Shown here: positions 1 through 64,000 of the stretch, piece by piece
Position numbering within the stretch: position 1 is the first letter of the stretch
Layout: each line of letters starts with the position of its first letter
Source: Morinoia aosen
Lineage: Eukaryota > Arthropoda > Malacostraca > Amphipoda > Talitridae
Direction of reading: 5' to 3'
Length of the DNA: 64,000 nucleotides
Assembly (NCBI GenBank): GCA_030386875.1
Contig: CM059563.1
Location: forward strand, 12,108,001-12,172,000
Program-made: the position numbers and the translations under genes
Notes under the pieces: generated by a model
What the model was told of the DNA's origin: nothing
The model's database searches: none
The model's input: only the letters and a program-made list of their open reading frames with translations

Positions 1-389
1 CCACAAGCTATGTGCAGTAAAAGAAATGGCAAACATATGTACTCGCGCATGAAATCATATAGCTAATTGTTTAGTCATACATGGATAAATTTTTCAAAAA
101 AGTGAATATTCATTGTGACTCTACCAATTAAAAGCAGAGTCTGACTTTTATATTGTTCTTCACCAACCCTGAGTACTTCTTGATTTTTAAAATTCCTGAT
201 AAGGTTTTCACGACAGGGTGACTTTGGGGTATCAATTCAAAACAATATAATATACGACAACCAGAGCGAGCTGAGTGGACAACTCTCGGATTACTGCTCC
301 TACCTCCTTCTTCCACAGATATCAAATCACTGGCTCAAACTCAGCTCAAAATCTATGGATAAACAACCTATAGGCCTTCTTTTGCGCAG

Positions 390-538
390 GCTTACTATGA
401 CGTGCTGAAGCGCCTCGAGTGGAAAAGTTTCGTGGTGTTGTATGACAGCAGCGAAGGGCTCATCAGGCTACAGTCGCTGCTGAAGTCTGACGATTGGACT
501 GTGACCGTCAGGCAGTTGTATGAAGACGCCGACTGGAG
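390..538 (+). CDS. kainate receptor exon a: amino-terminal domain
   Basis: This exon follows a pyrimidine-rich acceptor ending GCGCAG and ends AG|GTGAGG in phase 2. It encodes [19 protein letters not shown] and then GLIRLQSLL, matching the WKS/T..VVYDDSTGLIRLQ region of kainate receptor amino-terminal domains. It opens in phase 0, so at least one more coding exon lies left of the window. Confidence 0.93.
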
Positions 539-3500
539 GTGAGGTGACCATCTGTATGCAGGAATACAGTAAATTAACTAGCTGCACAGAAATGTCCACT
601 GAAGGTAGGGCACCCAACTGCATGGAAATGACTGCATAGAAATGATTTGATGCTACTCACTTGACTGAATGGAAATGCCAACTTTCTTTCCATCTGCACT
701 TCTAGTTGATATTGGATTTATATTTATTCTACTTCATGCTACTTCACTGTCGGCTGTAGTCGGTATCCTCACGCACCTGGGTGTTGCATGAGAATGCCGA
801 CTATAGCTGGCAGTGAAGTAAATGAAGTAGAAGAAATATAAATCCAGTATCAACTAGAAGTGCAGATACAAAGAACGAAAGATGAGTATTTTATGCGAGT
901 TTCATTCATACGTATTTCCTCCTGCATTAGCTTGCCAGTATTAAGAAGAAGTAGACGTTTCTATCTTTCATTTCAGTACTAATTGAATTTTACCCCGATA
1001 CATATTTAATCCAACAAACCGATAAAGAATGACTTACGTGTATTTATTAATCTCCTTGTGTAGCAAGCATTACTCAGTAAACGTCTGATTTAATTTTTTC
1101 CAACTTTTTTCACCCAATTTCAGTGATTTGAAAGTTTGATTTCAGCATTCTACAGTATAACATCATTCCAGCCATTGATACGCCAGCTATTTTCTTTGCT
1201 TACTGCTGCATTAAGAGTTATCTTCAATTAAAAAAAAAACAATATTTATCATTTTGCAGACCACTTCTTAAGGATATCAAAAAAAGTCAGGAGACCAAAA
1301 TTGTGATCGATGTGAAGCAAGAGAGAATATTCGACATCCTGAAGCAGGCAGCACAGATCGGACTCATGAGGGAATACCACAGCTACTTCATCACTTCCCT
1401 GGTGAGATTGCCAGTGCTTTACCAGTGGTCCTGATCTCGGGCGTTAGAGTGACACCGATTATTTTCTTTGCCCAATTTTTTTTTTTGAGTTTTCGCATGA
1501 TGCAAGGTTGGGGAAAAAACTTGGGGTCAAAATTTGAAGGTATTTAAATCACTATTTGAGTAAATTAAAATAAATTCCACAAGTTATTATTTTCGTTGTT
1601 TTCAAATAAATAAGATGGGAAACATTAGGTCGTGACTTCGCTTGTCAAGGACACTATTTTTTGATGAGGGAATTTAAAGGCCAGGTGATTTTTTCGGTAA
1701 GCAACGTTTGACATTTACTACAAACTTTTTTCAATGCTGAACCAATTCTACAATACCTACTACCTTCAGTATTTTGAAAAACTTAAGAAAGACTTGTAAT
1801 TGCAGAATTAGGCTCAGATTTACGCAATCATTGAGTCATATTCTGCAATCCTGTTTAGTGCAACACGTTTCTGTTAACCTAGCAGACGATGCTCGCTTTC
1901 ATATTGCAGGACCTCCACCTGGTTGATTTGGAAGACTTCAAGTACGGGGGCACAAACATCACCTCCCTGCGCCTCGTGGACTCAAACAAGCCCGAGGCTG
2001 TCAAGTTCGTCGAGGACTGGAAGTATGGGGAGCTGCGGTATGGCAAGACCATCGACGATGACATTGCGCAAATAACAGTAAGGGATCAGAATGTCATTCT
2101 CTCCTTTGAAGCTTTAAAAAAAAGTTTTATTACAGGAAAGAAAGAAAGATAGGAAAAGTGGCATCTTTCCAATAAAGTTGATGCATAAGATGCATGATAC
2201 TGGGTTTTAAAATGACAACGTATACGTCCTTAGTTAGTAAACGAACATGGGTGTTGCGACAGCCCACGACAATGTTTGAACAAAAGATTGAAAGAAAATC
2301 ATAAAAATGTATTCCCGTGGTCAAGTTATTCCAAGTTTGATAATGTTTATAAATGAATGAAGTAATGAAAGCATAGAAACAGAGATGCATTGGTGCAAAG
2401 CGTGTTTGACAGTCTCTACGTATTTTGACATTTGAGTCGTTGCTTTTACGATATCAAAGAATAATTATGAAAGTGCGACGGGTAGAAGTGAATAATTCCG
2501 TATTCAAAACTAAAAGATCGGAATGATGGAAATTCGAAAGTATCTTTTCGTGCTTACATATCAAAATAATAGTAAGCAACTATACCTCGGGGAATATGTT
2601 TTAATTAACATAATAGATTTATGATCTTGCTGACATAAATCGTGTAGGAGCAAGAAAAATGAAAGATCTGACTTATTTTGTGCCAGAAATATAATTTTTA
2701 TTTTTCCAAATATTTGTACAGGCGCAAGTGTGGGAACTTGTTAAAGAGAACACAGAAAGCTTTTTTGTCTTCCAGTTCCTTCCAGTTCCAGCGGCTGTAG
2801 CCTTGCTCTCTTTTACGATTGTGACGGAACTCCAATTATGGATTATGATGAAACTCAGAGTCTGATGAGAATATTTTTAAAAATCATGAACGTATTATTC
2901 AACAGTAATTGTAAAATTAATGATCAGATAGTTGAGGGAAGAGAAATTCTCACGACAGAGTCTCACATGAATGTTCGTGTTAGCAGAGGCAGTCACACGC
3001 ACGTTAATGACAACAGAGACAGCAGAAATGATCCCCAAAAAATACCACACGACATACTGTACATCAGATAAAAACTTTTTAATTGTAAAATGCGAAGGTC
3101 ATCGATTAGAGACTAAACATCTTGGAGTTTTTTCGTTTATTTTTAGTCGCTAGCAGCATAACTCCATTGCCACTTTTCCGTTTCATAACAGCATTTTGGT
3201 CAGCCAAGCGTAGGAATTGCTAATCATATTCTCCAAGCTTGACGCTAAGGGTGCGTTCTCGCTCCGCGCAGACGGAGTCCGCGTTGATGTACGACGCAGT
3301 GCATCTGTTTGCCCGAGCTCTAGATGACCTCGACCGCTCGAGGGAGGTGCACATCACGCCCCTCTTTTGCGAGGGGGACAAGACCTGGCCGCACGGCAGC
3401 TCTCTCATCAACTTCATGAAGTGGGTGAGTCACTGAGGGCTGCGCACTTTTTCAAACGGAATGAATATGTTTGTTGCACCTCACTTTTAAGGTAAATAAA

Positions 3501-6500
3501 GATATTATTAGCTGATTGGATACATCCTGGTTTGAACAATGATATTGAATAGTGTTCGCCAGCTACTATCCGAACAGAATTTAGCGTTCGGTTCCTTTAC
3601 GTTCCTCATGTAAATTTATAGCGAATCATGCAGGTCATTTACATTTATACTTCACCAATTCGTCCCAACGGCTATTAACCTTAATACTAGTGAAAATGGT
3701 TCAGGAAAAAGAATTCAAGTAATCGAAGGCAAATCTGCTCGGCTTATCCCATGTAGGTCGCAAGCAAACAATACTAACAGCTCCTTGATAAAAATGCACA
3801 AATTCTTCATTGTTATTTCGCTGCTTCCAGCAATCAGTGGTGAATCGCGAAAACTGAAATGACTATTACTTATGTAAAGAAAATTAAAATTAGACTGTAA
3901 TTACATAGTTACAGTTCATAGATGTGTGTACGTTTTCCACATTGTCTAGAAATGAAAATACGTTTCTCTGTTCTATACGATCCAAAACCCGCTGGGTTTT
4001 GGCTAATTCGAGAATACACTGAGACGTTAACTGCATTCAAGGCGAGCAAACAGATATACGTAAATAATGAGTGAGTGATAATGTTGTGTGTATAGAGACT
4101 ATACATACAGTGTGATTCAAGCGCAAATACTTTCCAAAGTGAATAGTTACACAGTCTTGATCAATGTTAAGATTCAGTGGAGATAACATTGGTACACATT
4201 TTACACTGAGCCAATCCGAAGAAATCCTCTTTGCCTGCGTCGACGTCAGGAGCTAACATCCGGTGGATGCATTTTTTGACCTTCTCTGGTTAATCGGCGA
4301 ATTCCAAATTATGTTAAGAGTCTTTAAATGAAGGCTCGCTAGTATATATATACTTCTATTTGCATTACATAAATTATATCGAAACGTTGTATCATGTAGC
4401 TTCAAGCCTTGAAAATTGCTCACTTTCTTCACATTTCATTTCTGGAGTTATTGTATTGTTAATTTCAGATTCATTTCATTTCCTTAGTGTTCCTGGAAAT
4501 TTATTCTGTCATACACGTTAAACGGCTTTCATCTTGGTTTCGTTATGCTTCAATTTATTGTTGTTTTGTGCAATCATTATTACCTACACCTGACAGTCAA
4601 AATATATTATATTTAAAGCTATCCATTTACCAATGTAAGGATAAACATGTAACTGGAGATGAACGATTTAATATTTGCGCTTTGATCCTTCATTTATTTT
4701 TAAAAAACTGACGATTTTAGTGTTCTGATGCATAACAAGTGCTTCGTTTTGTATTTTCTAGCCACAACGAGTTCTCTTCATGCAATACAAAAACTGAACA
4801 AATTAATTTAACGCCTTATTTCTTGACGCTCAGATCGATTGTCAGAAGTAGATGCTGATAATTTATTCTGATGTCTCTAAAAAAGCCTCCAAGTATTGAA
4901 AATCATAACTGTTGCTCCCTTACTGACTTCGTACGTGAAGCGCAGCGGAAATTAATAGACTTCTCATATCTCAAAGATTATATGATGCGCTATTTCCTCT
5001 CTACAGTACAGCTCTCAGCGCAGTGAAGCAGACCCTTCTGGCGGCAGGAGTGGTGCCTTCGACAGTCTCAACCCTGGGGACATGAGCATGATGCCGAACA
5101 TGCCCTACGGCATGCCCTCCAACGGCAGGCCGGGCCTAGGTGTCATCCCTCCCATGGTGTCGCCCATGGACAACAGATACGGCAGCATGATGATGCCCTT
5201 AGGAATGCCATACGCTAACATGTCTCACCGACCCTTAGACCTGGTCCAGGTACGTTCAGGTACTCTTTGGAAAACGTCGCAAATAACACAGCTACAGGCC
5301 TCACGTTAAAAGTATCTCATTGATCTATAAGTGTGAAGCGAGTGTACTTACAGACGTTGTATAGATCAAGGCATAGCTCGACGTTTCAACCTTGAGAGAC
5401 TACTTGCTGTCTTGATACTCGGCAACAGTGTTTCGACAGACAGATTTTCTTTCAGCCAGTAGGGTGCAGAACACAACGTAGACAAATTATTTTAGTGTTT
5501 TTCACCTGCGCTTCTGAAGGCTGAAAATATAAACTCCTCAGCCCAATATTCCATCAATGACCATTGCTTTTTTTATTTATATATGACTACTGATGGGCTC
5601 AACACAGAAGCACCATTTTCATTTTGTCATGGGTCGGTAAATGTCAATTGTTAAAAGCTATGAGCATTTACACTAATCGTGTGAAATAATAAAATGAGTA
5701 ATAAATTGTAATTGAGTAATAGAGTAATTGAGTAATACAATTTTTAAAAATTATAGGCTTATGAGTAGAACAGACATGTAAACGTCCGTGTATGTAGCTG
5801 TGTGTATCTTTTTCCTCATTCTAAAACAATAAGCGTACCACCAAAAAGTTTTATATCACAAATTTTTTTTACAAATAAATATTTTAACTTATTGATTTCT
5901 TAACCAAGTATATTCTTAACTGCACCTAGGCTAGGTAAGCATGATGGAGCAAAGTTTGGCCTAAAAAAATTGGCAAAATTTGGACTACAAAATTTTCGCC
6001 TTTAACTAGGCGAACATCTCACGAGTTGCTCGCCCTTGCACAGGTGTACGGCCTGACCGGCCTCATCAAGTTCGACACTCGAGGGTTCAGAACAGACTTC
6101 GAGCTCGACATCCTAGAGCTGGATTCTAAAGTCGGACTCAAGAAGGTATTCAAAATGTTGTGAGCGTTGTGAAAATACTTTGCGCTTTTAGCCCCGGAAC
6201 CCTTTCCTCTTGTTTATGAGTAAATTTAAATTTAATGATTTAAGTTTGCGTGCTCGCTGAATGCGTTCTAGGCAAATAATGTTGTATTAAAGTGTTTGTA
6301 ATCTACTCAAAAGCTATCTCAAAATTCATGAGTTATAATTTTGGAGAAATTTGTTAGGTTTAATCCCTTTGTTTTTATGTGCTCAATTTCCAAAACCTTC
6401 GTACCTTGTAACAAATATTGGCCTCAAATATTTCATATATTAAAACTGTGTGTAGGGTATTGGCTAAAATAACACAGGAGCCAACAAGCTTCCCTTAAAA

Positions 6501-9500
6501 GCCTGTCTCAAGGCCTTAAAAATTCAAAGGAATGTGTCATATGGATGAGTTATTTTGATGCAGTTTCATACCAGTCGTACCGAAATACTTAAATATATTA
6601 AGATTTGCTCAGTTAACGTCTAAACGTCAACTGACTCAACAGATTCAACTCAACTGACGCCCATATTACTGGTTTAAATAATAACAGCATTTTAAGCCCT
6701 CTGACATCATTTTGATGATAAATTCGAAACAAATATTTTGAAATAGCATAGCAAACTCTTTGCATTGACGTGCTAGCACCTTAATATGGTAGTGCCCCTA
6801 ACCCAAAATCGTTATTCTTCATCTCAGTGTAATTTTACTCAAGCGCTGTTTAGGTCCACTGTATTATTTTCTCAAGGTTGGCGTGTGGACCCTTGAGGCC
6901 GGAGCGAACTACTCGCGGTCCCTCGTGGAGGCATTGTCTGGAGTGGCCCTCAATCTGCAGAACAGGACCCTCGTCGTCACTACTGCACTTGTGAGCGTCT
7001 GTGTAATGATGCAAATGTTAGCTAGGATTCCCATTCCGAACACCCAAACCGGAAAATGCTCTGCGCAGGAATTATTTGAATGCTGTAATATCAGACGTTG
7101 AAAATCGCGAACAGTTACGTTTGTAGCATCGCTCAATAGACTTTGTAGTTCAGTATTTCTCACAAATATCAGAGCTCTTCTAAAAACCTTTTTCTGAACA
7201 GATGTCGTAGTTACAATCAAATCATTACGTTTAGTTAAAACGTCTAACTACTGGTGCTGTATGTAATCACATGTGGTTGAATCATTGCTTTCAACGTGTT
7301 GGGAATGAAAAGTTAGACTCCATACAGTTCTGATTGAGGCAGTTAGAGCTCACTGCTTGTAACTTGTGTTTGTCGTGTGCGGCAGGCAGCACCGTACACC
7401 ATGCTGAGAGAGGCGTCGGAGTCCCTCACTGGCAACGATCGCTTCGAGGGATTTTGCGTTGATCTCATCCATGAAATATCGCTGGACCTCGGCTTTAACT
7501 ACTCCTTCCAGGCAAGTGTCCAGAGAATGTTCTTCTCAAAAATCCTTGAGTAGAATGTTGAAAAATGGGACTTTATCTCTTCGCATCCAGATGAGAGCTT
7601 CCTCAGCTGCTGAGTAGAGGAACATTCATTTGGCTACAATGAATTGAAGAAAACGATGAGCATGCTTTGCAACTTATGAGGCTTTGCTTGCAATGATGCC
7701 TCGTTGTATTATTCTGACATGAATTTGTACGCAATGTCAAACTGAAGATTTGAGCTCGCATTTTTGAATGACAGATTAATGAAAGAAAGGCCTAATGTGA
7801 TGATATTATTTTCCTTACTATATATAGCCGACATTCACGACGAGAAAAACGAATACCTACGAAGTTTTTCTTCATCATGTTTTCTGGATTCATCCAATTC
7901 AGGAATGCTTTCAGAATTTATCCAATTGATGAATTTAGTGATGAATTATTTGGGTGTGTTGCAGCTGGTGGCGGACGGGGAATACGGCAGCAAGGACCAG
8001 GACACCGGCGAGTGGAACGGCATGGTCAGGGACCTCCTCGACCACGTGAGGAGGGACGGGAGGTAGCTGGGGAAGCTAAGGAGTAGAATTTAATACAAGG
8101 AGTAAAAAGTGTCAAACGTCACTTCTGGTTGTAGAATTTTGAGAAATGGTGATATAAAAAACCAGAACTAGTAGAGGGTGAAAGAAAACAGCTCATTGTT
8201 AAATAGTTACTGCAAATTTTTGATTAAAAAACTGGTACGGTTTTACAACTCGTAAATAATCTAAGCAAAATTGAAGAATTTTGGCTTCATGTTCTCTTCT
8301 ATCCTTAGTTCATTACAACTAAAAAATTTCAAGAACGTTGCGGTTGGTCTTTATATACAATCAAACAATGCTTGACAGAGCGAGGAATAAAGTACACCGT
8401 TATACTTATTAGTAGTACGAGTCTTCAAAAATGGACGTTCCGACTTCAAAGAGTCATTTTGTTTTCTTGTTCTCAACTCTTTAATGAATATATCAGGCCT
8501 AAACAAATACAACACATGAAATTTTGTATGTTTCAAAATTATAAAAATACCTGTATGTAATAGTTCTTGGCTAAACATTTACTAATTAGCGTGGCTGGAA
8601 TGACTTAAAACAAATGACTAGTATGTCAAGGCATGAAAAATATCTGCTAGAGTCCAAACGGAAAACTGGGAAATTAGAAGATGAACCAAAAACTAAGAAT
8701 TATTTCCAACAAGGGAGCACAGTGACGGAAGTGAAGATAAAAATTTCATAGTCAGAATTTTTAGGCTCCTCTATATAGTGTGTACGAATGTTTCTAAAAT
8801 TTACGTTTATTGTTCACGATATTTTCAATACGTTCATCTAACTTCATAGACGTTCATCAGGACTTTTTAAAAACACTTACAAAGGAGTTTTTGAGATATT
8901 TTGTATAAAAAATTCATGCTACTGCATCTGTACCTACTGTTATTAAAAAAGGATATAGCTGTGCAGTCTCTTATTTCGGTGAACAATCTAAAAAATGAAA
9001 ATAATCTTCTAGATCGCTTATCGAAATATTTCATGCGCATTAAGCTAGTCTTATTCTCACGAATGAAAATTTAATTTTTTTTAACTTCAAAGCTAAACTG
9101 TGGAGATGAAGGTATCCCCTCTTCTGTTATATATCAATATAATTCCGCATTGTGAGCGTCTGAATACGTGGGCTCCACTACAAAAACCCTACGTGTTTGT
9201 GTATCAGAGCATAACGGCAGGAACCTTATCGCCGATCTCCCACTCTCTAGTGAGCCATTCGCTCCCTTGCTGCAAAGTGCAATCCTTCTGTAAAACTAGC
9301 TAACTTCAATATTTTAGAATCCGTGTCTGCTGTCCGAATTAAGGAGTCCCTTTTTATTCCCAGTTAAATGACACACCCAGTTAGCTCATCCACTACATGT
9401 AGTTTAATATTTTCATTTAGTTTTACTTTATGCCACTTATTGAATTCTTTTAACGCATTTCTCTGCCAATTTCAGAATAAATTTAATGAGATTGACTCTT

Positions 9501-12500
9501 TTAACCCTTTCGAGTCTATTTTCACGAAATTTATTTAGACAGGTAAAAATACATGTTGTAGTTTCATTACCCAAGTGGAAACAGATTGAGTACAAAATAA
9601 TTTAATTTATTTACATATTCTACGTATATTATATATGTATAATACATGTATGTAAGAGGTATATTATAAAAATTATAGCATTAGCACTATGGTGTCTCAG
9701 CAGACTTGTTAGTTAATGTGTACTGAGATGATTATGTCCCAGTAGACAGTCATGAACAATAGGGTTTAAATAATCTTGAATGTATATTTCCTTTAAAGTA
9801 GTACAAAAATAATTAGACTCTGTAAAAAAATCTGAACAATAATTTGTAAAAAATACATGGGAAAATCTACAAGAAAATCCTAGTAAAAATGTGTAAAAAG
9901 TGACTTCATCAGCAGTAGCGGGTAAACTGGGTGCTATTGCTCTTAGACATTGTGCAATACATAGCGGAAAAGAGGCGCAAATAATTGATGAATCTATAAC
10001 TGTCTGTTTCGAAGTAATAGAATACGTTTCTGAGACATATATCACCCTTGGACTTTTAAAATATCTGGTGGGACATATATGTCCCAGCAGACTCAAAAGG
10101 TTAAATCAAAGCATCCATTAATAAAGGCTTAACCTTCTTCATTAAGAAAATTGACGTGTTTTTACCGTGCAATCATTCCTTCAGAAGCTAGACGTAGAAA
10201 CCCTCATTTTTGGACCAAAGCTACTATTCTTCAAAACTCTCATGCTTTTATTTTATCTTCACACTCAAATACAGTTGAATTTTTATCTAAAGTATCAGCG
10301 CTTTTTACTTTTGATCGATAAAATGAATCTAACGATCTTTATGATTAATTTTTTAGCCATCGTGAATGAGTGGCCCTGCAATATCTTAATTGAAAGATAA
10401 TTGCATCAACTTGCATCACAAAGACATCATGTGGACCGAGAGCAATGCGAGTATTTGTGAATTTTCCCGGAAAAATTTCTGTATGAATTCTTAGCATGGA
10501 AGTTCATGAAAATTTTCTATAACTGGTATTCAATAAATATGAATTCATTTCATTTCTTCTATTCCTGGGTTGTCCTACAGAAAGCTGACCTCGGCATCGT
10601 GGACTTCACCATTACTTACGAGCGAGAGGAGGCGGTTGACTTCAGCATGCCCTTCATGAACCTTGGTGGGAATATTTAGATCCCATTCTATCTTTAAGAA
10701 TTATTTCCAATGGAAATATACAAATTGCTATATGAAACAAAGCAAGAGAATTTTCATCCAATACAGTAAACTAAAATATGGAATAGGAAGTTCTTATATA
10801 AAATATCAATCGCTTCCTCACACCATGGACAGGAAAATATCTATGCGCAGCTCGTTTATTGAACTTCTACCCGTATCGCAGTTAATGACATTGTTCTAAA
10901 TTAAGTCACAACATGCTGTTTACAAGGGCAGCGGTTTATTACGACCAGGTATCAGCATCATATACAAGAAGCCCACAAAAAAAGCCCCTAGCCTCTTCTC
11001 GTTCATGTCGCCCTTCTCGGTCGACGTATGGATCTACATGGCCACAGCCTACCTGGGCGTCTCCGTGCTGCTCTTCATGCTGGCCAGGTGAAGTCATGCT
11101 TTACTTGATGCGTTTCATTTAGAGAATCAAATCGCATATTATCGTCACTGGTTTGATAATCGATATTTTTTAATTAATAAAATTCCCTAGTAGTCATAAT
11201 TTCTCCTCTCTAAATTTAACTATTTTACGATAAGAACAGTTTTGGTATTATATTTACGGAAAAATTAATCAAGGTTATTTTGATTGAGCTAATATGTTAC
11301 TCCCCTCAAGGTGAGCTTTTCTCTCAGAGCGCTGTCCATGCTTTGCTCGATACTTCACTTATTCATGTTCTGGCAGAATTTCAATTTAACCTATTTTTCC
11401 TCAGCAGAATTTCAATATTACCTACATAGGCACTAAATATTCATGTCTCGGAAACAATCGACTGCTTCGATGTTAGTTGTATAACACTATGTGCAGAGTC
11501 TCTACAAGTTCAATTTATTACGATTGGTAATATTTTCATTAGAAGGAAGCCGACGTCAGATGTATCAGTGATGCCATAACAAATATGACGATGGATTAAT
11601 TCAAAACGAGGCATTCTGTCAACTAGAAGTGATGAATACAACAGCACTTCCGTCTCTCGCTGCTGAGCCTGAAGTCATCAAATAAATCTTGTGGGAAAGA
11701 ATTATAGTTATGTATTTTACATAGAGTTGAATGAGCCTCATGAAGCGCCTATAATTATTTAGGATGTTTCAGCATTGAAACATAATATTAAACATTTTGC
11801 AAAAATCTGTGTGTTTCAGCATTCTAGTCTACGGATAAATTATATTGTTAATATGCATCGCAAAGGACCATAGGTCTCTGGGCTTATTTTCTCTCAATCA
11901 AGCGTGCAATCAGCATTTACCATTTTTCTGTGATCATTGCTGCGTAAATTCATAAGCCTCAGATTAGCTACTTGTTCCACCTGTCCTGTTATGTGTAGCT
12001 GAGTTTAGCGAGGTTTGTGCCGAGTGTCGCATGACCTGACAATGACAATGTCTAAAGGCTGCAACATCCCACAGGATGTCACCCAAGGAGTGGGATTGTC
12101 CGTATCGGTGCATTCAAGACCTGACGAGTAGGAGAACTGCTTCACGCTCTCCAATTCGATGTGGTTCAATATTGCCACCTTTTTGTGCCAGGGAGCTGAC
12201 ATTGCCCCTAGGTACTATTTGATTTACATTGTGCACTGGAGTTACTACGAGTATGGCTTTCCTAACTGCCTTTCCTTCAGATTTAATTCATCCTTCTACT
12301 AATCGGTTTTATTCCGCAAGAGTTACTTGACTCGACTGAATTAAGCATCATTTCATTCGAGTCTTGGTGTAACAAATTAACTTTGGCTGCGAGCTGATGC
12401 ATTGTTTGCGTGTTGTGAACTTCGAAGTTTCTGCTATAGAATTTACGTTGTACTTTGCGGGGGAAATATCCATGGGGCCTTATTTAAAGCGCAAAGTTGC

Positions 12501-15500
12501 GAGAAAGAAATGTGTGACACACTGCGTGAGAAATAGAGTTGAAGCTGAGACGATAAAGTGTAAGAGGTTATCAGGCACAGATTGTTTAATTGTACCAATC
12601 TCATAAGCCGTAACGAGATCAAGATCTTGAAATAAAAGAATAAACTAAAAACAAATGACTACTAACTCTAATACTGCTATTGGACGAAAATAATCTACAA
12701 TGCGAAAAATCCCGACAAAATGTAATAATAAATATTTTGCAGTTTTGATAGGTGTGTATGTAGGCGTAGCTCCCGCGTTGCGACAGATTGCGTTGAGATT
12801 TAGATATTTTGGCATAATTCTTGAAATATTAACTGATCTGCTGAACTCAGCTCGCTTGTTCGCGAATATTTCATCGGGCATCTTACTCTGTGTATCGTCA
12901 TGAGCACAAAAATGTAGAAACCTTATTATTCTTTATGATCAATTCTTAAATTTGACAACACTGTGAATTTTTACCCATTCGTTCACTTGATTTCACACTG
13001 TTACTTGCTATAATGACATTGGGAATATGAACAAAAGAAATCGATAAAATCTGAAGTAAGAGAAAAATATTCTTTTAACGTACAATCACAACGTATCTTG
13101 AGTACATGTATGAACATATGACTTTTCAGTTATTTCGCTAATAGTGAAGACATTGTTTGAGGTTATTACTGAATTAGACACTTGCAATTGCAGAGCGCCT
13201 GGGTCAAGTTTTTTAGTTAATATCCTGTTGTCAAGTTTTTTGAAAATCGATCAACATCGTTTTTTTTTCCGTAATCGTATATCCTGATACGCTGTCATTT
13301 CATTCCATAGTCTGGCGCAGGCTCCTTTAAAGAGCGTTTCACTAACTGTAGGAATCTCCTTAACTAAGGACGTATAAAAAAAAATCTGGGTTAAAGAATC
13401 ATATTCTCCAGGAATGAGTTAATTCATTTTGGGCCCCCAAGAAGTAGAACATGGAATATAAACGTAACGCTTGGTAAACTACTCCTCACAGAAGGAAACA
13501 AATCCAAATGACCTATTTTCCGTTTTGTTTTGGCCTCGTTGTACGAGTATGACGCTTAATTAAACGGTGATGGGTCGGACTGACTTGAACTCTCGCACCA
13601 CACGTCATGAAGATGGCTTCCAACTCCCACAATCAATTGCACATGAAATCAGAGTTCTGAGTGATTTCTTTTATTTTTTGAGAGCTCAATAAATATTCTT
13701 TATAGTGATCCAATGTTTAAATTTTTGTTCTTGTATATATTAATACTTACTAAAGAATCATTCTAAAGATTGCTATAAAACTATAGCGCTGAAATATACA
13801 AAATGTCCCACAAAAACCCGAACAGAGTATTTATTTTCCCATATCAGTAATGCCATCATAAACGTTAATACCTTTTCTATAGCTTAATTTTGAAGGATAA
13901 TTTTGCTAGAAATTAAATGCTTATGGTATTCTTATGATGGCATTACTGATACGGGAAAATAAATACTCGGTTTGTGTTTTTGTGGGACGTTCTGTATATC
14001 TTGTATACTATTGTACAAACAGATGATGAAAAAGCCTCATGGTAGATTTTACCCTCAAAAGCTCTTCTGCGATAGATCACCAGCTTTACTACTGTAGAAA
14101 GATCGTGTGCAGAGGAATTTTTCTAAACATGTGGGGAAAATTACCATCTCGAACATCTGTCCACAGAACAGATATAGTGTCAGTTGTGAGTTTCTGATGC
14201 GTTACTAAGCTCAAGCGGGAGTTCAAAACCTTCTTCTTACAAGAGGTCGAATACTGTCCCAAATGTGGAGTATCTCACTAGGTTCATCTTAACTCTAGCA
14301 TAGTGCTTATAGCTCGTATGGCCCACCTATAATTATCATCAAAAAAAAAAAAACTTCGAAAGATGTTCTTAAAATACAAGTAACAACTTAGCCTAGACCT
14401 CTAAAAAAGTTTTGTATGTAGCTAATGAATCCGAAATTAATGTATTTTACCTGGAAATGTTCGTACATTTTTATGCAGTGATGAACAAGGTAGTATTTGG
14501 AGTGCAAGCTAAACGGTGGCTTTCGAGTCTTTTTGCAAGTTCGAACAATCCGTTTCTTGCACATGGCCAAAGATATAAAATTCGGAAGTAGAAATACTCT
14601 TATTCGTTTCTCTTAATAGTCCGCTTAGCGTTGTACATATAACGGTCATTTTTACATATGATGATTCTTAATAAAACTATTTTTGACAATAAACGATCAG
14701 TGCCAATAATTTTTAGGCGCTTTATCTAAAGTGCTATTTTCTCTACATTGGGTCAATATTTTTCCTAATCTTTGTAGTTGGTTCATTAAGGTTATAATCG
14801 AAGCGATGCTTTTCCTTATACAGATAAATTTGGATTTTTGGTAAAATTTCACAATCGAAATATTTCAGGGGGACCCACTTTTCAATTCAGGGAGACAAAA
14901 GGTGTTGATGTTTTAAGGAAGCTTAATTACTCTAAAAAATTGTATTTAATCTACAAACAGTTTAACTAAGTCTTTGGTAAGATACTATGAAAAGTGAGAC
15001 GATACTTTCCCTAATAATTGCTGAGCTTTCGACCATATATGATGCCGACATACTTGGGACTTCGCCATGAGTAACACTAAACGTCTCCGCTCGTCAACCC
15101 ATCAACTCAAGCTTTGTTATCCTCAAACTAACGCTTTGCAGTCCCTGACACATCCTGCACGAATCAAGAATACCGATAAATTCATTATACGTTCTTCGAA
15201 TTATGTCGCTATGCTCAAACATTTGACGTCCTCAACTTAGCACTATTTCTCGGTAACCCGTTATCGCTGCTCAGCTGATCATTTTCAACTTACGCTCACC
15301 ATTTTTATTGAACGCGTTTTAATTTCTTTTTCATCATTCACAGTGATTTCTGGGTAACAATTCACTTATCGCGAGATAAGTCAGTTGGCACCTAGAGCCC
15401 TTAAAAACTATACCACCAAATCATGGGCAATCAATTTAAATACTGAAATTTTCCGCGAAGATTTACGAAATTTGATTTTCTATCTCTGACTACGATCAAG

Positions 15501-18500
15501 GTCGGTTGGTCTCGTTCTCTGATGTATACAGCAGGGTTTCGAATTTGCTATCGACTCACCTACGCAGCGGGCACATGTTTTTTCAATTCCAAAGTTGCAC
15601 TGCTTGTTTGGACTAATAATTTTTAGCCCTTCGATACATTGGATCTAAATGGGCTCACGTCTATTACTTTATAGCCAACTGGTAAATTTCCATAAAACAA
15701 GTACTTTTAAAACATTCTGAGGCTTCAGTAGCTGTCTGTTCAAAATGGCATTTGTTTCCACGATCCTCATGTTAGATTTGAGATACATTTTGCGCTATGA
15801 TAAACTGAAATTTATTTGGAATAGAAAAAAGGACAAAAATTTTCTTGTAACAAAATGAAATGAAAACAGGCAGTGGATCTTCTGGTGGTTATCACGAGTC
15901 ATTACAGCTATTATATACTAATCCAGCTTTGCGTTTCTCCAGTGCACCTGCTCAGTTCCAAATGCCGTTACGGTTATTAATCCGAGCTCCTTTGCAAACC
16001 TTTTGACATTGCTCATCATTTTCTGCAGCATCACTTGCTACTTATTTGAGGTATCACTTTGAAAGTTGCATGGGTTTGTAGCCGTCGCATGCCCTATGCC
16101 TGCGTTTACCCTCCCACATGTTCGATGTTCCTTTCCCTGGTTTGATGGAGAGTGGTTCCCACTTGGAACTGAAATTTGTACATGTGCGGTATCGCTGCTA
16201 CCCTACAGAATTGCCCCGGAAGAATGGGACAACCCTCACCCGTGTATCCAAGACCCTGACGAGTTAGAGAATGCCATTACCATGAGTAACGCCTTCTGGT
16301 TCACCATTGGGTCACTCATGCAGCAAGGATCAGATATTGCGCCTAAGTAAGGAAACTTACCGTGCACCTACAGTAGCCCTAGCGTTTCATTTTAGCTCTC
16401 CATGTAGTCTGTGTAGAGCAATAGAAGCAACTTCGATCGAAATTATTTCCTTAGCACACGGTTTTTAGAGACAACTTTAGTGGCTTTCGTAGTGCTCCTT
16501 TATTGTGATGTCTAACCACTATAGTTAAGGGCTTAAGATCTGGCCATAGAGAAACTTAGTAATGTTTACTGTTATGTAACATTAGTACATTAAAATGCAA
16601 TATTTTTCAGAAGGAATCGGTAAGCGAAAACATTAAGTAGTGGAACAACGGTTTTGTTCACCTATAAATTAGCAGTCTGTCAAGTTTTCAAATCTTACAC
16701 AAAATGTCATTTTAACGAACAAACATTCGACTGGGATTTGTACGCACTTGAATGAATGAGAGTGACTCAAAGGACGTGATAAAATGCTTTTGAAAGAACA
16801 TGTTCTGGAACGCTAAAAAATGTTACCATGAAATGTCGGGAGTTTCTTAGCATTCTTTATTCTGAATGAATGGTGATTGAAGAATAGTATAGCTTTTCTA
16901 CGATGTTGGACAGTGGTAACGAACGACAAATAGACGTCATTTGGGCACCGCTATACTAGACGAGTTGACTTAGAAGTTATGATAACAGGAGTACGATACT
17001 GGTCCTTCATTCGTGGTATCGCTTACTGAGCGAAATAAGATTTACCGCATCCATTTTGAGAATTTTTTGACATAGGATTATTCACGAGAATGTGATACCG
17101 AAAATTTACAAGTTGATTCATTTGTGATCCTATGACTCTTGCAACACATTTGCTTTTGAAGAACGACATTAAAATTACGAAGATACGCGGCAAGTTATCA
17201 CCCATGTTGTGTTTTCAAAGTTTATAAGTATTTATATACGTATACGTTGTATTAAAGTTATGGAATGCCCGAAGTGGTTTCGAGTTCTTCTCAGAAAATA
17301 ATCACTCTAAAGTCAATTTCATAATCACCTCGATATGGGATTTACGGTAAATGGTACAAAATGTTTCTATTTTCATCCCTAAAGAAATACTATAAAAAAC
17401 ACTATTGCACTAATTACAAGGCTAAGAACAAATATATCGCCTTCATTTTCTTTAGTTTATCCAGTTTTTATTCACACCGAACTTAGAGTGACAGGTGACT
17501 GGATTACATGATTGTCTCGCTAAGTTTTAAGATTAGGTTGGCGCAATTAATTTAGAAATACTTTAAACTGAAGCTTGGAAGAGAGCCGAGCAACCGAATT
17601 ACTTGCGTCCAGTTGTGCTACTTCTCAAATCTCTCATAAACGTAATAATTGTTTTCGAGCCTGTTCTGCTCATCTTGAAAATAATTTGTCATGATTTATT
17701 TTTGAATAGCGTGAATCAAAGCAAACGTAGTAAAAAATTTGTAGAATATACGTAGGGTTTGGCCTGTCCTGTAGCCAAGAGGAGAATTCAGGTTAAAATT
17801 TTCACGGAAAGTGACCGATTGAACAAAAATAAGAAAACGTACTCAGAATTCTTGTGAGTTCATTAATTTTGTTTTTTATCGACGTTTCACAGTTTTACAG
17901 GCGTAAAATAATTTCATGTTACGGCTCTCGCCTTTTATTTATCACAGCATAATCGACCAGTAATCTGTAAATTCTTACGTATTCAATCAGGAAAACTATG
18001 ATCAGCTTCCAATTAAAGCATGAATTTTGACTGTTATATTTTCTTAAAAATCTGTCAGAGACACTCATGCATAAGGATGGTTGTGAGTTGATAGCTTCTA
18101 GAATATTTTTTTATCTATTGAGTACATTCCTCTATGAAGAAGGGCTGTTAGATAATACTATAATGTTGGCTATAGTCTACCGAGAAGCAAGTCCAATCCC
18201 TGTCTACCGCGTACCGTACTCAACAAAATATTTCAATGAAACATACTTATAAACATGGTAATGGTCATAATTAATATTACATGAAACTGCTCTTGGAACG
18301 AAATGCTTGCCTTTCGCTTGCGTATGCAATCTTAATTGCTATGAGCTTTCAAACATGAAGCATTTTTATCAACTGCTTGCTTTTCACAGACAAGTTTTTC
18401 CATTTTAGATGTGCTACCACCACCTCATTGTCAAGATTTTTATGCGAATGAGTGCTGCCTTTATAATGTACGTAGCTCGTGGGTGTTTTAAATTTGTGAC

Positions 18501-21500
18501 TTGTTTCTAACATTCCGTAGATTATTCCCGTAACAAAAACTTATCTTGAGTACTTAAAACGTTGTTCTTTCTGTTTGATACCGGAGCTCTAAAATAATGT
18601 ACAGTAGTAGTTTTAAATTTAATTATTTTTGTTGTTTTTTGATAACGGTTTGTGGTGATAACCGAACCCTATACATTACTCTGACTTCAAAACTATTTGT
18701 TGTGCTCATAAGAAGTTGTAAATGAATTTTAAAGAAATTTTTAGCGGAATTAGAGAGTGCCTGTATTTTACTTGTCCCTTACATCAACATGAATTAAGCT
18801 TCTTAAGTGTGAATTATACTTTGTATTCGTTCTAGTTAGTCAATGAATATATCCTCAGGTGAGAAAAAGGAATGCTAGATTTTCAAAAAAGGCGTCTTGA
18901 AGATTTGATATCCTTTCTCTGAGCATATTTTTGCCGTCAGGAATTGTATTTCGAAGCTTTGTGCCTCCATCTCGTATGTGTTTATTGTTTTGACTACTAT
19001 GTTGTTGAACAAAACAGTACGAAGCTTGTCTTCGATGCATTCATCGAAACTTTTTTCTGCCCACAGTTTTTCTCTCAGGTTCCCTTGAATTTGTTTAAAA
19101 ATTGCACAACTTAACGTTGCATATGAGTGGCATTGTGCGACTTTCACGAGACAATTTTGTTTCCGAGCCGACAGAAACTCCACTCACATTTTATTCGGCA
19201 ATTGAACATCACATCCTGAACCACAATTTATAGGTTTCAGATGCATTTACGCAGCTTGTGGCAGTTTTGTGAATTTCTACTGGAGTATATAGATTTGAAA
19301 AATTTAAGGGAATCATCAGAAAATTATAAATAAACGTTCAGTTTCATCCCGTCAAGGTAAAGTGCCTTGGAAATAAAATAGCAAAGTAAACAAACATCTT
19401 ACAATTCATAACCATTTCATAATTTTCTATGTATCTTTGCTCGCCTTAGAATCAGTCGTAAACACAGTCCACGGTGCTAATGAAGTGTAATAATTGAAAG
19501 TCGTCGTTCACGACACATATAAATTTCATTTTGAATTCATTTAACGCATCCTGAGTTTTCCTGGCCTGGACAGGTGCGCTTCCTAAGAATATAAGCCTGT
19601 AACTTCAGACAAAAATTGTTATGCGGTGAAATTTTGTGACTTTACCAGCATAATATCAAAAATATTAAAGACCAAGTTTAATATTGTTTGCAGATGCCAG
19701 AAATGAATCCTGTTTAGTTCTGAATCGAGTAACTTCACTAAGGTGGAATTGGATATCAGGAACGCTTAACTGTAGCGAAAAATATTGTATTTTCACATGA
19801 ATATGTAGGACCGCAGAACTGGTTGTCAACATTCAGTCGAGCTAATTATCCCTACCTAAAATATATCGATAAATTTGAACAAAACTATTCAGAGCACGGG
19901 TGAATACATAAGGCTGTAGATTGAACGGAAAACGGGGGCGCGTCAGCAGTGGTGTCGTGGCACGACGGTGCACGTCCGTACCAGGCGGTACAACGCGCGG
20001 GTGCCGACACCTCTTTGTTTAGCGCTCTTAAATTCATCCCTTTGATCGAGAATGTACAGAAAATTCTTTACAGTTTACCTGCTCCAATAGTTAATTGAAT
20101 TTTTAAGAATTTAAGGAGTTTTTTAGTCTCGGTTTTCCGTTATCAAAAAAAATGGGACTGTTATTCACATGTACGAAGATAGCCACACCATGGTTGTTAA
20201 GTGATATTTACTTGATTTTTAATTCTCAGAAGTAATAGAGAGCTCGTGTGGTGAGACTAAATTGCATTACTATTGCTCCATTGCGCTCTCATAAGAGCGT
20301 AGAATAAAATTGCCTGGATTTAAGTTTACAATTAAAATAAAACAACAGAATGTATCACTCTAAACATTCTTCTAAAAAAATTTACGTTTCTACCTTCGTA
20401 TGAGCCAGCGTTCAGTGTCCTGAAAAATCCGAGTAGAATCATTACGTTCCGATATCCCTGCAATATTATCATTTTATACGAGCGTAGTTAAACCAAATAA
20501 AATGAACGCAAAATTTATCCGAAAAAACCAACATCAGTAACTATCGATAATTTCGTTGCCGAATCTCATCCAGTCAATGTCGGACGGGATTCAGAATTTG
20601 TAAAGTCTAAATTTCGGAGATCAGATGCATTGCGGGATCATTTAAAATAACAAAGTTAAGGATGCTCATTGTTAAGACAGTGGATCGAAATTAAAAATTG
20701 CTAAGTTGGATGCTATAGGTAATCGCTGTACTCGTAGGTTTCGTTGTGTAGAATTGCCCAACCTCATTTGAGTTGTTTAAAAATAAGGGTGCCGGCTGGA
20801 ATACACTGGGAAAGCATTTTCAACTTTATAATTTATTGAACAAAATTGTCCTTTACAATGAGCAACTGTTTCGTGTTGAAAAACAGTATATGCATAATTT
20901 ACCGTATCTGTTTTAGGACAACTTGAAAAGCAAGGGCAACTCAATCACCTCGCCATTAAAAATTTAATTTTCCTCAAACGCCGCAAATTGCTCTAAAATG
21001 ATGAACTTTGCCGCTGCTTCTGCGATGTCGCCGCATGTCTCGGCAGCGCCGCAGGTCTTGTTTTTTCTGGGCTTTCCAGAGGCCAGTGGCCTCCGAGCAG
21101 CCGGCTATGAGCTAGCGGACTCTGATCTCGATGTCAGTACTGTTACTCAATCCAATTAAGAAAATGAGATAAAAATGAATGTATTGACTCTGGAATTGTA
21201 GGTGATTGATCTGCAGAGAAGAAAATGTATGACATTCTACAAAATTGTTCATTTTAGTTTCTAGCATGTAGCATGAAAACGATACTATTCGAACTATGCA
21301 AAGAATTAAAATTTGAAAAAATTGAGGAAAGTTATTTTCACATTAACTTTCTTTCATAAGTGGGCATTTGGTTCAGAAACTGTAAAACAATAATAGATTG
21401 ACATAATGAATGTTATAAACCAATTTCGAGCAATTATTTCGGGTAAAATTCTCATGAATGTCCAACTACGTTATTGCGACTCAATTAATCTAGAGGAGCA

Positions 21501-24500
21501 GGTCAAGGAATCAGAGTCAGTTTGCAGATGACGAAGATTACTGACAGATCAGCTTCTGCTTCCCTCCGGTTTTCTCACTTCACTTCCCCATCAATCTAAA
21601 TGACTTGGTGTAGATCAGCGACAGCAAAAACATGACAAAAACCATTTGTGACATGGTTTTATTTCTTCATCAAGTTTCAATCATATTATCTCTCATATTC
21701 ATAACACTGTTAGCAAATAGATATAGGTTTAAACGAAGAAAAATTTTGTTCCTGTTTAATGAGCAAGGATTAGACATTAGTTGATATTTTCAGGGGAAGT
21801 CGCTACCTCTCTTTACACTTGCTAGGGCGATTTCTACGCGCATCGTGGCAGGCATCTGGTGGTTCTTTACGCTCATCATGATCTCCTCCTACACGGCCAA
21901 CCTGGCCGCCTTCCTCACCGTCGAGAGGATGGAGTCACCCATCGAAGGGGCCGAAGACTTGGCCAAACAAACAAAGATCAAGTACGGATCCAAACTCGGA
22001 GGTTCAACCTACGCATTTTTCAGGTAACCGGAGCAGGTTTCAGATTTGTATGTCTTATCTTATTACATCACCTTAGTAACGAAGTGTACATGCAATCATT
22101 AAAAGTCTCAAATTATTAACCTTTTCTTCTCGTTGGGCGTCACTTTTCCATTACTGTGGCCTAGCGTACGCGCGAGTTTCAACTCATTGACGAAAGCTGA
22201 TCTCTGAACCCTTTGATCGTCGCACAAACAATCCACTTTTAATTTGAATATCATTTTATTAAATCTTATAAAAATCTCTGAACACGCAGAGACAGCAAGA
22301 TCCCCACATACAAGAGGATGTGGACAGCCATGAGCACCGCCAAGCCTACTGTCTTCACGGGCTCCAACCAAGAGGGCGTCGATAGGGTATCCAAAGTACG
22401 TGCTATTTGAGCGCGAAAATCAATTTCCATCCTTATTCAATACACTCCTCTTTCCATTTGCAATAGAACGCTATCATTTTTCACTGTATTAACTTTATCA
22501 CTTATCCAGTTCTCAAAGTATAGTTCCTGTACCTGACCTAAAGCAGATTACAATGAATTATGATTACAATTAAGATTAATTCATTTAATCATTTAATTAA
22601 GATAACTCATTTAATTAAGATTACAATGAGTTTCAATTTCTGGCTGTTGTAATCTGACCCACAATAGTTCCAGTTCTGCTTCGTGAATCAGATTTAAACA
22701 ACCAGCCATTGGGACTCATTGCAATCCATTTAAGTTCCGGTGAGTTTACAATGATGTATAACTTGTTTGAATTGTTAACATATAATAACTTGTAAACATA
22801 TTATTATAACTTGTGAACAATGATGTATAACTTGTATACTTTTATAATGTATACTTGTATAATTAACTGTATTGTATGTTCTTCGAGTATTCAATAACAA
22901 GTGCCTCAATACCGGCAATGCATTATTATCAGGTAGGAAAGAAAGTATTATCGTTTTTTTAATTCATCACTATGCAGCTTCTTAAGTTGAACACAGTTCT
23001 AAATTTTTTGATGAATTGTTGTCTTAATATCTTGCTTTGCCTTCCAGATGTGGTCATTAATGGAAAAATATTAAGTTTAACTGTCTCAGCCCTTAAAAAA
23101 TGGATATTAGTGAGGAGCATCTGAGACACTGCATGCTCTATGAATTCAAAAAAGGAAGCTCAGCTGCAGAAGCTACAAGGAATATTGGAACTGTCTATGG
23201 AATGAATGTTCTGAATCATCAAAAATGTCATCGGTGGTTTGCAAAATTTTCTTATGGAGACTTTAACTTGTCAGATCGGCCACGTTCGGGAAGGCCAAAA
23301 TCAACTGATAAAAACGCCTTTAAAGACGCTGTAGAGGCCAATTCAAAGTTAACCAGCAAAGAATTGGGTCAAAAATTCAATACAACCCACACCACAATCA
23401 TTTTATGCCTCTACAAGTAAGGAAAAATTTCAAAACTTGGACACTGGGTGTAGGGTGTAGTGCTGGAGCATGATAACGTGAGACCGCACACAGCAACAGT
23501 CACTCTGAAAAAGGTCATGAGTTTCAATTGGGAAGTTTTGCCTCGTCCGCCTTATTTACCTGATATTGCTCCATCCGAATACCATCTTTTCTGATCGTTG
23601 CAGAATCACTTAAGCAATAAAATTTTATGAAAACGACGAACAACTAAAAAATAAGCTGAATTTGTTTTTCTCTCAAAAATCAGAGAATTTTTTTTTAAGA
23701 AGGCATCAAGAAGCTAGTTGATCGTTGGACAGAAGTCATAGAAAATGAGAGAAATTATTGTAAAGATTGAAAATACCGTAATGTGAATGTTTCAGATGAA
23801 ATAAATGTGTTGAACAAAACGACATTACTTTATTTCCAACCTGATAGATTTTTTCATTGTGACACGAAGCCAACGTACGTGAATATTTATCGATGAGCGA
23901 TATTCTGACTTCAAAACGGTTTAAATATTTTAAATGTACATTTCTGAGCAATATTCTGACTTCAGGGGGACGGAATGTACGCCTTCATGATGGAGTCTTC
24001 CAGCATCGACTACGTGGTGGAGCGGCGCTGCGACCTCATGCAGGTCGGGGGGCTGCTCGACTCCAAGAGCTACGGCATCGCGCTGCCGCCAGGTGACAGC
24101 TTTGCTAAAATGAATTGCTGCTTAATTTAAAATAATGCAAGCATTACTCTGTGAAAATACGATTTCTTTAAGAATTATGTAAAAAATCGGGAACCACTTG
24201 TCTGTTTGTGCTGCTGAATATAGTCGCACATAGATACTGTTTATTACATTTGATGTGATCGTTTTCTGTCGTTCTAATAACTTATTCAGGAGTACTCATT
24301 TTGTACACATAGGTGATTAAAGAATCAATGGTGAGGTGACAGACAATGATGTCTGTCTATAGCAGATTTTAGACTTACCAACAAGGTCGTGCGAAATAGG
24401 TACTAGTAGGCTGTGCAACTCAGTTGTATTTTAAACGTAACTCTTCGTATAAAATCATCATCTAATTGTGCTTGATTTTATTTGCACATAATTGGACTTT

Positions 24501-27500
24501 TCTTCCATGTCTTATGCACACGCTCAGTAGAAATTAAATTTTTTCCATATCATAACTGCATGTAGATTTAGCATTGAACTTTCATTAATTTTCATTTATC
24601 TCGTATAACAGATGAACAGACACGAATCTCAAATTCTCAATGCATCATTTTTTCGTAACTTAAAAGTAACGAGTAGACTCTTGGTAACGAGGATATTCCT
24701 GCTGCGTTCGAATAACATTCTCATAATCTCATGATACTTAATTGCGCATACGCATCGGTGAGTTAAGATACTCTGTGGCCTCCTCACACAGAAAAGGCTT
24801 GAAATGATAGTCTTTGTAGTAGCCACCAACATACTGTATTTTAGCAACAATTAAGCTTCAGAAAGCTTAAAAAACTACTCATGTAGTAAAACCCCGTAAC
24901 GCGAGTTTTTTCCCCAGAGTTGTGAAGCTCTGGTGAACTATTTGGAGATGTTCTAATTCAACGAGTTGTTCCTGCAGGGTCGCCCTACACCAACTCAATC
25001 AGCTCTGCCATTCTCAAGCTGAAAGAGACAGGCGTGCTGCACAATCTCAAAACTCGGTGGTGGAAAGAACGCAAGGGCGGGGGCAGATGTAAGGTGAGTG
25101 AGCTCTTGTGTGTCTTAAACGGACGTTGCTGCAACGTACGCTTTGGGATACGGACAATGAGCACAAATTGAAAAGCAGCAGTAAAAAATATCACAATTTT
25201 CTATTATTCCAATCTCTTTGCTCACGTTAGGATTCCAATGAAACATTTCATGTTTCAAATGAAGTTGCTCATGAGGAATCGCATAATTATTAAAGTGGAA
25301 ATTGTGAATACTGCCAGAAGTTCTACAATTGAATTCCTCAGAAAATTGAGTTCCTCAGAACAAAATACCTTGAAACATCCCTTACTGAACAAAATGAATG
25401 TACACGTAAGAACTAAAACATTAACCTCAGTGATACTCTCTCACCCGATAAATAAGCAAGAAATGCAATTGAACATAAATTGAAGACATTCATTAATGCA
25501 TTCCAGCCTATCTTTACTAAGCCATCTTCAAATTATTGATAGAGCTGCAGACCTCATCCTGCTTCCTTACTAGGAATTAGATCAACCGTCTTTGTTTTTT
25601 GCAGCCATTTTCATACACCTACTACAAGCAAACTTGTAGGCCTTCTATGATACAAGTTATGTCTATGACATCCGAAATTTTTGTAGAAAGCACACAGAAA
25701 CCACAGCCTGTTAATCTTTAGTTATAATTGGCATCCGTTAACATCGTAAAGTATTGACGTCACGCACATCGTTGACCACTGGTCATAATATTGAAATGAT
25801 AAAAATCTCATTCTGAATTTTTTGACTGAGAAACCAATGCACTAACCACTACTATACTTACACGTAAGTTAGATTTACCATCGGTGACGAATGAGTTCAG
25901 GTATTTTTTTAAATGAATAAATTTCTTTTGAACCATTTTCCTGAACCTAACACCATTTTCTGAAATATTATATCAATGCTTTAAATTTGAAATGAAACGG
26001 TGAACTTGTGCGAAAAAATATTGTGAGATAATAATATTCTTTTATATTCAAAGCCTTTTCATGAAAATAACAAGCAGGAATAAAGATAATGTGACAAAAT
26101 AGGTCACTTGAATTTACCTAATAACGTACACAATTCGTGGAAACACGAAAGAAAGAAATTACACTCACCATATGTAGCATTACAATTACGCAAACACACT
26201 AGGCAGCAAAACACCAGTACACTTTCCATGGTTTCTTGGCCTCAATACAGTTAGTGCGAATCATGCCTATATTGTAGCCTGCTCTATCAATATAGCTTCG
26301 TTCATGGGAATACGGTAAGTTTTTCAGGTTGGGATGGGCCATACCCCCGGGAGTACTAAGTGTTCAAGTACCACGCAATACGATGTTTTACCGCGATACT
26401 TCTAATATCAGATAAACAGACTGACTCATAAACGACATCCAGGAGAGCGCAGTATGAGCGTCCAATACCTAATTAATGATAGGTTGCGCTATTAAAGGTC
26501 TGAGGAGCGCTTGATAGCGTTCACTCGAAATCTATTTCATTGAAGTAATAAGTTAAATTTGAAAAATGGAGCTTGTTCCGTTTGCTTCCAATTGATCGCC
26601 AACCCTTAAACCACCGTCAATGACCGACTATGCAACTAATCACCGCCCAACGATAACTGCTAGGCGTGTTTCTACACGAAGTGTTCTAGTACCGCGCAAA
26701 GCGTGCGCACCTTCTTAATTTGTCCAATACCATGCGAAGTGAGACAAGTTTTTCTGAAGCGTATCCACCAACGAACGCAACGAGTCAAACACTTATCATA
26801 GTCCTGATACAAATACTAGCCGGAGGTAGCGATTCCTGCTGAGTTCCTAAAGCTCTTGTACTGCAGATGGAAGACTCTTCCGCGTCATCGAGCGGAGCCG
26901 CCGAGCTCGGGCTGGACAACGTGGGCGGCGTCTTCGTTGTCCTTATTGGAGGAATGGTGATGGCTGCTTTCATGGCTGTCTGCGAGTTTATGTGGAACGC
27001 CAGGGAGCTCGCAACTGACGAGAATGTGAGTTTTGTGGATTTAATCTTAAGCTTTCGCCCCGAAGAACGCTCTAATTTTAAACTATCGCTAAACTCAACT
27101 CTGAATCTTAATCGAGTAGATGTGTCTCACGGAAATATATACTCGTAATTTTTAGCGTTTCATCAGGAGCATTGAATCCATATTTTCACTAAACTCAAAT
27201 TTTGATTTATAGCGTTTCATCAGGAGCATTGAATCCATATTTTCACTAAACTCAAATTTTGATTTAAATCTCTGAAGAAACTTTTCGTTTATACTTCAAA
27301 AGTACGTCCAAGTGTTTGTAAAGCAAGGCAGAGTTCACTTTGAAATTTTTCAAAATTTTCGATTGAGACGCTCAGGTTACCCTTTCAAGATAAAAGTATT
27401 ATAACACAAGGTTAGAAACGTGTGATGCTCCGCTACTTCTATGAAGATGCAATGTTCTCTGAATTAGAAGAGGCAATGATCATCAATTTGTTGAAATTTT

Positions 27501-27687
27501 TCGAGCAAATTTTTATATCCTTTTACAGGCGAGCTTCTGCGATGAGCTGAGCAGTGAAATACGATTTATTATGAAGTGTTCTGGGAATACGAAAGCCGTC
27601 CGAAAAAAAGGATCCGTCACTCCTGAAGAGGCTTTCATCACTTACGGATCTTACGGAAGCTCGTACGGCTACATGTCGAGAAAGTGA
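390..27687 (+). CDS. kainate-type ionotropic glutamate receptor (3' part, 18 exons, N-terminus outside window)
   Basis: The protein is a glutamate-gated cation channel subunit of the plasma membrane, probably at synapses. Eighteen exons total 2505 nt, giving 834 residues and a stop with every junction in phase. Seen in order: amino-terminal domain (from [19 protein letters not shown]), S1 with [12 protein letters not shown] and [12 protein letters not shown] (the Arg that binds the glutamate alpha-carboxylate in this family), M1, pore loop with LMQQGSD, M3 with [20 protein letters not shown]2 with [10 protein letters not shown], and M4. GNDRFEG and the S2 sequence resemble kainate rather than AMPA subunits. 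The Q/R position is encoded as Gln (CAG, 16321-16323). The signal peptide and start of the amino-terminal domain are missing to the left. Family assignment is strong; orthology to a particular subunit cannot be settled here. Confidence 0.95.
539..1259 (+). other. intron with fold-back repeat
   Basis: This AT-rich intron begins GTGAGG and ends TTTTGCAG. It contains the fold-back element described separately at about 683-879. No other coding signal was seen. Confidence 0.8.
683..879. repeat. fold-back element (MITE-like, about 197 bp)
   Basis: Two arms of about 90 bp are inverted copies with a short centre. The left arm reads CTGCACTTCTAGTTGATATT and the right arm, reversed, CTGCACTTCTAGTTGATACT. 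Pairing continues through TTCTACTTCAT and TAGTCGG towards the centre, with scattered mismatches. Near-complete pairing over the whole length fits a non-autonomous fold-back transposon. The transposon family was not identified. Confidence 0.75.
1260..1401 (+). CDS. kainate receptor exon b: amino-terminal domain
   Basis: The acceptor is ATTTTGCAG and the donor CTG|GTGAGA; the exon enters in phase 2 and leaves in phase 0. It encodes [19 protein letters not shown] and later [20 protein letters not shown], corresponding to the PLLKEMK...[21 protein letters not shown] stretch of vertebrate kainate subunits. Confidence 0.93.
1910..2077 (+). CDS. kainate receptor exon c: amino-terminal domain
   Basis: The acceptor is CATATTGCAG and the donor ACA|GTAAGG, phase 0 at both ends (56 codons). 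It encodes [20 protein letters not shown], matching the [21 protein letters not shown] region of kainate receptors, and includes a possible N-glycosylation site (NIT). The reading continues without stop past the donor for a short distance, but the splice fits homology. Confidence 0.92.
2078..3271 (+). other. intron, nothing recognised
   Basis: An AT-rich intron between GTAAGG and CCGCGCAG. Both strands contain only short open frames with no recognisable domain. No strong repeat structure was noticed. Confidence 0.75.
3272..3424 (+). CDS. kainate receptor exon d: amino-terminal domain
   Basis: The acceptor is GCTCCGCGCAG and the donor TGG|GTGAGT, phase 0 at both ends (51 codons). It encodes [20 protein letters not shown] and ends [21 protein letters not shown] is diagnostic of kainate receptor amino-terminal domains. 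Confidence 0.94.
3425..5006 (+). other. intron, nothing recognised
   Basis: A 1.6-kb AT-rich intron. Short open frames on both strands show no domain, signal peptide or family resemblance, so I leave them out. Confidence 0.75.
5007..5249 (+). CDS. kainate receptor exon e: Met/Pro/Gly-rich insert exon
   Basis: The acceptor is CCTCTCTACAG and the donor CAG|GTACGT, phase 0 at both ends, 243 nt (81 codons). It encodes a low-complexity segment with 12 methionines plus many Pro, Gly, Ser and Asn (for example [20 protein letters not shown]). It falls between [11 protein letters not shown] and [10 protein letters not shown], which are adjacent in the usual domain. Its length divides by three, so it could be skipped without a frame change. 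It is GC-rich and open like neighbouring exons, so I accept it as coding; whether it is constitutive or a cassette cannot be told. Confidence 0.8.
5250..6043 (+). other. intron, nothing recognised
   Basis: An AT-rich intron. A short run of AGTAATTGAGTAATA-type repeats lies near 5695-5745; otherwise no feature was seen. Confidence 0.75.
6044..6145 (+). CDS. kainate receptor exon f: amino-terminal domain end
   Basis: The acceptor is CCTTGCACAG and the donor AAG|GTATTC, phase 0 at both ends (34 codons). It encodes [20 protein letters not shown], the GLTG.I.F...G.RTDF signature of non-NMDA receptors. Confidence 0.95.
6146..6876 (+). other. intron, nothing recognised
   Basis: An AT-rich intron with no recognisable coding or repeat feature. 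Confidence 0.75.
6877..6990 (+). CDS. kainate receptor exon g: linker to S1
   Basis: The acceptor is TTTTCTCAAG and the donor CTT|GTGAGC, phase 0 at both ends (38 codons). It encodes [15 protein letters not shown] and then [13 protein letters not shown], matching the GTW...GL and NRSLIVTT elements that open the ligand-binding domain. A possible N-glycosylation site (NRT) is present. Confidence 0.92.
7386..7511 (+). CDS. kainate receptor exon h: S1, with GC donor
   Basis: The acceptor is GTGCGGCAG. The exon encodes [14 protein letters not shown] and [20 protein letters not shown], the core of S1, in 42 codons. The 5' splice site is TTCCAG|GCAAGT, the rare GC-AG class. No GT lies close enough to keep both reading frame and homology with the next exon. 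Confidence 0.93.
7965..8045 (+). CDS. kainate receptor exon i: S1
   Basis: The acceptor is GTGTTGCAG and the donor CAC|GTGAGG, 27 codons in phase 0. It encodes [20 protein letters not shown] and then VRDLLDH, matching LVEDGKYGAQD...GQWNGMVRELIDH in kainate receptors. Confidence 0.95.
8046..10580 (+). other. 2.5-kb intron with a piggyBac-type MITE
   Basis: Apart from the MITE at 9505-10100 the intron is AT-rich with only short, unrecognised open frames on both strands. Confidence 0.75.
9505..10100. mobile_element. piggyBac-type MITE (596 bp, TTAA target site)
   Basis: The element is flanked by TTAA on both sides (9501-9504 and 10101-10104). Its left end reads CCCTTTCGAGTCT and its right end, reversed, CCTTTTGAGTCTGCTGGGAC. 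The palindrome GGACATATATGTCC lies just inside the right end and a related GTCCCAGTAGAC lies inside the left part. TTAA duplication with ends starting CCY is the hallmark of piggyBac-like elements. No transposase is recognisable inside, so it is non-autonomous. Confidence 0.75.
10581..10665 (+). CDS. kainate receptor exon j: S1 with ligand-contact Arg
   Basis: The acceptor is GTCCTACAG and the donor CTTG|GTGGGA, entering phase 0 and leaving phase 1. It encodes [20 protein letters not shown] and then FSMPFMNL. The Arg of TYERE corresponds to the conserved glutamate-binding Arg. The usual APL before the Thr is VDF here, similar to the GDL type of some arthropod subunits. Confidence 0.95.
10949..11087 (+). 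CDS. kainate receptor exon k: end of S1 and M1
   Basis: The acceptor (TTACGACCAG) has a weak pyrimidine tract; the donor is GCCAG|GTGAAG. The exon enters in phase 1 and leaves in phase 2. It encodes [20 protein letters not shown], then [20 protein letters not shown], the M1 helix. Confidence 0.94.
12075..12211 (+). pseudogene. pseudoexon: second copy of the pore (M2) exon
   Basis: This 137-bp stretch has an acceptor-like CCCACAG before it and AG|GTACTA after it, and aligns over its whole length with the 138-bp working pore exon at 16209-16346. Shared blocks include GAGTGGGA, TGCATTCAAGACC and TGACGAG, and the protein would read [20 protein letters not shown] then GADIAP. One base is missing near 12120 compared with the working exon, and once frame is restored there is an in-frame TAG at 12129-12131. 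At the Q/R position the copy would encode Cys. It is most simply a dead duplicate exon, once perhaps a mutually exclusive one. Confidence 0.85.
13794..13999. repeat. fold-back element (MITE-like, about 206 bp)
   Basis: Arms of about 75 bp are inverted copies around a centre of about 55 bp. The left arm includes GTCCCACAAAAACCCGAAC and AGTAATGCCATCATAA; the right arm is the reverse complement with few mismatches. The ends are ATATAC and GTATAT. The transposon family was not identified; a Tc1/mariner-type MITE is possible. Confidence 0.8.
16209..16346 (+). CDS. kainate receptor exon l: pore loop (M2)
   Basis: The acceptor is CTACCCTACAG and the donor CCTAA|GTAAGG, phase 2 at both ends. It encodes [21 protein letters not shown] and [20 protein letters not shown]. 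The Q/R site is Gln (CAG at 16321-16323). An unedited Gln predicts a calcium-permeable channel in this family; that inference assumes no RNA editing. Confidence 0.96.
19951..20011. other. GC-rich, cloverleaf-like inverted repeat segment
   Basis: This 61-bp stretch is strongly GC-rich inside an AT-rich intron. It can form a 7-bp closing stem (GGTGTCG with CGACACC), a GCAC-GACG-GTGC hairpin and a GTACC-AGGC-GGTAC hairpin. It lacks a T-arm and a normal anticodon loop, so I do not call it a tRNA. It may be a structured RNA, a tRNA-derived relic or chance. Confidence 0.35.
20998..21159 (+). other. GC-rich island with a 53-codon open frame
   Basis: An open frame starts at ATG ATG and ends TAA, encoding [20 protein letters not shown] and later [20 protein letters not shown]. 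Its base composition resembles the exons around it. No splice sites in a fitting phase and no homology to the receptor were found, so its status is open. Confidence 0.25.
21826..22023 (+). CDS. kainate receptor exon m: M3 and start of S2
   Basis: The acceptor is CACTTGCTAG and the donor TTCAG|GTAACC, phase 2 at both ends. It encodes [20 protein letters not shown], then [19 protein letters not shown] and [19 protein letters not shown] is the gate motif shared by all ionotropic glutamate receptors. Confidence 0.97.
22290..22395 (+). CDS. kainate receptor exon n: S2
   Basis: The acceptor is GAACACGCAG and the donor AAA|GTACGT, entering phase 2 and leaving phase 0. It encodes [20 protein letters not shown] and [12 protein letters not shown], matching SKISTYDKMWAFM and EEGIQRV in kainate subunits. 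Confidence 0.95.
22929..23844 (+). mobile_element. mariner transposon, internally deleted
   Basis: A 916-bp element is flanked by TA on both sides (22927-22928 and 23845-23846). The 29-bp terminal inverted repeats (left TCAGGTAGGAAAGAAAGTAT, right reversed TCAGGTTGGAAATAAAGTAA) differ at 4 positions. Full mariners are about 1.3 kb, so roughly 0.4 kb of the middle is gone, which agrees with the missing part of the transposase. Confidence 0.93.
23100..23594 (+). pseudogene. mariner transposase remnant
   Basis: The N-terminal DNA-binding part is well preserved ([38 protein letters not shown]). In-frame stops interrupt it at 23418-23420 and soon after. The same frame then jumps from KLGHWV directly to HDNVRPHTA and [15 protein letters not shown]. 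Thus the second and third catalytic-Asp regions remain, but the block with the first catalytic Asp is deleted. Frame is lost further on. It cannot make active transposase. Confidence 0.92.
23966..24092 (+). CDS. kainate receptor exon o: S2
   Basis: The acceptor is TGACTTCAG and the donor CCAG|GTGACA, entering phase 0 and leaving phase 1. It encodes [20 protein letters not shown] and then [16 protein letters not shown]. The Glu of FMMES is the conserved glutamate-contact residue of S2. Confidence 0.96.
24978..25093 (+). CDS. kainate receptor exon p: end of S2
   Basis: The acceptor is GTTCCTGCAG and the donor AAG|GTGAGT, entering phase 1 and leaving phase 0. It encodes [20 protein letters not shown], then [16 protein letters not shown]. 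The Cys likely pairs with the RRC cysteine of the previous exon, as in family structures. Confidence 0.95.
25094..26866 (+). other. intron, nothing recognised
   Basis: A 1.8-kb intron. Two short related segments (AGTGTTCAAGTACCACGCAA near 26360 and AGTGTTCTAGTACCGCGCAA near 26680) suggest an old repeat; nothing coding was seen. Confidence 0.7.
26867..27025 (+). CDS. kainate receptor exon q: M4
   Basis: The acceptor is TTGTACTGCAG and the donor AAT|GTGAGT, 53 codons in phase 0. It encodes [20 protein letters not shown] then [18 protein letters not shown], the M4 helix and start of the cytoplasmic tail. Confidence 0.96.
27153..27266. repeat. 57-bp perfect tandem duplication in intron
   Basis: Two adjacent identical 57-bp copies each begin TAGCGTTTCATCAGGAGCAT. 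Perfect identity indicates a recent event or an assembly artefact. Confidence 0.92.
27529..27687 (+). CDS. kainate receptor exon r: C-terminal tail and stop
   Basis: The acceptor is CCTTTTACAG and the exon is read in phase 0 to TGA at 27685-27687. It encodes a short tail: [19 protein letters not shown] at the start and [15 protein letters not shown] at the end. The front resembles the SFC..M..ELR..L.C segment after M4 in kainate subunits. The Tyr/Ser/Gly-rich end is not a clear PDZ ligand. Confidence 0.92.
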   Translation, partial: ASFCDELSSEIRFIMKCSGNTKAVRKKGSVTPEEAFITYGSYGSSYGYMSRK

Positions 27688-28126
27688 CCTTGCTTACGAG
27701 TCGCTCTGTTCGTTAGTTACACGTGTTCTCATGTATATAGCGCCCACAACTCAGAAAATATCCGTTGTAATCCTCTTCAATTCGTTATTTTGCTGAGATC
27801 AAGCTATGAAGAATTTGTAGTGTATCATGAGGTAAAACTGACTCTTTCTTCGTTAAACAAGCTAAATAGTGTAATTGGCACGCTTTCACCAGACAAAATA
27901 TAAACAATATGTTAGGTTACCTCGTCTGCGCTGATAAACAGCCAACCAAATTTTACTTAAAAATTGTCACACATTCGAATTTTGTTCAATATAGCTAGCG
28001 AAAACCTGAACCCAGATGAACGTGTGATAGTATGGTCTATGTATTGTGAGTCTTAGCTAGTTTATAGTCGTCCAGAGGGTGAGTAGAACTGTAATCAATC
28101 GATGTGTTGTGTTTATTGGCCAGGAT

Positions 28127-28132
28127 AATAAA
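28127..28132 (+). terminator. poly(A) signal of the receptor gene
   Basis: AATAAA lies 440 bp after the stop codon, the first perfect hexamer downstream in a fitting position. Confidence 0.6.
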
Positions 28133-30518
28133 GATTTATTATATAATACACAGGAATTACTTACTCTGAAAGAAAATACGAACTTATAATGCTTTCAGTG
28201 ACCGTTAGACAGAAATTATTTCGTGCAAGTTTACTCATCGAACAAAGATCCTGTCCACTTTTTATGAAACATTCTAGTGCATGTGTTGACTTTTTGTTCG
28301 TGATGCTCGACGTTCGAAAACGTGTCCTGGCTTCTTTGTGCATGATGTCGACATTCAAGTTCATGTTCTCGTATCTTTGTAATACGTGATATAAGAAATT
28401 ATAGTGCTTGATCAGACAACTGTGTTCGTGGTGTAGTGATTTTTATTTGTAGTGCTGTATTTACAACGTTCTATGCTTTACAATCGTTGATCGATTATGG
28501 TGTCGTTTCGAAAGTGTCAGTGGAAGCTGAGCCGTTCAGCAGCAGAAATTGTCAAACTGCAATGAGGTTTTTTTGAACTTGGGAGTAACAGTGCAATGAA
28601 AATTAAAACTGCATCCTATAAATGCTGAAATTTACTCTCTTATTCGCTTACAAATCACGATGAGTATGAGTGTTATAATTATCATAAGCCCCAGCACCGT
28701 CGAAATGAAACGTGGCTTGTCACAAAACTTCGACGAAGGCGGTTATCATTCAGTAACCTTAATACGTTAAGTTTTACGCAAATCTGTTAGAAATTAGAGA
28801 CAGTGATAATTCATTAATATAGCTGTCAGGGAGTTTGAAATTTCTGTGTTAGAATGAGTGAGAAAATGTGTGTAAATAGCAGCAACTTTCGTCTGTAACG
28901 AATTGTCCGTAAATGTTACTGATTTTGTGCTGAGGAAATAAGTATCGTGTTTCCCTGTGTTATTTGGATGGCACAGCATGTTCCACTCCTCTATTTTATT
29001 CTCATGTTGCGCTAAGAAGAAATTGTTCACTCTATACTGAGATCAACTTATTAACCTTCAAATAAATGACCCTCACATGTCTGCAGTAAGATTCAAAACG
29101 ATGTGATTTTGTCTTAATGTCGTATTAAATCATTAGATAAAAACAATAAAACGACGGTAAATTCACCCATTTTTTTGCTCCTGTACGCTAAGTTTTAGAC
29201 GATAAAATACCTTACGGTATAAATACCAGAAAATTAACGTTTTTGTTTGCACTTCTTCCCTTGCATGATTTTGAAACTACGAGCAGCAGCTGCAGTCATC
29301 GGCTCCCAAAATGCAGGATATGTCGAAGTGCGGCAGATAACGCAGCTGTTCTTTTTTGTTCGCACCAGAATTTTTGTGTTATACTCTATCATAAACTTTG
29401 CAACAAATTTATTTGGCTCGGGAATAGCTTTCCCTTCTTTCAATTTTGCTGTTTTTATTCACAAAGTGTGGTGACACATCTTGTGCATAGATTGCCTCTT
29501 CAATTAATTTCATAGAAATATCACCTTCCTTTCTTGGAAACATTTTTGCAGTGGTTAGAGAAACTGGAACTAAGTCCTAATATGCGTATCTATACACCTA
29601 CAGTGCAGGCTGGTTAAATGTAGACTAAATTTTTTATTAAAATTGAATAAACTTTACATTTCTGATCATTTATGTGTTAGATGTTCGAGACAATGTCATT
29701 CATTCTCAAATTGGGAATACATAATGATAGTCTGGCAATAATAATATTTTTCCATGGACGGAAATAAAATTTAAAATTCAAGGGATTCCAATTATTCTCG
29801 AGTGGATTCTCAAAACTCTTAAAACTCAGGCGTATTAATTAATATAGTTAATACAGCAGAATCATTGTTGCCAATTGAAACTTGATACAACCCGACGGTC
29901 TAGGCACAAGCGTGGCCTGATTGAATTACACCCCTTTAAAATTAACGCAATCAGAAAATTAATTTCTTCCTCATTCATCGAAACAGGCGGACGTTGAAAC
30001 TTATTCTACTGAGAGAAATTGTATTTTAGCAGAGTACGTACTGAATCATTTCGTTAATACCTCTTCTTACAAAGCAGAAATCAGTTTTTAGGAAGGGAGA
30101 TGTTTTTGCTTTAAATTCATTCGGTTTAGTAGTTCTTCATGGGTAAAAAGAAACAAAAAACAACATTTCACCAATGAAGGTATTGATGAACTCTGAAATA
30201 GAGTTGCCGACGCTGTCATTTCGGTGTTGTAGCCGGACGACGAGAAGGACGAAGCTAAGGAGGCAGAGCTCGGGGAAAAGAGCTAAGGAGGCTGCGATTT
30301 TCCCCGTTGGGTATAAGGGAAAGCTCAAGCACATTACCCCACTCTACCCAGGTGTCGGAAATGGGTACCGGCTTTACGGGGTACCGTCATGGTGTCCTAT
30401 ATATAGTGTTAGTTATAAGACATTTGAAAAACCAATGCTTAACGCGCGCGCGCGCGTGCGCGCGCGCGCGTGTTAAGATCATTTGTATCAGGCTTGATTG
30501 GAAATAAAGCATCCCAAA
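28133..30518. other. intergenic DNA, no supported gene
   Basis: AT-rich DNA with short open frames on both strands. A stretch at 29285-29360 has a GC-richer open frame reading AAAAVIGSQNAGYVEVRQIT; it faintly recalls receptor ligand-binding domains but is not convincing. Confidence 0.6.
30438..30477. repeat. (CG)n microsatellite inside a palindrome
   Basis: A 28-bp run of CG repeats broken by one T is bounded by CTTAAC on the left and GTTAAG on the right, forming an almost perfect 40-bp palindrome. Alternating CG can adopt Z-DNA or cruciform structure. Confidence 0.9.
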
Positions 30519-30542
30519 GATGCCGATGTTTGTTTATGTTTG

Positions 30543-30634
30543 TTTGTGGTGATGGCGGCAGAGCTCACCCTGGCACGCTTGTTTGCCTGCTGCGAGTTCT
30601 CATGGAAGGCCAGGAAGCTTGCTACTAGGAGGGA
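30543..30634 (+). pseudogene. relic of a glutamate receptor M4 exon
   Basis: The reading FVVMAAELTLARLFACCEFS continues WKARKLAT and ends at a donor-like GA|GTAAGT. It aligns without gaps with [20 protein letters not shown] and WNARELAT of the working M4 exon, 14 of 29 residues identical. It lies 2.9 kb downstream of the receptor stop codon. No clear acceptor precedes it, the exit phase differs from the working exon (2 rather than 0), and charged residues interrupt the helix. It may be what is left of a tandem second receptor gene or a spare exon. Confidence 0.7.
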
Positions 30635-30640
30635 GTAAGT

Positions 30641-33600
30641 GCGGGAGGAATTTTGTCTTGCTTTAGGTCAAACTGAGGTTACAGTAGAGGAGAGTAAAAT
30701 AAACATGCAAGACTTTTGGGGTATACAGAAGTTTTTTTAACTTTTAGTCCTGACCATTAGATGGCTATGTAGGTCGTGCAGCCTGTGACTTTCCTAGTCA
30801 AAGACAACAGCAGCTTGTGGTTTTCTGAAAAACGTAGATAACCTTTTTTACTGTAGTGTCTTTCAATGGCAAAAGCAACATTTCTCAGTTGTTGTTAGAT
30901 GATTAACAAACAGCGTTTCCACGGCGGTTTTTCCTACAGTACCAAATCCAATTCATTTTCTGGGGTACTGCTATCGCCGGCAGGATTACCCATTTTGTAA
31001 TGATAGCATATTCATTAAAATGAAAGAATTGCGCCATACCTGTAGGTTGACAAACTCAACCTCATCGCTCAATTATCGCTCACTTTTTACAAAACTTACC
31101 TGAATGTTTCTGTGAAAAGAAGATGGGATTCATAGCAAAAGCTATGGAAACTTTTCTGTTATAATCTAATTTATTTTTCCCCCATACTTCCTCGACGTTA
31201 CTGCAGCGTGTTGAGCAACAGTTCTCTAACCGAGTAGACACCATTCAACACAAAAGTCTACAAGTTTCTTAAGTTTTAGGTAGACCAGGGGCCACTCAAG
31301 CTCAATTAAGCTATATTGATGAAACTAATTTGTCGATTTTTGAGATATCTTACTTGCAATGTGAGAACGCGAGCCAAACAAAAAGTGAGCATATTTACTT
31401 GCAAGCGTTTCTGAGTACTCGGTCGATCCATTTCCATCATCTGTGCTGTGACAAAAATGCATAAGTCAAAGTTAAAACACAGGGAAAAGGAGTAGATACA
31501 CTAAAAGCTTGACAAATCAAATACTTAGTACATCACGCGTAGTATCTTCTCATTCAAGTGCATGCATTCAGCATTCACATGCCGGTTAAATCAATCACTC
31601 ACAGGACTAAAGAGTTTGAGTTGAAATGTGAGAGCTTAATATTAATATCAACGCCCCTTGTCAGTGATTGACAGGAATCTTGAGGTTAAAATGAATGAAG
31701 TTCTAAATAACGGAGGTCTAATTCTTTCTCACCATCGCTGACTGTAGCATTATGGATTACTTTACTATATAGAGTAATCTGAACTCTTACAATGGCCTCT
31801 ATGCTGCTCACTGAAATAGGGATGCATTTGGACGGCTCGTTCTGGGAGAAGTACAAGAGTGTTGGCTGCATCAGATAAATTATAATCATTGGAGAGTTGT
31901 ATGCCAACATATGATTGCAGGCGGGAATCACACTTATGCAGATACAATCACTACCCAGGCACTCCTGCAGTCGTTCGTTCAAAAAATGAGGCATTCTCAA
32001 GATTAATCCTACAAAACGTTTCCACGTCAGCAAAAGAGAAGGTAGTGTTTGAAAATCAGAGACAGCAGTTTTTCTTTCAATTCTGTGCTCGAATAACTAC
32101 TGAACGGTAGCCCCGCGTAAACCTTGCTGCGGTCAGAACAGTAGGATGAGCGCAAAATTTTCACCTAAATATCTTTTAACCTTCTTATTAAGAAGAAATT
32201 TAGGATAATTGTTTTTTAACAGTAACCTGACAATGAATTTTATTTCCTTATGAAATATTGCGCAGGAATTGGATAATTTATGTACTATATACAAAACGGT
32301 GGTAATGGATGTCCTGATAGATCCCATGAAAATGCTGCTGAAAAAATTAGTACTCAAACCAGTAAATGTTGGTTCTTCCCCTTGGACGACGCGGAAATTG
32401 GAAAATTCTTCGACAATGATAAAAGTTTGAATCTACGTAGTCTTTGGCACATCAAAACTTTGGAGTTCGCAGCAAGGCATTTCCTTCATTTAATTTATCC
32501 GCGCTAGCAATGCTTCTATATGTCACGAGTGTCTGGTTTAACCTAATATTTCAAATTAAAAACAGTTTCAATTACGTCTAGTTTTGATTACTTCCAAAAA
32601 TGAAAAAACTGCATAGTTAAAGCTTACTTACGTCAGCTTTTCCCATATAAGTGCTCTATATCGGTGCGTTTGTAAAATTGTACCAATGTCTTGTATTTTT
32701 TCGATAGTAAACTATAAAATGTATCATATTTTTCAGCCATCTCTTGTGAAAATGCAAGATTTTACCCACTGTTTGTCAACAAGTTTTACGACATCGGAAT
32801 ATTACCATCAGCAAGTTCCTCTCTCTCATGCGTTCGTAGCTCTGCAGGTTGTAACTCTTGGCTGAGCAAAAGTGACTATTGCTCATTTAGTCGACAAAAA
32901 TTATGCACATGACAACTTTGTTAATCGTCTTATTGATATCCAATTCACTTAGAGATCATACTCGTGAAGATCATCCATGAATGTGTTCATTTCTACACAC
33001 CGAGATCCGCACATGAACGGTGTTGACCTAAAAACGGGACTTGATGTTCAAGCCAACTTCAGACATTTGTTCTGCACGGAAAAGACGACCTGAAATGTAG
33101 AATGATAGATTTTTTCTAAAAGTTTTCTAAAAAAAGATTGAGTAGAAAATACTTTTAGACAAAATAACTGAAAATCGGAATTTTATATTGTTTGGTGTAC
33201 TAGATCAGCTTCATGAACAAGAAAGGAATTTCAAACCTAAGGTTGAGCTCGTTCCTTTTTTAGATGAGCTGTTTAAATCAGAGCACTAGTGCCACACCAT
33301 AACTATTTCTCAATACAATTTTTTGCATTCATTTTATTCTTACTGCATCTTTCACGCGTCTCCCAAACATCCACTGAAGAGCTTATTTAAGGTGCTGAGG
33401 TGCAGGAGTTTCCTGAGGAGGAATGCAATATTAACGTACCCAGCCAGTACTGTTGTAAATGAGTCCCTTTTGATTTGTACACACCTTAGATATTTTTTTT
33501 TTTTAGTTTAACGAATAAAACGGAATGTTCCTACGTGTTTGCCTATTTCTTGTCCATCTACCCATGATTGTAACTAGACATATTTTTGTGTATACTATTG

Positions 33601-36121
33601 ATTATACAGATTTATTCGAAGGATACCATGAATCTAAACTTATTTATAATGAAATGAGAATTTATGTATGAATTCAAGTATCGAAGCCGTTAGTTCATGA
33701 TTTTGAGCAAATTCAATTTTTCTGGATGAAATATCTCAAGTATTTAATAATGTGCGCAAATAATGTGCGAGGAAATTAATTCTCAGAGTCACACATGAGC
33801 TAATCAATTAACTGAAAATACCCATATTAAACTCCTCTTAAGAACTGAAGGACGACCAATGGTGGCCATTGAACTTGTTTTTGCGTTTCATGACGGTAAC
33901 CTTAATGGCTCTTGTAAGTGCGTGCAGCTTTTTTGAGTTTCACAAGACAAATTTCGGAGATTAGATTAGATATTAGTTTGAGCCTCCCTGACCGTAACAA
34001 AGAAGTTCCAAAGAGAGGAAGGAAGACGGCATTATTTAGTATGGACTTAAGGGAACGCAGAATATAAGCACAAGGTGCATAGAAACAGTAAGTTGAGAAA
34101 GAAGTTTATGAAAAAAATAGATGCTGAACAAGAAAGTAGTAGGTGCTGAAAAGCAGGACAGCAGTGGAGCAAAAAATGATTGTTTGTAACAAAACCAAAG
34201 CCTATTCTATTTCAACAAAAGGATGGCCTGCCTAACCTTGATCTCAGTATCACACATATTCCCTTTGGGAGCGCTAATTCCATGCAGAGCGACAATAGTT
34301 GTACCCCTCTGAGGGGATAGATAAATTTGTGAAAGCAATTCAGACAGCGGATCATTCAGAGCACGTGGACCTCACGAGAAGTGACAGCAAGGTGAGAGAG
34401 GCTCGCTACTGCGTCACAACGCGGATAATTGCGCCTAAATATCTTTACTTTTCCTTCTTAATTAACTCCATAATTAACGAAATCCTTTTACTGTTAATAA
34501 CTATCATATATATATCACTGGAAGATGTTTTTTAGTCTTACACACATTCACAACCCAAGCTTGGTACAATGTACTGCCCCATCACAAATTCCCATGATTT
34601 GTTCGTTAGATATAATTAAGGAATCAGCCAAATCTAGGAATGTCACAAGTGCTGCAGGGCGCCCTGTTAAAAGCAAGCGGTTCCGACTCTAACCGCACAA
34701 ACACACAACTTTGTCTCCTGTGCACAAGCATCTGCTGCTGGTTTGGCTTGTGCTCGTAAGGAGTTCTTATGTACAACTGTAGGGCACAAGGCGGACTTAA
34801 CGAGAGTGTATAAGTGTTGGGCTCTGATTTTGTGGCGAATTCTGCTAAAATAAATTCTGAGAAGCGACGTTCGTAATTGATTCACCCGCAGAAGAATATT
34901 TATGGTTTTTTATCTTTCTTATAGTAGGGGTCTCGTGACAGAAAATCAACGGTAGTGTATTTCAATTAAAATTCGCCCAAGCAAATAACACAATAAATAA
35001 TTAAGTTTTTTATGAGACGAAATGCGGGTGAGAAATGCAATGTTAGATTTATAGTGTGCCACTATTTACGTACTGGAGTTCACGTGACTTATGTCGTGGC
35101 GAGCCAGAGTCGGATACAAATACATCTTACCCGAACTTGCTGGGTATGCGCACATGTGATCGGTTCTCTCAAGGTTTCCAATTTTGTCTCATCAAAAGAA
35201 TGTAGTCGCAAAGCTGGGGTTCAAGATAGCCTTGTTTAAGAACGATTATATCTCTGAACTCAAACTGAGGGCTGAACGTAAGCAACATAAATGAGCATCT
35301 GGATTAAAAATGCCAAAAATTTCCGCTGAAAAATCATTTATTTATTTATTCATTCATTTGCTAATGCAAATCCTTTTTCGCAGTTTTACGTTGAAATTTT
35401 TAGCTATCATTTATTCATTTCCCTTTTAATCTATTATAATTATAATTCATGAGCTTGTACTCGTGGGATTAATACGTACTACCAACAAGCATGTGTCCTA
35501 GAATTACTATTATACATATTTAAAATCTAATTAAATATTGTCACAACTGTGTGAGTTGAAGCGTGTTCGAATGTGTATGTGTGTAGTTCTGTTTCTTCGT
35601 GTAGAAGTTATTGTGTGTTTGTTTGATTGTTTGAATTCGGGTGCAGGCTTACGTATGGCTTTTTTGAATGTTTAAAAAATCAGTTTTTTATGGTTAGGCA
35701 TAACTATTTTTAAATCTATGTATTGTGACATAAGTTTCTTATATTTTTTTGCAATTTGTTGATTATCGTGTCTTGTTCTTCGTTTCACAGCACTGAGGAT
35801 GGAATCGGAGATTCCGAAACGTTTACTATTGAAAAAATTTATCCTTTTTTCTTCTTTTCATACTGCGCATAAGATTTCCAAAAAATCGTCCTTGCAATAA
35901 ATTTAATCTAAATAATTTGTTCAAAAAAGGCAATCAATATTACCTTTGGCTCTGAGGATCGAACGTGGGAGTGAGCTGTTTTACACACAATTTTGAATGT
36001 TAAAGTTTCAAATATCTACTTACAGATCTCACAATTACAGAACTACATAGTTCAGATATTTTGCTAGACAATAGTATGTCTGCTAACTGATTTGAAATTA
36101 AAAAAAAAATTTTGGCCGGAA
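30641..36121. other. 5.5-kb intergenic region, no supported gene
   Basis: AT-rich DNA with only short unrecognised open frames on both strands. Near 35790 the sequence CTGAGGATGGAATCGGAGAT followed by CCGAAACG resembles the GAAGATGG...CGAAACG tails of invertebrate retroelements, so a retroelement end is possible there. Confidence 0.6.
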
Positions 36122-36505
36122 ATGTTTCCAACTCCAACATTCTTGCCGCTGTTGCTTCTGTTAGTTACCTTGTCTGGAATTCTAAGCCAGCGTAGAAGCG
36201 ACCAAGAGACGGTTGAACTCCAAAGTACTTCTTACGACGAGGATGCGGGTTCTCCCCATCTGAAGGATGCCGAGAACAAGGGAGATGTTGTTATAGCCGA
36301 GACTGAAGGAAGTACACACCCAACTCCTTCAGCGCAGGCTGCATCGGACAGCACGAGAGAAAATGTCGCGCTAAAAAACCTCACTGCACAGATACCCACT
36401 GAGCAATGGACGAGTGAGGGCGATGGTAATGAAGGAAATATACAGTCGAGAATTGATGAATTTAATTCAGACAATAATGAAAGAAGTGGTAAAGTCTTGG
36501 CTTAC
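36122..36505 (+). CDS. SP1 exon 1, upstream part (signal peptide and acidic spacer)
   Basis: It encodes the signal peptide, then a spacer rich in Glu, Asp, Ser and Thr ending ERSGKVLAY. SP2 has ERTGKILAYY at the same place. As the sequence stands the frame ends at TAA 36506-36508, inside the insertion. Confidence 0.75.
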
Positions 36506-36743
36506 TAATTGTAAGAGACTGTTATCTCTTACAATTATCATTACATGTATTATCAAATGTAGATTAAGCTAGATTAGGAGTTCGTTGCCCTTAATCATTT
36601 CTTTTGACTAGTGACACGAGTTTTTCAATACTCGTGTGTGTGTATCATCTAAGTGTATTAATTTTAAGATATTTTAAAAACCAATGATGGTACTTTTGTA
36701 CCATCTCTATTGGAAATAAACCGTTTTTCTTTTTCTTCTTTCT
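36506..36743. mobile_element. 238-bp insertion in SP1 exon 1 with TTAC target duplication
   Basis: TTAC occurs at 36502-36505 and again at 36744-36747, directly flanking the insert. Removing insert plus one TTAC rejoins GKVLAY to YTTKTKN exactly as in SP2. The insert starts with a hairpin (ATTGTAAGAGA...TCTCTTACAAT), contains AATAAA and ends in a pyrimidine tract. A 4-bp duplication and internal poly(A) signal would fit a solo LTR, but TG/CA ends are not clear. A MITE or SINE is not excluded. Confidence 0.75.
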
Positions 36744-36747
36744 TTAC

Positions 36748-36899
36748 TATACGACAAAGACGAAAAACTTATTCGCAACGACCACCATATCAGTGCTGTT
36801 GACTTGTTTCTCCATGACCAACACGAACTCATGCACCGGCAGGCGCAAGAGGCGCAACATCAAAGAATTCATCGATGAAGCAGTGTTCGAAATGGAGAA
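36748..36899 (+). CDS. SP1 exon 1, downstream part (first Cys module and basic site)
   Basis: It encodes YTTKTKNLFATTTISVLLTC, then C-x8-C-T-G, RRKRRN and an acidic tail, ending GAGAA|GTATGC in phase 2. Splicing to 38007 yields NPEDLHGT, like SSEDLHGT in SP2. Confidence 0.82.
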
Positions 36900-38006
36900 G
36901 TATGCTTTCATTTAATTTTGTGAGATGCAAAATAATCACGAAGCTGTATTAATTTTTTTACGAATGCTTGAAAAAAGTTATAATCTAACGACTTAGTTTC
37001 AAACACAAAATTAAAATGAAGTAGTTTTCATTGAAATAATGTCCAAGGCTCGCACTACCTTCACAACATTGAATGGAATTTGATTATTGATTGAAATTAA
37101 TGATTAGTTTATAGATCAAGGATTAAATTCATAATAAACTCATTGATTAATGATTTAAACTAATGATTAGCTTATTACTTAATGCTTAAAATCAATGAAT
37201 AATAATTGCTTAATGATGAAAGTTGATGATTGACTTATTGTTCAGTCAAGAAAATGAATTTTTAGCTTATTGCTTAATGATTAGAATTCTAATGCTTGTG
37301 CATCCAGTAAATTAATCATGGTCGATATAATTACTTGTTTAGGCAGATGACATATATTTAGAAACAAGGAATGTTTCAATCAAAAATAACCAACAAAAAT
37401 TTTCTGAAACAGCCTTTTCACTATATGTGCTTCCAGCAATTCAAAAAACATTGATGGGAAATTTTTCTTCTAAGATACCGCAAATTAAAGCTCTTTGTAA
37501 AGTATTTCAAACTCATCGCCCAAATTCCAATGCTTTTAAGGTAATTACTTCTATCTGCTCTACTATTTTCCGTGCATGATCTTACAAATTCGCGGTCTGA
37601 GCTCATTCAGACAGAGCGAGGTTTTTTTTTAGGCATCCCTGATATTCCCAGTCTAACTTTTTCGCCGGAACATGCATGTTTTTCGCCACCCAAGTCATTA
37701 AATCGCTTGGGCGGCGAAAAAAATGCATGCCGGCGCCGAAAAATTTAGACTGGGTTGTGTCTCACCCTCTCTAGACATCCACTTAGTTTTATTTCTTGGT
37801 ACACTGCAGTGTGATTAATCTTTTTTCTTTTGTGTATTTCATCACATTAAATTTGAACCATAAATTTATCGTGTACGTACTTAAAAGCTATCAAGGTTAC
37901 CTGTATGAGTGATAGGAAATTTTGCAGCAGCGCTGTAAATATCAGGATTTTAACAAACAAACATCATTTGGAAACCCACTCCTGAACAAAATACTTTGCC
38001 TTGCAG
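36900..38006 (+). other. SP1 intron with AT-rich repeats and a palindrome
   Basis: It begins GTATGC and ends TGCCTTGCAG. It holds degenerate TTAATGATTAGTTTAT-type direct repeats (about 37080-37290) and the palindrome at 37647-37754. Confidence 0.75.
37647..37754. repeat. 108-bp palindrome (fold-back element)
   Basis: The arms start CCCAGTCTAA on both strands and pair over about 50 bp, including TTTTTCGCC, GCATG and CCCAAG, with a centre near TCATTAAAT. The terminal CCCAGTCTAA repeat suggests a small fold-back DNA transposon. The flanks both carry TT, too short to prove a target duplication. Confidence 0.75.
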
Positions 38007-38223
38007 CCCCGAGGACCTGCACGGAACAATCGTGGCCCCTGGCGACCCTGGGCTTGAAGAGGCGAGTCGGTTTGACCACAATCGGGACCCGAAGAGATTC
38101 ACGGTCTGGAGTACCCTGTTCAGCACGTTCACTCTCACCTCCACGTATTTCTTCCCCGGCACGACTGTGACCGTCAGCGCTCTCTGTGTGTACAACGGCT
38201 TGCCAAACACCTGCTTCGGGTGA
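38007..38223 (+). CDS. SP1 exon 2 (second Cys module)
   Basis: The acceptor is CTTGCAG, phase 2. It encodes PEDLHGT, an acidic stretch, DPKR, then FTVWSTLFSTFTLTSTYFFP, GTTVTVSALC and C-x8-C-F-G-stop (TGA 38221-38223). It is nearly identical to SP2 exon 2 in its second half, so selection has acted on it until recently. Confidence 0.88.
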
Positions 38224-38405
38224 AATCACGCTCGAGAATACTTTTCTGACAGATCTGAAAGTTTCTTCCACACAGATCACTTTCTGAGAAATTGCTACCT
38301 TATCCCTCAGATTTGTGAACCCTAACACTGAGCTGGGAATTTTTTCGACTGTTTCCATTCTCATCCCTTTTTGATTGTTGTTGCGCTGACTTTCATGTTA
38401 GTAAC

Positions 38406-38411
38406 AATAAA
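38406..38411 (+). terminator. poly(A) signal of SP1
   Basis: AATAAA lies 183 bp after the SP1 stop codon. Confidence 0.55.
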
Positions 38412-38663
38412 CGCTAACCAAACAACTTCGGAATTTACTTTCGTGAACATTTAAACATGATTAATAAAATGCCACTTCGAGTACAATTAAAACATTTTTG
38501 GCTCTTAGTTCAAACTGAAGTTTAAGAAATATTTTGGACACAAGTTCACGTTTCAAAAAATTTTAGAATCGAAATGTTTATCAGAATTTTAAAAATTGTG
38601 CTTCATAGAGCCTGCGTATACTCGCACTGTTGGCGTACTTGATCGAAGTATGTTTACGTTTTC

Positions 38664-38975
38664 AGATAACGTTTTATCGTCGTTAAAAGAGAAAAAGGAA
38701 AGAAAAATAGCAGCGTCATTGTTATTTACGACAAATGTCATCAGGAAAGTAAGGGGCATTGAGAGACAGAAAATCATTGGGAAAGTGAAGAGACTTGACA
38801 TCAGAAAATCATTGCGAAATGAGGAACGGGGGGACAGAAAATTATAAACATGAGAAGTGAGGAATTTGAAACCGAAAATCATTGCGCGAGTAAAGGACAA
38901 GAAAACAGAAAACCAAAGGGAAAGTGAGACGCGAGCGAAAGATAAAATCATCGGGAAAGAAGAGAAGATGAAAAA
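38664..38975. repeat. purine-rich degenerate tandem repeat
   Basis: The + strand is almost all purine, built from diverged copies of GACAGAAAATCATTGGGAAA followed by GTGAGG-like sequence, roughly 30-45 bp each. The long open frame on the opposite strand follows from this composition and is not considered a gene. Confidence 0.65.
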
Positions 38976-39845
38976 TAAAAACTAATTTGAGATCAGGAAT
39001 AATATTACAAGAAAATCTACACGGAATGAAGAAGTATACATGGTCTTCACATCATTTGAACATTTAACTATTCGATCAAATTTTTCTATGTCTTATATTT
39101 TCAAGAACATTTTGTAATAATTGAAGTATAACACAAATTTAAAACTCATTAGATTTAATGATGGTATTTCTTCGATCTTGTGTGTACTTTAAAAATGTTT
39201 GTGATACGCTGGAAAAAATTGAGCATCAAAATTAAAAGCTGTAAAACACATTAATAGTACAAAGCTTAAAGTTTTGATCAAATGTCGGCACTGAAAGCGT
39301 AGCTTCACAGTACTGTGAGTGAGCTCAGATCTGAGGTTCGGGGGGCTCTCCAGTATTAGTAAATTCTTGTGTAGAATAATTGGAATGCTCTCTTGGTTTA
39401 ATCCAACCCTCATGAGGTTACTGCGGTATGCCTATGTTGGTTTCCAATTAGTTTAGGATAAATATTATCAAGATGAGAGATTTAACTTTCAGATAAAAGG
39501 CGTGGGGGAAGCATTGAAAAATTAAGCACCTTTCATGAAATAATTCATCAATATCTTCCAAAATTATAATGAGTGAAACGAATGGTGAGACAAATGTTAT
39601 GCTGTGCTGTATGGACTTTCCAGCATTTTCTGAAAGAAAATCTAAAACAAGGCATGTTTCATTCTGACTGTATATCGTATATTGAATAAATCTGTGCTAA
39701 CTCCGTCGCAGAAATACTAACTCTCAACTGATTGGACCATAGTTTGATGTTTCTATGTAAAGACATATTTATTTCTCGCGCAGTATCGCAGGATGAAACC
39801 AGTAAATGTTACTCCGTAAATTAATCAAATTTTCACGTCTAAAAT

Positions 39846-41260
39846 ATGACCGACGCACTATCAAAATTAATCCCTTCGGTTATCAATAATAAAAACATCA
39901 ATTCCACAAACATAGACCAGACAGTATCAAACCTAATTTATGAGGTAAACAGTTTATTAAACACTGCATTCAATATGTGTTGCCCAATCATCACAGTTAC
40001 ACGGAAAAGACATGAAACTCTTTTATTACTTCAGGCATAATGTTAAAAACGTCAGATATTCCGACCATTACTGTATGGTGAAAAAAACAGCATCAATATC
40101 AGTGTTACGAAATTCAGGAATCGTGTACATCCAAGGAAAATTATAACCAAGGCAACCGATTTTACACCCAGATTGTTTTAATATGCCAATTTTTATGCGA
40201 CCAAACGTGTTATCTGTTCAATTACGTTAATAAGTCCTGAAATAATAGGTCAGGAAGGACTAAATTCTTTTCTCAAAAAATGAAATGAAACAAAAGGAAA
40301 AGTATTGTAAATTTCTTCAATTCTTTGTATTAACATCGGTAAAAAACCCAGCTGGAAGTTTTACTACTGATTCAACTCATCCCTTAATCTACGACTCGTA
40401 ACACATGACCAAGGAAGCATTTCTTGCTTTTTCATACGTGCTGATGACTCTGATATTCTTGTCTGCACAAACATTTCGAGAAAAGATGATCGTGGACAAA
40501 GTAGTCTCAGTAAAGTTATTGAAATATAAAGCTAATTCAAAATCTTCAGTCCTCGCAGACGTAATTCATCATTCTCTTTTCTTAGACATTTTTCAAGACT
40601 GTTTACAAATTATCTGCATAACTCCGGTTTTAATATGGTGTTAGAACAGGCGTACACAATTATAAACAAATTTCAGCCCCGTAATTTTATATTGAAATTT
40701 TCGATAAAATGGCCTCAAAGACTTGAAATCACCTTAAATGAAAATGATTTCTTTGCGTCTGGCAATAATATGGCTTCTAATCCAAAAGTTCGACAACGCA
40801 AGATTTAAATATTTAAATCCCCTCATCAATTTTAAAATAAGTATCGTGTCACTCCAAGTGTTTTCGAGTCTCGCAAAGCATTTGGTTTCTTGGATAAGGA
40901 ACGTTACTTTCAAAGCTCCACTGTCGTGGCTGACATTAAAGAATTGCTTCTAAAAGGTATAAATCATAACTAGAGAATATTAAACAATGCGTTGTTACTG
41001 GTAACACTTAATTAAGAATATATTATCCACGGAGTTCCTCAAGAATCTCTTCAGAGACCTTTCCTGTTCTATGCATTCAATCGTGTTCATCGTTGGTTTA
41101 AATGTATTCTTATTTCAAATTCATGTATTGCACTGACGGCAGTAACCTTTTTTCAATTCTATCTTATGAAAACGATATTCCAGTGACAGGTAATTAAAAT
41201 GAATAACGAACTGTAAAAAATTTCAACTAATCTCAAAGCTTATATGATGTTTTTAAATGT
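39846..41260 (+). pseudogene. decayed non-LTR retrotransposon reverse transcriptase
   Basis: Three reverse transcriptase blocks occur in the right order though not in one frame. FESRKAFGFLDKERYF at about 40863 matches the D-x-SKAFD block, with both Asp positions changed. GVPQESLQRPFLFYAFN at 41031 matches GVPQGSVLGPLLFLLF. YCTDGSNLFSI near 41126 stands where YADD should be. A 64-codon open frame at 39846-40040 (INSTNIDQTVSNLIYEVNSL) resembles the linker after the endonuclease of jockey/CR1-type elements. The element is dead; clade assignment is tentative. Confidence 0.72.
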
Positions 41261-41269
41261 AGATAAAAT

Positions 41270-44200
41270 TAGGTAGTGTGTTCACTAAAAGGCGGAAAGC
41301 ATCGCTTCCGTACATTAGGATTGGTGATGAGCTCAATTGAAAAATCTAACTCATCCAAATTCCAAAGAATTATCCTGAATAGAAATTCGATTTTCATAGA
41401 GCTTTCCTCACCTATTTGGATTGAGCTATCAAAATTAATTGAAATTCGTGATCTAACTTGAAATAAATTACCTGAATGAGCACCATATACATGGTGTAGA
41501 AGATTAATAATAATATTATAATCAATCAAAAAAAGAGGCTTGTAAGGGACGTACAAAAATTTACGAGAACAAAGATCTTTTTTACATTACGAGAAACCGC
41601 AATTTGAGGAAGAAAACCCTGGTACACAAAGCCAGCAGGAATAATTCGTCCATATACTACTTGGAAGATACGTACGCTTTCTGATCTCTACCAGCGTAAC
41701 TTTTGCCATTTTAGTCATAAAACTTTGTATAACAAAGGTGGTAAGGATATTACACAACTAACAACCGCTCAAACTGCCCATCACGATACCTGATTAGAAA
41801 CTGCAGTAAATTCATCCTGGTAAATTATTAAAAAATCCGACTTCAATTTAATTTCCATTTAATTGGAAATGAAGCTCACAATTTGGTGTATGCCTCAGTA
41901 ATATCCTCGGAAAAAAATCAAATGAGGGAGTCAATAGAAATCTTATGCCATATCTACGTTATGATGCATTAAACGGTTGGAAGCTTATTCTTTTTTTCTG
42001 CTGTACATGATTCAAAGAATAGACCAACTACTCTGAAGTAAAACTAATCGAATTCATAATCTAACGGGCTGTTCTCGCTCGACTCATACACATAATATTG
42101 ATGGTTGAATTATTTTAAATTCAGAGACGTAAATATTTTTCAATCAGTCTGGTGTAAATTTACGACGAGTGTTTTACGAGAAAAATAATAGCATACACTA
42201 GTCTGTTTCTCACCCTGTAATTGACCATGTACAGTACATGCAAGCTTTTCCACCTTTGTGATGTCAGTGTATTGACTACGAGGTTTAGAACAACCGGAAT
42301 TTCAGCTCGTGTGCCGAGTTAGCAAACGGCCGGAAAGAGCTCATTTGTCAACTTGATACTTCACGTCATGTGAGACACGATGGATTCAAAAAAATTATGA
42401 GCAACTTCCTACGAGGTCGTGAGTTTCGAGGTCGACTTGAAGATAGATTTGTCAACAGGCAGCAAATAAAATCACAAAAGCTCACTTGACATTAATATTC
42501 GATTATTAGCTATATTTGTCTTTGAACAATATAAAACAGAAAAAACGTAATTCCTATAACATGTTCAAGTAATCAAAATGTTTTCCTGACAATCTATTTC
42601 CCTATTATTCACATAATAACTTTATGCCCGAGAGCACTATATTAATTTTAGAGTCTGTACCTGTGCCATTCTAATGACTCGTTGAATGCATGCGAGTGGC
42701 TGAAGTAAGGCGCTACGACCACATGGAAATAATTGCAAATCTTTGAAAGTTCTCGTTCTCAACTTTTAGCAACTACAATTTTTTCTGTATAATTCTTCAT
42801 ATTTTTATACTTGTCTAAATTGTATAGTACGCGTATGGATTGAACAAATCGAGGATAATTGTTTACTTGTCATTATAGGAGTTTTAGCAAAGAAAATGAC
42901 CTAGCATGTCTCAGTTAGAAAAGGTAGACTGATAATAGCCACAAAAGTGGCGAATAAATGCAGCTTTAACAACAGAACACTTATTTCATTCTGTGTGCTG
43001 CGAGAACAAATATGTGTCATTTTTTCCTCCGCATTGAACTTACTTTATATGATGACGATTAGCGCTTTGAAACTATTTAGTGGAAATACTAATTATGAAC
43101 TTAAAATTTGCATGCACCATGAAAATTAACAAAATTGCTTAAGCTGATCCCATTTGCATTCAGTTCAACTATAATGTAACACAGAACAAACATGCGAGGA
43201 TGGGCCAGCGACCCCCACCGGTTTATAAGGTGCGTTTCCCAGATCGGGGCCACTTAGCTCCTCAATATCGGTACAGACGCACACGTCGGAGCTCTCGAGG
43301 GCAGTGCGTACCTACCTCTCACTCTGCCACTCGGTGTTGATGCTGCGCGGTGTCTGATTCGCTGACCAGGGTTGGTACTAAAGGCTTTATCGGTGTTGGA
43401 ATTCTTTGGGAGGTCGATGTAGTGAATTAGCTCGCTAAACAGTGATTTCTTTTCACTTCTAGGACCCAACAAAGCAATTTTTCGTTTTTCACCTAAACCT
43501 TCAGTTGACTTTGCTCAAACCGTCTCCAGAGGACGAATGGGCGTTTATGAAGACTTCATGGGGTGCTTACGTGTATCTTATGAACTAATTAAACATTTTC
43601 ATGAAATTTTGTACAAAAATCGTCAATCTGGCGTTCAATGAGGAAATGAAAAATTATGGCTGGCCATTCAGATAACGCTTAATTTTGTTAGATCCATTAC
43701 CATTATTAAAAGATGCAACAGATTTTCTTAATATTGAGTCTTAACAACATCAAATGAGAGCTTGGCCCTGAGCAAAAATTGGTCGCCTAGTTCTAGATAT
43801 AAATGAACAAAGGAGAGTCTATTTTTCCTTCGCACTTTTCCTGTATACTCGTCAATACTTTTCATGACTATCTTTTCGTCGCCCTGTAAGGGCAATTGCA
43901 TTAAAATATATAGATAGGGTTACAATTTTCTGTTCAAGTTCGTTTGTTTTTTAAACAGAAAATGTCTATTGCACTGTATTAGCAAATTTCTAAGCTAATT
44001 TAGCATTAAACGTCTATTAAGTTTACACATTTTTTGCAGCGACGAGATAGGAGCTAAACTTTATGGGGAAAGTATTTCTCTATATTATGAGTGAATATAT
44101 GTCTACATAAGAATATGACAAGGCCCATATATATGAGACTACACACTTTGATGCTTGTTTACTTGGTATGTTCGTCACTACAAACACACAGTAAACTAGA

Positions 44201-46900
44201 GAACTGAACATTACGTATTGACTGTACGCATCTGTTTTCGAATAGTAACTAATTCATATTGGTTGCAATTTTTCGAAAGCTATCCAAACACAAATACATC
44301 CGTTCAACAATAAGTTCTTAATTTTTGACGTTTCCAGCTCAGTTGTCTAATTATAAGACCTCGCTATTTTGCTTGCTTACATTATTTCTGACATATGAGC
44401 TTTCACACTCTATTTTCAGTGATATCAAATGGCAAAATTTTGCTTCCTTTTCACTCTGTTGATAATACACTTCGAGTCTCTAGGGGTTCACAGGGTTCAC
44501 GGAGTTTACGCACTAGGGGTTCTCAAAAGAGTTCACGCTCTTTTTGATTCTACAGATGTTTTCGATAGTCAATATACTTACATAGCAAACTATTAAACTA
44601 TTAGATATTGTCATCACTTCCTCCAAGCTGTTTTGTAGATAAGTTCCGTTATAAATACCCATTTTACGAAGAATATTTTTCAAGGTCTTCTCAGTAAGTT
44701 TGTCGTTGGAATATTTCCAATTGGTAACAAATCATTTTATCTGCTTCGAAAGCATGATTACCGACGAATTTCTAATTAAAAAAGAAATTTATAAAATACC
44801 CTGCGTTACTGGTTTCCGGTGGTCTAATAGTTTATGATATTGACATTGTACTACCCTGAAGGAACTCGTCTTGAAATTTTTTACTCAGGTAATGCAACAG
44901 AATTCTTAATTTTGGACAAGCAAAATTATTCAAATATTCTGCATGGAAATTCCTGAGGGTTCTTCCCGACTGTTACATGTGTGAGGCAGTCACGAATACA
45001 AAGCTCACGGTGTTCGTGAATATCAGATATTTTTCACCGATATTTTTTTTAATTATTGAAAGTTAACGTGTAGCATTACATAGTGAAGGAAATACTTATA
45101 TATATTTACAGGAAAACGTGATACAACACCATTAAATTTGTACTAATGGCTCCAAAAAGCAGAGTGCATCACAATTCCCCCGCACACTTTAATGCTGATC
45201 TGATACCAAAAACAGTTCTCAAGTGCTAAGAAATTCCCCGGTGTGCTCGAGGCGTAGGTCCTCACGTATCGACAACTTTTCGTGGACGAGGAAAATTTGA
45301 GTCGAAATTTATTTGAAAACTTCCACAACCTGAGAGAAACATTCACATTTTTCCTTGATGCGCTCACTGCTCAACACCGAAAAGGCTGAGGCTTGCACGA
45401 ACTGATAAAATTCCTGGAATGCAATATTGGCTCCTTTATAGTTCACGTCCATTTAACACAATCGAGTATGCTAAGGGAATTAATTTAGTACGAGGAATGA
45501 ATGCTTTACTTTCTCAGACTTCGTGCTTTCGCATGGGGACTTCCCTTTTTACCAATGATTACTTTTCCACTGAAGAAACGGATAACTATTATTATTTTAC
45601 ATGAAATTACCTGACGCATAGTAACAAAAATGGCTTATGAAAATTTCATGAAGATTATTCCATCGTTTAAAACAACTGTTCACGACTGTGCTTATCGTTT
45701 AAAATAGAGCAGTGGCAAAACTGCGAATTTGTATTCAATCATTCCAGCAAATTAAGAAACAGTAAATTTGAAGGATGAAAAAATGACTGTTGATGTAAAG
45801 CTGAAAGAGAAGCTCCACCAGAGTGTGGAACTTTCCACAACATGAATGGTGACGTATGGTTGAATTCATTAGGTTGCTGTCTTCCTTAAATGTTAAGCAC
45901 ACTTTGCAGGTGACCGTTTTGTCTTAGATATGAGTGTTTCGGAATCGTAGAACCAGTTCGAAAAAAAGAGAAAATCAAAATACAAACGCAGCTTACAAAC
46001 AAGATCAAATGAACAGGGTAAATTTAAAGTAGAAGTGATTTTCTTCTAAAAAGGCACTGCAGTAGCTTTTTGAGGCGGGAAATAATCATTTTAAATTATG
46101 CTCTAAGTACGTTTTGAGTGCCAATACTTTTTGATTTTTCGATACGTTTCTAGAAATTTGAAGAGGGCTCTAATGCAAAAGAGCAAAAATGATAAAACGA
46201 AAAAGTTTCAGGTGATTTTCTACCTCCCATGAATCACCTATTCATTCTTCATGAAATGTTACGACTGTTTAACGCTATATTCACTTGGATTTTTTCATGT
46301 TCGTTGAGCCGTGACTTTGTACCGTTAAAATTTCAATTTTCCCGCTACTGATCAAAACCACAAAATGAATCGGTTTGCGTTTCTGGCTGAGGCAGAAAAT
46401 ATCGTTCACGACAAATGAATCACAGACCCAAAAGCATTGCAAGTAAAATGCATCTAGTTGAATACAGACTAACCCTTGAAGTATGACTACCTTTCTGAAG
46501 AATAAGAGTATGATAAAACTCTCTGTTCTATAAATTTTGGGGGTTAATCTCGACTTACACAACATAAGATGTACAAATGACGGACAAAATATTTCTAATT
46601 TTATGTGAAGTAGAAGAAGCTTTTTTCCTAATAGGTATCAGAAGACATAAGATCACTTGTTATTAGAAGGATTAATTAAAGTTGACGGGCTGACAGCTAG
46701 CCCTGATCACGCAGGGAGAGCCAAGCAGCGCATGCGCGAGACGAAATAAATATTCACTGCGAACAAACAGGAAGAAATTTTGACGTTCGTGTCATGATTT
46801 TTGAACACATCTCGCTGACAGCAACAATTCATTTCCGGAACTGTAGATTGATGCATGGTCTGAAGAGAGGTCATGATGATTTTGAGCCAGTTTGGAGAGG
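41270..46900. other. 5.6-kb intergenic region, no supported gene
   Basis: Mostly AT-rich DNA without recognised coding sequence. A GC-richer block at about 43195-43480 is conspicuous and may be part of an old transposon. Short minus-strand open frames at 43254-43472, 45143-45367 and 46281-46565 show no family I recognise. Confidence 0.6.
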
Positions 46901-46944
46901 TCATGAGTTGCTGGTAATAGGATTCCTTATTTCTTCTGTCTACT

Positions 46945-47075
46945 TTGCTTTCTTTCTTAATTTTGCTACTGGGGACTTGTTATTCATTTCCTTCTGTTAT
47001 TTGAAATCAGTATGCTCGTCATTTTGTCATCTCTTTTAAGATCTGGCGACGATTAATATCCAGGAACTATATTAA
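46945..47075. repeat. diverged duplicate of 49690-49790
   Basis: This block shares TCTTTTAAGATCTGGCGACG and ATTAATATCCAGGAACTA with TCTTTTGGGATCTAGCCACG and ATTAATTTCCAGGAGCTA in the SP2 intron. It is a trace of an old duplication or dispersed repeat. Confidence 0.6.
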
Positions 47076-48140
47076 AAGATAAACATAAAATTGATTCTTT
47101 AATTATTTAAAACGTTAAATAATTAAAGATCATTGAAGATCATAAAATTTAATCTAAAGAGAAATTTAACACTTTTTTAGTAAATTTAAATAAAGACGGA
47201 AGTCACTTAAATAAAAGGAAAAATTCCTCTGATTTTAAATGTATTAAAATCCTGCGATATTTGAGTGACCTTATTGGAAGTAGCCAGACATTCCTTACAT
47301 TAACTTAATCTTTCAACTTCTCTCCGGCAATAAGGTGAGCTTCTGAACTCCCTGTTATGTGGTAACATTTGAAGATTAGTGAAAAATTAAACGATGGAAA
47401 TTCCCTTGCAAGACTTCCAATTAACATTAACATATACGCTAGAACTGTGCAGTACTTACTTTGCATTCTGAATAGTTATAATGGAAATAACTTACCTTAC
47501 GCAGTATAGCGTTAGCACCTTATTTGCCTTGGCAACATGAGTACTTTGTTACGTCTCTTCTATAGAGACGGGTCATCAGCAGCAAAGAGGTATATGGAAT
47601 TGAGACGGGAGAAGATGCTAATTGAGCTAAAATTTTTGCTGAAATAATAAATTCCAAAGTTTTAACGAAATTGTAGTTTTCGCTTCTGTTTGAACTTGCG
47701 GAAACTCGCACAACTGTTAGAACTTCTTTCCCTTACGAATGAAATTTCGAAAGAAGTTTCATGGATTGCCGTGCTACTTTCTACTTCTTTTTACTACTTC
47801 TTAATGCTTTGTGAGACGATAAAGAACTTTCGCCAAAATTAGATCTTAATTTCCCACCAAACGTTTCAAAAAAATGATCAATAATCGTGTGGTAAAAACA
47901 ATAATGAGAAATCGGAAAGCGAGGAATGAGCCTAGAATACTATAAAAGTAATTTCTTAAAAACCTGTTGCTTCTTTCTCCTCTGAAACAGTGTAATTTTT
48001 TTAACTGTGAGCCTAGTTGAACCACAGTTTTAGGAACCCTTTCTAAGACTTTGGGACAGTTGACCATTGAACTGCCGAAAATACTTTCACATGTACTACG
48101 TCAAATAATAAATTCTATTTTGTGTCTGGACTGTTATTGC

Positions 48141-48147
48141 TATAAAC
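48141..48147 (+). promoter_or_regulatory. possible TATA box of SP2
   Basis: TATAAAC lies 60 bp before the chosen ATG, leaving room for a start site near 48170. The CAG directly before the ATG could also be a splice acceptor, so an upstream non-coding exon is possible. Confidence 0.35.
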
Positions 48148-48200
48148 GGAGAAATTTTAGAGGACTTGAAATATACTCTTAAGCCATTCGTCCGTCACAG

Positions 48201-48991
48201 ATGCTGTCATCTCACCCATGGGCGTGCCTGCTGCTACTGTGTGCGGTGGCCGCAGCACTGAGCAACGGGGCACTTCAGGAGGAACATAATGCGAATGCTA
48301 GGCAGGCAACTCGTCAGATCGCTCCAATACAATCGAAACCTGGGGAAGATCTGGTGGTGACAGACGGTAATGTGCATGGAAGTCGTGTAGATGCGATCAG
48401 TGCCAGGCCCGAAGAAAGTGTGGAATTTCTACATCGTACTGGAGACTCAGGAGTGAGTAGCAACGAAAGTGCTGTGGTGGAATCTGAACCTGTCTCACAG
48501 GGAGGGATAGACCAAGCCTCACAAGGGGAGGAAAGTTCAACCTCTGATAAGAAGGTTGCTCAAACCTTAGATGGAGAGGCAGGCTTAGCCCCACAAGGAA
48601 AAATTGGTTCAATCTCCTCAGGTGGAGAAATTTCAGACAAATTGGAAGGAGAAAATCCACCTGCCCAGGACAAGGTAAACTCAGGCTCACCAGTAGTGGA
48701 TGGAAGCGACGGGGAGATATCTGGTAGAGCGACAGCTAGTGACACCGAACAACTGCCTGAGTCTGCTGATACACCAGCAAAAGAAAGCTTCGGATTCTCT
48801 TCGGATGAAGATGAGAGAACCGGCAAAATTCTAGCTTATTACACCACCAAAACGAAGAACTTGTTCGCCACAACCACGATATCGCGTTTGTCCACCTGCT
48901 TCTCTGCGACCAACAGCGGCCCATGCCAAGGCAGGAGGAAGAAAAGGAACTTAGACAGAAGTATCGCTTCTGCAATCTTTGATTTGGACAG
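48201..48991 (+). CDS. SP2 exon 1
   Basis: Signal peptide, spacer, module 1 and the basic site. The donor is GACAG|GTAATT in phase 2. The first ATG is used because it starts the signal peptide directly. Confidence 0.9.
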
Positions 48992-50261
48992 GTAATTCCA
49001 ATATTACAGTACAAATTCTGTAAGCCGCATCAAAACAAATTCTAGCTGGAGATTTCACTTAGATGTTAAAAAATCGTTTTATACACTTTAATCGCAATTG
49101 GTTAGTCTAAAGTTTATTATTCAACTAAAATTTAAAGTTAGTAAGCAATTACGTAGTAAGCAATTTTTAAAGAAGAAAACATTAACTGGATCTTGCCTAC
49201 ATTTAGCTTTAATTAAGTATTTATGAAAATTGAGTTTGTGACAACTGGTCGATCAGCAACATTTTGAAAATTCCCTCCGTGCCCACCGGTGGCGCACGTA
49301 GCAGTCAAAGTCTTAATAATACTCGTACTATTCATGAGTTAAAGATATAATTAACAAACGAATACGAGAGACTTCTAGCATTGGACTATTTATAAGTTGT
49401 TGGCCCATTATTTTGAACATGACTAAATTCATTACTTATCTATATCACTATGAAATGCATTGCTATCAACTAACCAACTAACTAACTTCTTGAATGAGAC
49501 TGTACCCCACATGATTTTCTGGGATTTCATGGTGTGGAATGAATCCTTCAGAATTTATTTCAGGAAATAATTTTAGAAATGTTTCCCGATCTGACTTTAT
49601 TGCGGTATTGGACTCCAGACGAACCATCTCCACGCTTTTCAAGTTGGCTTCTATTTTTGGCAAATTAAAGATAACCCTTGAGTCGGCTGTAAATTTTCCC
49701 ATTGAAATGAGAATCAATATGCATGTAATTTTTTCTCCTCTTTTGGGATCTAGCCACGATTAATTTCCAGGAGCTACATGTATTCTACATTAAGAAGTAC
49801 ATTGCATAGGACCACCAGCCACTGTTTCTGTTTTCACTTCCCACACATGTGCAGCGGGCAGATATAAAATATGATTATGGGGAATTCACTACTCATTGTA
49901 AAGTACATTGAAACGCATTCAAGCCAACATTTACGTGATAATTCACTACTCATTGTAACGCATCCAGACCAACATTTGTGGCCGTCATAGCACAATTAAA
50001 ATCACTAGAGACACAAAATTTTCAGTAAGCGATTCTCATTTCAGCTCGGAGGACCTGCACGGCACCGCCGAGGACACTGTCGACCCAAGTTTTGAAAGTG
50101 GGAACCAGGCGAGAGGCGACCGCGACCCGAAGAAGTTCACGGTGTGGAGCACATTGTTCAGTACCTTCACCCTCACCTCGACCTACTACTACCCGGGCAC
50201 GACGGTCACCGTCAGCGGTGTGTGTGTCCTCCCTGGCTTTGGCAGCGGTTGCTTTGGCTAA
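48201..50261 (+). CDS. SP2: two-module secreted protein, intact (335 aa)
   Basis: Exons 48201-48991 and 50045-50261 join in phase 2 to 335 codons plus TAA. Residues 1-22 form a signal peptide (MLSSHPWACLLLLCAVAAAL). Residues 23-205 are a low-complexity Ser/Gly/Glu/Asp/Gln spacer with weak repeats such as QGGIDQASQGEESST. Residues 206-244 are module 1: YYTTKTKNLFATTTISRLST, then Cys233-x8-Cys242-Q-G. RRKKR follows at 245-249. Exon 2 adds an acidic linker, DPKK (291-294), then module 2 from F295 to the end: FTVWSTLFSTFTLTSTYYYP, GTTVTVSGVC and Cys324-x8-Cys333-F-G-stop. Secretion and cleavage at the basic sites are inferred. Function unknown; I recall similar C-x-G-RRRR proteins only as uncharacterised arthropod sequences. 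Confidence 0.9.
48992..50044 (+). other. SP2 intron
   Basis: GTAATT to CATTTCAG. It contains the repeat shared with 46945-47075. Near 49885-49985 a roughly 50-bp ATTCACTACTCATTGTAA unit is tandemly duplicated. The final 115 bp recur at about 51060-51150. Confidence 0.75.
50045..50261 (+). CDS. SP2 exon 2
   Basis: Acidic linker SSEDLHGT..., dibasic DPKK and module 2, ending C-x8-C-F-G and TAA. It is the same length as SP1 exon 2 (217 bp). Confidence 0.9.
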
Positions 50262-50356
50262 AAAACTGATATAACATTCACACTAAAAATTTGATTAAGT
50301 TGAGGTATTTACTAAAAAGTTTCACTAAATTTCTTGTGAGCTCCAGAAAATTATAA

Positions 50357-50362
50357 AATAAA
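50357..50362 (+). terminator. poly(A) signal of SP2
   Basis: AATAAA lies 96 bp after the stop codon. Confidence 0.6.
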
Positions 50363-51059
50363 CTGTCCACGCTGCAAAGTAATTTTATTTTTCTCTGCCT
50401 CGACTTCCTCTACATACACTTATTGCACAATAAAAATCGCATCCGACACCTGCGCAGATTCGCGGTTAGGTTTCGCGCAGTGTAATTCAGCGGAGCTACT
50501 TTAGTGCCAGAGCAGGTCGCCGCAGCATTTCCAATGGCGGCCGAGGCTGCCGCTTGGCTGCGCACTACACAGCTTTACGCAGGATATTTCCGATAAACGC
50601 AACTATGACGAACAAGTGGATATTTTTGTGCTGCCTCGACGTAGTGCCAGCGTTGTCAATCACGTAACTTGTCGGTGGTCTGCCCCGTTGAAGGCAGTGG
50701 TTTTTAACATGATGATTCTGCAGATACTTCAATTTATCGAATACACTGCGTTTTTTAGGTATACGCTGGAAGCTAATACTGAAAAACAGAAAAATTGGTT
50801 ATGCGAACTTTATCACTTCAAACACTCGTATATGTAACACTAGTTATTTTGCTCAGAGTAAAAGAAATTATTTCACAGATTGATAATTTGGTATTGATCT
50901 ACTTCTCTGTAAATAGTACTACTTCATCAAAAGGAGACTGAACTAAAAGTTAAAGAAAGTTTCATAAGTTCTATGCATAAACGACATACGAGGTCTCTCG
51001 TATTTTGGCCTGCAGTTGGGTTGCAGAGCAAAGCGTTCAAAGAAAGACAGCGAACGAAA

Positions 51060-51150
51060 CACAATGCGACAACACATCCAGGCCAACATTTACGGCCGTC
51101 ATGGTACAAATAAAATCACTCTAGATATGAAATTTTCAGTAAGCGATTCG
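51060..51150. repeat. copy of the SP2 intron end without exon 2
   Basis: ACATCCAGGCCAACATTTAC, GGCCGTCAT and TTTTCAGTAAGCGATTC match 49960-50035, which leads directly into SP2 exon 2. After the match no exon 2 sequence follows. This is a relic of a tandem duplication of roughly 1.1 kb. Confidence 0.75.
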
Positions 51151-51599
51151 TAATTACGTGTCTAAATAAATATATCTAAAGCCTTGTTTGCTTGTGCGCT
51201 CGGGTGCTTGTATCTTGTGTGGCTGTCACTGTCCACTTTCTACTTTTTCAGTAATGTCACAAGACAAAATTAGCATTGTGCTTTCAGTAATAATATGGGG
51301 TTAAATTAATCATCTTGCCTTCAGTAACAACTTAAGGTTAAATTCATCATCAGCTAAATTTTGGTACTAATAACTGGTGAAATTTAACCTTCTCGTAACC
51401 TGTATTGTGGATACAATTTTTTACAAATGTCGAATTCCTGTAAAATTTTCCCCAAAAATTCGATAAAGAGAAAATTGGCTGTGATTTAATATGCTGGTAA
51501 AAATTCTAATAATGATGCAAGAATATACTTAACGCAACTGCATTGTGCTTTAAATGCACTCATGTTTTAAGCAGTTTCAAAAATCTTATTGCACAAGTT

Positions 51600-51760
51600 T
51601 CAATCGTTAATAAAGAGGCAATTTTTGGGTTTCTGATGAAAATTCACCTTAATTATACAAATCCTGTCCCGTGGAACAATAATTTCGTGAGTCACTGCTG
51701 CCTTTAGATCTTCAATACTTAAATTGAAAACATGTCTCGCATGATTCTGAGGAAATGTCG
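51600..51760 (-). pseudogene. transposase C-terminus relic, copy 1
   Basis: The minus strand reads IEDLKAAVTHEIIVPRDRIC and later VNFHQKPKNC. This fits the LK..I..a...I.p..l..v..nf..Rl..C end of Tc1/mariner-superfamily (IS630-type) transposases common in arthropods. Its partner copy at 52610-52790 supports the reading. Confidence 0.55.
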
Positions 51761-52609
51761 GGAAGCAAGCAATGTTGTAACATATTGTTAGAGCCATGGA
51801 CCGTCTAGATTAGGATCGGTGAAGGATGCGACGACTAGCAGATAGAGTAAATTCTCCAGCATTTTACAATAATGTGTCGAAATCAGTCTCAGTAACGGTA
51901 TCTCCTTGGAAATTGTGAGGGTCCCACCTGCTGAAACCTTCCAAGGCACGAACAGTGACTTCCATGAAGTTTTGGGTCATTAGTGAAATTCATGAGGGTT
52001 ATTATCAAACCAGAACTGAAAATCTTAATTCCTAAATCTTAATTTATATATTCTTCTAACACTAAAATCTGCGAGTTTCCAAATTGTGCGAGCTTCCTAA
52101 AAAGTAAGATTGAATTCAATGCACTTTAGAGAAGTGTGAAGATTTTTTTAAACGTTTTTAGTGTCTCTTTAACAAACAAATTTGACTTCTTTTTGCCGGA
52201 CATTGTATGATATAATAAAATTCATCGACTCACGGGTTGTCTAGCCTGTATTTTTAAGAAACTCTGATAGTCCTGTTTGTTTGTATGTTCGAATGCTTGT
52301 GTGTGTTTGAGTGTCACTCTCCACGCTCTGCTTTCATGAATAACACAGAGAGAAAATAAAGTTCCTACTTTCAGTAATACCATATAACAAAATTTCCTTC
52401 CGTGATTCTGGCTCAAATAAAAGCCAAAATTTAACTTCTTCTCAAACTGTTTGTGGATACGATCTGCTACAAGTGTTGACTTTCGATATTGTTAAACAAG
52501 TACCGGAAAAAAACAATGCTGTATTGAATTTTACATTAATTTAAAGGGCAATGAAAGAGAAACTTATAATGATACAAGACAAAACTTTGAACAGCAGTAC
52601 AGTTCCTTA

Positions 52610-52790
52610 CATACCATTTTATTTTACGAGGTCTTGAAAATCAACAATGTGGTTACGACCGCTAATATCGACGCAGTTCTGAAGTTTCTTTGGAAAGTTC
52701 TCCATAGTCACCTGAACCACGTCCCTTGGAACATTGACTTCATGAGTTACAGATGCTTTCAGATCCATACTTGACCCGTGAACGAGCGTA
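52610..52790 (-). pseudogene. transposase C-terminus relic, copy 2
   Basis: The minus strand reads DLKASVTHEVNVPRDVVQVT and then MENFPKKLQNCVDISGRNH, closer to the expected superfamily end than copy 1. No catalytic domain is left nearby. Confidence 0.6.
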
Positions 52791-53199
52791 AGATTGATGA
52801 GGGAACACGCAGGATTTCGAATGAACGTCGAGTGGTATGAGATGTTGCACCGTCTTGGAGCCGTAGAACTTCAAGATCGGCAAGGAATTCGACGAGTTTT
52901 GTCATCGATAACACTCAAGTGTTTCACAGTAACGAATTCCAGATGCCTAAATCTTCCACGGTACGCCAGGTAGTGTACCCTGATCGTTGGTGTCATTCAC
53001 CAGAACAGTATTGAAAGATTTGTTTATTAATCATTCCCGTCAAATGGAAAGTTTGCTGAAAATCACTGCAAATCGGAATTCCTGCTCTGTGAATGCTCTA
53101 GATCTTGTCCCAACCCAATGCTGTGCAGGTTTCACAATCTCTCTCACCCAATTCCTGTACACTAGAATTGCATTTAATGCGCTTTAGAGTGATATAAGA

Positions 53200-54430
53200 T
53201 ATTTTTTTAAATAATTGCTGGCTTTTTTTCAAAAACCTTTGACGCAGCCGCTACATCCTAGCTCGACCCTACATGAGAGCCTTGATCGAAAAGATCCCTG
53301 GCGGTTTAGTATTGTATGAAATTAAAGCTGCAGTCGTTTAAACCATCTCAAAATATTGAGTAACTTGATGATTTGAGAGTCGATATATCTAGGCTCAAAA
53401 TGCTTTACGAGCACAAACGAAATGAACGAAGAATAACCGACGTTTTGATTTATTATTCGCTTTAAGGTTATTGGTGTGACTGAATTTGTGTATTAGGGCT
53501 AATTGTAGAAATGCCGTTAGTGATACGCTAGGATTTCAGTGGTGTTTAACGCATGTTATGGTTCCAGCAGAAGATTTTTTGCTTTGTTAGCACTGCAACC
53601 ATTTGCTGTAAACATGCTCAGAAGAGCAAATTTCATCTTCAGTCAGAGGAGGTGATATGCTGAAAACAAAACTAATCTGACACCGAATAACTCAAACTCG
53701 CATCCTTGTCTTGATTTTCAATGACAACTGCTCCTTTCGAACTGAAAGTTAATGTTTTAATGACGACCGTTGTACACGGACTATAAATAAATGTTTCAAT
53801 AAAAACTTCAACGAAAAATGCTGGAAGCGGAGTATAAGTTAGATATTGATGTCAGAAAATCGAACAGAGAATTTGGATGTGGTGCAGTGGATATATTTTA
53901 ATTTATTTTCACGATGCTTTAGAAAAATAGTAAAGGCTTATTTTTTACTTCAAAGTTTTACAAAGCATTAGAAATAGAGAATCTTGAGTAGCAATGCAAA
54001 AATTTTGCTAAAATTTATTTTTTAGAATATTTCTCTATTGTTATTTGAAGAGAAAGAAACGTAATATTTTACACTCTGCACAATGCTGAAACGCTACTCA
54101 TGCACACTATTTGAAACTAAATATTCCAGAAGAGAATTAATGAAAAAAATGAACCATGCTGGAGTAAGAAAGTATCTTTCCTTGCGCTTTTCTTACGCAT
54201 AATCAAATTTCTGTGAGCAGAAATTGAGCAAATAGAGCTGGTCCTGTATACACTAGGAATGTATTAACCTATTTATATCATAGCTTAATTAGCTTTCGAG
54301 TTTGGTCACAAACAGAAGGTTTTTAATAATTGTTAATTTTTTAATTCCCTTCCTGGTTGAAAGCAGCGATGTCATTAACTAAGCTCCAAAGTGTACACTA
54401 AACTTATTATCGGAAAGAGAAAAATAAAAG
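53200..54430. other. intergenic, nothing recognised
   Basis: AT-rich DNA; no open frame or repeat worth naming was seen. Confidence 0.6.
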
Positions 54431-54463
54431 TCATTGTTTTTAATATTTTCCCATGCCAAGGCT

Positions 54464-54700
54464 TCAGTCCAGCGCACAACAACTAAAGTCGAAGTTATTC
54501 TAAAAGAATTTCCTAGCGACCTTTCATGCGCACACTGCTTCTGGAAAGGAAGAAAATTGGAACGCCTCAGGGAATCTGAGAAGGAAAAATTACGTCTGCG
54601 AGTGTTAGAAAAAGCCTTGAGACGTTCTTCTCAACTCCACAGCTGCCTGAGCATCATCAGCGTCAAGACAAGGAGCGAACCAGTCGTCAACAGGAACTAG
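54464..54700 (+). CDS. possible divergent SP-family exon or orphan terminal exon
   Basis: An open frame from near 54464 (after possible acceptors CATGCCAAG or GGCTTCAG) runs to TAG at 54698-54700. TTTKVEVILKEFPSDLSC lines up without gaps with TTTKLALQTCWSTSDMPC of SP3: the TTTK, SD and final Cys match. A basic GRK and a charged, helix-forming Glu/Lys/Arg/Leu-rich stretch follow. Its place between SP2 and SP3 on the same strand agrees. The match is short and no signal peptide is present, so it may equally be a relic or an unrelated exon. Confidence 0.3.
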   Translation, partial: SVQRTTTKVEVILKEFPSDLSCAHCFWKGRKLERLRESEKEKLRLRVLEKALRRSSQLHSCLSIISVKTRSEPVVNRN

Positions 54701-56041
54701 CCTTGAAAATTTTTGTATAGTTTAATCATCTCGATTGCAGCATCTTGATAAAGTAAATGTACATGTTAAGGTAAGTCATAACATAACTCGTATGTTAATG
54801 ACGGGGGACATCCCAGTGTGTTTAGGTCATGTGTTATGATAATTTGGATCAAATGCATTTTTTATGATGAGTGTGCCAGACTATTTGAACATTGATGAGT
54901 CTTTACGAAAATTGAAAGAAAATTTCTCAAAGCCTCTTGTTTATTTCAAGAATTTTATTCATCTATTTTAACTTAAATACATACTCACTCTGAAGTCAAA
55001 TTGTTCAGAGTTACACGCGCCTCAGATATACAGAACATTGTATCATTCACTGTAATAATGTTTAACTTAGGGTTTTTGCTCACAGCCGTGATTGAAATAC
55101 AATCGGCCACTTTAGGGAGAAACAACTGTTCTATTGATGGGATTTAGCACTCCCAGGGAGAAGTTGTTAGGTTTTCAGCTGAAGGTTGGGTAAGACTTCC
55201 TTTATAGAAAAAGAATGGGTTTTCCGTTCCGCTACGGATCAACTTTTTTTCAGAACAGTACACTGCTATCTTTTTCAAAACCTACGTATTACCTTCTTCT
55301 TTGATTTTTACCTTCTTACAAAAACTACCTTCATAACTTAAAATTTTAGTAGCAGAGACCCCTTGGATGGTATGGGTAGGCAATAGGTTTAGGTTAGTTA
55401 AATACGTTAATCCTGTGCTATGGAGGCTAGTGAACCTAGGGGAGATACTGTTACGTTACCTCAGCTGCAGATAGGTATTTGAGACTTCTAGCTTTCGAGC
55501 CCACTTTTCTTCTTTCAGTTTTCATGCTTTCTTTGCTTTCTCCTCCTAGTCTCTCCTTCCTCTTCCTTGCTAATATTCCGTCTCCATGCGCAGGGTATAC
55601 TGTATGGGAACTCATCTTGGGCTTAATTCCTCCATTTCCATTACTCTATACTTAATGGTCTCTTCCCTTTCTCTTGCAGAAAATCTTTGCAACGAAAATG
55701 GAACCGTAAATGAGCTACCATACTATGCGCGGGAAATCATGTGGGGGAACACACCTTTTGCATAGATTACTGGCTCCATTTGTTTCATGTAAAATTATAT
55801 CTTCCTCCCACCTCATTTGAGCACATTTTTGTTGAAGTTAGGGAGGCTAAAACTAACTAATGATTTACTCAAATGCAATTGGAATGACGTAAAGTAAGAG
55901 TCATTTTCAGAATGCTAGATAAAATTCACCCGCTAGTCCGGTGTCCAAGTACGAGAATGATGGTTGGTTTTCCATTATGCACTGTGTCGCTCTATGTTGC
56001 AACTCACTCTTTCCCATCTGGAATATCATATCCAAGTTGAA

Positions 56042-56049
56042 CTTTATAT
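56042..56049 (+). promoter_or_regulatory. possible TATA box of SP3
   Basis: A TTTATATG motif lies about 65 bp before the chosen ATG, a spacing similar to that at SP2. Confidence 0.3.
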
Positions 56050-56110
56050 GCATATGGAGCAAAATGTTTTTCCGACATTCAAGGCATCTTTAATTTCATG
56101 TTTCAGACAG

Positions 56111-56358
56111 ATGATGTATGCCGCACTACTTTTGCTCCTCCTTGGCTTAGGCCACGGAGCTAAAGCTTCCAAGTCCGACATCATTCTGAGCAACAGGGAA
56201 TCCAAATTGCTAGCGATTTTTGCCAGCACGACCGTGACGAAAGTGACGACCACCACCAAGTTGGCCCTGCAGACCTGCTGGTCCACCAGCGATATGCCGT
56301 GCAGTGGGCGCCGCAAGAGGCGGTCGCTCTTTGGTCCTCAGGCTGCTGCCGCTGCGGG
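56111..56358 (+). CDS. SP3 exon 1
   Basis: Signal peptide, module 1 and the basic site, then an Ala run ending GCGGG|GTGAGT in phase 2. Confidence 0.86.
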
Positions 56359-57972
56359 GTGAGTTTGCTTGATGCGAGTTGGCTTTAGGAGCAAGAAGGG
56401 AAATCTGGTACTTTTCGTCATGCGAAGAATACTGTAAAATTTGATGGGGAATTTACTTGATGGAAAGTGCAGGTCTGAGGAAGAATGATGGGAAATCAGG
56501 TCTTAATTGTATTGAGAAGAATACTACACAATTAAATGGTGATTCTACCAGATGAAAAGAGCTGTCATGAGAGAAATCAAGTCTAAAGCGTTTTGGGAAA
56601 AATACTGTTAAATCTGATGGTGAGTTCAGCCTTGGGGAAGCGAGAAGGTCAATTCGCTCCTTATCGTAATAAGGACAATACTGGAAAATTTAATGGTGAA
56701 TGTGCTTGATAAAAGGTCTTGCATTGGAAGGTGTGGAGGTAAAGAAGTGTGGAGGTAAACGGGATTCTGCAAAACTTTAAATAGGGAAATATTAACTGTG
56801 TTTATAAAATTAAATCTATTTAAAACTACATTGCAAAACCGGTGCAGTTCGTGTGTGGAGCTTTATCTATTTTCCTAACATCGCAAACATTACGGCGATT
56901 AAATCATGTATATTTCACGTGATGATCGAACATCAGAGCTGGGTGGAACAGTGTTTTCTAAATGAACATATTTAGCAACTGTATCAAAACATTTTATTAT
57001 TGTAACCCATACAGCTAACGCACTGTCTCCAGTTTTATTTTAATTTATTTTCGAGTGTTAAAATCGAGGTTCTTGTGCCTTTCAATTTGGCCTGAGTCGT
57101 GGATTTCAAGTTTACTTACAAATCCGTTCCACTTCATTTACTCACTCAAATCCATTCTCAATGCGCTGTTTTCAACGAAAGTTCATCAAAATTTGAAAAA
57201 TTGAGTTGTCCTGAAATTATTTTTGGGTTGTCTTGTACTTTTCCTGCCACGTTTCATCTACTCAGTAGTGCCACTCACACACCTGCTCTCTGCGCTGTTC
57301 TAATTTAATCAATTAGATTCATCGTTGATTCACTGTTAGCATTAATTTAAACTTTGGAATAAAATGGATATTGTTGAAGCTCTAATAATTCATTACAAGG
57401 GAACAAATTCGGTCTGAATATTGGATATTATCGTAATATTCATTTTCCCTCTGTATTTTAGTTCTTTCAATGATTATTCTCAGCTTTTTAATTTTTAACT
57501 CCCTAAAAACTAATCTTTAAATTGAAATTAATTCGTTTTCAAATATTCCCAATAACCGTTAAAGAACTCTAACGGCTGTTGTAATACTTCCAAAAATTCA
57601 TCTTCTTCTACAATACTTTTGAGCATCATATCAGCAATAAAAACATTAGAAAGCCACAAACATTCGCATGCTCGTAGTTAGTGAACAGCTCGCAAGAACT
57701 ACAGGAAATGATACATAATAAATAATCAATTCATATTTTTTGCGCGCGTCAGAGCCATAGGTTCAGACGTGCAGCTGGACGCAAGCATGGAGCCCTCACT
57801 TGCTACCGACGAGTCCCAAGACGTGGACGAACGGAAGGGCCGCAAGCTGACCATTTGGACTACAGGCTTCACGACTGTGACGATCACAACCACTTCGTAC
57901 TATGAGGGGACCACGGTGTCTGTCTCAGCCCTGTGCACGTTGACTGGCATGGGGCAGTCCTGTTTTGGATAA
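56111..57972 (+). CDS. SP3: short two-module secreted protein, intact (155 aa)
   Basis: Exons 56111-56358 and 57753-57972 join in phase 2 to 155 codons plus TAA. The start is the ATG ATG after ACAG, which gives a clean signal peptide (MMYAALLLLLLGLGHGAKA); an in-frame ATG at 55964 would bury it. There is almost no spacer. Module 1 is STTVTKVTTTTKLALQTC with Cys56-x7-Cys64-S-G, then RRKRR. After an Ala-rich stretch, exon 2 gives an acidic linker, GRK, then LTIWTTGFTTVTITTTSYY, GTTVSVSALC and Cys144-x8-Cys153-F-G-stop. It keeps the two-module plan of SP2 at half the length, so the long spacer is dispensable. Function unknown. Confidence 0.88.
56359..57752 (+). other. SP3 intron
   Basis: GTGAGT to GCGCGTCAG. 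In 56390-56780 there are diverged direct repeats of the type AATACTGTAAAATTTGATGG and GGTGAATT, spaced roughly 80-90 bp apart. The rest is AT-rich. Confidence 0.7.
57753..57972 (+). CDS. SP3 exon 2
   Basis: Acidic linker, GRK and module 2 ending SCFG and TAA (57970-57972); 220 bp against 217 in SP1 and SP2. Confidence 0.88.
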
Positions 57973-57979
57973 GTTTCGA

Positions 57980-60900
57980 GTCTTGTGTTGGCTGTCTTGG
58001 TATTTCTGTTTCGGCTTGGTTAAGACAATGGGGTTCTCAAATGAATTTTTTTTCGATACCAGCTTATAAACTTGTGAATGCGTTGTTGCAGTTCCTCGAT
58101 TTGAAAGAAATAGCATAAACATTCGGCACATACTTTGATTTATTTTTGCAAAAGTTTCCCAACATTACAAAAAAATGCTTTATTCACTTTATTCTTCAAT
58201 GGTGTATTATTATTTCGAAACGTAATCTCAGTAAAACACTTTTCTTTAGACCTCAACTATAACGTCCGGACGGGCTCGAAACTGGCTCACGAATTGGCAT
58301 AAACGTAAATTTCATGGTTAACTACAAGAAAACAAGCACGATCAGGGCTCTGAATGCCTCATAACGTTACCCGTGTTTTGGCTTCACAGCCGCTTAATTC
58401 TCGGTCGTCGTCTCTGGAGGTAGGGTTCCAAAGGTGCAGGGTAATGAGAGCAAAAAATTTATCGCACAGCCAGCATTGAATCGTCTTTCTTTGTCAATGT
58501 TCTGCATCAGGAGCTGCCTTCATATTTTTCTGAACATCACAGATTTCTTGACGGGCTAACGGCTACTACGGAATGAGGAATTTTGTTCTGAATCTTGTCC
58601 CTGCCTTAACATGGCATACTTTCGTCAAAACACAACATATATAAGCATGAGAAATTAATAGCTCTTTTTGCATCACAATGGTAACAAATAACTTTGAAAT
58701 AAAGTGCAAATGCATTCATATATACCTATTTAACTTTAATTTCTTGGTACTCGGCCCAGTCATGAAGTTAACACCTAAGAGTCGAATATTTTTTATTGAA
58801 ACTTTCAGAGAATATGACGGGAAAAACTGGTCACTTATTTCGAATTTTAATAGGATTGTTTATGCTATGGCATTCGTCATCAGATTATGTTCATCTAGCT
58901 TCTCAATAATTAGAAGTAAAGTACACCACACAACACTATTAAATTTAATTTAAAATCCACAGCGCCAGCAGAATATTTATCACTCTCTGTACCTGCCTCT
59001 AACATTTAAAAAACACTCTCGTGAGCGCAACACTTTGCTTAAAATAACAATCACTACACGCGTGAAAACTGCGTAAGGATCAAAGAGATTATGTCATTAA
59101 TGAACAGTTGAGTGTCATTTTAGAAAGTTTTGCATATTGCTTGGCATTCAAAATGAAAATCTTTGACGTTATAGATATCATAAATGACTCGAAATAGATG
59201 CCCTAAGTCGAAATTTTTACTGTTTTTTAACATTTCAAATGCAGTATTTTAGGGTCAGGTAATTTTGTGATTACCATTGACACGATATAGTTGACGTCTC
59301 GAAACACTTCATTGCAATTCATTCTCTAAGCGATAGAATCTCAAGAAGAAACATTTTTCCTTGATGAGTTAAGTTAGTTAGAGAGCAAATTAATTTTAAT
59401 GATATTCCTTAATTTGTTTAATAAGTTGGATCAGAATATTTCTTGTGATGTAATCCTTGTACCAAACTTGTAAATAAACGAAATAATTCTCAACCGTCGT
59501 TTCAAATGCACGAAGATGATAGTGAAGCAATGTAATATGATGCAATACGAAACAATGTAATACAGTGCATAGTAGGAGGCTTCACGCGGTAAAATTTACC
59601 TGTTGAAAAATTAATCTAAAATTGAGTTACCTTTACTATGGCATTAGTTCTTGTTGATTCAGTTATAGGACCGAAATGATCATTGAACATGACTTAGATA
59701 TTTTAGCAAGATTGAACTGTACGGCAAATCATATTTATGCCTCCAAAAATTTTTAATAAGTTGTTAAAAACGATTTCGATTAAAAGAAAAAAGAAACCCT
59801 TCAGATTTTAACATTGCGACATACAGGGTCCCATAAGAAACTCGACCTGATGAATAAATTTTAATAAAAAAAGCTGCGAAACGTTATGAGTTCGGAAGAA
59901 TTTAAAACGACACTGACAAATTCGAAATTTTATTCAAATGTTAAGTATGGAATACAATGTGTTCTTCAAACCAGCTAGTACTCTCTTCACGGTACTCCTC
60001 ATTATTTTACTTGATATTAAACTCTAAACTTTTCTGAAGATGTTGCGTTTCCATTCGAGTAAGGTATCAGATTTATTTATGCGAGCTCTTTTCTTAAAGT
60101 ATCCTCACAAGAAATAAAAACGAGCTTTCAAACCTGAAGATCGAATCACCATAAGCATAAAATTATAAGGCATTAAAAAATTGTTTTAATTGTTGTATGA
60201 GGCGTACTTCATCAAACAAAATCGTGAAGGTGTTATACTAAAAAACCGTAAATTACGTAATAACCGTTATTATACCAAATAACCGTAGGTGTTATTCCAA
60301 ATAACCGTATAACTCTAATTCACCATACTGTAACTTTACTTGAGTTAAGGGGATGCTGATGTATTCTTTCATTTATTATTGTTAATTTAAGTCATAAATT
60401 CTTAGTGAATAAATTAATTGGTCTGTCTAGAGTGCGACTTGGTTCAGTGTGGTGAGTTAAGCATAATTGTGTAGCATAGATGCCTTCAGATATTTTCACT
60501 CCGATAATCTTGAGGAACAATCTTTTTGATGTATTACTTGCGGTTAATAAATTTCTTAAATTGTTAAGAAAAAGTTAAGTTATTCAAATAGTATTACATT
60601 CTCTGGTATTACTAATTTCTCTGAATCTTAAATTTTACTCATTAGCTTCTATCTTTAGGTGAAAGTAAGCATCAACAGATATGATTATGTTCCATTTGGA
60701 GTCTTCATTTTCCATAAGACGCAGAAATTTGCTTGGAAAATTTTTCTACATTTGATAGCTCTCAAATTGGAGCTCTTGCGTCAGTTACTCGAATCACTCA
60801 CACTTCTAAGAACTTAAAATTTTATTTATGAATTTAAAATTTCACTCATCATTATAAATTATCTTGCCCTCTTTATATTTCTTAATTTTTGCCAAATCCA

Positions 60901-63120
60901 TTTTCAAGAAGGATGAGTTATTTATGTGCCGCGCTAAAGGAGTAAAAGTTGTAAAAATAACTTAATTATCTAATGAGATAAGTTCTCTTAATAGAAGCAG
61001 ACTGATAAATAATTAAAGTTATGCCTCTCCTTATCTCTCCCTCTCTTTCCTTCTTGAAAGACTCAACTAACTAGAAAACAGAGTAATCACAACACAAAAA
61101 CGCTCATCATCAGCTTGATTTGCCATAAATTTTCTTAGATATGATTGTTAAAATCTACATAGCTCATACATTTCATGGGCAAATGAAATCTTCGTGCTAT
61201 TCATTGAGCTATTGAAACTTTTACGTATGGTGAATGACCACAGAAACACAGTTCCAGCAACAGCTTATATCGACCGCGCAACCGACGCGTTTTATTCCCT
61301 AGTACAATAATACAGTGTTTGTTTACATGTCATAATACACCTGTCTCTTCACGACCATGTAGTCTCATTTTGTAAACTGAATGCCTGACTACTAGATAAT
61401 CGTGGCAAATTATTGTTTTTGAATTATAATTTATTTTCATCGATTCAAATTTTGTCTAAAAGTATCCTAACACAAACACCACCGAAAGATAAAATGACGC
61501 TAAGTTTAAACAAGACTATATAAATTTTCCAGCAATGGGTTATAGATTTAATTTATTTTGAAATAATTTGTAATGTTTCAAGTATAATCACTCTAGTTGA
61601 AAAGAAAAGATGCGTGCGGATCCAGATTAGCTACCAACAAGGAAAACCCAACAATTACTCTCGACCTTTCCTGCCCTAAACACAATTAATAAAAGCAGCT
61701 ATCGTCCTATAAGAGATTCAGAGCAATCTTTCATCTCGAGGTAGGCGTGCTGTGGTGCGAGAGGTGGATCATTTGCTAAAGAAAATAGTTCTAGTCTCTC
61801 ATTACTCATTGAATATCTGCGTTACAGTAGGTAATTTTTCAATATGGGTCCTAAAAGAATAATAACTCTCACAACATGGGATGGATTTTAAAAGCAAAGC
61901 ATTTATTCTATCCTGAGAAATACTAGCTTCATTTTGACATTTTTTAATACAATATTCTTCTTGTGTTGCTTTCCTGAGCGCAGACAAGAAAAGGCACGAT
62001 TACGCACGCTATTCAATATAGGACACTGGTGAGATTTGGGGCAATTCACTAAATTTCTACCTCGATGTTTACGCTCAGGAGGGCGGTACACTGATATTTT
62101 TATTTAAAAAAAGCAATCAAAATATAGTTAGCATTTCTTAGAATTGAATAAATTATTTGTTTTTCAAAGTTTATCCGATATTATGGGAGTTATCAAAGAA
62201 ACTTTTAAGAACCAAATTTGAAACACACGCTGTATTTGATTAAATTTCTAACAGGAGGCATAAATTTCTAACGGTAGAATTTTATGAGGAATTTTTCCTG
62301 AAATTTTTTGAGGCATTCAAACGACATGAGTTGAGAATATTCACAGAGTTCATGTTGAAAAGGCATTCTACTCAAACGGGTTAACTTCAACTTTAATTAA
62401 ACGTATGCACCTTCAGGAAAAACTGCTTGAGTTGTTTGTGATCAACGAAGCAGGGGATTTACTAGTATTTCCAGACAATGGAGTGAAGAGAATTTTTTGA
62501 GAGCGAAGTGAGATGCTTCAGGAGCGAGATTCATTCGAAGAGCCCACACGAAGAAGAGAACCTCAATTTCAAAGTTTATTGCCACAGCATGCGAACAATA
62601 TTCAGCTGAAACGTCACTCTTCTGCTTCAATCTGAAAAATATTAAAAAATTGTCTCGGATTAACATGCATGGTGTTTTTCAAATTAATGAGCCTTGACTT
62701 CATGGAGTGAAAATATTCGATGCTCCAACGAGTAAATTACGCTCAGCGATAATACCTAATAAGAAACTCTGTCATGATGGGAAAGTTTTGCTGTACATAT
62801 CTGAGTAAGAGATTAAAACATACTCAACACTGCTGTGCAAATTTCCCCGTAAGTTCTTATGTTACTTTATGAAGTGTAGAAATAAGACAAAGTTCAGTCA
62901 CTCATGCATTCCTAAAATGTTAGCCATTAATTAGCATTTCCCGAAATCGGGTTTTTACCTAACTCTAATTCGGGTTTCGTTTCCTAATTATTTCTATGAA
63001 TAATTTCTGGTACGTAGGGAAATTTTCATTAGGAGTAATTCCCGTGCGTGAAAAATGCTTGGTCTTTAAGGTTCTCTATCATTGAAAAAAATTGAATAAC
63101 TTATTGCCTGTTTGTGGCAC
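57980..63120. other. 5.1-kb intergenic region, no supported gene
   Basis: AT-rich DNA. Near 60240-60310 there is a short cluster of AAATAACCGTA repeats. Open frames at 58678-58953 and on the minus strand at 61802-62091 and 62442-62666 show no recognised domain. Confidence 0.6.
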
Positions 63121-63128
63121 ACGATGTG

Positions 63129-63136
63129 ATATAAAA
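63129..63136 (+). promoter_or_regulatory. possible TATA box of SP4
   Basis: ATATAAAA lies about 170 bp before the SP4 ATG, farther than at SP2 and SP3, which would give a 5' leader of about 140 nt. Confidence 0.3.
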
Positions 63137-63302
63137 GTTCTAGCTTTCACGCTAGAGCGCTGAATTAAGAGCTTTCGCTTCATTTAATTTTTTGACAAAA
63201 CTATTTTATGTTCAATCGAAAATAACCACCCCATCCTTTCCAACAGAAAAAAGGCATAATAAAAAAGCTGTGACAGAGGACGCATACTGAGGGATTTTCA
63301 TC

Positions 63303-63895
63303 ATGAGTTTCAATAAGTTGCACATTGGAATATCTGTGCTGCTGACAGCAATGCTCACAAGTGTATCAATTGAAGCTCTTGAGCATCGCAATACAAACGC
63401 CAAATTTACACCAAGCATCGGCAACGAAGGCTCTCATCAAAACGTCTCCCACGCACAGGCAGAAATGAACCTCGCTGAACATGCTGTTGTCTCTGACGCG
63501 CTGGACATTTCTGTTACAGAAACAATCCCCACTCCTCACTCAGAAATAAAACTTAATCCCACCATCGGTGTTACGCGCAATGAAGTTGTAAAAATCAAAC
63601 ACAGCCTAGCTGTAGAAACAAACCACAGTATTGTATCAGAAATAAAATATAACTTTCCCTCAAACGTTTCAAAGGCAATGAACGCGCGCACAGGCAAGGC
63701 TTCAGAAGCCCTGGAGGAAGATGCGCATCAGCTGTTGAGGGACGCTCGTGTCCTGGCGTACAGGACTTCGACGTCGCGCACCTTCATTGCCTCCAGCACT
63801 GTGGCGGCTCTGAGCACGTGCATCACCGCCGTCAACCCCACGCCTTGTATCGGGCGGCGCAGGAGAAAAGCGATTCACCAACTCCCCCTGTTTTT
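63303..63895 (+). CDS. SP4 exon 1: two-module secreted protein, 3' part outside window
   Basis: It starts with a signal peptide (MSFNKLHIGISVLLTAMLTS). A spacer of about 120 residues with three possible N-glycosylation sites (NVS, NHS, NVS) follows. Module 1 reads ARVLAYRTSTSRTFIASSTV, then Cys173-x8-Cys182-I-G, RRRRK. The donor CTGTTTTT|GTAAGA is in phase 2, as in SP1-SP3. Unspliced reading would stop at TAA 63897-63899. VLAY is the same lead-in as in SP1 and SP2. Exon 2 should lie right of the window. Confidence 0.85.
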
Positions 63896-64000
63896 GTAAG
63901 ATCAGAAATGTTCCAGTAGGTGCCAATGCTCAAGCAGAGCAGACGTGATGGAGAAAAGATACCTTGGAAACACTTAATATTTCTAAACTGAGCTAATAAT

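What the first reader, a model, noticed from the sequence alone, without database searches (positions are those of the whole stretch)
36122..63895. Tandem family of secreted proteins with two homologous C-x8-C-x-G modules
Four loci on one strand share signal peptide, module 1, basic run, phase 2 intron and (in the three that are complete) module 2. Both modules are Thr/Ser-rich, beta-prone, and end in two Cys spaced by 7-8 residues plus x-G: CQG, CTG, CSG and CIG in module 1, CFG in all three exon 2 copies. In module 1 the Gly is followed by RRKKR-type sites; in module 2 it is the last residue. That suggests one ancestral unit duplicated into two exons, each made as a precursor ending in Gly. 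I know of no named function.
Basis: partly seen in the sequence, partly recalled or inferred. Interest (0 to 1): 0.8.

Follow-up and report, generated by a model that had tools for sequence, protein, structure and literature searches.

The report
Tandem genes for two-module secreted peptides
An animal genome, probably an arthropod's, carries a row of four related genes for secreted proteins that each look built to be cut into two short, threonine-rich, cysteine-looped peptides; the family is real in this window, one copy is broken by an insertion, and what the peptides do is unknown.

Summary
The family is real. Four + strand loci (A 36122, B 48201, C 56111, D 63303) encode an N-terminal hydrophobic stretch, a Thr/Ser-rich module ending C-x7/8-C-x-G plus five basic residues, and a phase 2 donor. 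A, B and C also have an exon 2 ending C-x8-C-F-G-stop. Each held-out module is recovered from the six-frame window by a profile of the others (E 2.8e-6 to 2.3e-28). Between A and B the modules are conserved and the spacers loose.

Corrections: locus A is not complete. A 236-base insert with a 6-base target duplication (36508-36743) puts a stop inside module 1. Only B and C are intact; D runs off the window.

Homology of module 1 with module 2 is not established: hhalign E 0.04-0.07; shuffles that keep the ends reach the score in 29-61 of 1000.

Best reading: a secreted precursor cut at basic sites into two peptides, each with one Cys loop and a terminal Gly that could be amidated. Module 2 is almost uncharged, so a self-assembling matrix role is a serious rival. 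No Pfam match above cut-off, no credible PDB sequence relative. No eukaryote collection could be searched: novelty outside the window is untested.

The parts
36122..36508 (+). Locus A, 5' part of exon 1: signal-like N terminus, linker, RSGK site and the first four residues of module 1 (VLAY), then an in-frame stop at 36506-36508 brought by the insert
36508..36743 (.). 236-base insert in locus A, flanked by the direct repeat TTACTA (36502-36507 and 36744-36749); starts with a short inverted repeat and ends in a pyrimidine-rich tail after GGAAATAAACC; retroposon-like (inference); no good second copy in the window
36748..36899 (+). Locus A, rest of module 1 (36748-36840), basic run RRKRR (36841-36855), 14-residue tail, phase 2 donor AA|GTATGC
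38007..38223 (+). Locus A exon 2; module 2 at 38098-38220 ending TCFG, then stop
48201..48991 (+). Locus B exon 1: signal-like N terminus, acidic linker of about 185 residues, RTGK site, module 1 (48828-48932), RRKKR (48933-48947), tail, phase 2 donor AG|GTAATT
50045..50261 (+). Locus B exon 2 after a 1053-base intron; module 2 at 50136-50258 ending GCFG, then stop; protein of 335 aa
56111..56358 (+). Locus C exon 1: signal-like N terminus, linker of about 13 residues including the RESK site, module 1 (56207-56308), RRKRR (56309-56323), tail, phase 2 donor GG|GTGAGT
57753..57972 (+). Locus C exon 2 after a 1394-base intron; module 2 at 57847-57969 ending SCFG, then stop; protein of 155 aa
63303..63895 (+). 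Locus D exon 1: signal-like N terminus, linker, RDAR site, module 1 (63750-63854), RRRRK (63855-63869), phase 2 donor TT|GTAAGA; exon 2, if there is one, lies beyond the window

Best explanation
Each gene makes a secreted precursor that proprotein convertases cut at the basic sites bounding the modules (RxxK/R before module 1, RRKKR-type after it, KR/KK/RK before module 2). This frees two peptides of about 35 and 41 residues. Each peptide is beta-prone, carries its only two cysteines near the C terminus (a likely disulfide loop of 7-8 residues), and ends in Gly, either after trimming of the basic residues (module 1) or directly at the stop (module 2), so each could be amidated. The linkers and the 8-14-residue tail of exon 1 are spacers. 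Shown here: gene structure on paper, motif, constraint on the modules, and Cys confined to the modules outside the signal peptide. Inferred: secretion, splicing, cutting, disulfide, amidation and beta structure. The peptides' target is not known; I take a secreted peptide (signal or defence) as somewhat more likely than a pure matrix role.
For: Leave-one-out family E-values. All four loci start with a hydrophobic stretch (best 8-residue hydropathy 3.29, 3.27, 3.30 and 2.36 in A, B, C, D, against 0.91, 2.18, 2.12 and 2.14 further on in the same piece). Outside the signal peptide the only cysteines are the two in each module. A-B dN/dS by counting: module 2 0.166/1.26, module 1 0.22/2.6, against the exon 2 spacer 0.56/0.72 and exon 1 tail 0.683/0.74, so the modules are kept and the linkers drift. 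The linker before module 1 is about 13 residues in C and about 185 in B, so its length seems not to matter. Basic sites bound the modules, and Gly precedes the basic run in 4 of 4 module 1 copies and the stop in 3 of 3 module 2 copies. In module 2, A and B are identical from residue 32 to 47 of exon 2, and the 8 places where C differs are all odd-numbered while the 8 even ones are invariant (T, W, T, F, T, T, T, T), the pattern of one conserved face of a strand; 1 in 12870 by chance for that split, though the stretch was chosen after seeing it.
Against: No expression or peptide data. P1 is Lys, not Arg, before module 1 in A, B and C (RSGK, RTGK, RESK), a weak convertase site (recalled knowledge). 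The paralogues share ancestry, so the repeated Gly counts as one or two independent events, not seven. Module 2 has 0 charged residues in A and B and 1 in C, unusual for a circulating peptide. In D the first hydrophobic stretch is barely above the next best (2.36 against 2.14), and no signal-peptide predictor was run. Predicted structures are poor (mean pLDDT 55.8 and 53.2) and module 1 came out helical. Thr-x-Thr spacing is not above composition shuffles in any of the 7 modules (P 0.16-0.82).
Confidence: 0.45

Rival explanations
1. A structural, self-assembling secreted protein: uncharged Thr/aromatic beta-strands stack into sheets, and the Cys pairs cross-link chains in an extracellular matrix (cuticle, egg coat, cement or silk-like material). 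Convertase cutting would only trigger assembly, and the terminal Gly would be structural.
For: One conserved strand face. Low-confidence three-strand sheet.
Against: Modules are short (34-41 residues) and occur twice per protein, not in long arrays; the B linker is acidic (net charge -21); the Gly sits exactly before the basic run or the stop in every copy.
Confidence: 0.3
2. An antimicrobial or other secreted defence peptide family: tandem copies with divergent linkers and a cleavable precursor.
For: Tandem old duplicates (module dS above 1 or saturated for all scored pairs), signal-like N terminus, possible cleavage sites.
Against: The modules are not strongly cationic (B module 1 net +3, B module 2 net 0), and two cysteines each is few for defensin-type families (recalled). 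No pair shows dN above dS in a module.
Confidence: 0.1
3. Module 1 and module 2 are not homologous: two unrelated Thr-rich secreted segments that converged on a Cys pair plus Gly at a processing end. (A rival to the reader's duplication claim, not to the precursor reading.)
For: hhalign E 0.04-0.07; ends-kept shuffles reach the score in 61 of 1000 (local) and 29 of 1000 (global); loop P 0.83, upstream stretch P 0.055; predicted structures disagree (both weak).
Against: Full column shuffles reach the score in only 12 of 2000 (local) and 0 of 2000 (global); both modules start after RxxK/R and end C-x(7,8)-C-x-G; in the joint alignment the T-T-V of module 2 lies over T-T-I in A and B, S-T-V in D and T-T-K in C.
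Confidence: 0.5

Closest known systems
C-type allatostatins, above all AST-CCC (SYWKQCAFNAVSCFamide; PMC6008092, passages read)
   Same: Arthropod peptide with one disulfide near the C terminus; Cys-Phe end with amide; [quoted passage not shown]
   Different: The loop is C-x6-C there against C-x7/8-C here; AST-CCC has 14 residues, here 34-41 and Thr-rich; no AFN/YFN core in the loop here. The resemblance is limited to Cys-Phe-(Gly) at the end and may be chance.
Unnamed Thr-rich secreted proteins of pancrustaceans with a Cys pair followed by a basic run (recalled from general knowledge, from no call)
   Same: As recalled: signal peptide, Thr-rich stretch, two Cys and an RRRR-type site.
   Different: Could not be compared; no eukaryote sequence collection was on hand.
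Barnacle cement proteins with silk homology (PMC5099703, title and start of abstract in the search listing only)
   Same: Per the listing: secreted cement proteins that form nanoscale fibres; relevant only to the structural rival.
   Different: No sequence comparison made; whether they have a two-module, cleavable plan was not looked up.

Membership tests
C-type allatostatin family | C-x6-C loop at the C terminus with Phe after the second Cys | tested here: not met
   Loops are C-x8-C (C-x7-C in C module 1); Phe follows the second Cys in module 2 only; loop of the three Homarus peptides from PMC6008092 passages.
C-type allatostatin family | AFN/YFN core inside the loop (as in the three Homarus peptides) | tested here: not met
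   Loop sequences show no such core.
Amidated secretory peptide precursors (prohormones) | N-terminal signal peptide | tested here: met
   Met on hydropathy and small residues at candidate cut sites in all four, narrowly in D; no dedicated signal-peptide predictor was run.
Amidated secretory peptide precursors (prohormones) | Gly followed by basic residues or by the stop at the peptide end | tested here: met
   4 of 4 module 1 copies and 3 of 3 module 2 copies.
Amidated secretory peptide precursors (prohormones) | Convertase cutting and amidation actually occur | not testable with these tools
   Needs peptidomics.
Any Pfam, NCBIfam or PHROGs family | Score above the curated cut-off (Pfam, NCBIfam) or any listed match (PHROGs) | tested here: not met
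   Pfam: 3 weak matches, all under cut-off (E 0.03-0.13), among 5 pieces; NCBIfam 0 for 2 proteins; PHROGs 0 for 3 pieces. NCBIfam and PHROGs cover prokaryotes and their viruses, so only Pfam weighs much.
Solved structures (PDB) | Sequence match to a solved chain | tested here: not met
   B exon 2: 2 polyester hydrolase chains at E 0.084. Module 2 profile: designed repeat toroids at 3.3e-8, 8.2e-7 and 0.026, summed over 12-residue repeats with 0 stretches passing on their own, which I take as an artefact of repetition; then nothing under 2.8. Module 1 profile: one chain at 0.3. One search was in a wrong frame and is void.
Solved structures (PDB) | Fold match | tested here: inconclusive
   Foldseek on the weak module 2 model: best E 0.16, 0 of 579 at 0.001 or better; module 1 model not searched.

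The most novel reading that the evidence does not exclude
A hitherto unnamed arthropod family of secreted precursors that arose by internal duplication of one beta-strand/Cys-loop unit across a phase 2 intron, each unit released as an amidated, almost uncharged beta-peptide unlike known peptide hormones.
Probability: 0.17. Interest if true: 0.6.

Novelty: new variant of a known kind. Interest (0 to 1): 0.4.

Why it matters
If the modules are released and amidated they would be a group of secreted peptides with an odd, nearly uncharged beta character that Pfam does not cover. If they assemble instead, they would be a compact, convertase-triggered matrix building block. Either way the tandem cluster, with one copy broken by an insert, offers a natural test of which copies are needed.

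Tried and rejected
Looked for further copies: six-frame profile searches with all filters off found no other convincing copy in 64 kb. The best extra for module 1, 61238-61372 (+), lies between E 0.015 and 0.15 in the five profiles run, lacks the Gly and the basic run, and is left as a possible decayed fragment (translation). DNA similarity between loci is confined to exons: only two A-B matches, at module 1 and exon 2, pass E 1e-3 among the six pairs of loci, so the duplications look old. Looked for relatives outside the window: viral contigs with both module alignments and genome contigs with module 2 gave no confirmed relative. These collections are viral and prokaryotic, so this says little about an animal gene.

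Considered whether the insert in A is spliced out as an intron: the strong donor-like GTAAGAG lies after the stop codon, and the first AG after the pyrimidine tail does not keep the frame with the better upstream donor-like site (read by eye from the sequence; no splice predictor was run). I judge A disrupted, not certainly dead: its downstream pieces have no stop, and its module 2 has low dN/dS against B.

Structure route: the module 1 model (a helix, pTM 0.21) is disregarded; the 50 best listed PDB matches of the module 2 model are 49 metallo-beta-lactamase chains and one other protein, at E 0.16 or worse.

Literature: eight searches (some searches listed only part of the papers found) showed no paper that I recognised from title and abstract start as describing this family. 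The motif searches can only hit letters printed in a text, so this is weak evidence of absence from print. Passages of two papers were read (PMC6008092; PMC4696782, not used further).
Full report
What is there. Four + strand loci share one plan: an N-terminal hydrophobic stretch; a linker of very different length (about 13 residues in C, about 185 in B); an R-x-x-[KR] site; a Thr/Ser-rich module of 34-35 residues ending C-x8-C-x-G (C-x7-C-x-G in C); five basic residues; a tail of 8-14 residues; and a phase 2 donor. A, B and C have, after introns of 1107, 1053 and 1394 bases (from the coordinates), an exon 2 with a spacer, a basic pair (KR, KK, RK), a 41-residue module ending C-x8-C-F-G, and the stop. 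B encodes 335 and C 155 residues. D runs off the window shortly after its donor.

More than chance. The module 1 ending occurs 4 times in the six frames, against none in 200 Markov sequences; the module 2 ending occurs 3 times, against a mean of 0.115 and a maximum of 2. Because a profile built from all copies finds them by construction, I also left each copy out in turn: all 7 held-out modules (4 of module 1, 3 of module 2) were recovered, E 2.8e-6 to 2.3e-28, with the next window match at 0.016 or worse.

Constraint. Simple counting of substitutions gives for A against B: module 2 dN 0.166, dS 1.26 (45 codons); module 1 dN 0.22, dS 2.6 (36 codons, A only from its second piece); exon 2 spacer dN 0.56, dS 0.72 (26 codons); exon 1 tail dN 0.683, dS 0.74 (14 codons). 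In the other module pairs dN is 0.48-0.75 and dS 1.27 or more, or saturated, so their ratios are less certain. The modules are the kept part.

Locus A is broken. Compared with B, the reading frame of A stops inside module 1 (stop 36506-36508) and the module resumes at 36748. The 236 bases between (36508-36743) are flanked by TTACTA on both sides, start with a short inverted repeat, and end in a pyrimidine-rich tail after GGAAATAAACC; I infer a retroposon-like insertion. No good second copy lies in the window (best 32 bases at 84%, which searched 232 of the 236 bases). So of the three loci with both exons, two are intact (B and C).

Are the modules one unit twice? It is not significant: hhalign E 0.041 global and 0.07 local. 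The module 2 profile finds the frame of B's exon 1 only at E 1.3 with all copies in the model, and at 0.4 and 0.52 when A or B is left out. Shuffling module 2 columns: 12 of 2000 reach the observed local sum and 0 of 2000 the global sum; keeping the two ends fixed, 61 of 1000 and 29 of 1000. Anchored at the first Cys, the 18 residues upstream give P 0.055, the loop 0.83. The resemblance is thus mostly the shared ends. It may be homology or the common demand of a processed Cys-loop peptide; I put the two at about even odds.

Structure. AlphaFold2 on 3 sequences gives module 2 as strands 29-37, 40-49, 52-61 and 68-70 (mean pLDDT 55.8; blocks of residues 41-60 at 71-74). On 4 sequences it gives module 1 as a helix at pTM 0.21, which I disregard. 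Foldseek against the PDB finds nothing below E 0.16 for module 2; the module 1 model was not searched. A sequence-level hint of strand structure in module 2 is that from residue 32 to 47 all 8 differences between A/B and C fall on odd positions and the 8 even ones are invariant; the stretch was picked after seeing it. Thr-x-Thr spacing is not above composition shuffles in any of 7 modules, which speaks against a strong claim.

How it most likely works. Secretion, cutting at the basic sites, formation of a small C-terminal disulfide loop, and possibly amidation at the terminal Gly, giving two peptides per precursor. Shown: architecture, constraint, and Cys only in the modules outside the signal peptide. 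Inferred: every processing step. The near absence of charge in module 2 (0, 0 and 1 charged residues) makes self-assembly into a matrix the main rival.

Known families. No Pfam match above cut-off among 5 pieces; none in NCBIfam (2 proteins) or PHROGs (3 pieces), two libraries of little weight for an animal gene. PDB sequences: B exon 2 matches two polyester hydrolase chains at E 0.084; the module 2 profile matches designed repeat toroids (best 3.3e-8) only as a sum over repeated 12-residue stretches, none of which passes alone, and nothing else under 2.8; the module 1 profile has one match at 0.3. I count none of these as a relative. One search, in a wrong frame, is void. The nearest named peptides by end structure are C-type allatostatins, especially SYWKQCAFNAVSCFamide (PMC6008092, passages), but their loop is C-x6-C with a different core, so membership fails. 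I recall unnamed Thr-rich crustacean proteins with a Cys pair and a basic run; this comes from no call.

Setting. Upstream on the same strand lie exons of an ionotropic glutamate receptor (Pfam Lig_chan at 16063-16347, E 1.1e-7, and 21845-21991, E 3.4e-19; Lig_chan-Glu_bd at 7746-8063, E 7.6e-8; a sub-threshold Lig_chan match at 26843-27145, E 0.056) and a mariner-type HTH fragment at 23097-23417 (HTH_48, E 5.3e-21). That fits an animal.

Noticed in passing
36508-36743: 236-base insert with 6-base target duplication and pyrimidine-rich tail, interrupting module 1 of locus A.
   Followed up: yes
49957-50035 and 51071-51149: 79 bases at the end of B's intron, just before the exon 2 acceptor, recur at 85% identity 1114 bases downstream without a module 2 exon after them.
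   Followed up: partly
61238-61372: Weak module 1-like frame between C and D (E 0.015-0.15), without Gly and basic run; perhaps a decayed fragment.
   Followed up: partly
7449-27145: Exons of an ionotropic glutamate receptor on the + strand, with the motif GFCVDL at 7449, QQGSD at 16321 and SYTANLA at 21887.
   Followed up: partly
23097-23417: Mariner-type transposase HTH fragment (HTH_48), between glutamate receptor exons.
   Followed up: no
13794-13999 and 684-875: Two long inverted repeats (68 bases at 91% and 54 bases at 93%, 70 and 84 bases between the arms), hairpin-type elements.
   Followed up: no
37080-37282: Degenerate tandem array of a 32-base unit (6.4 copies) inside the intron of locus A.
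   Followed up: no
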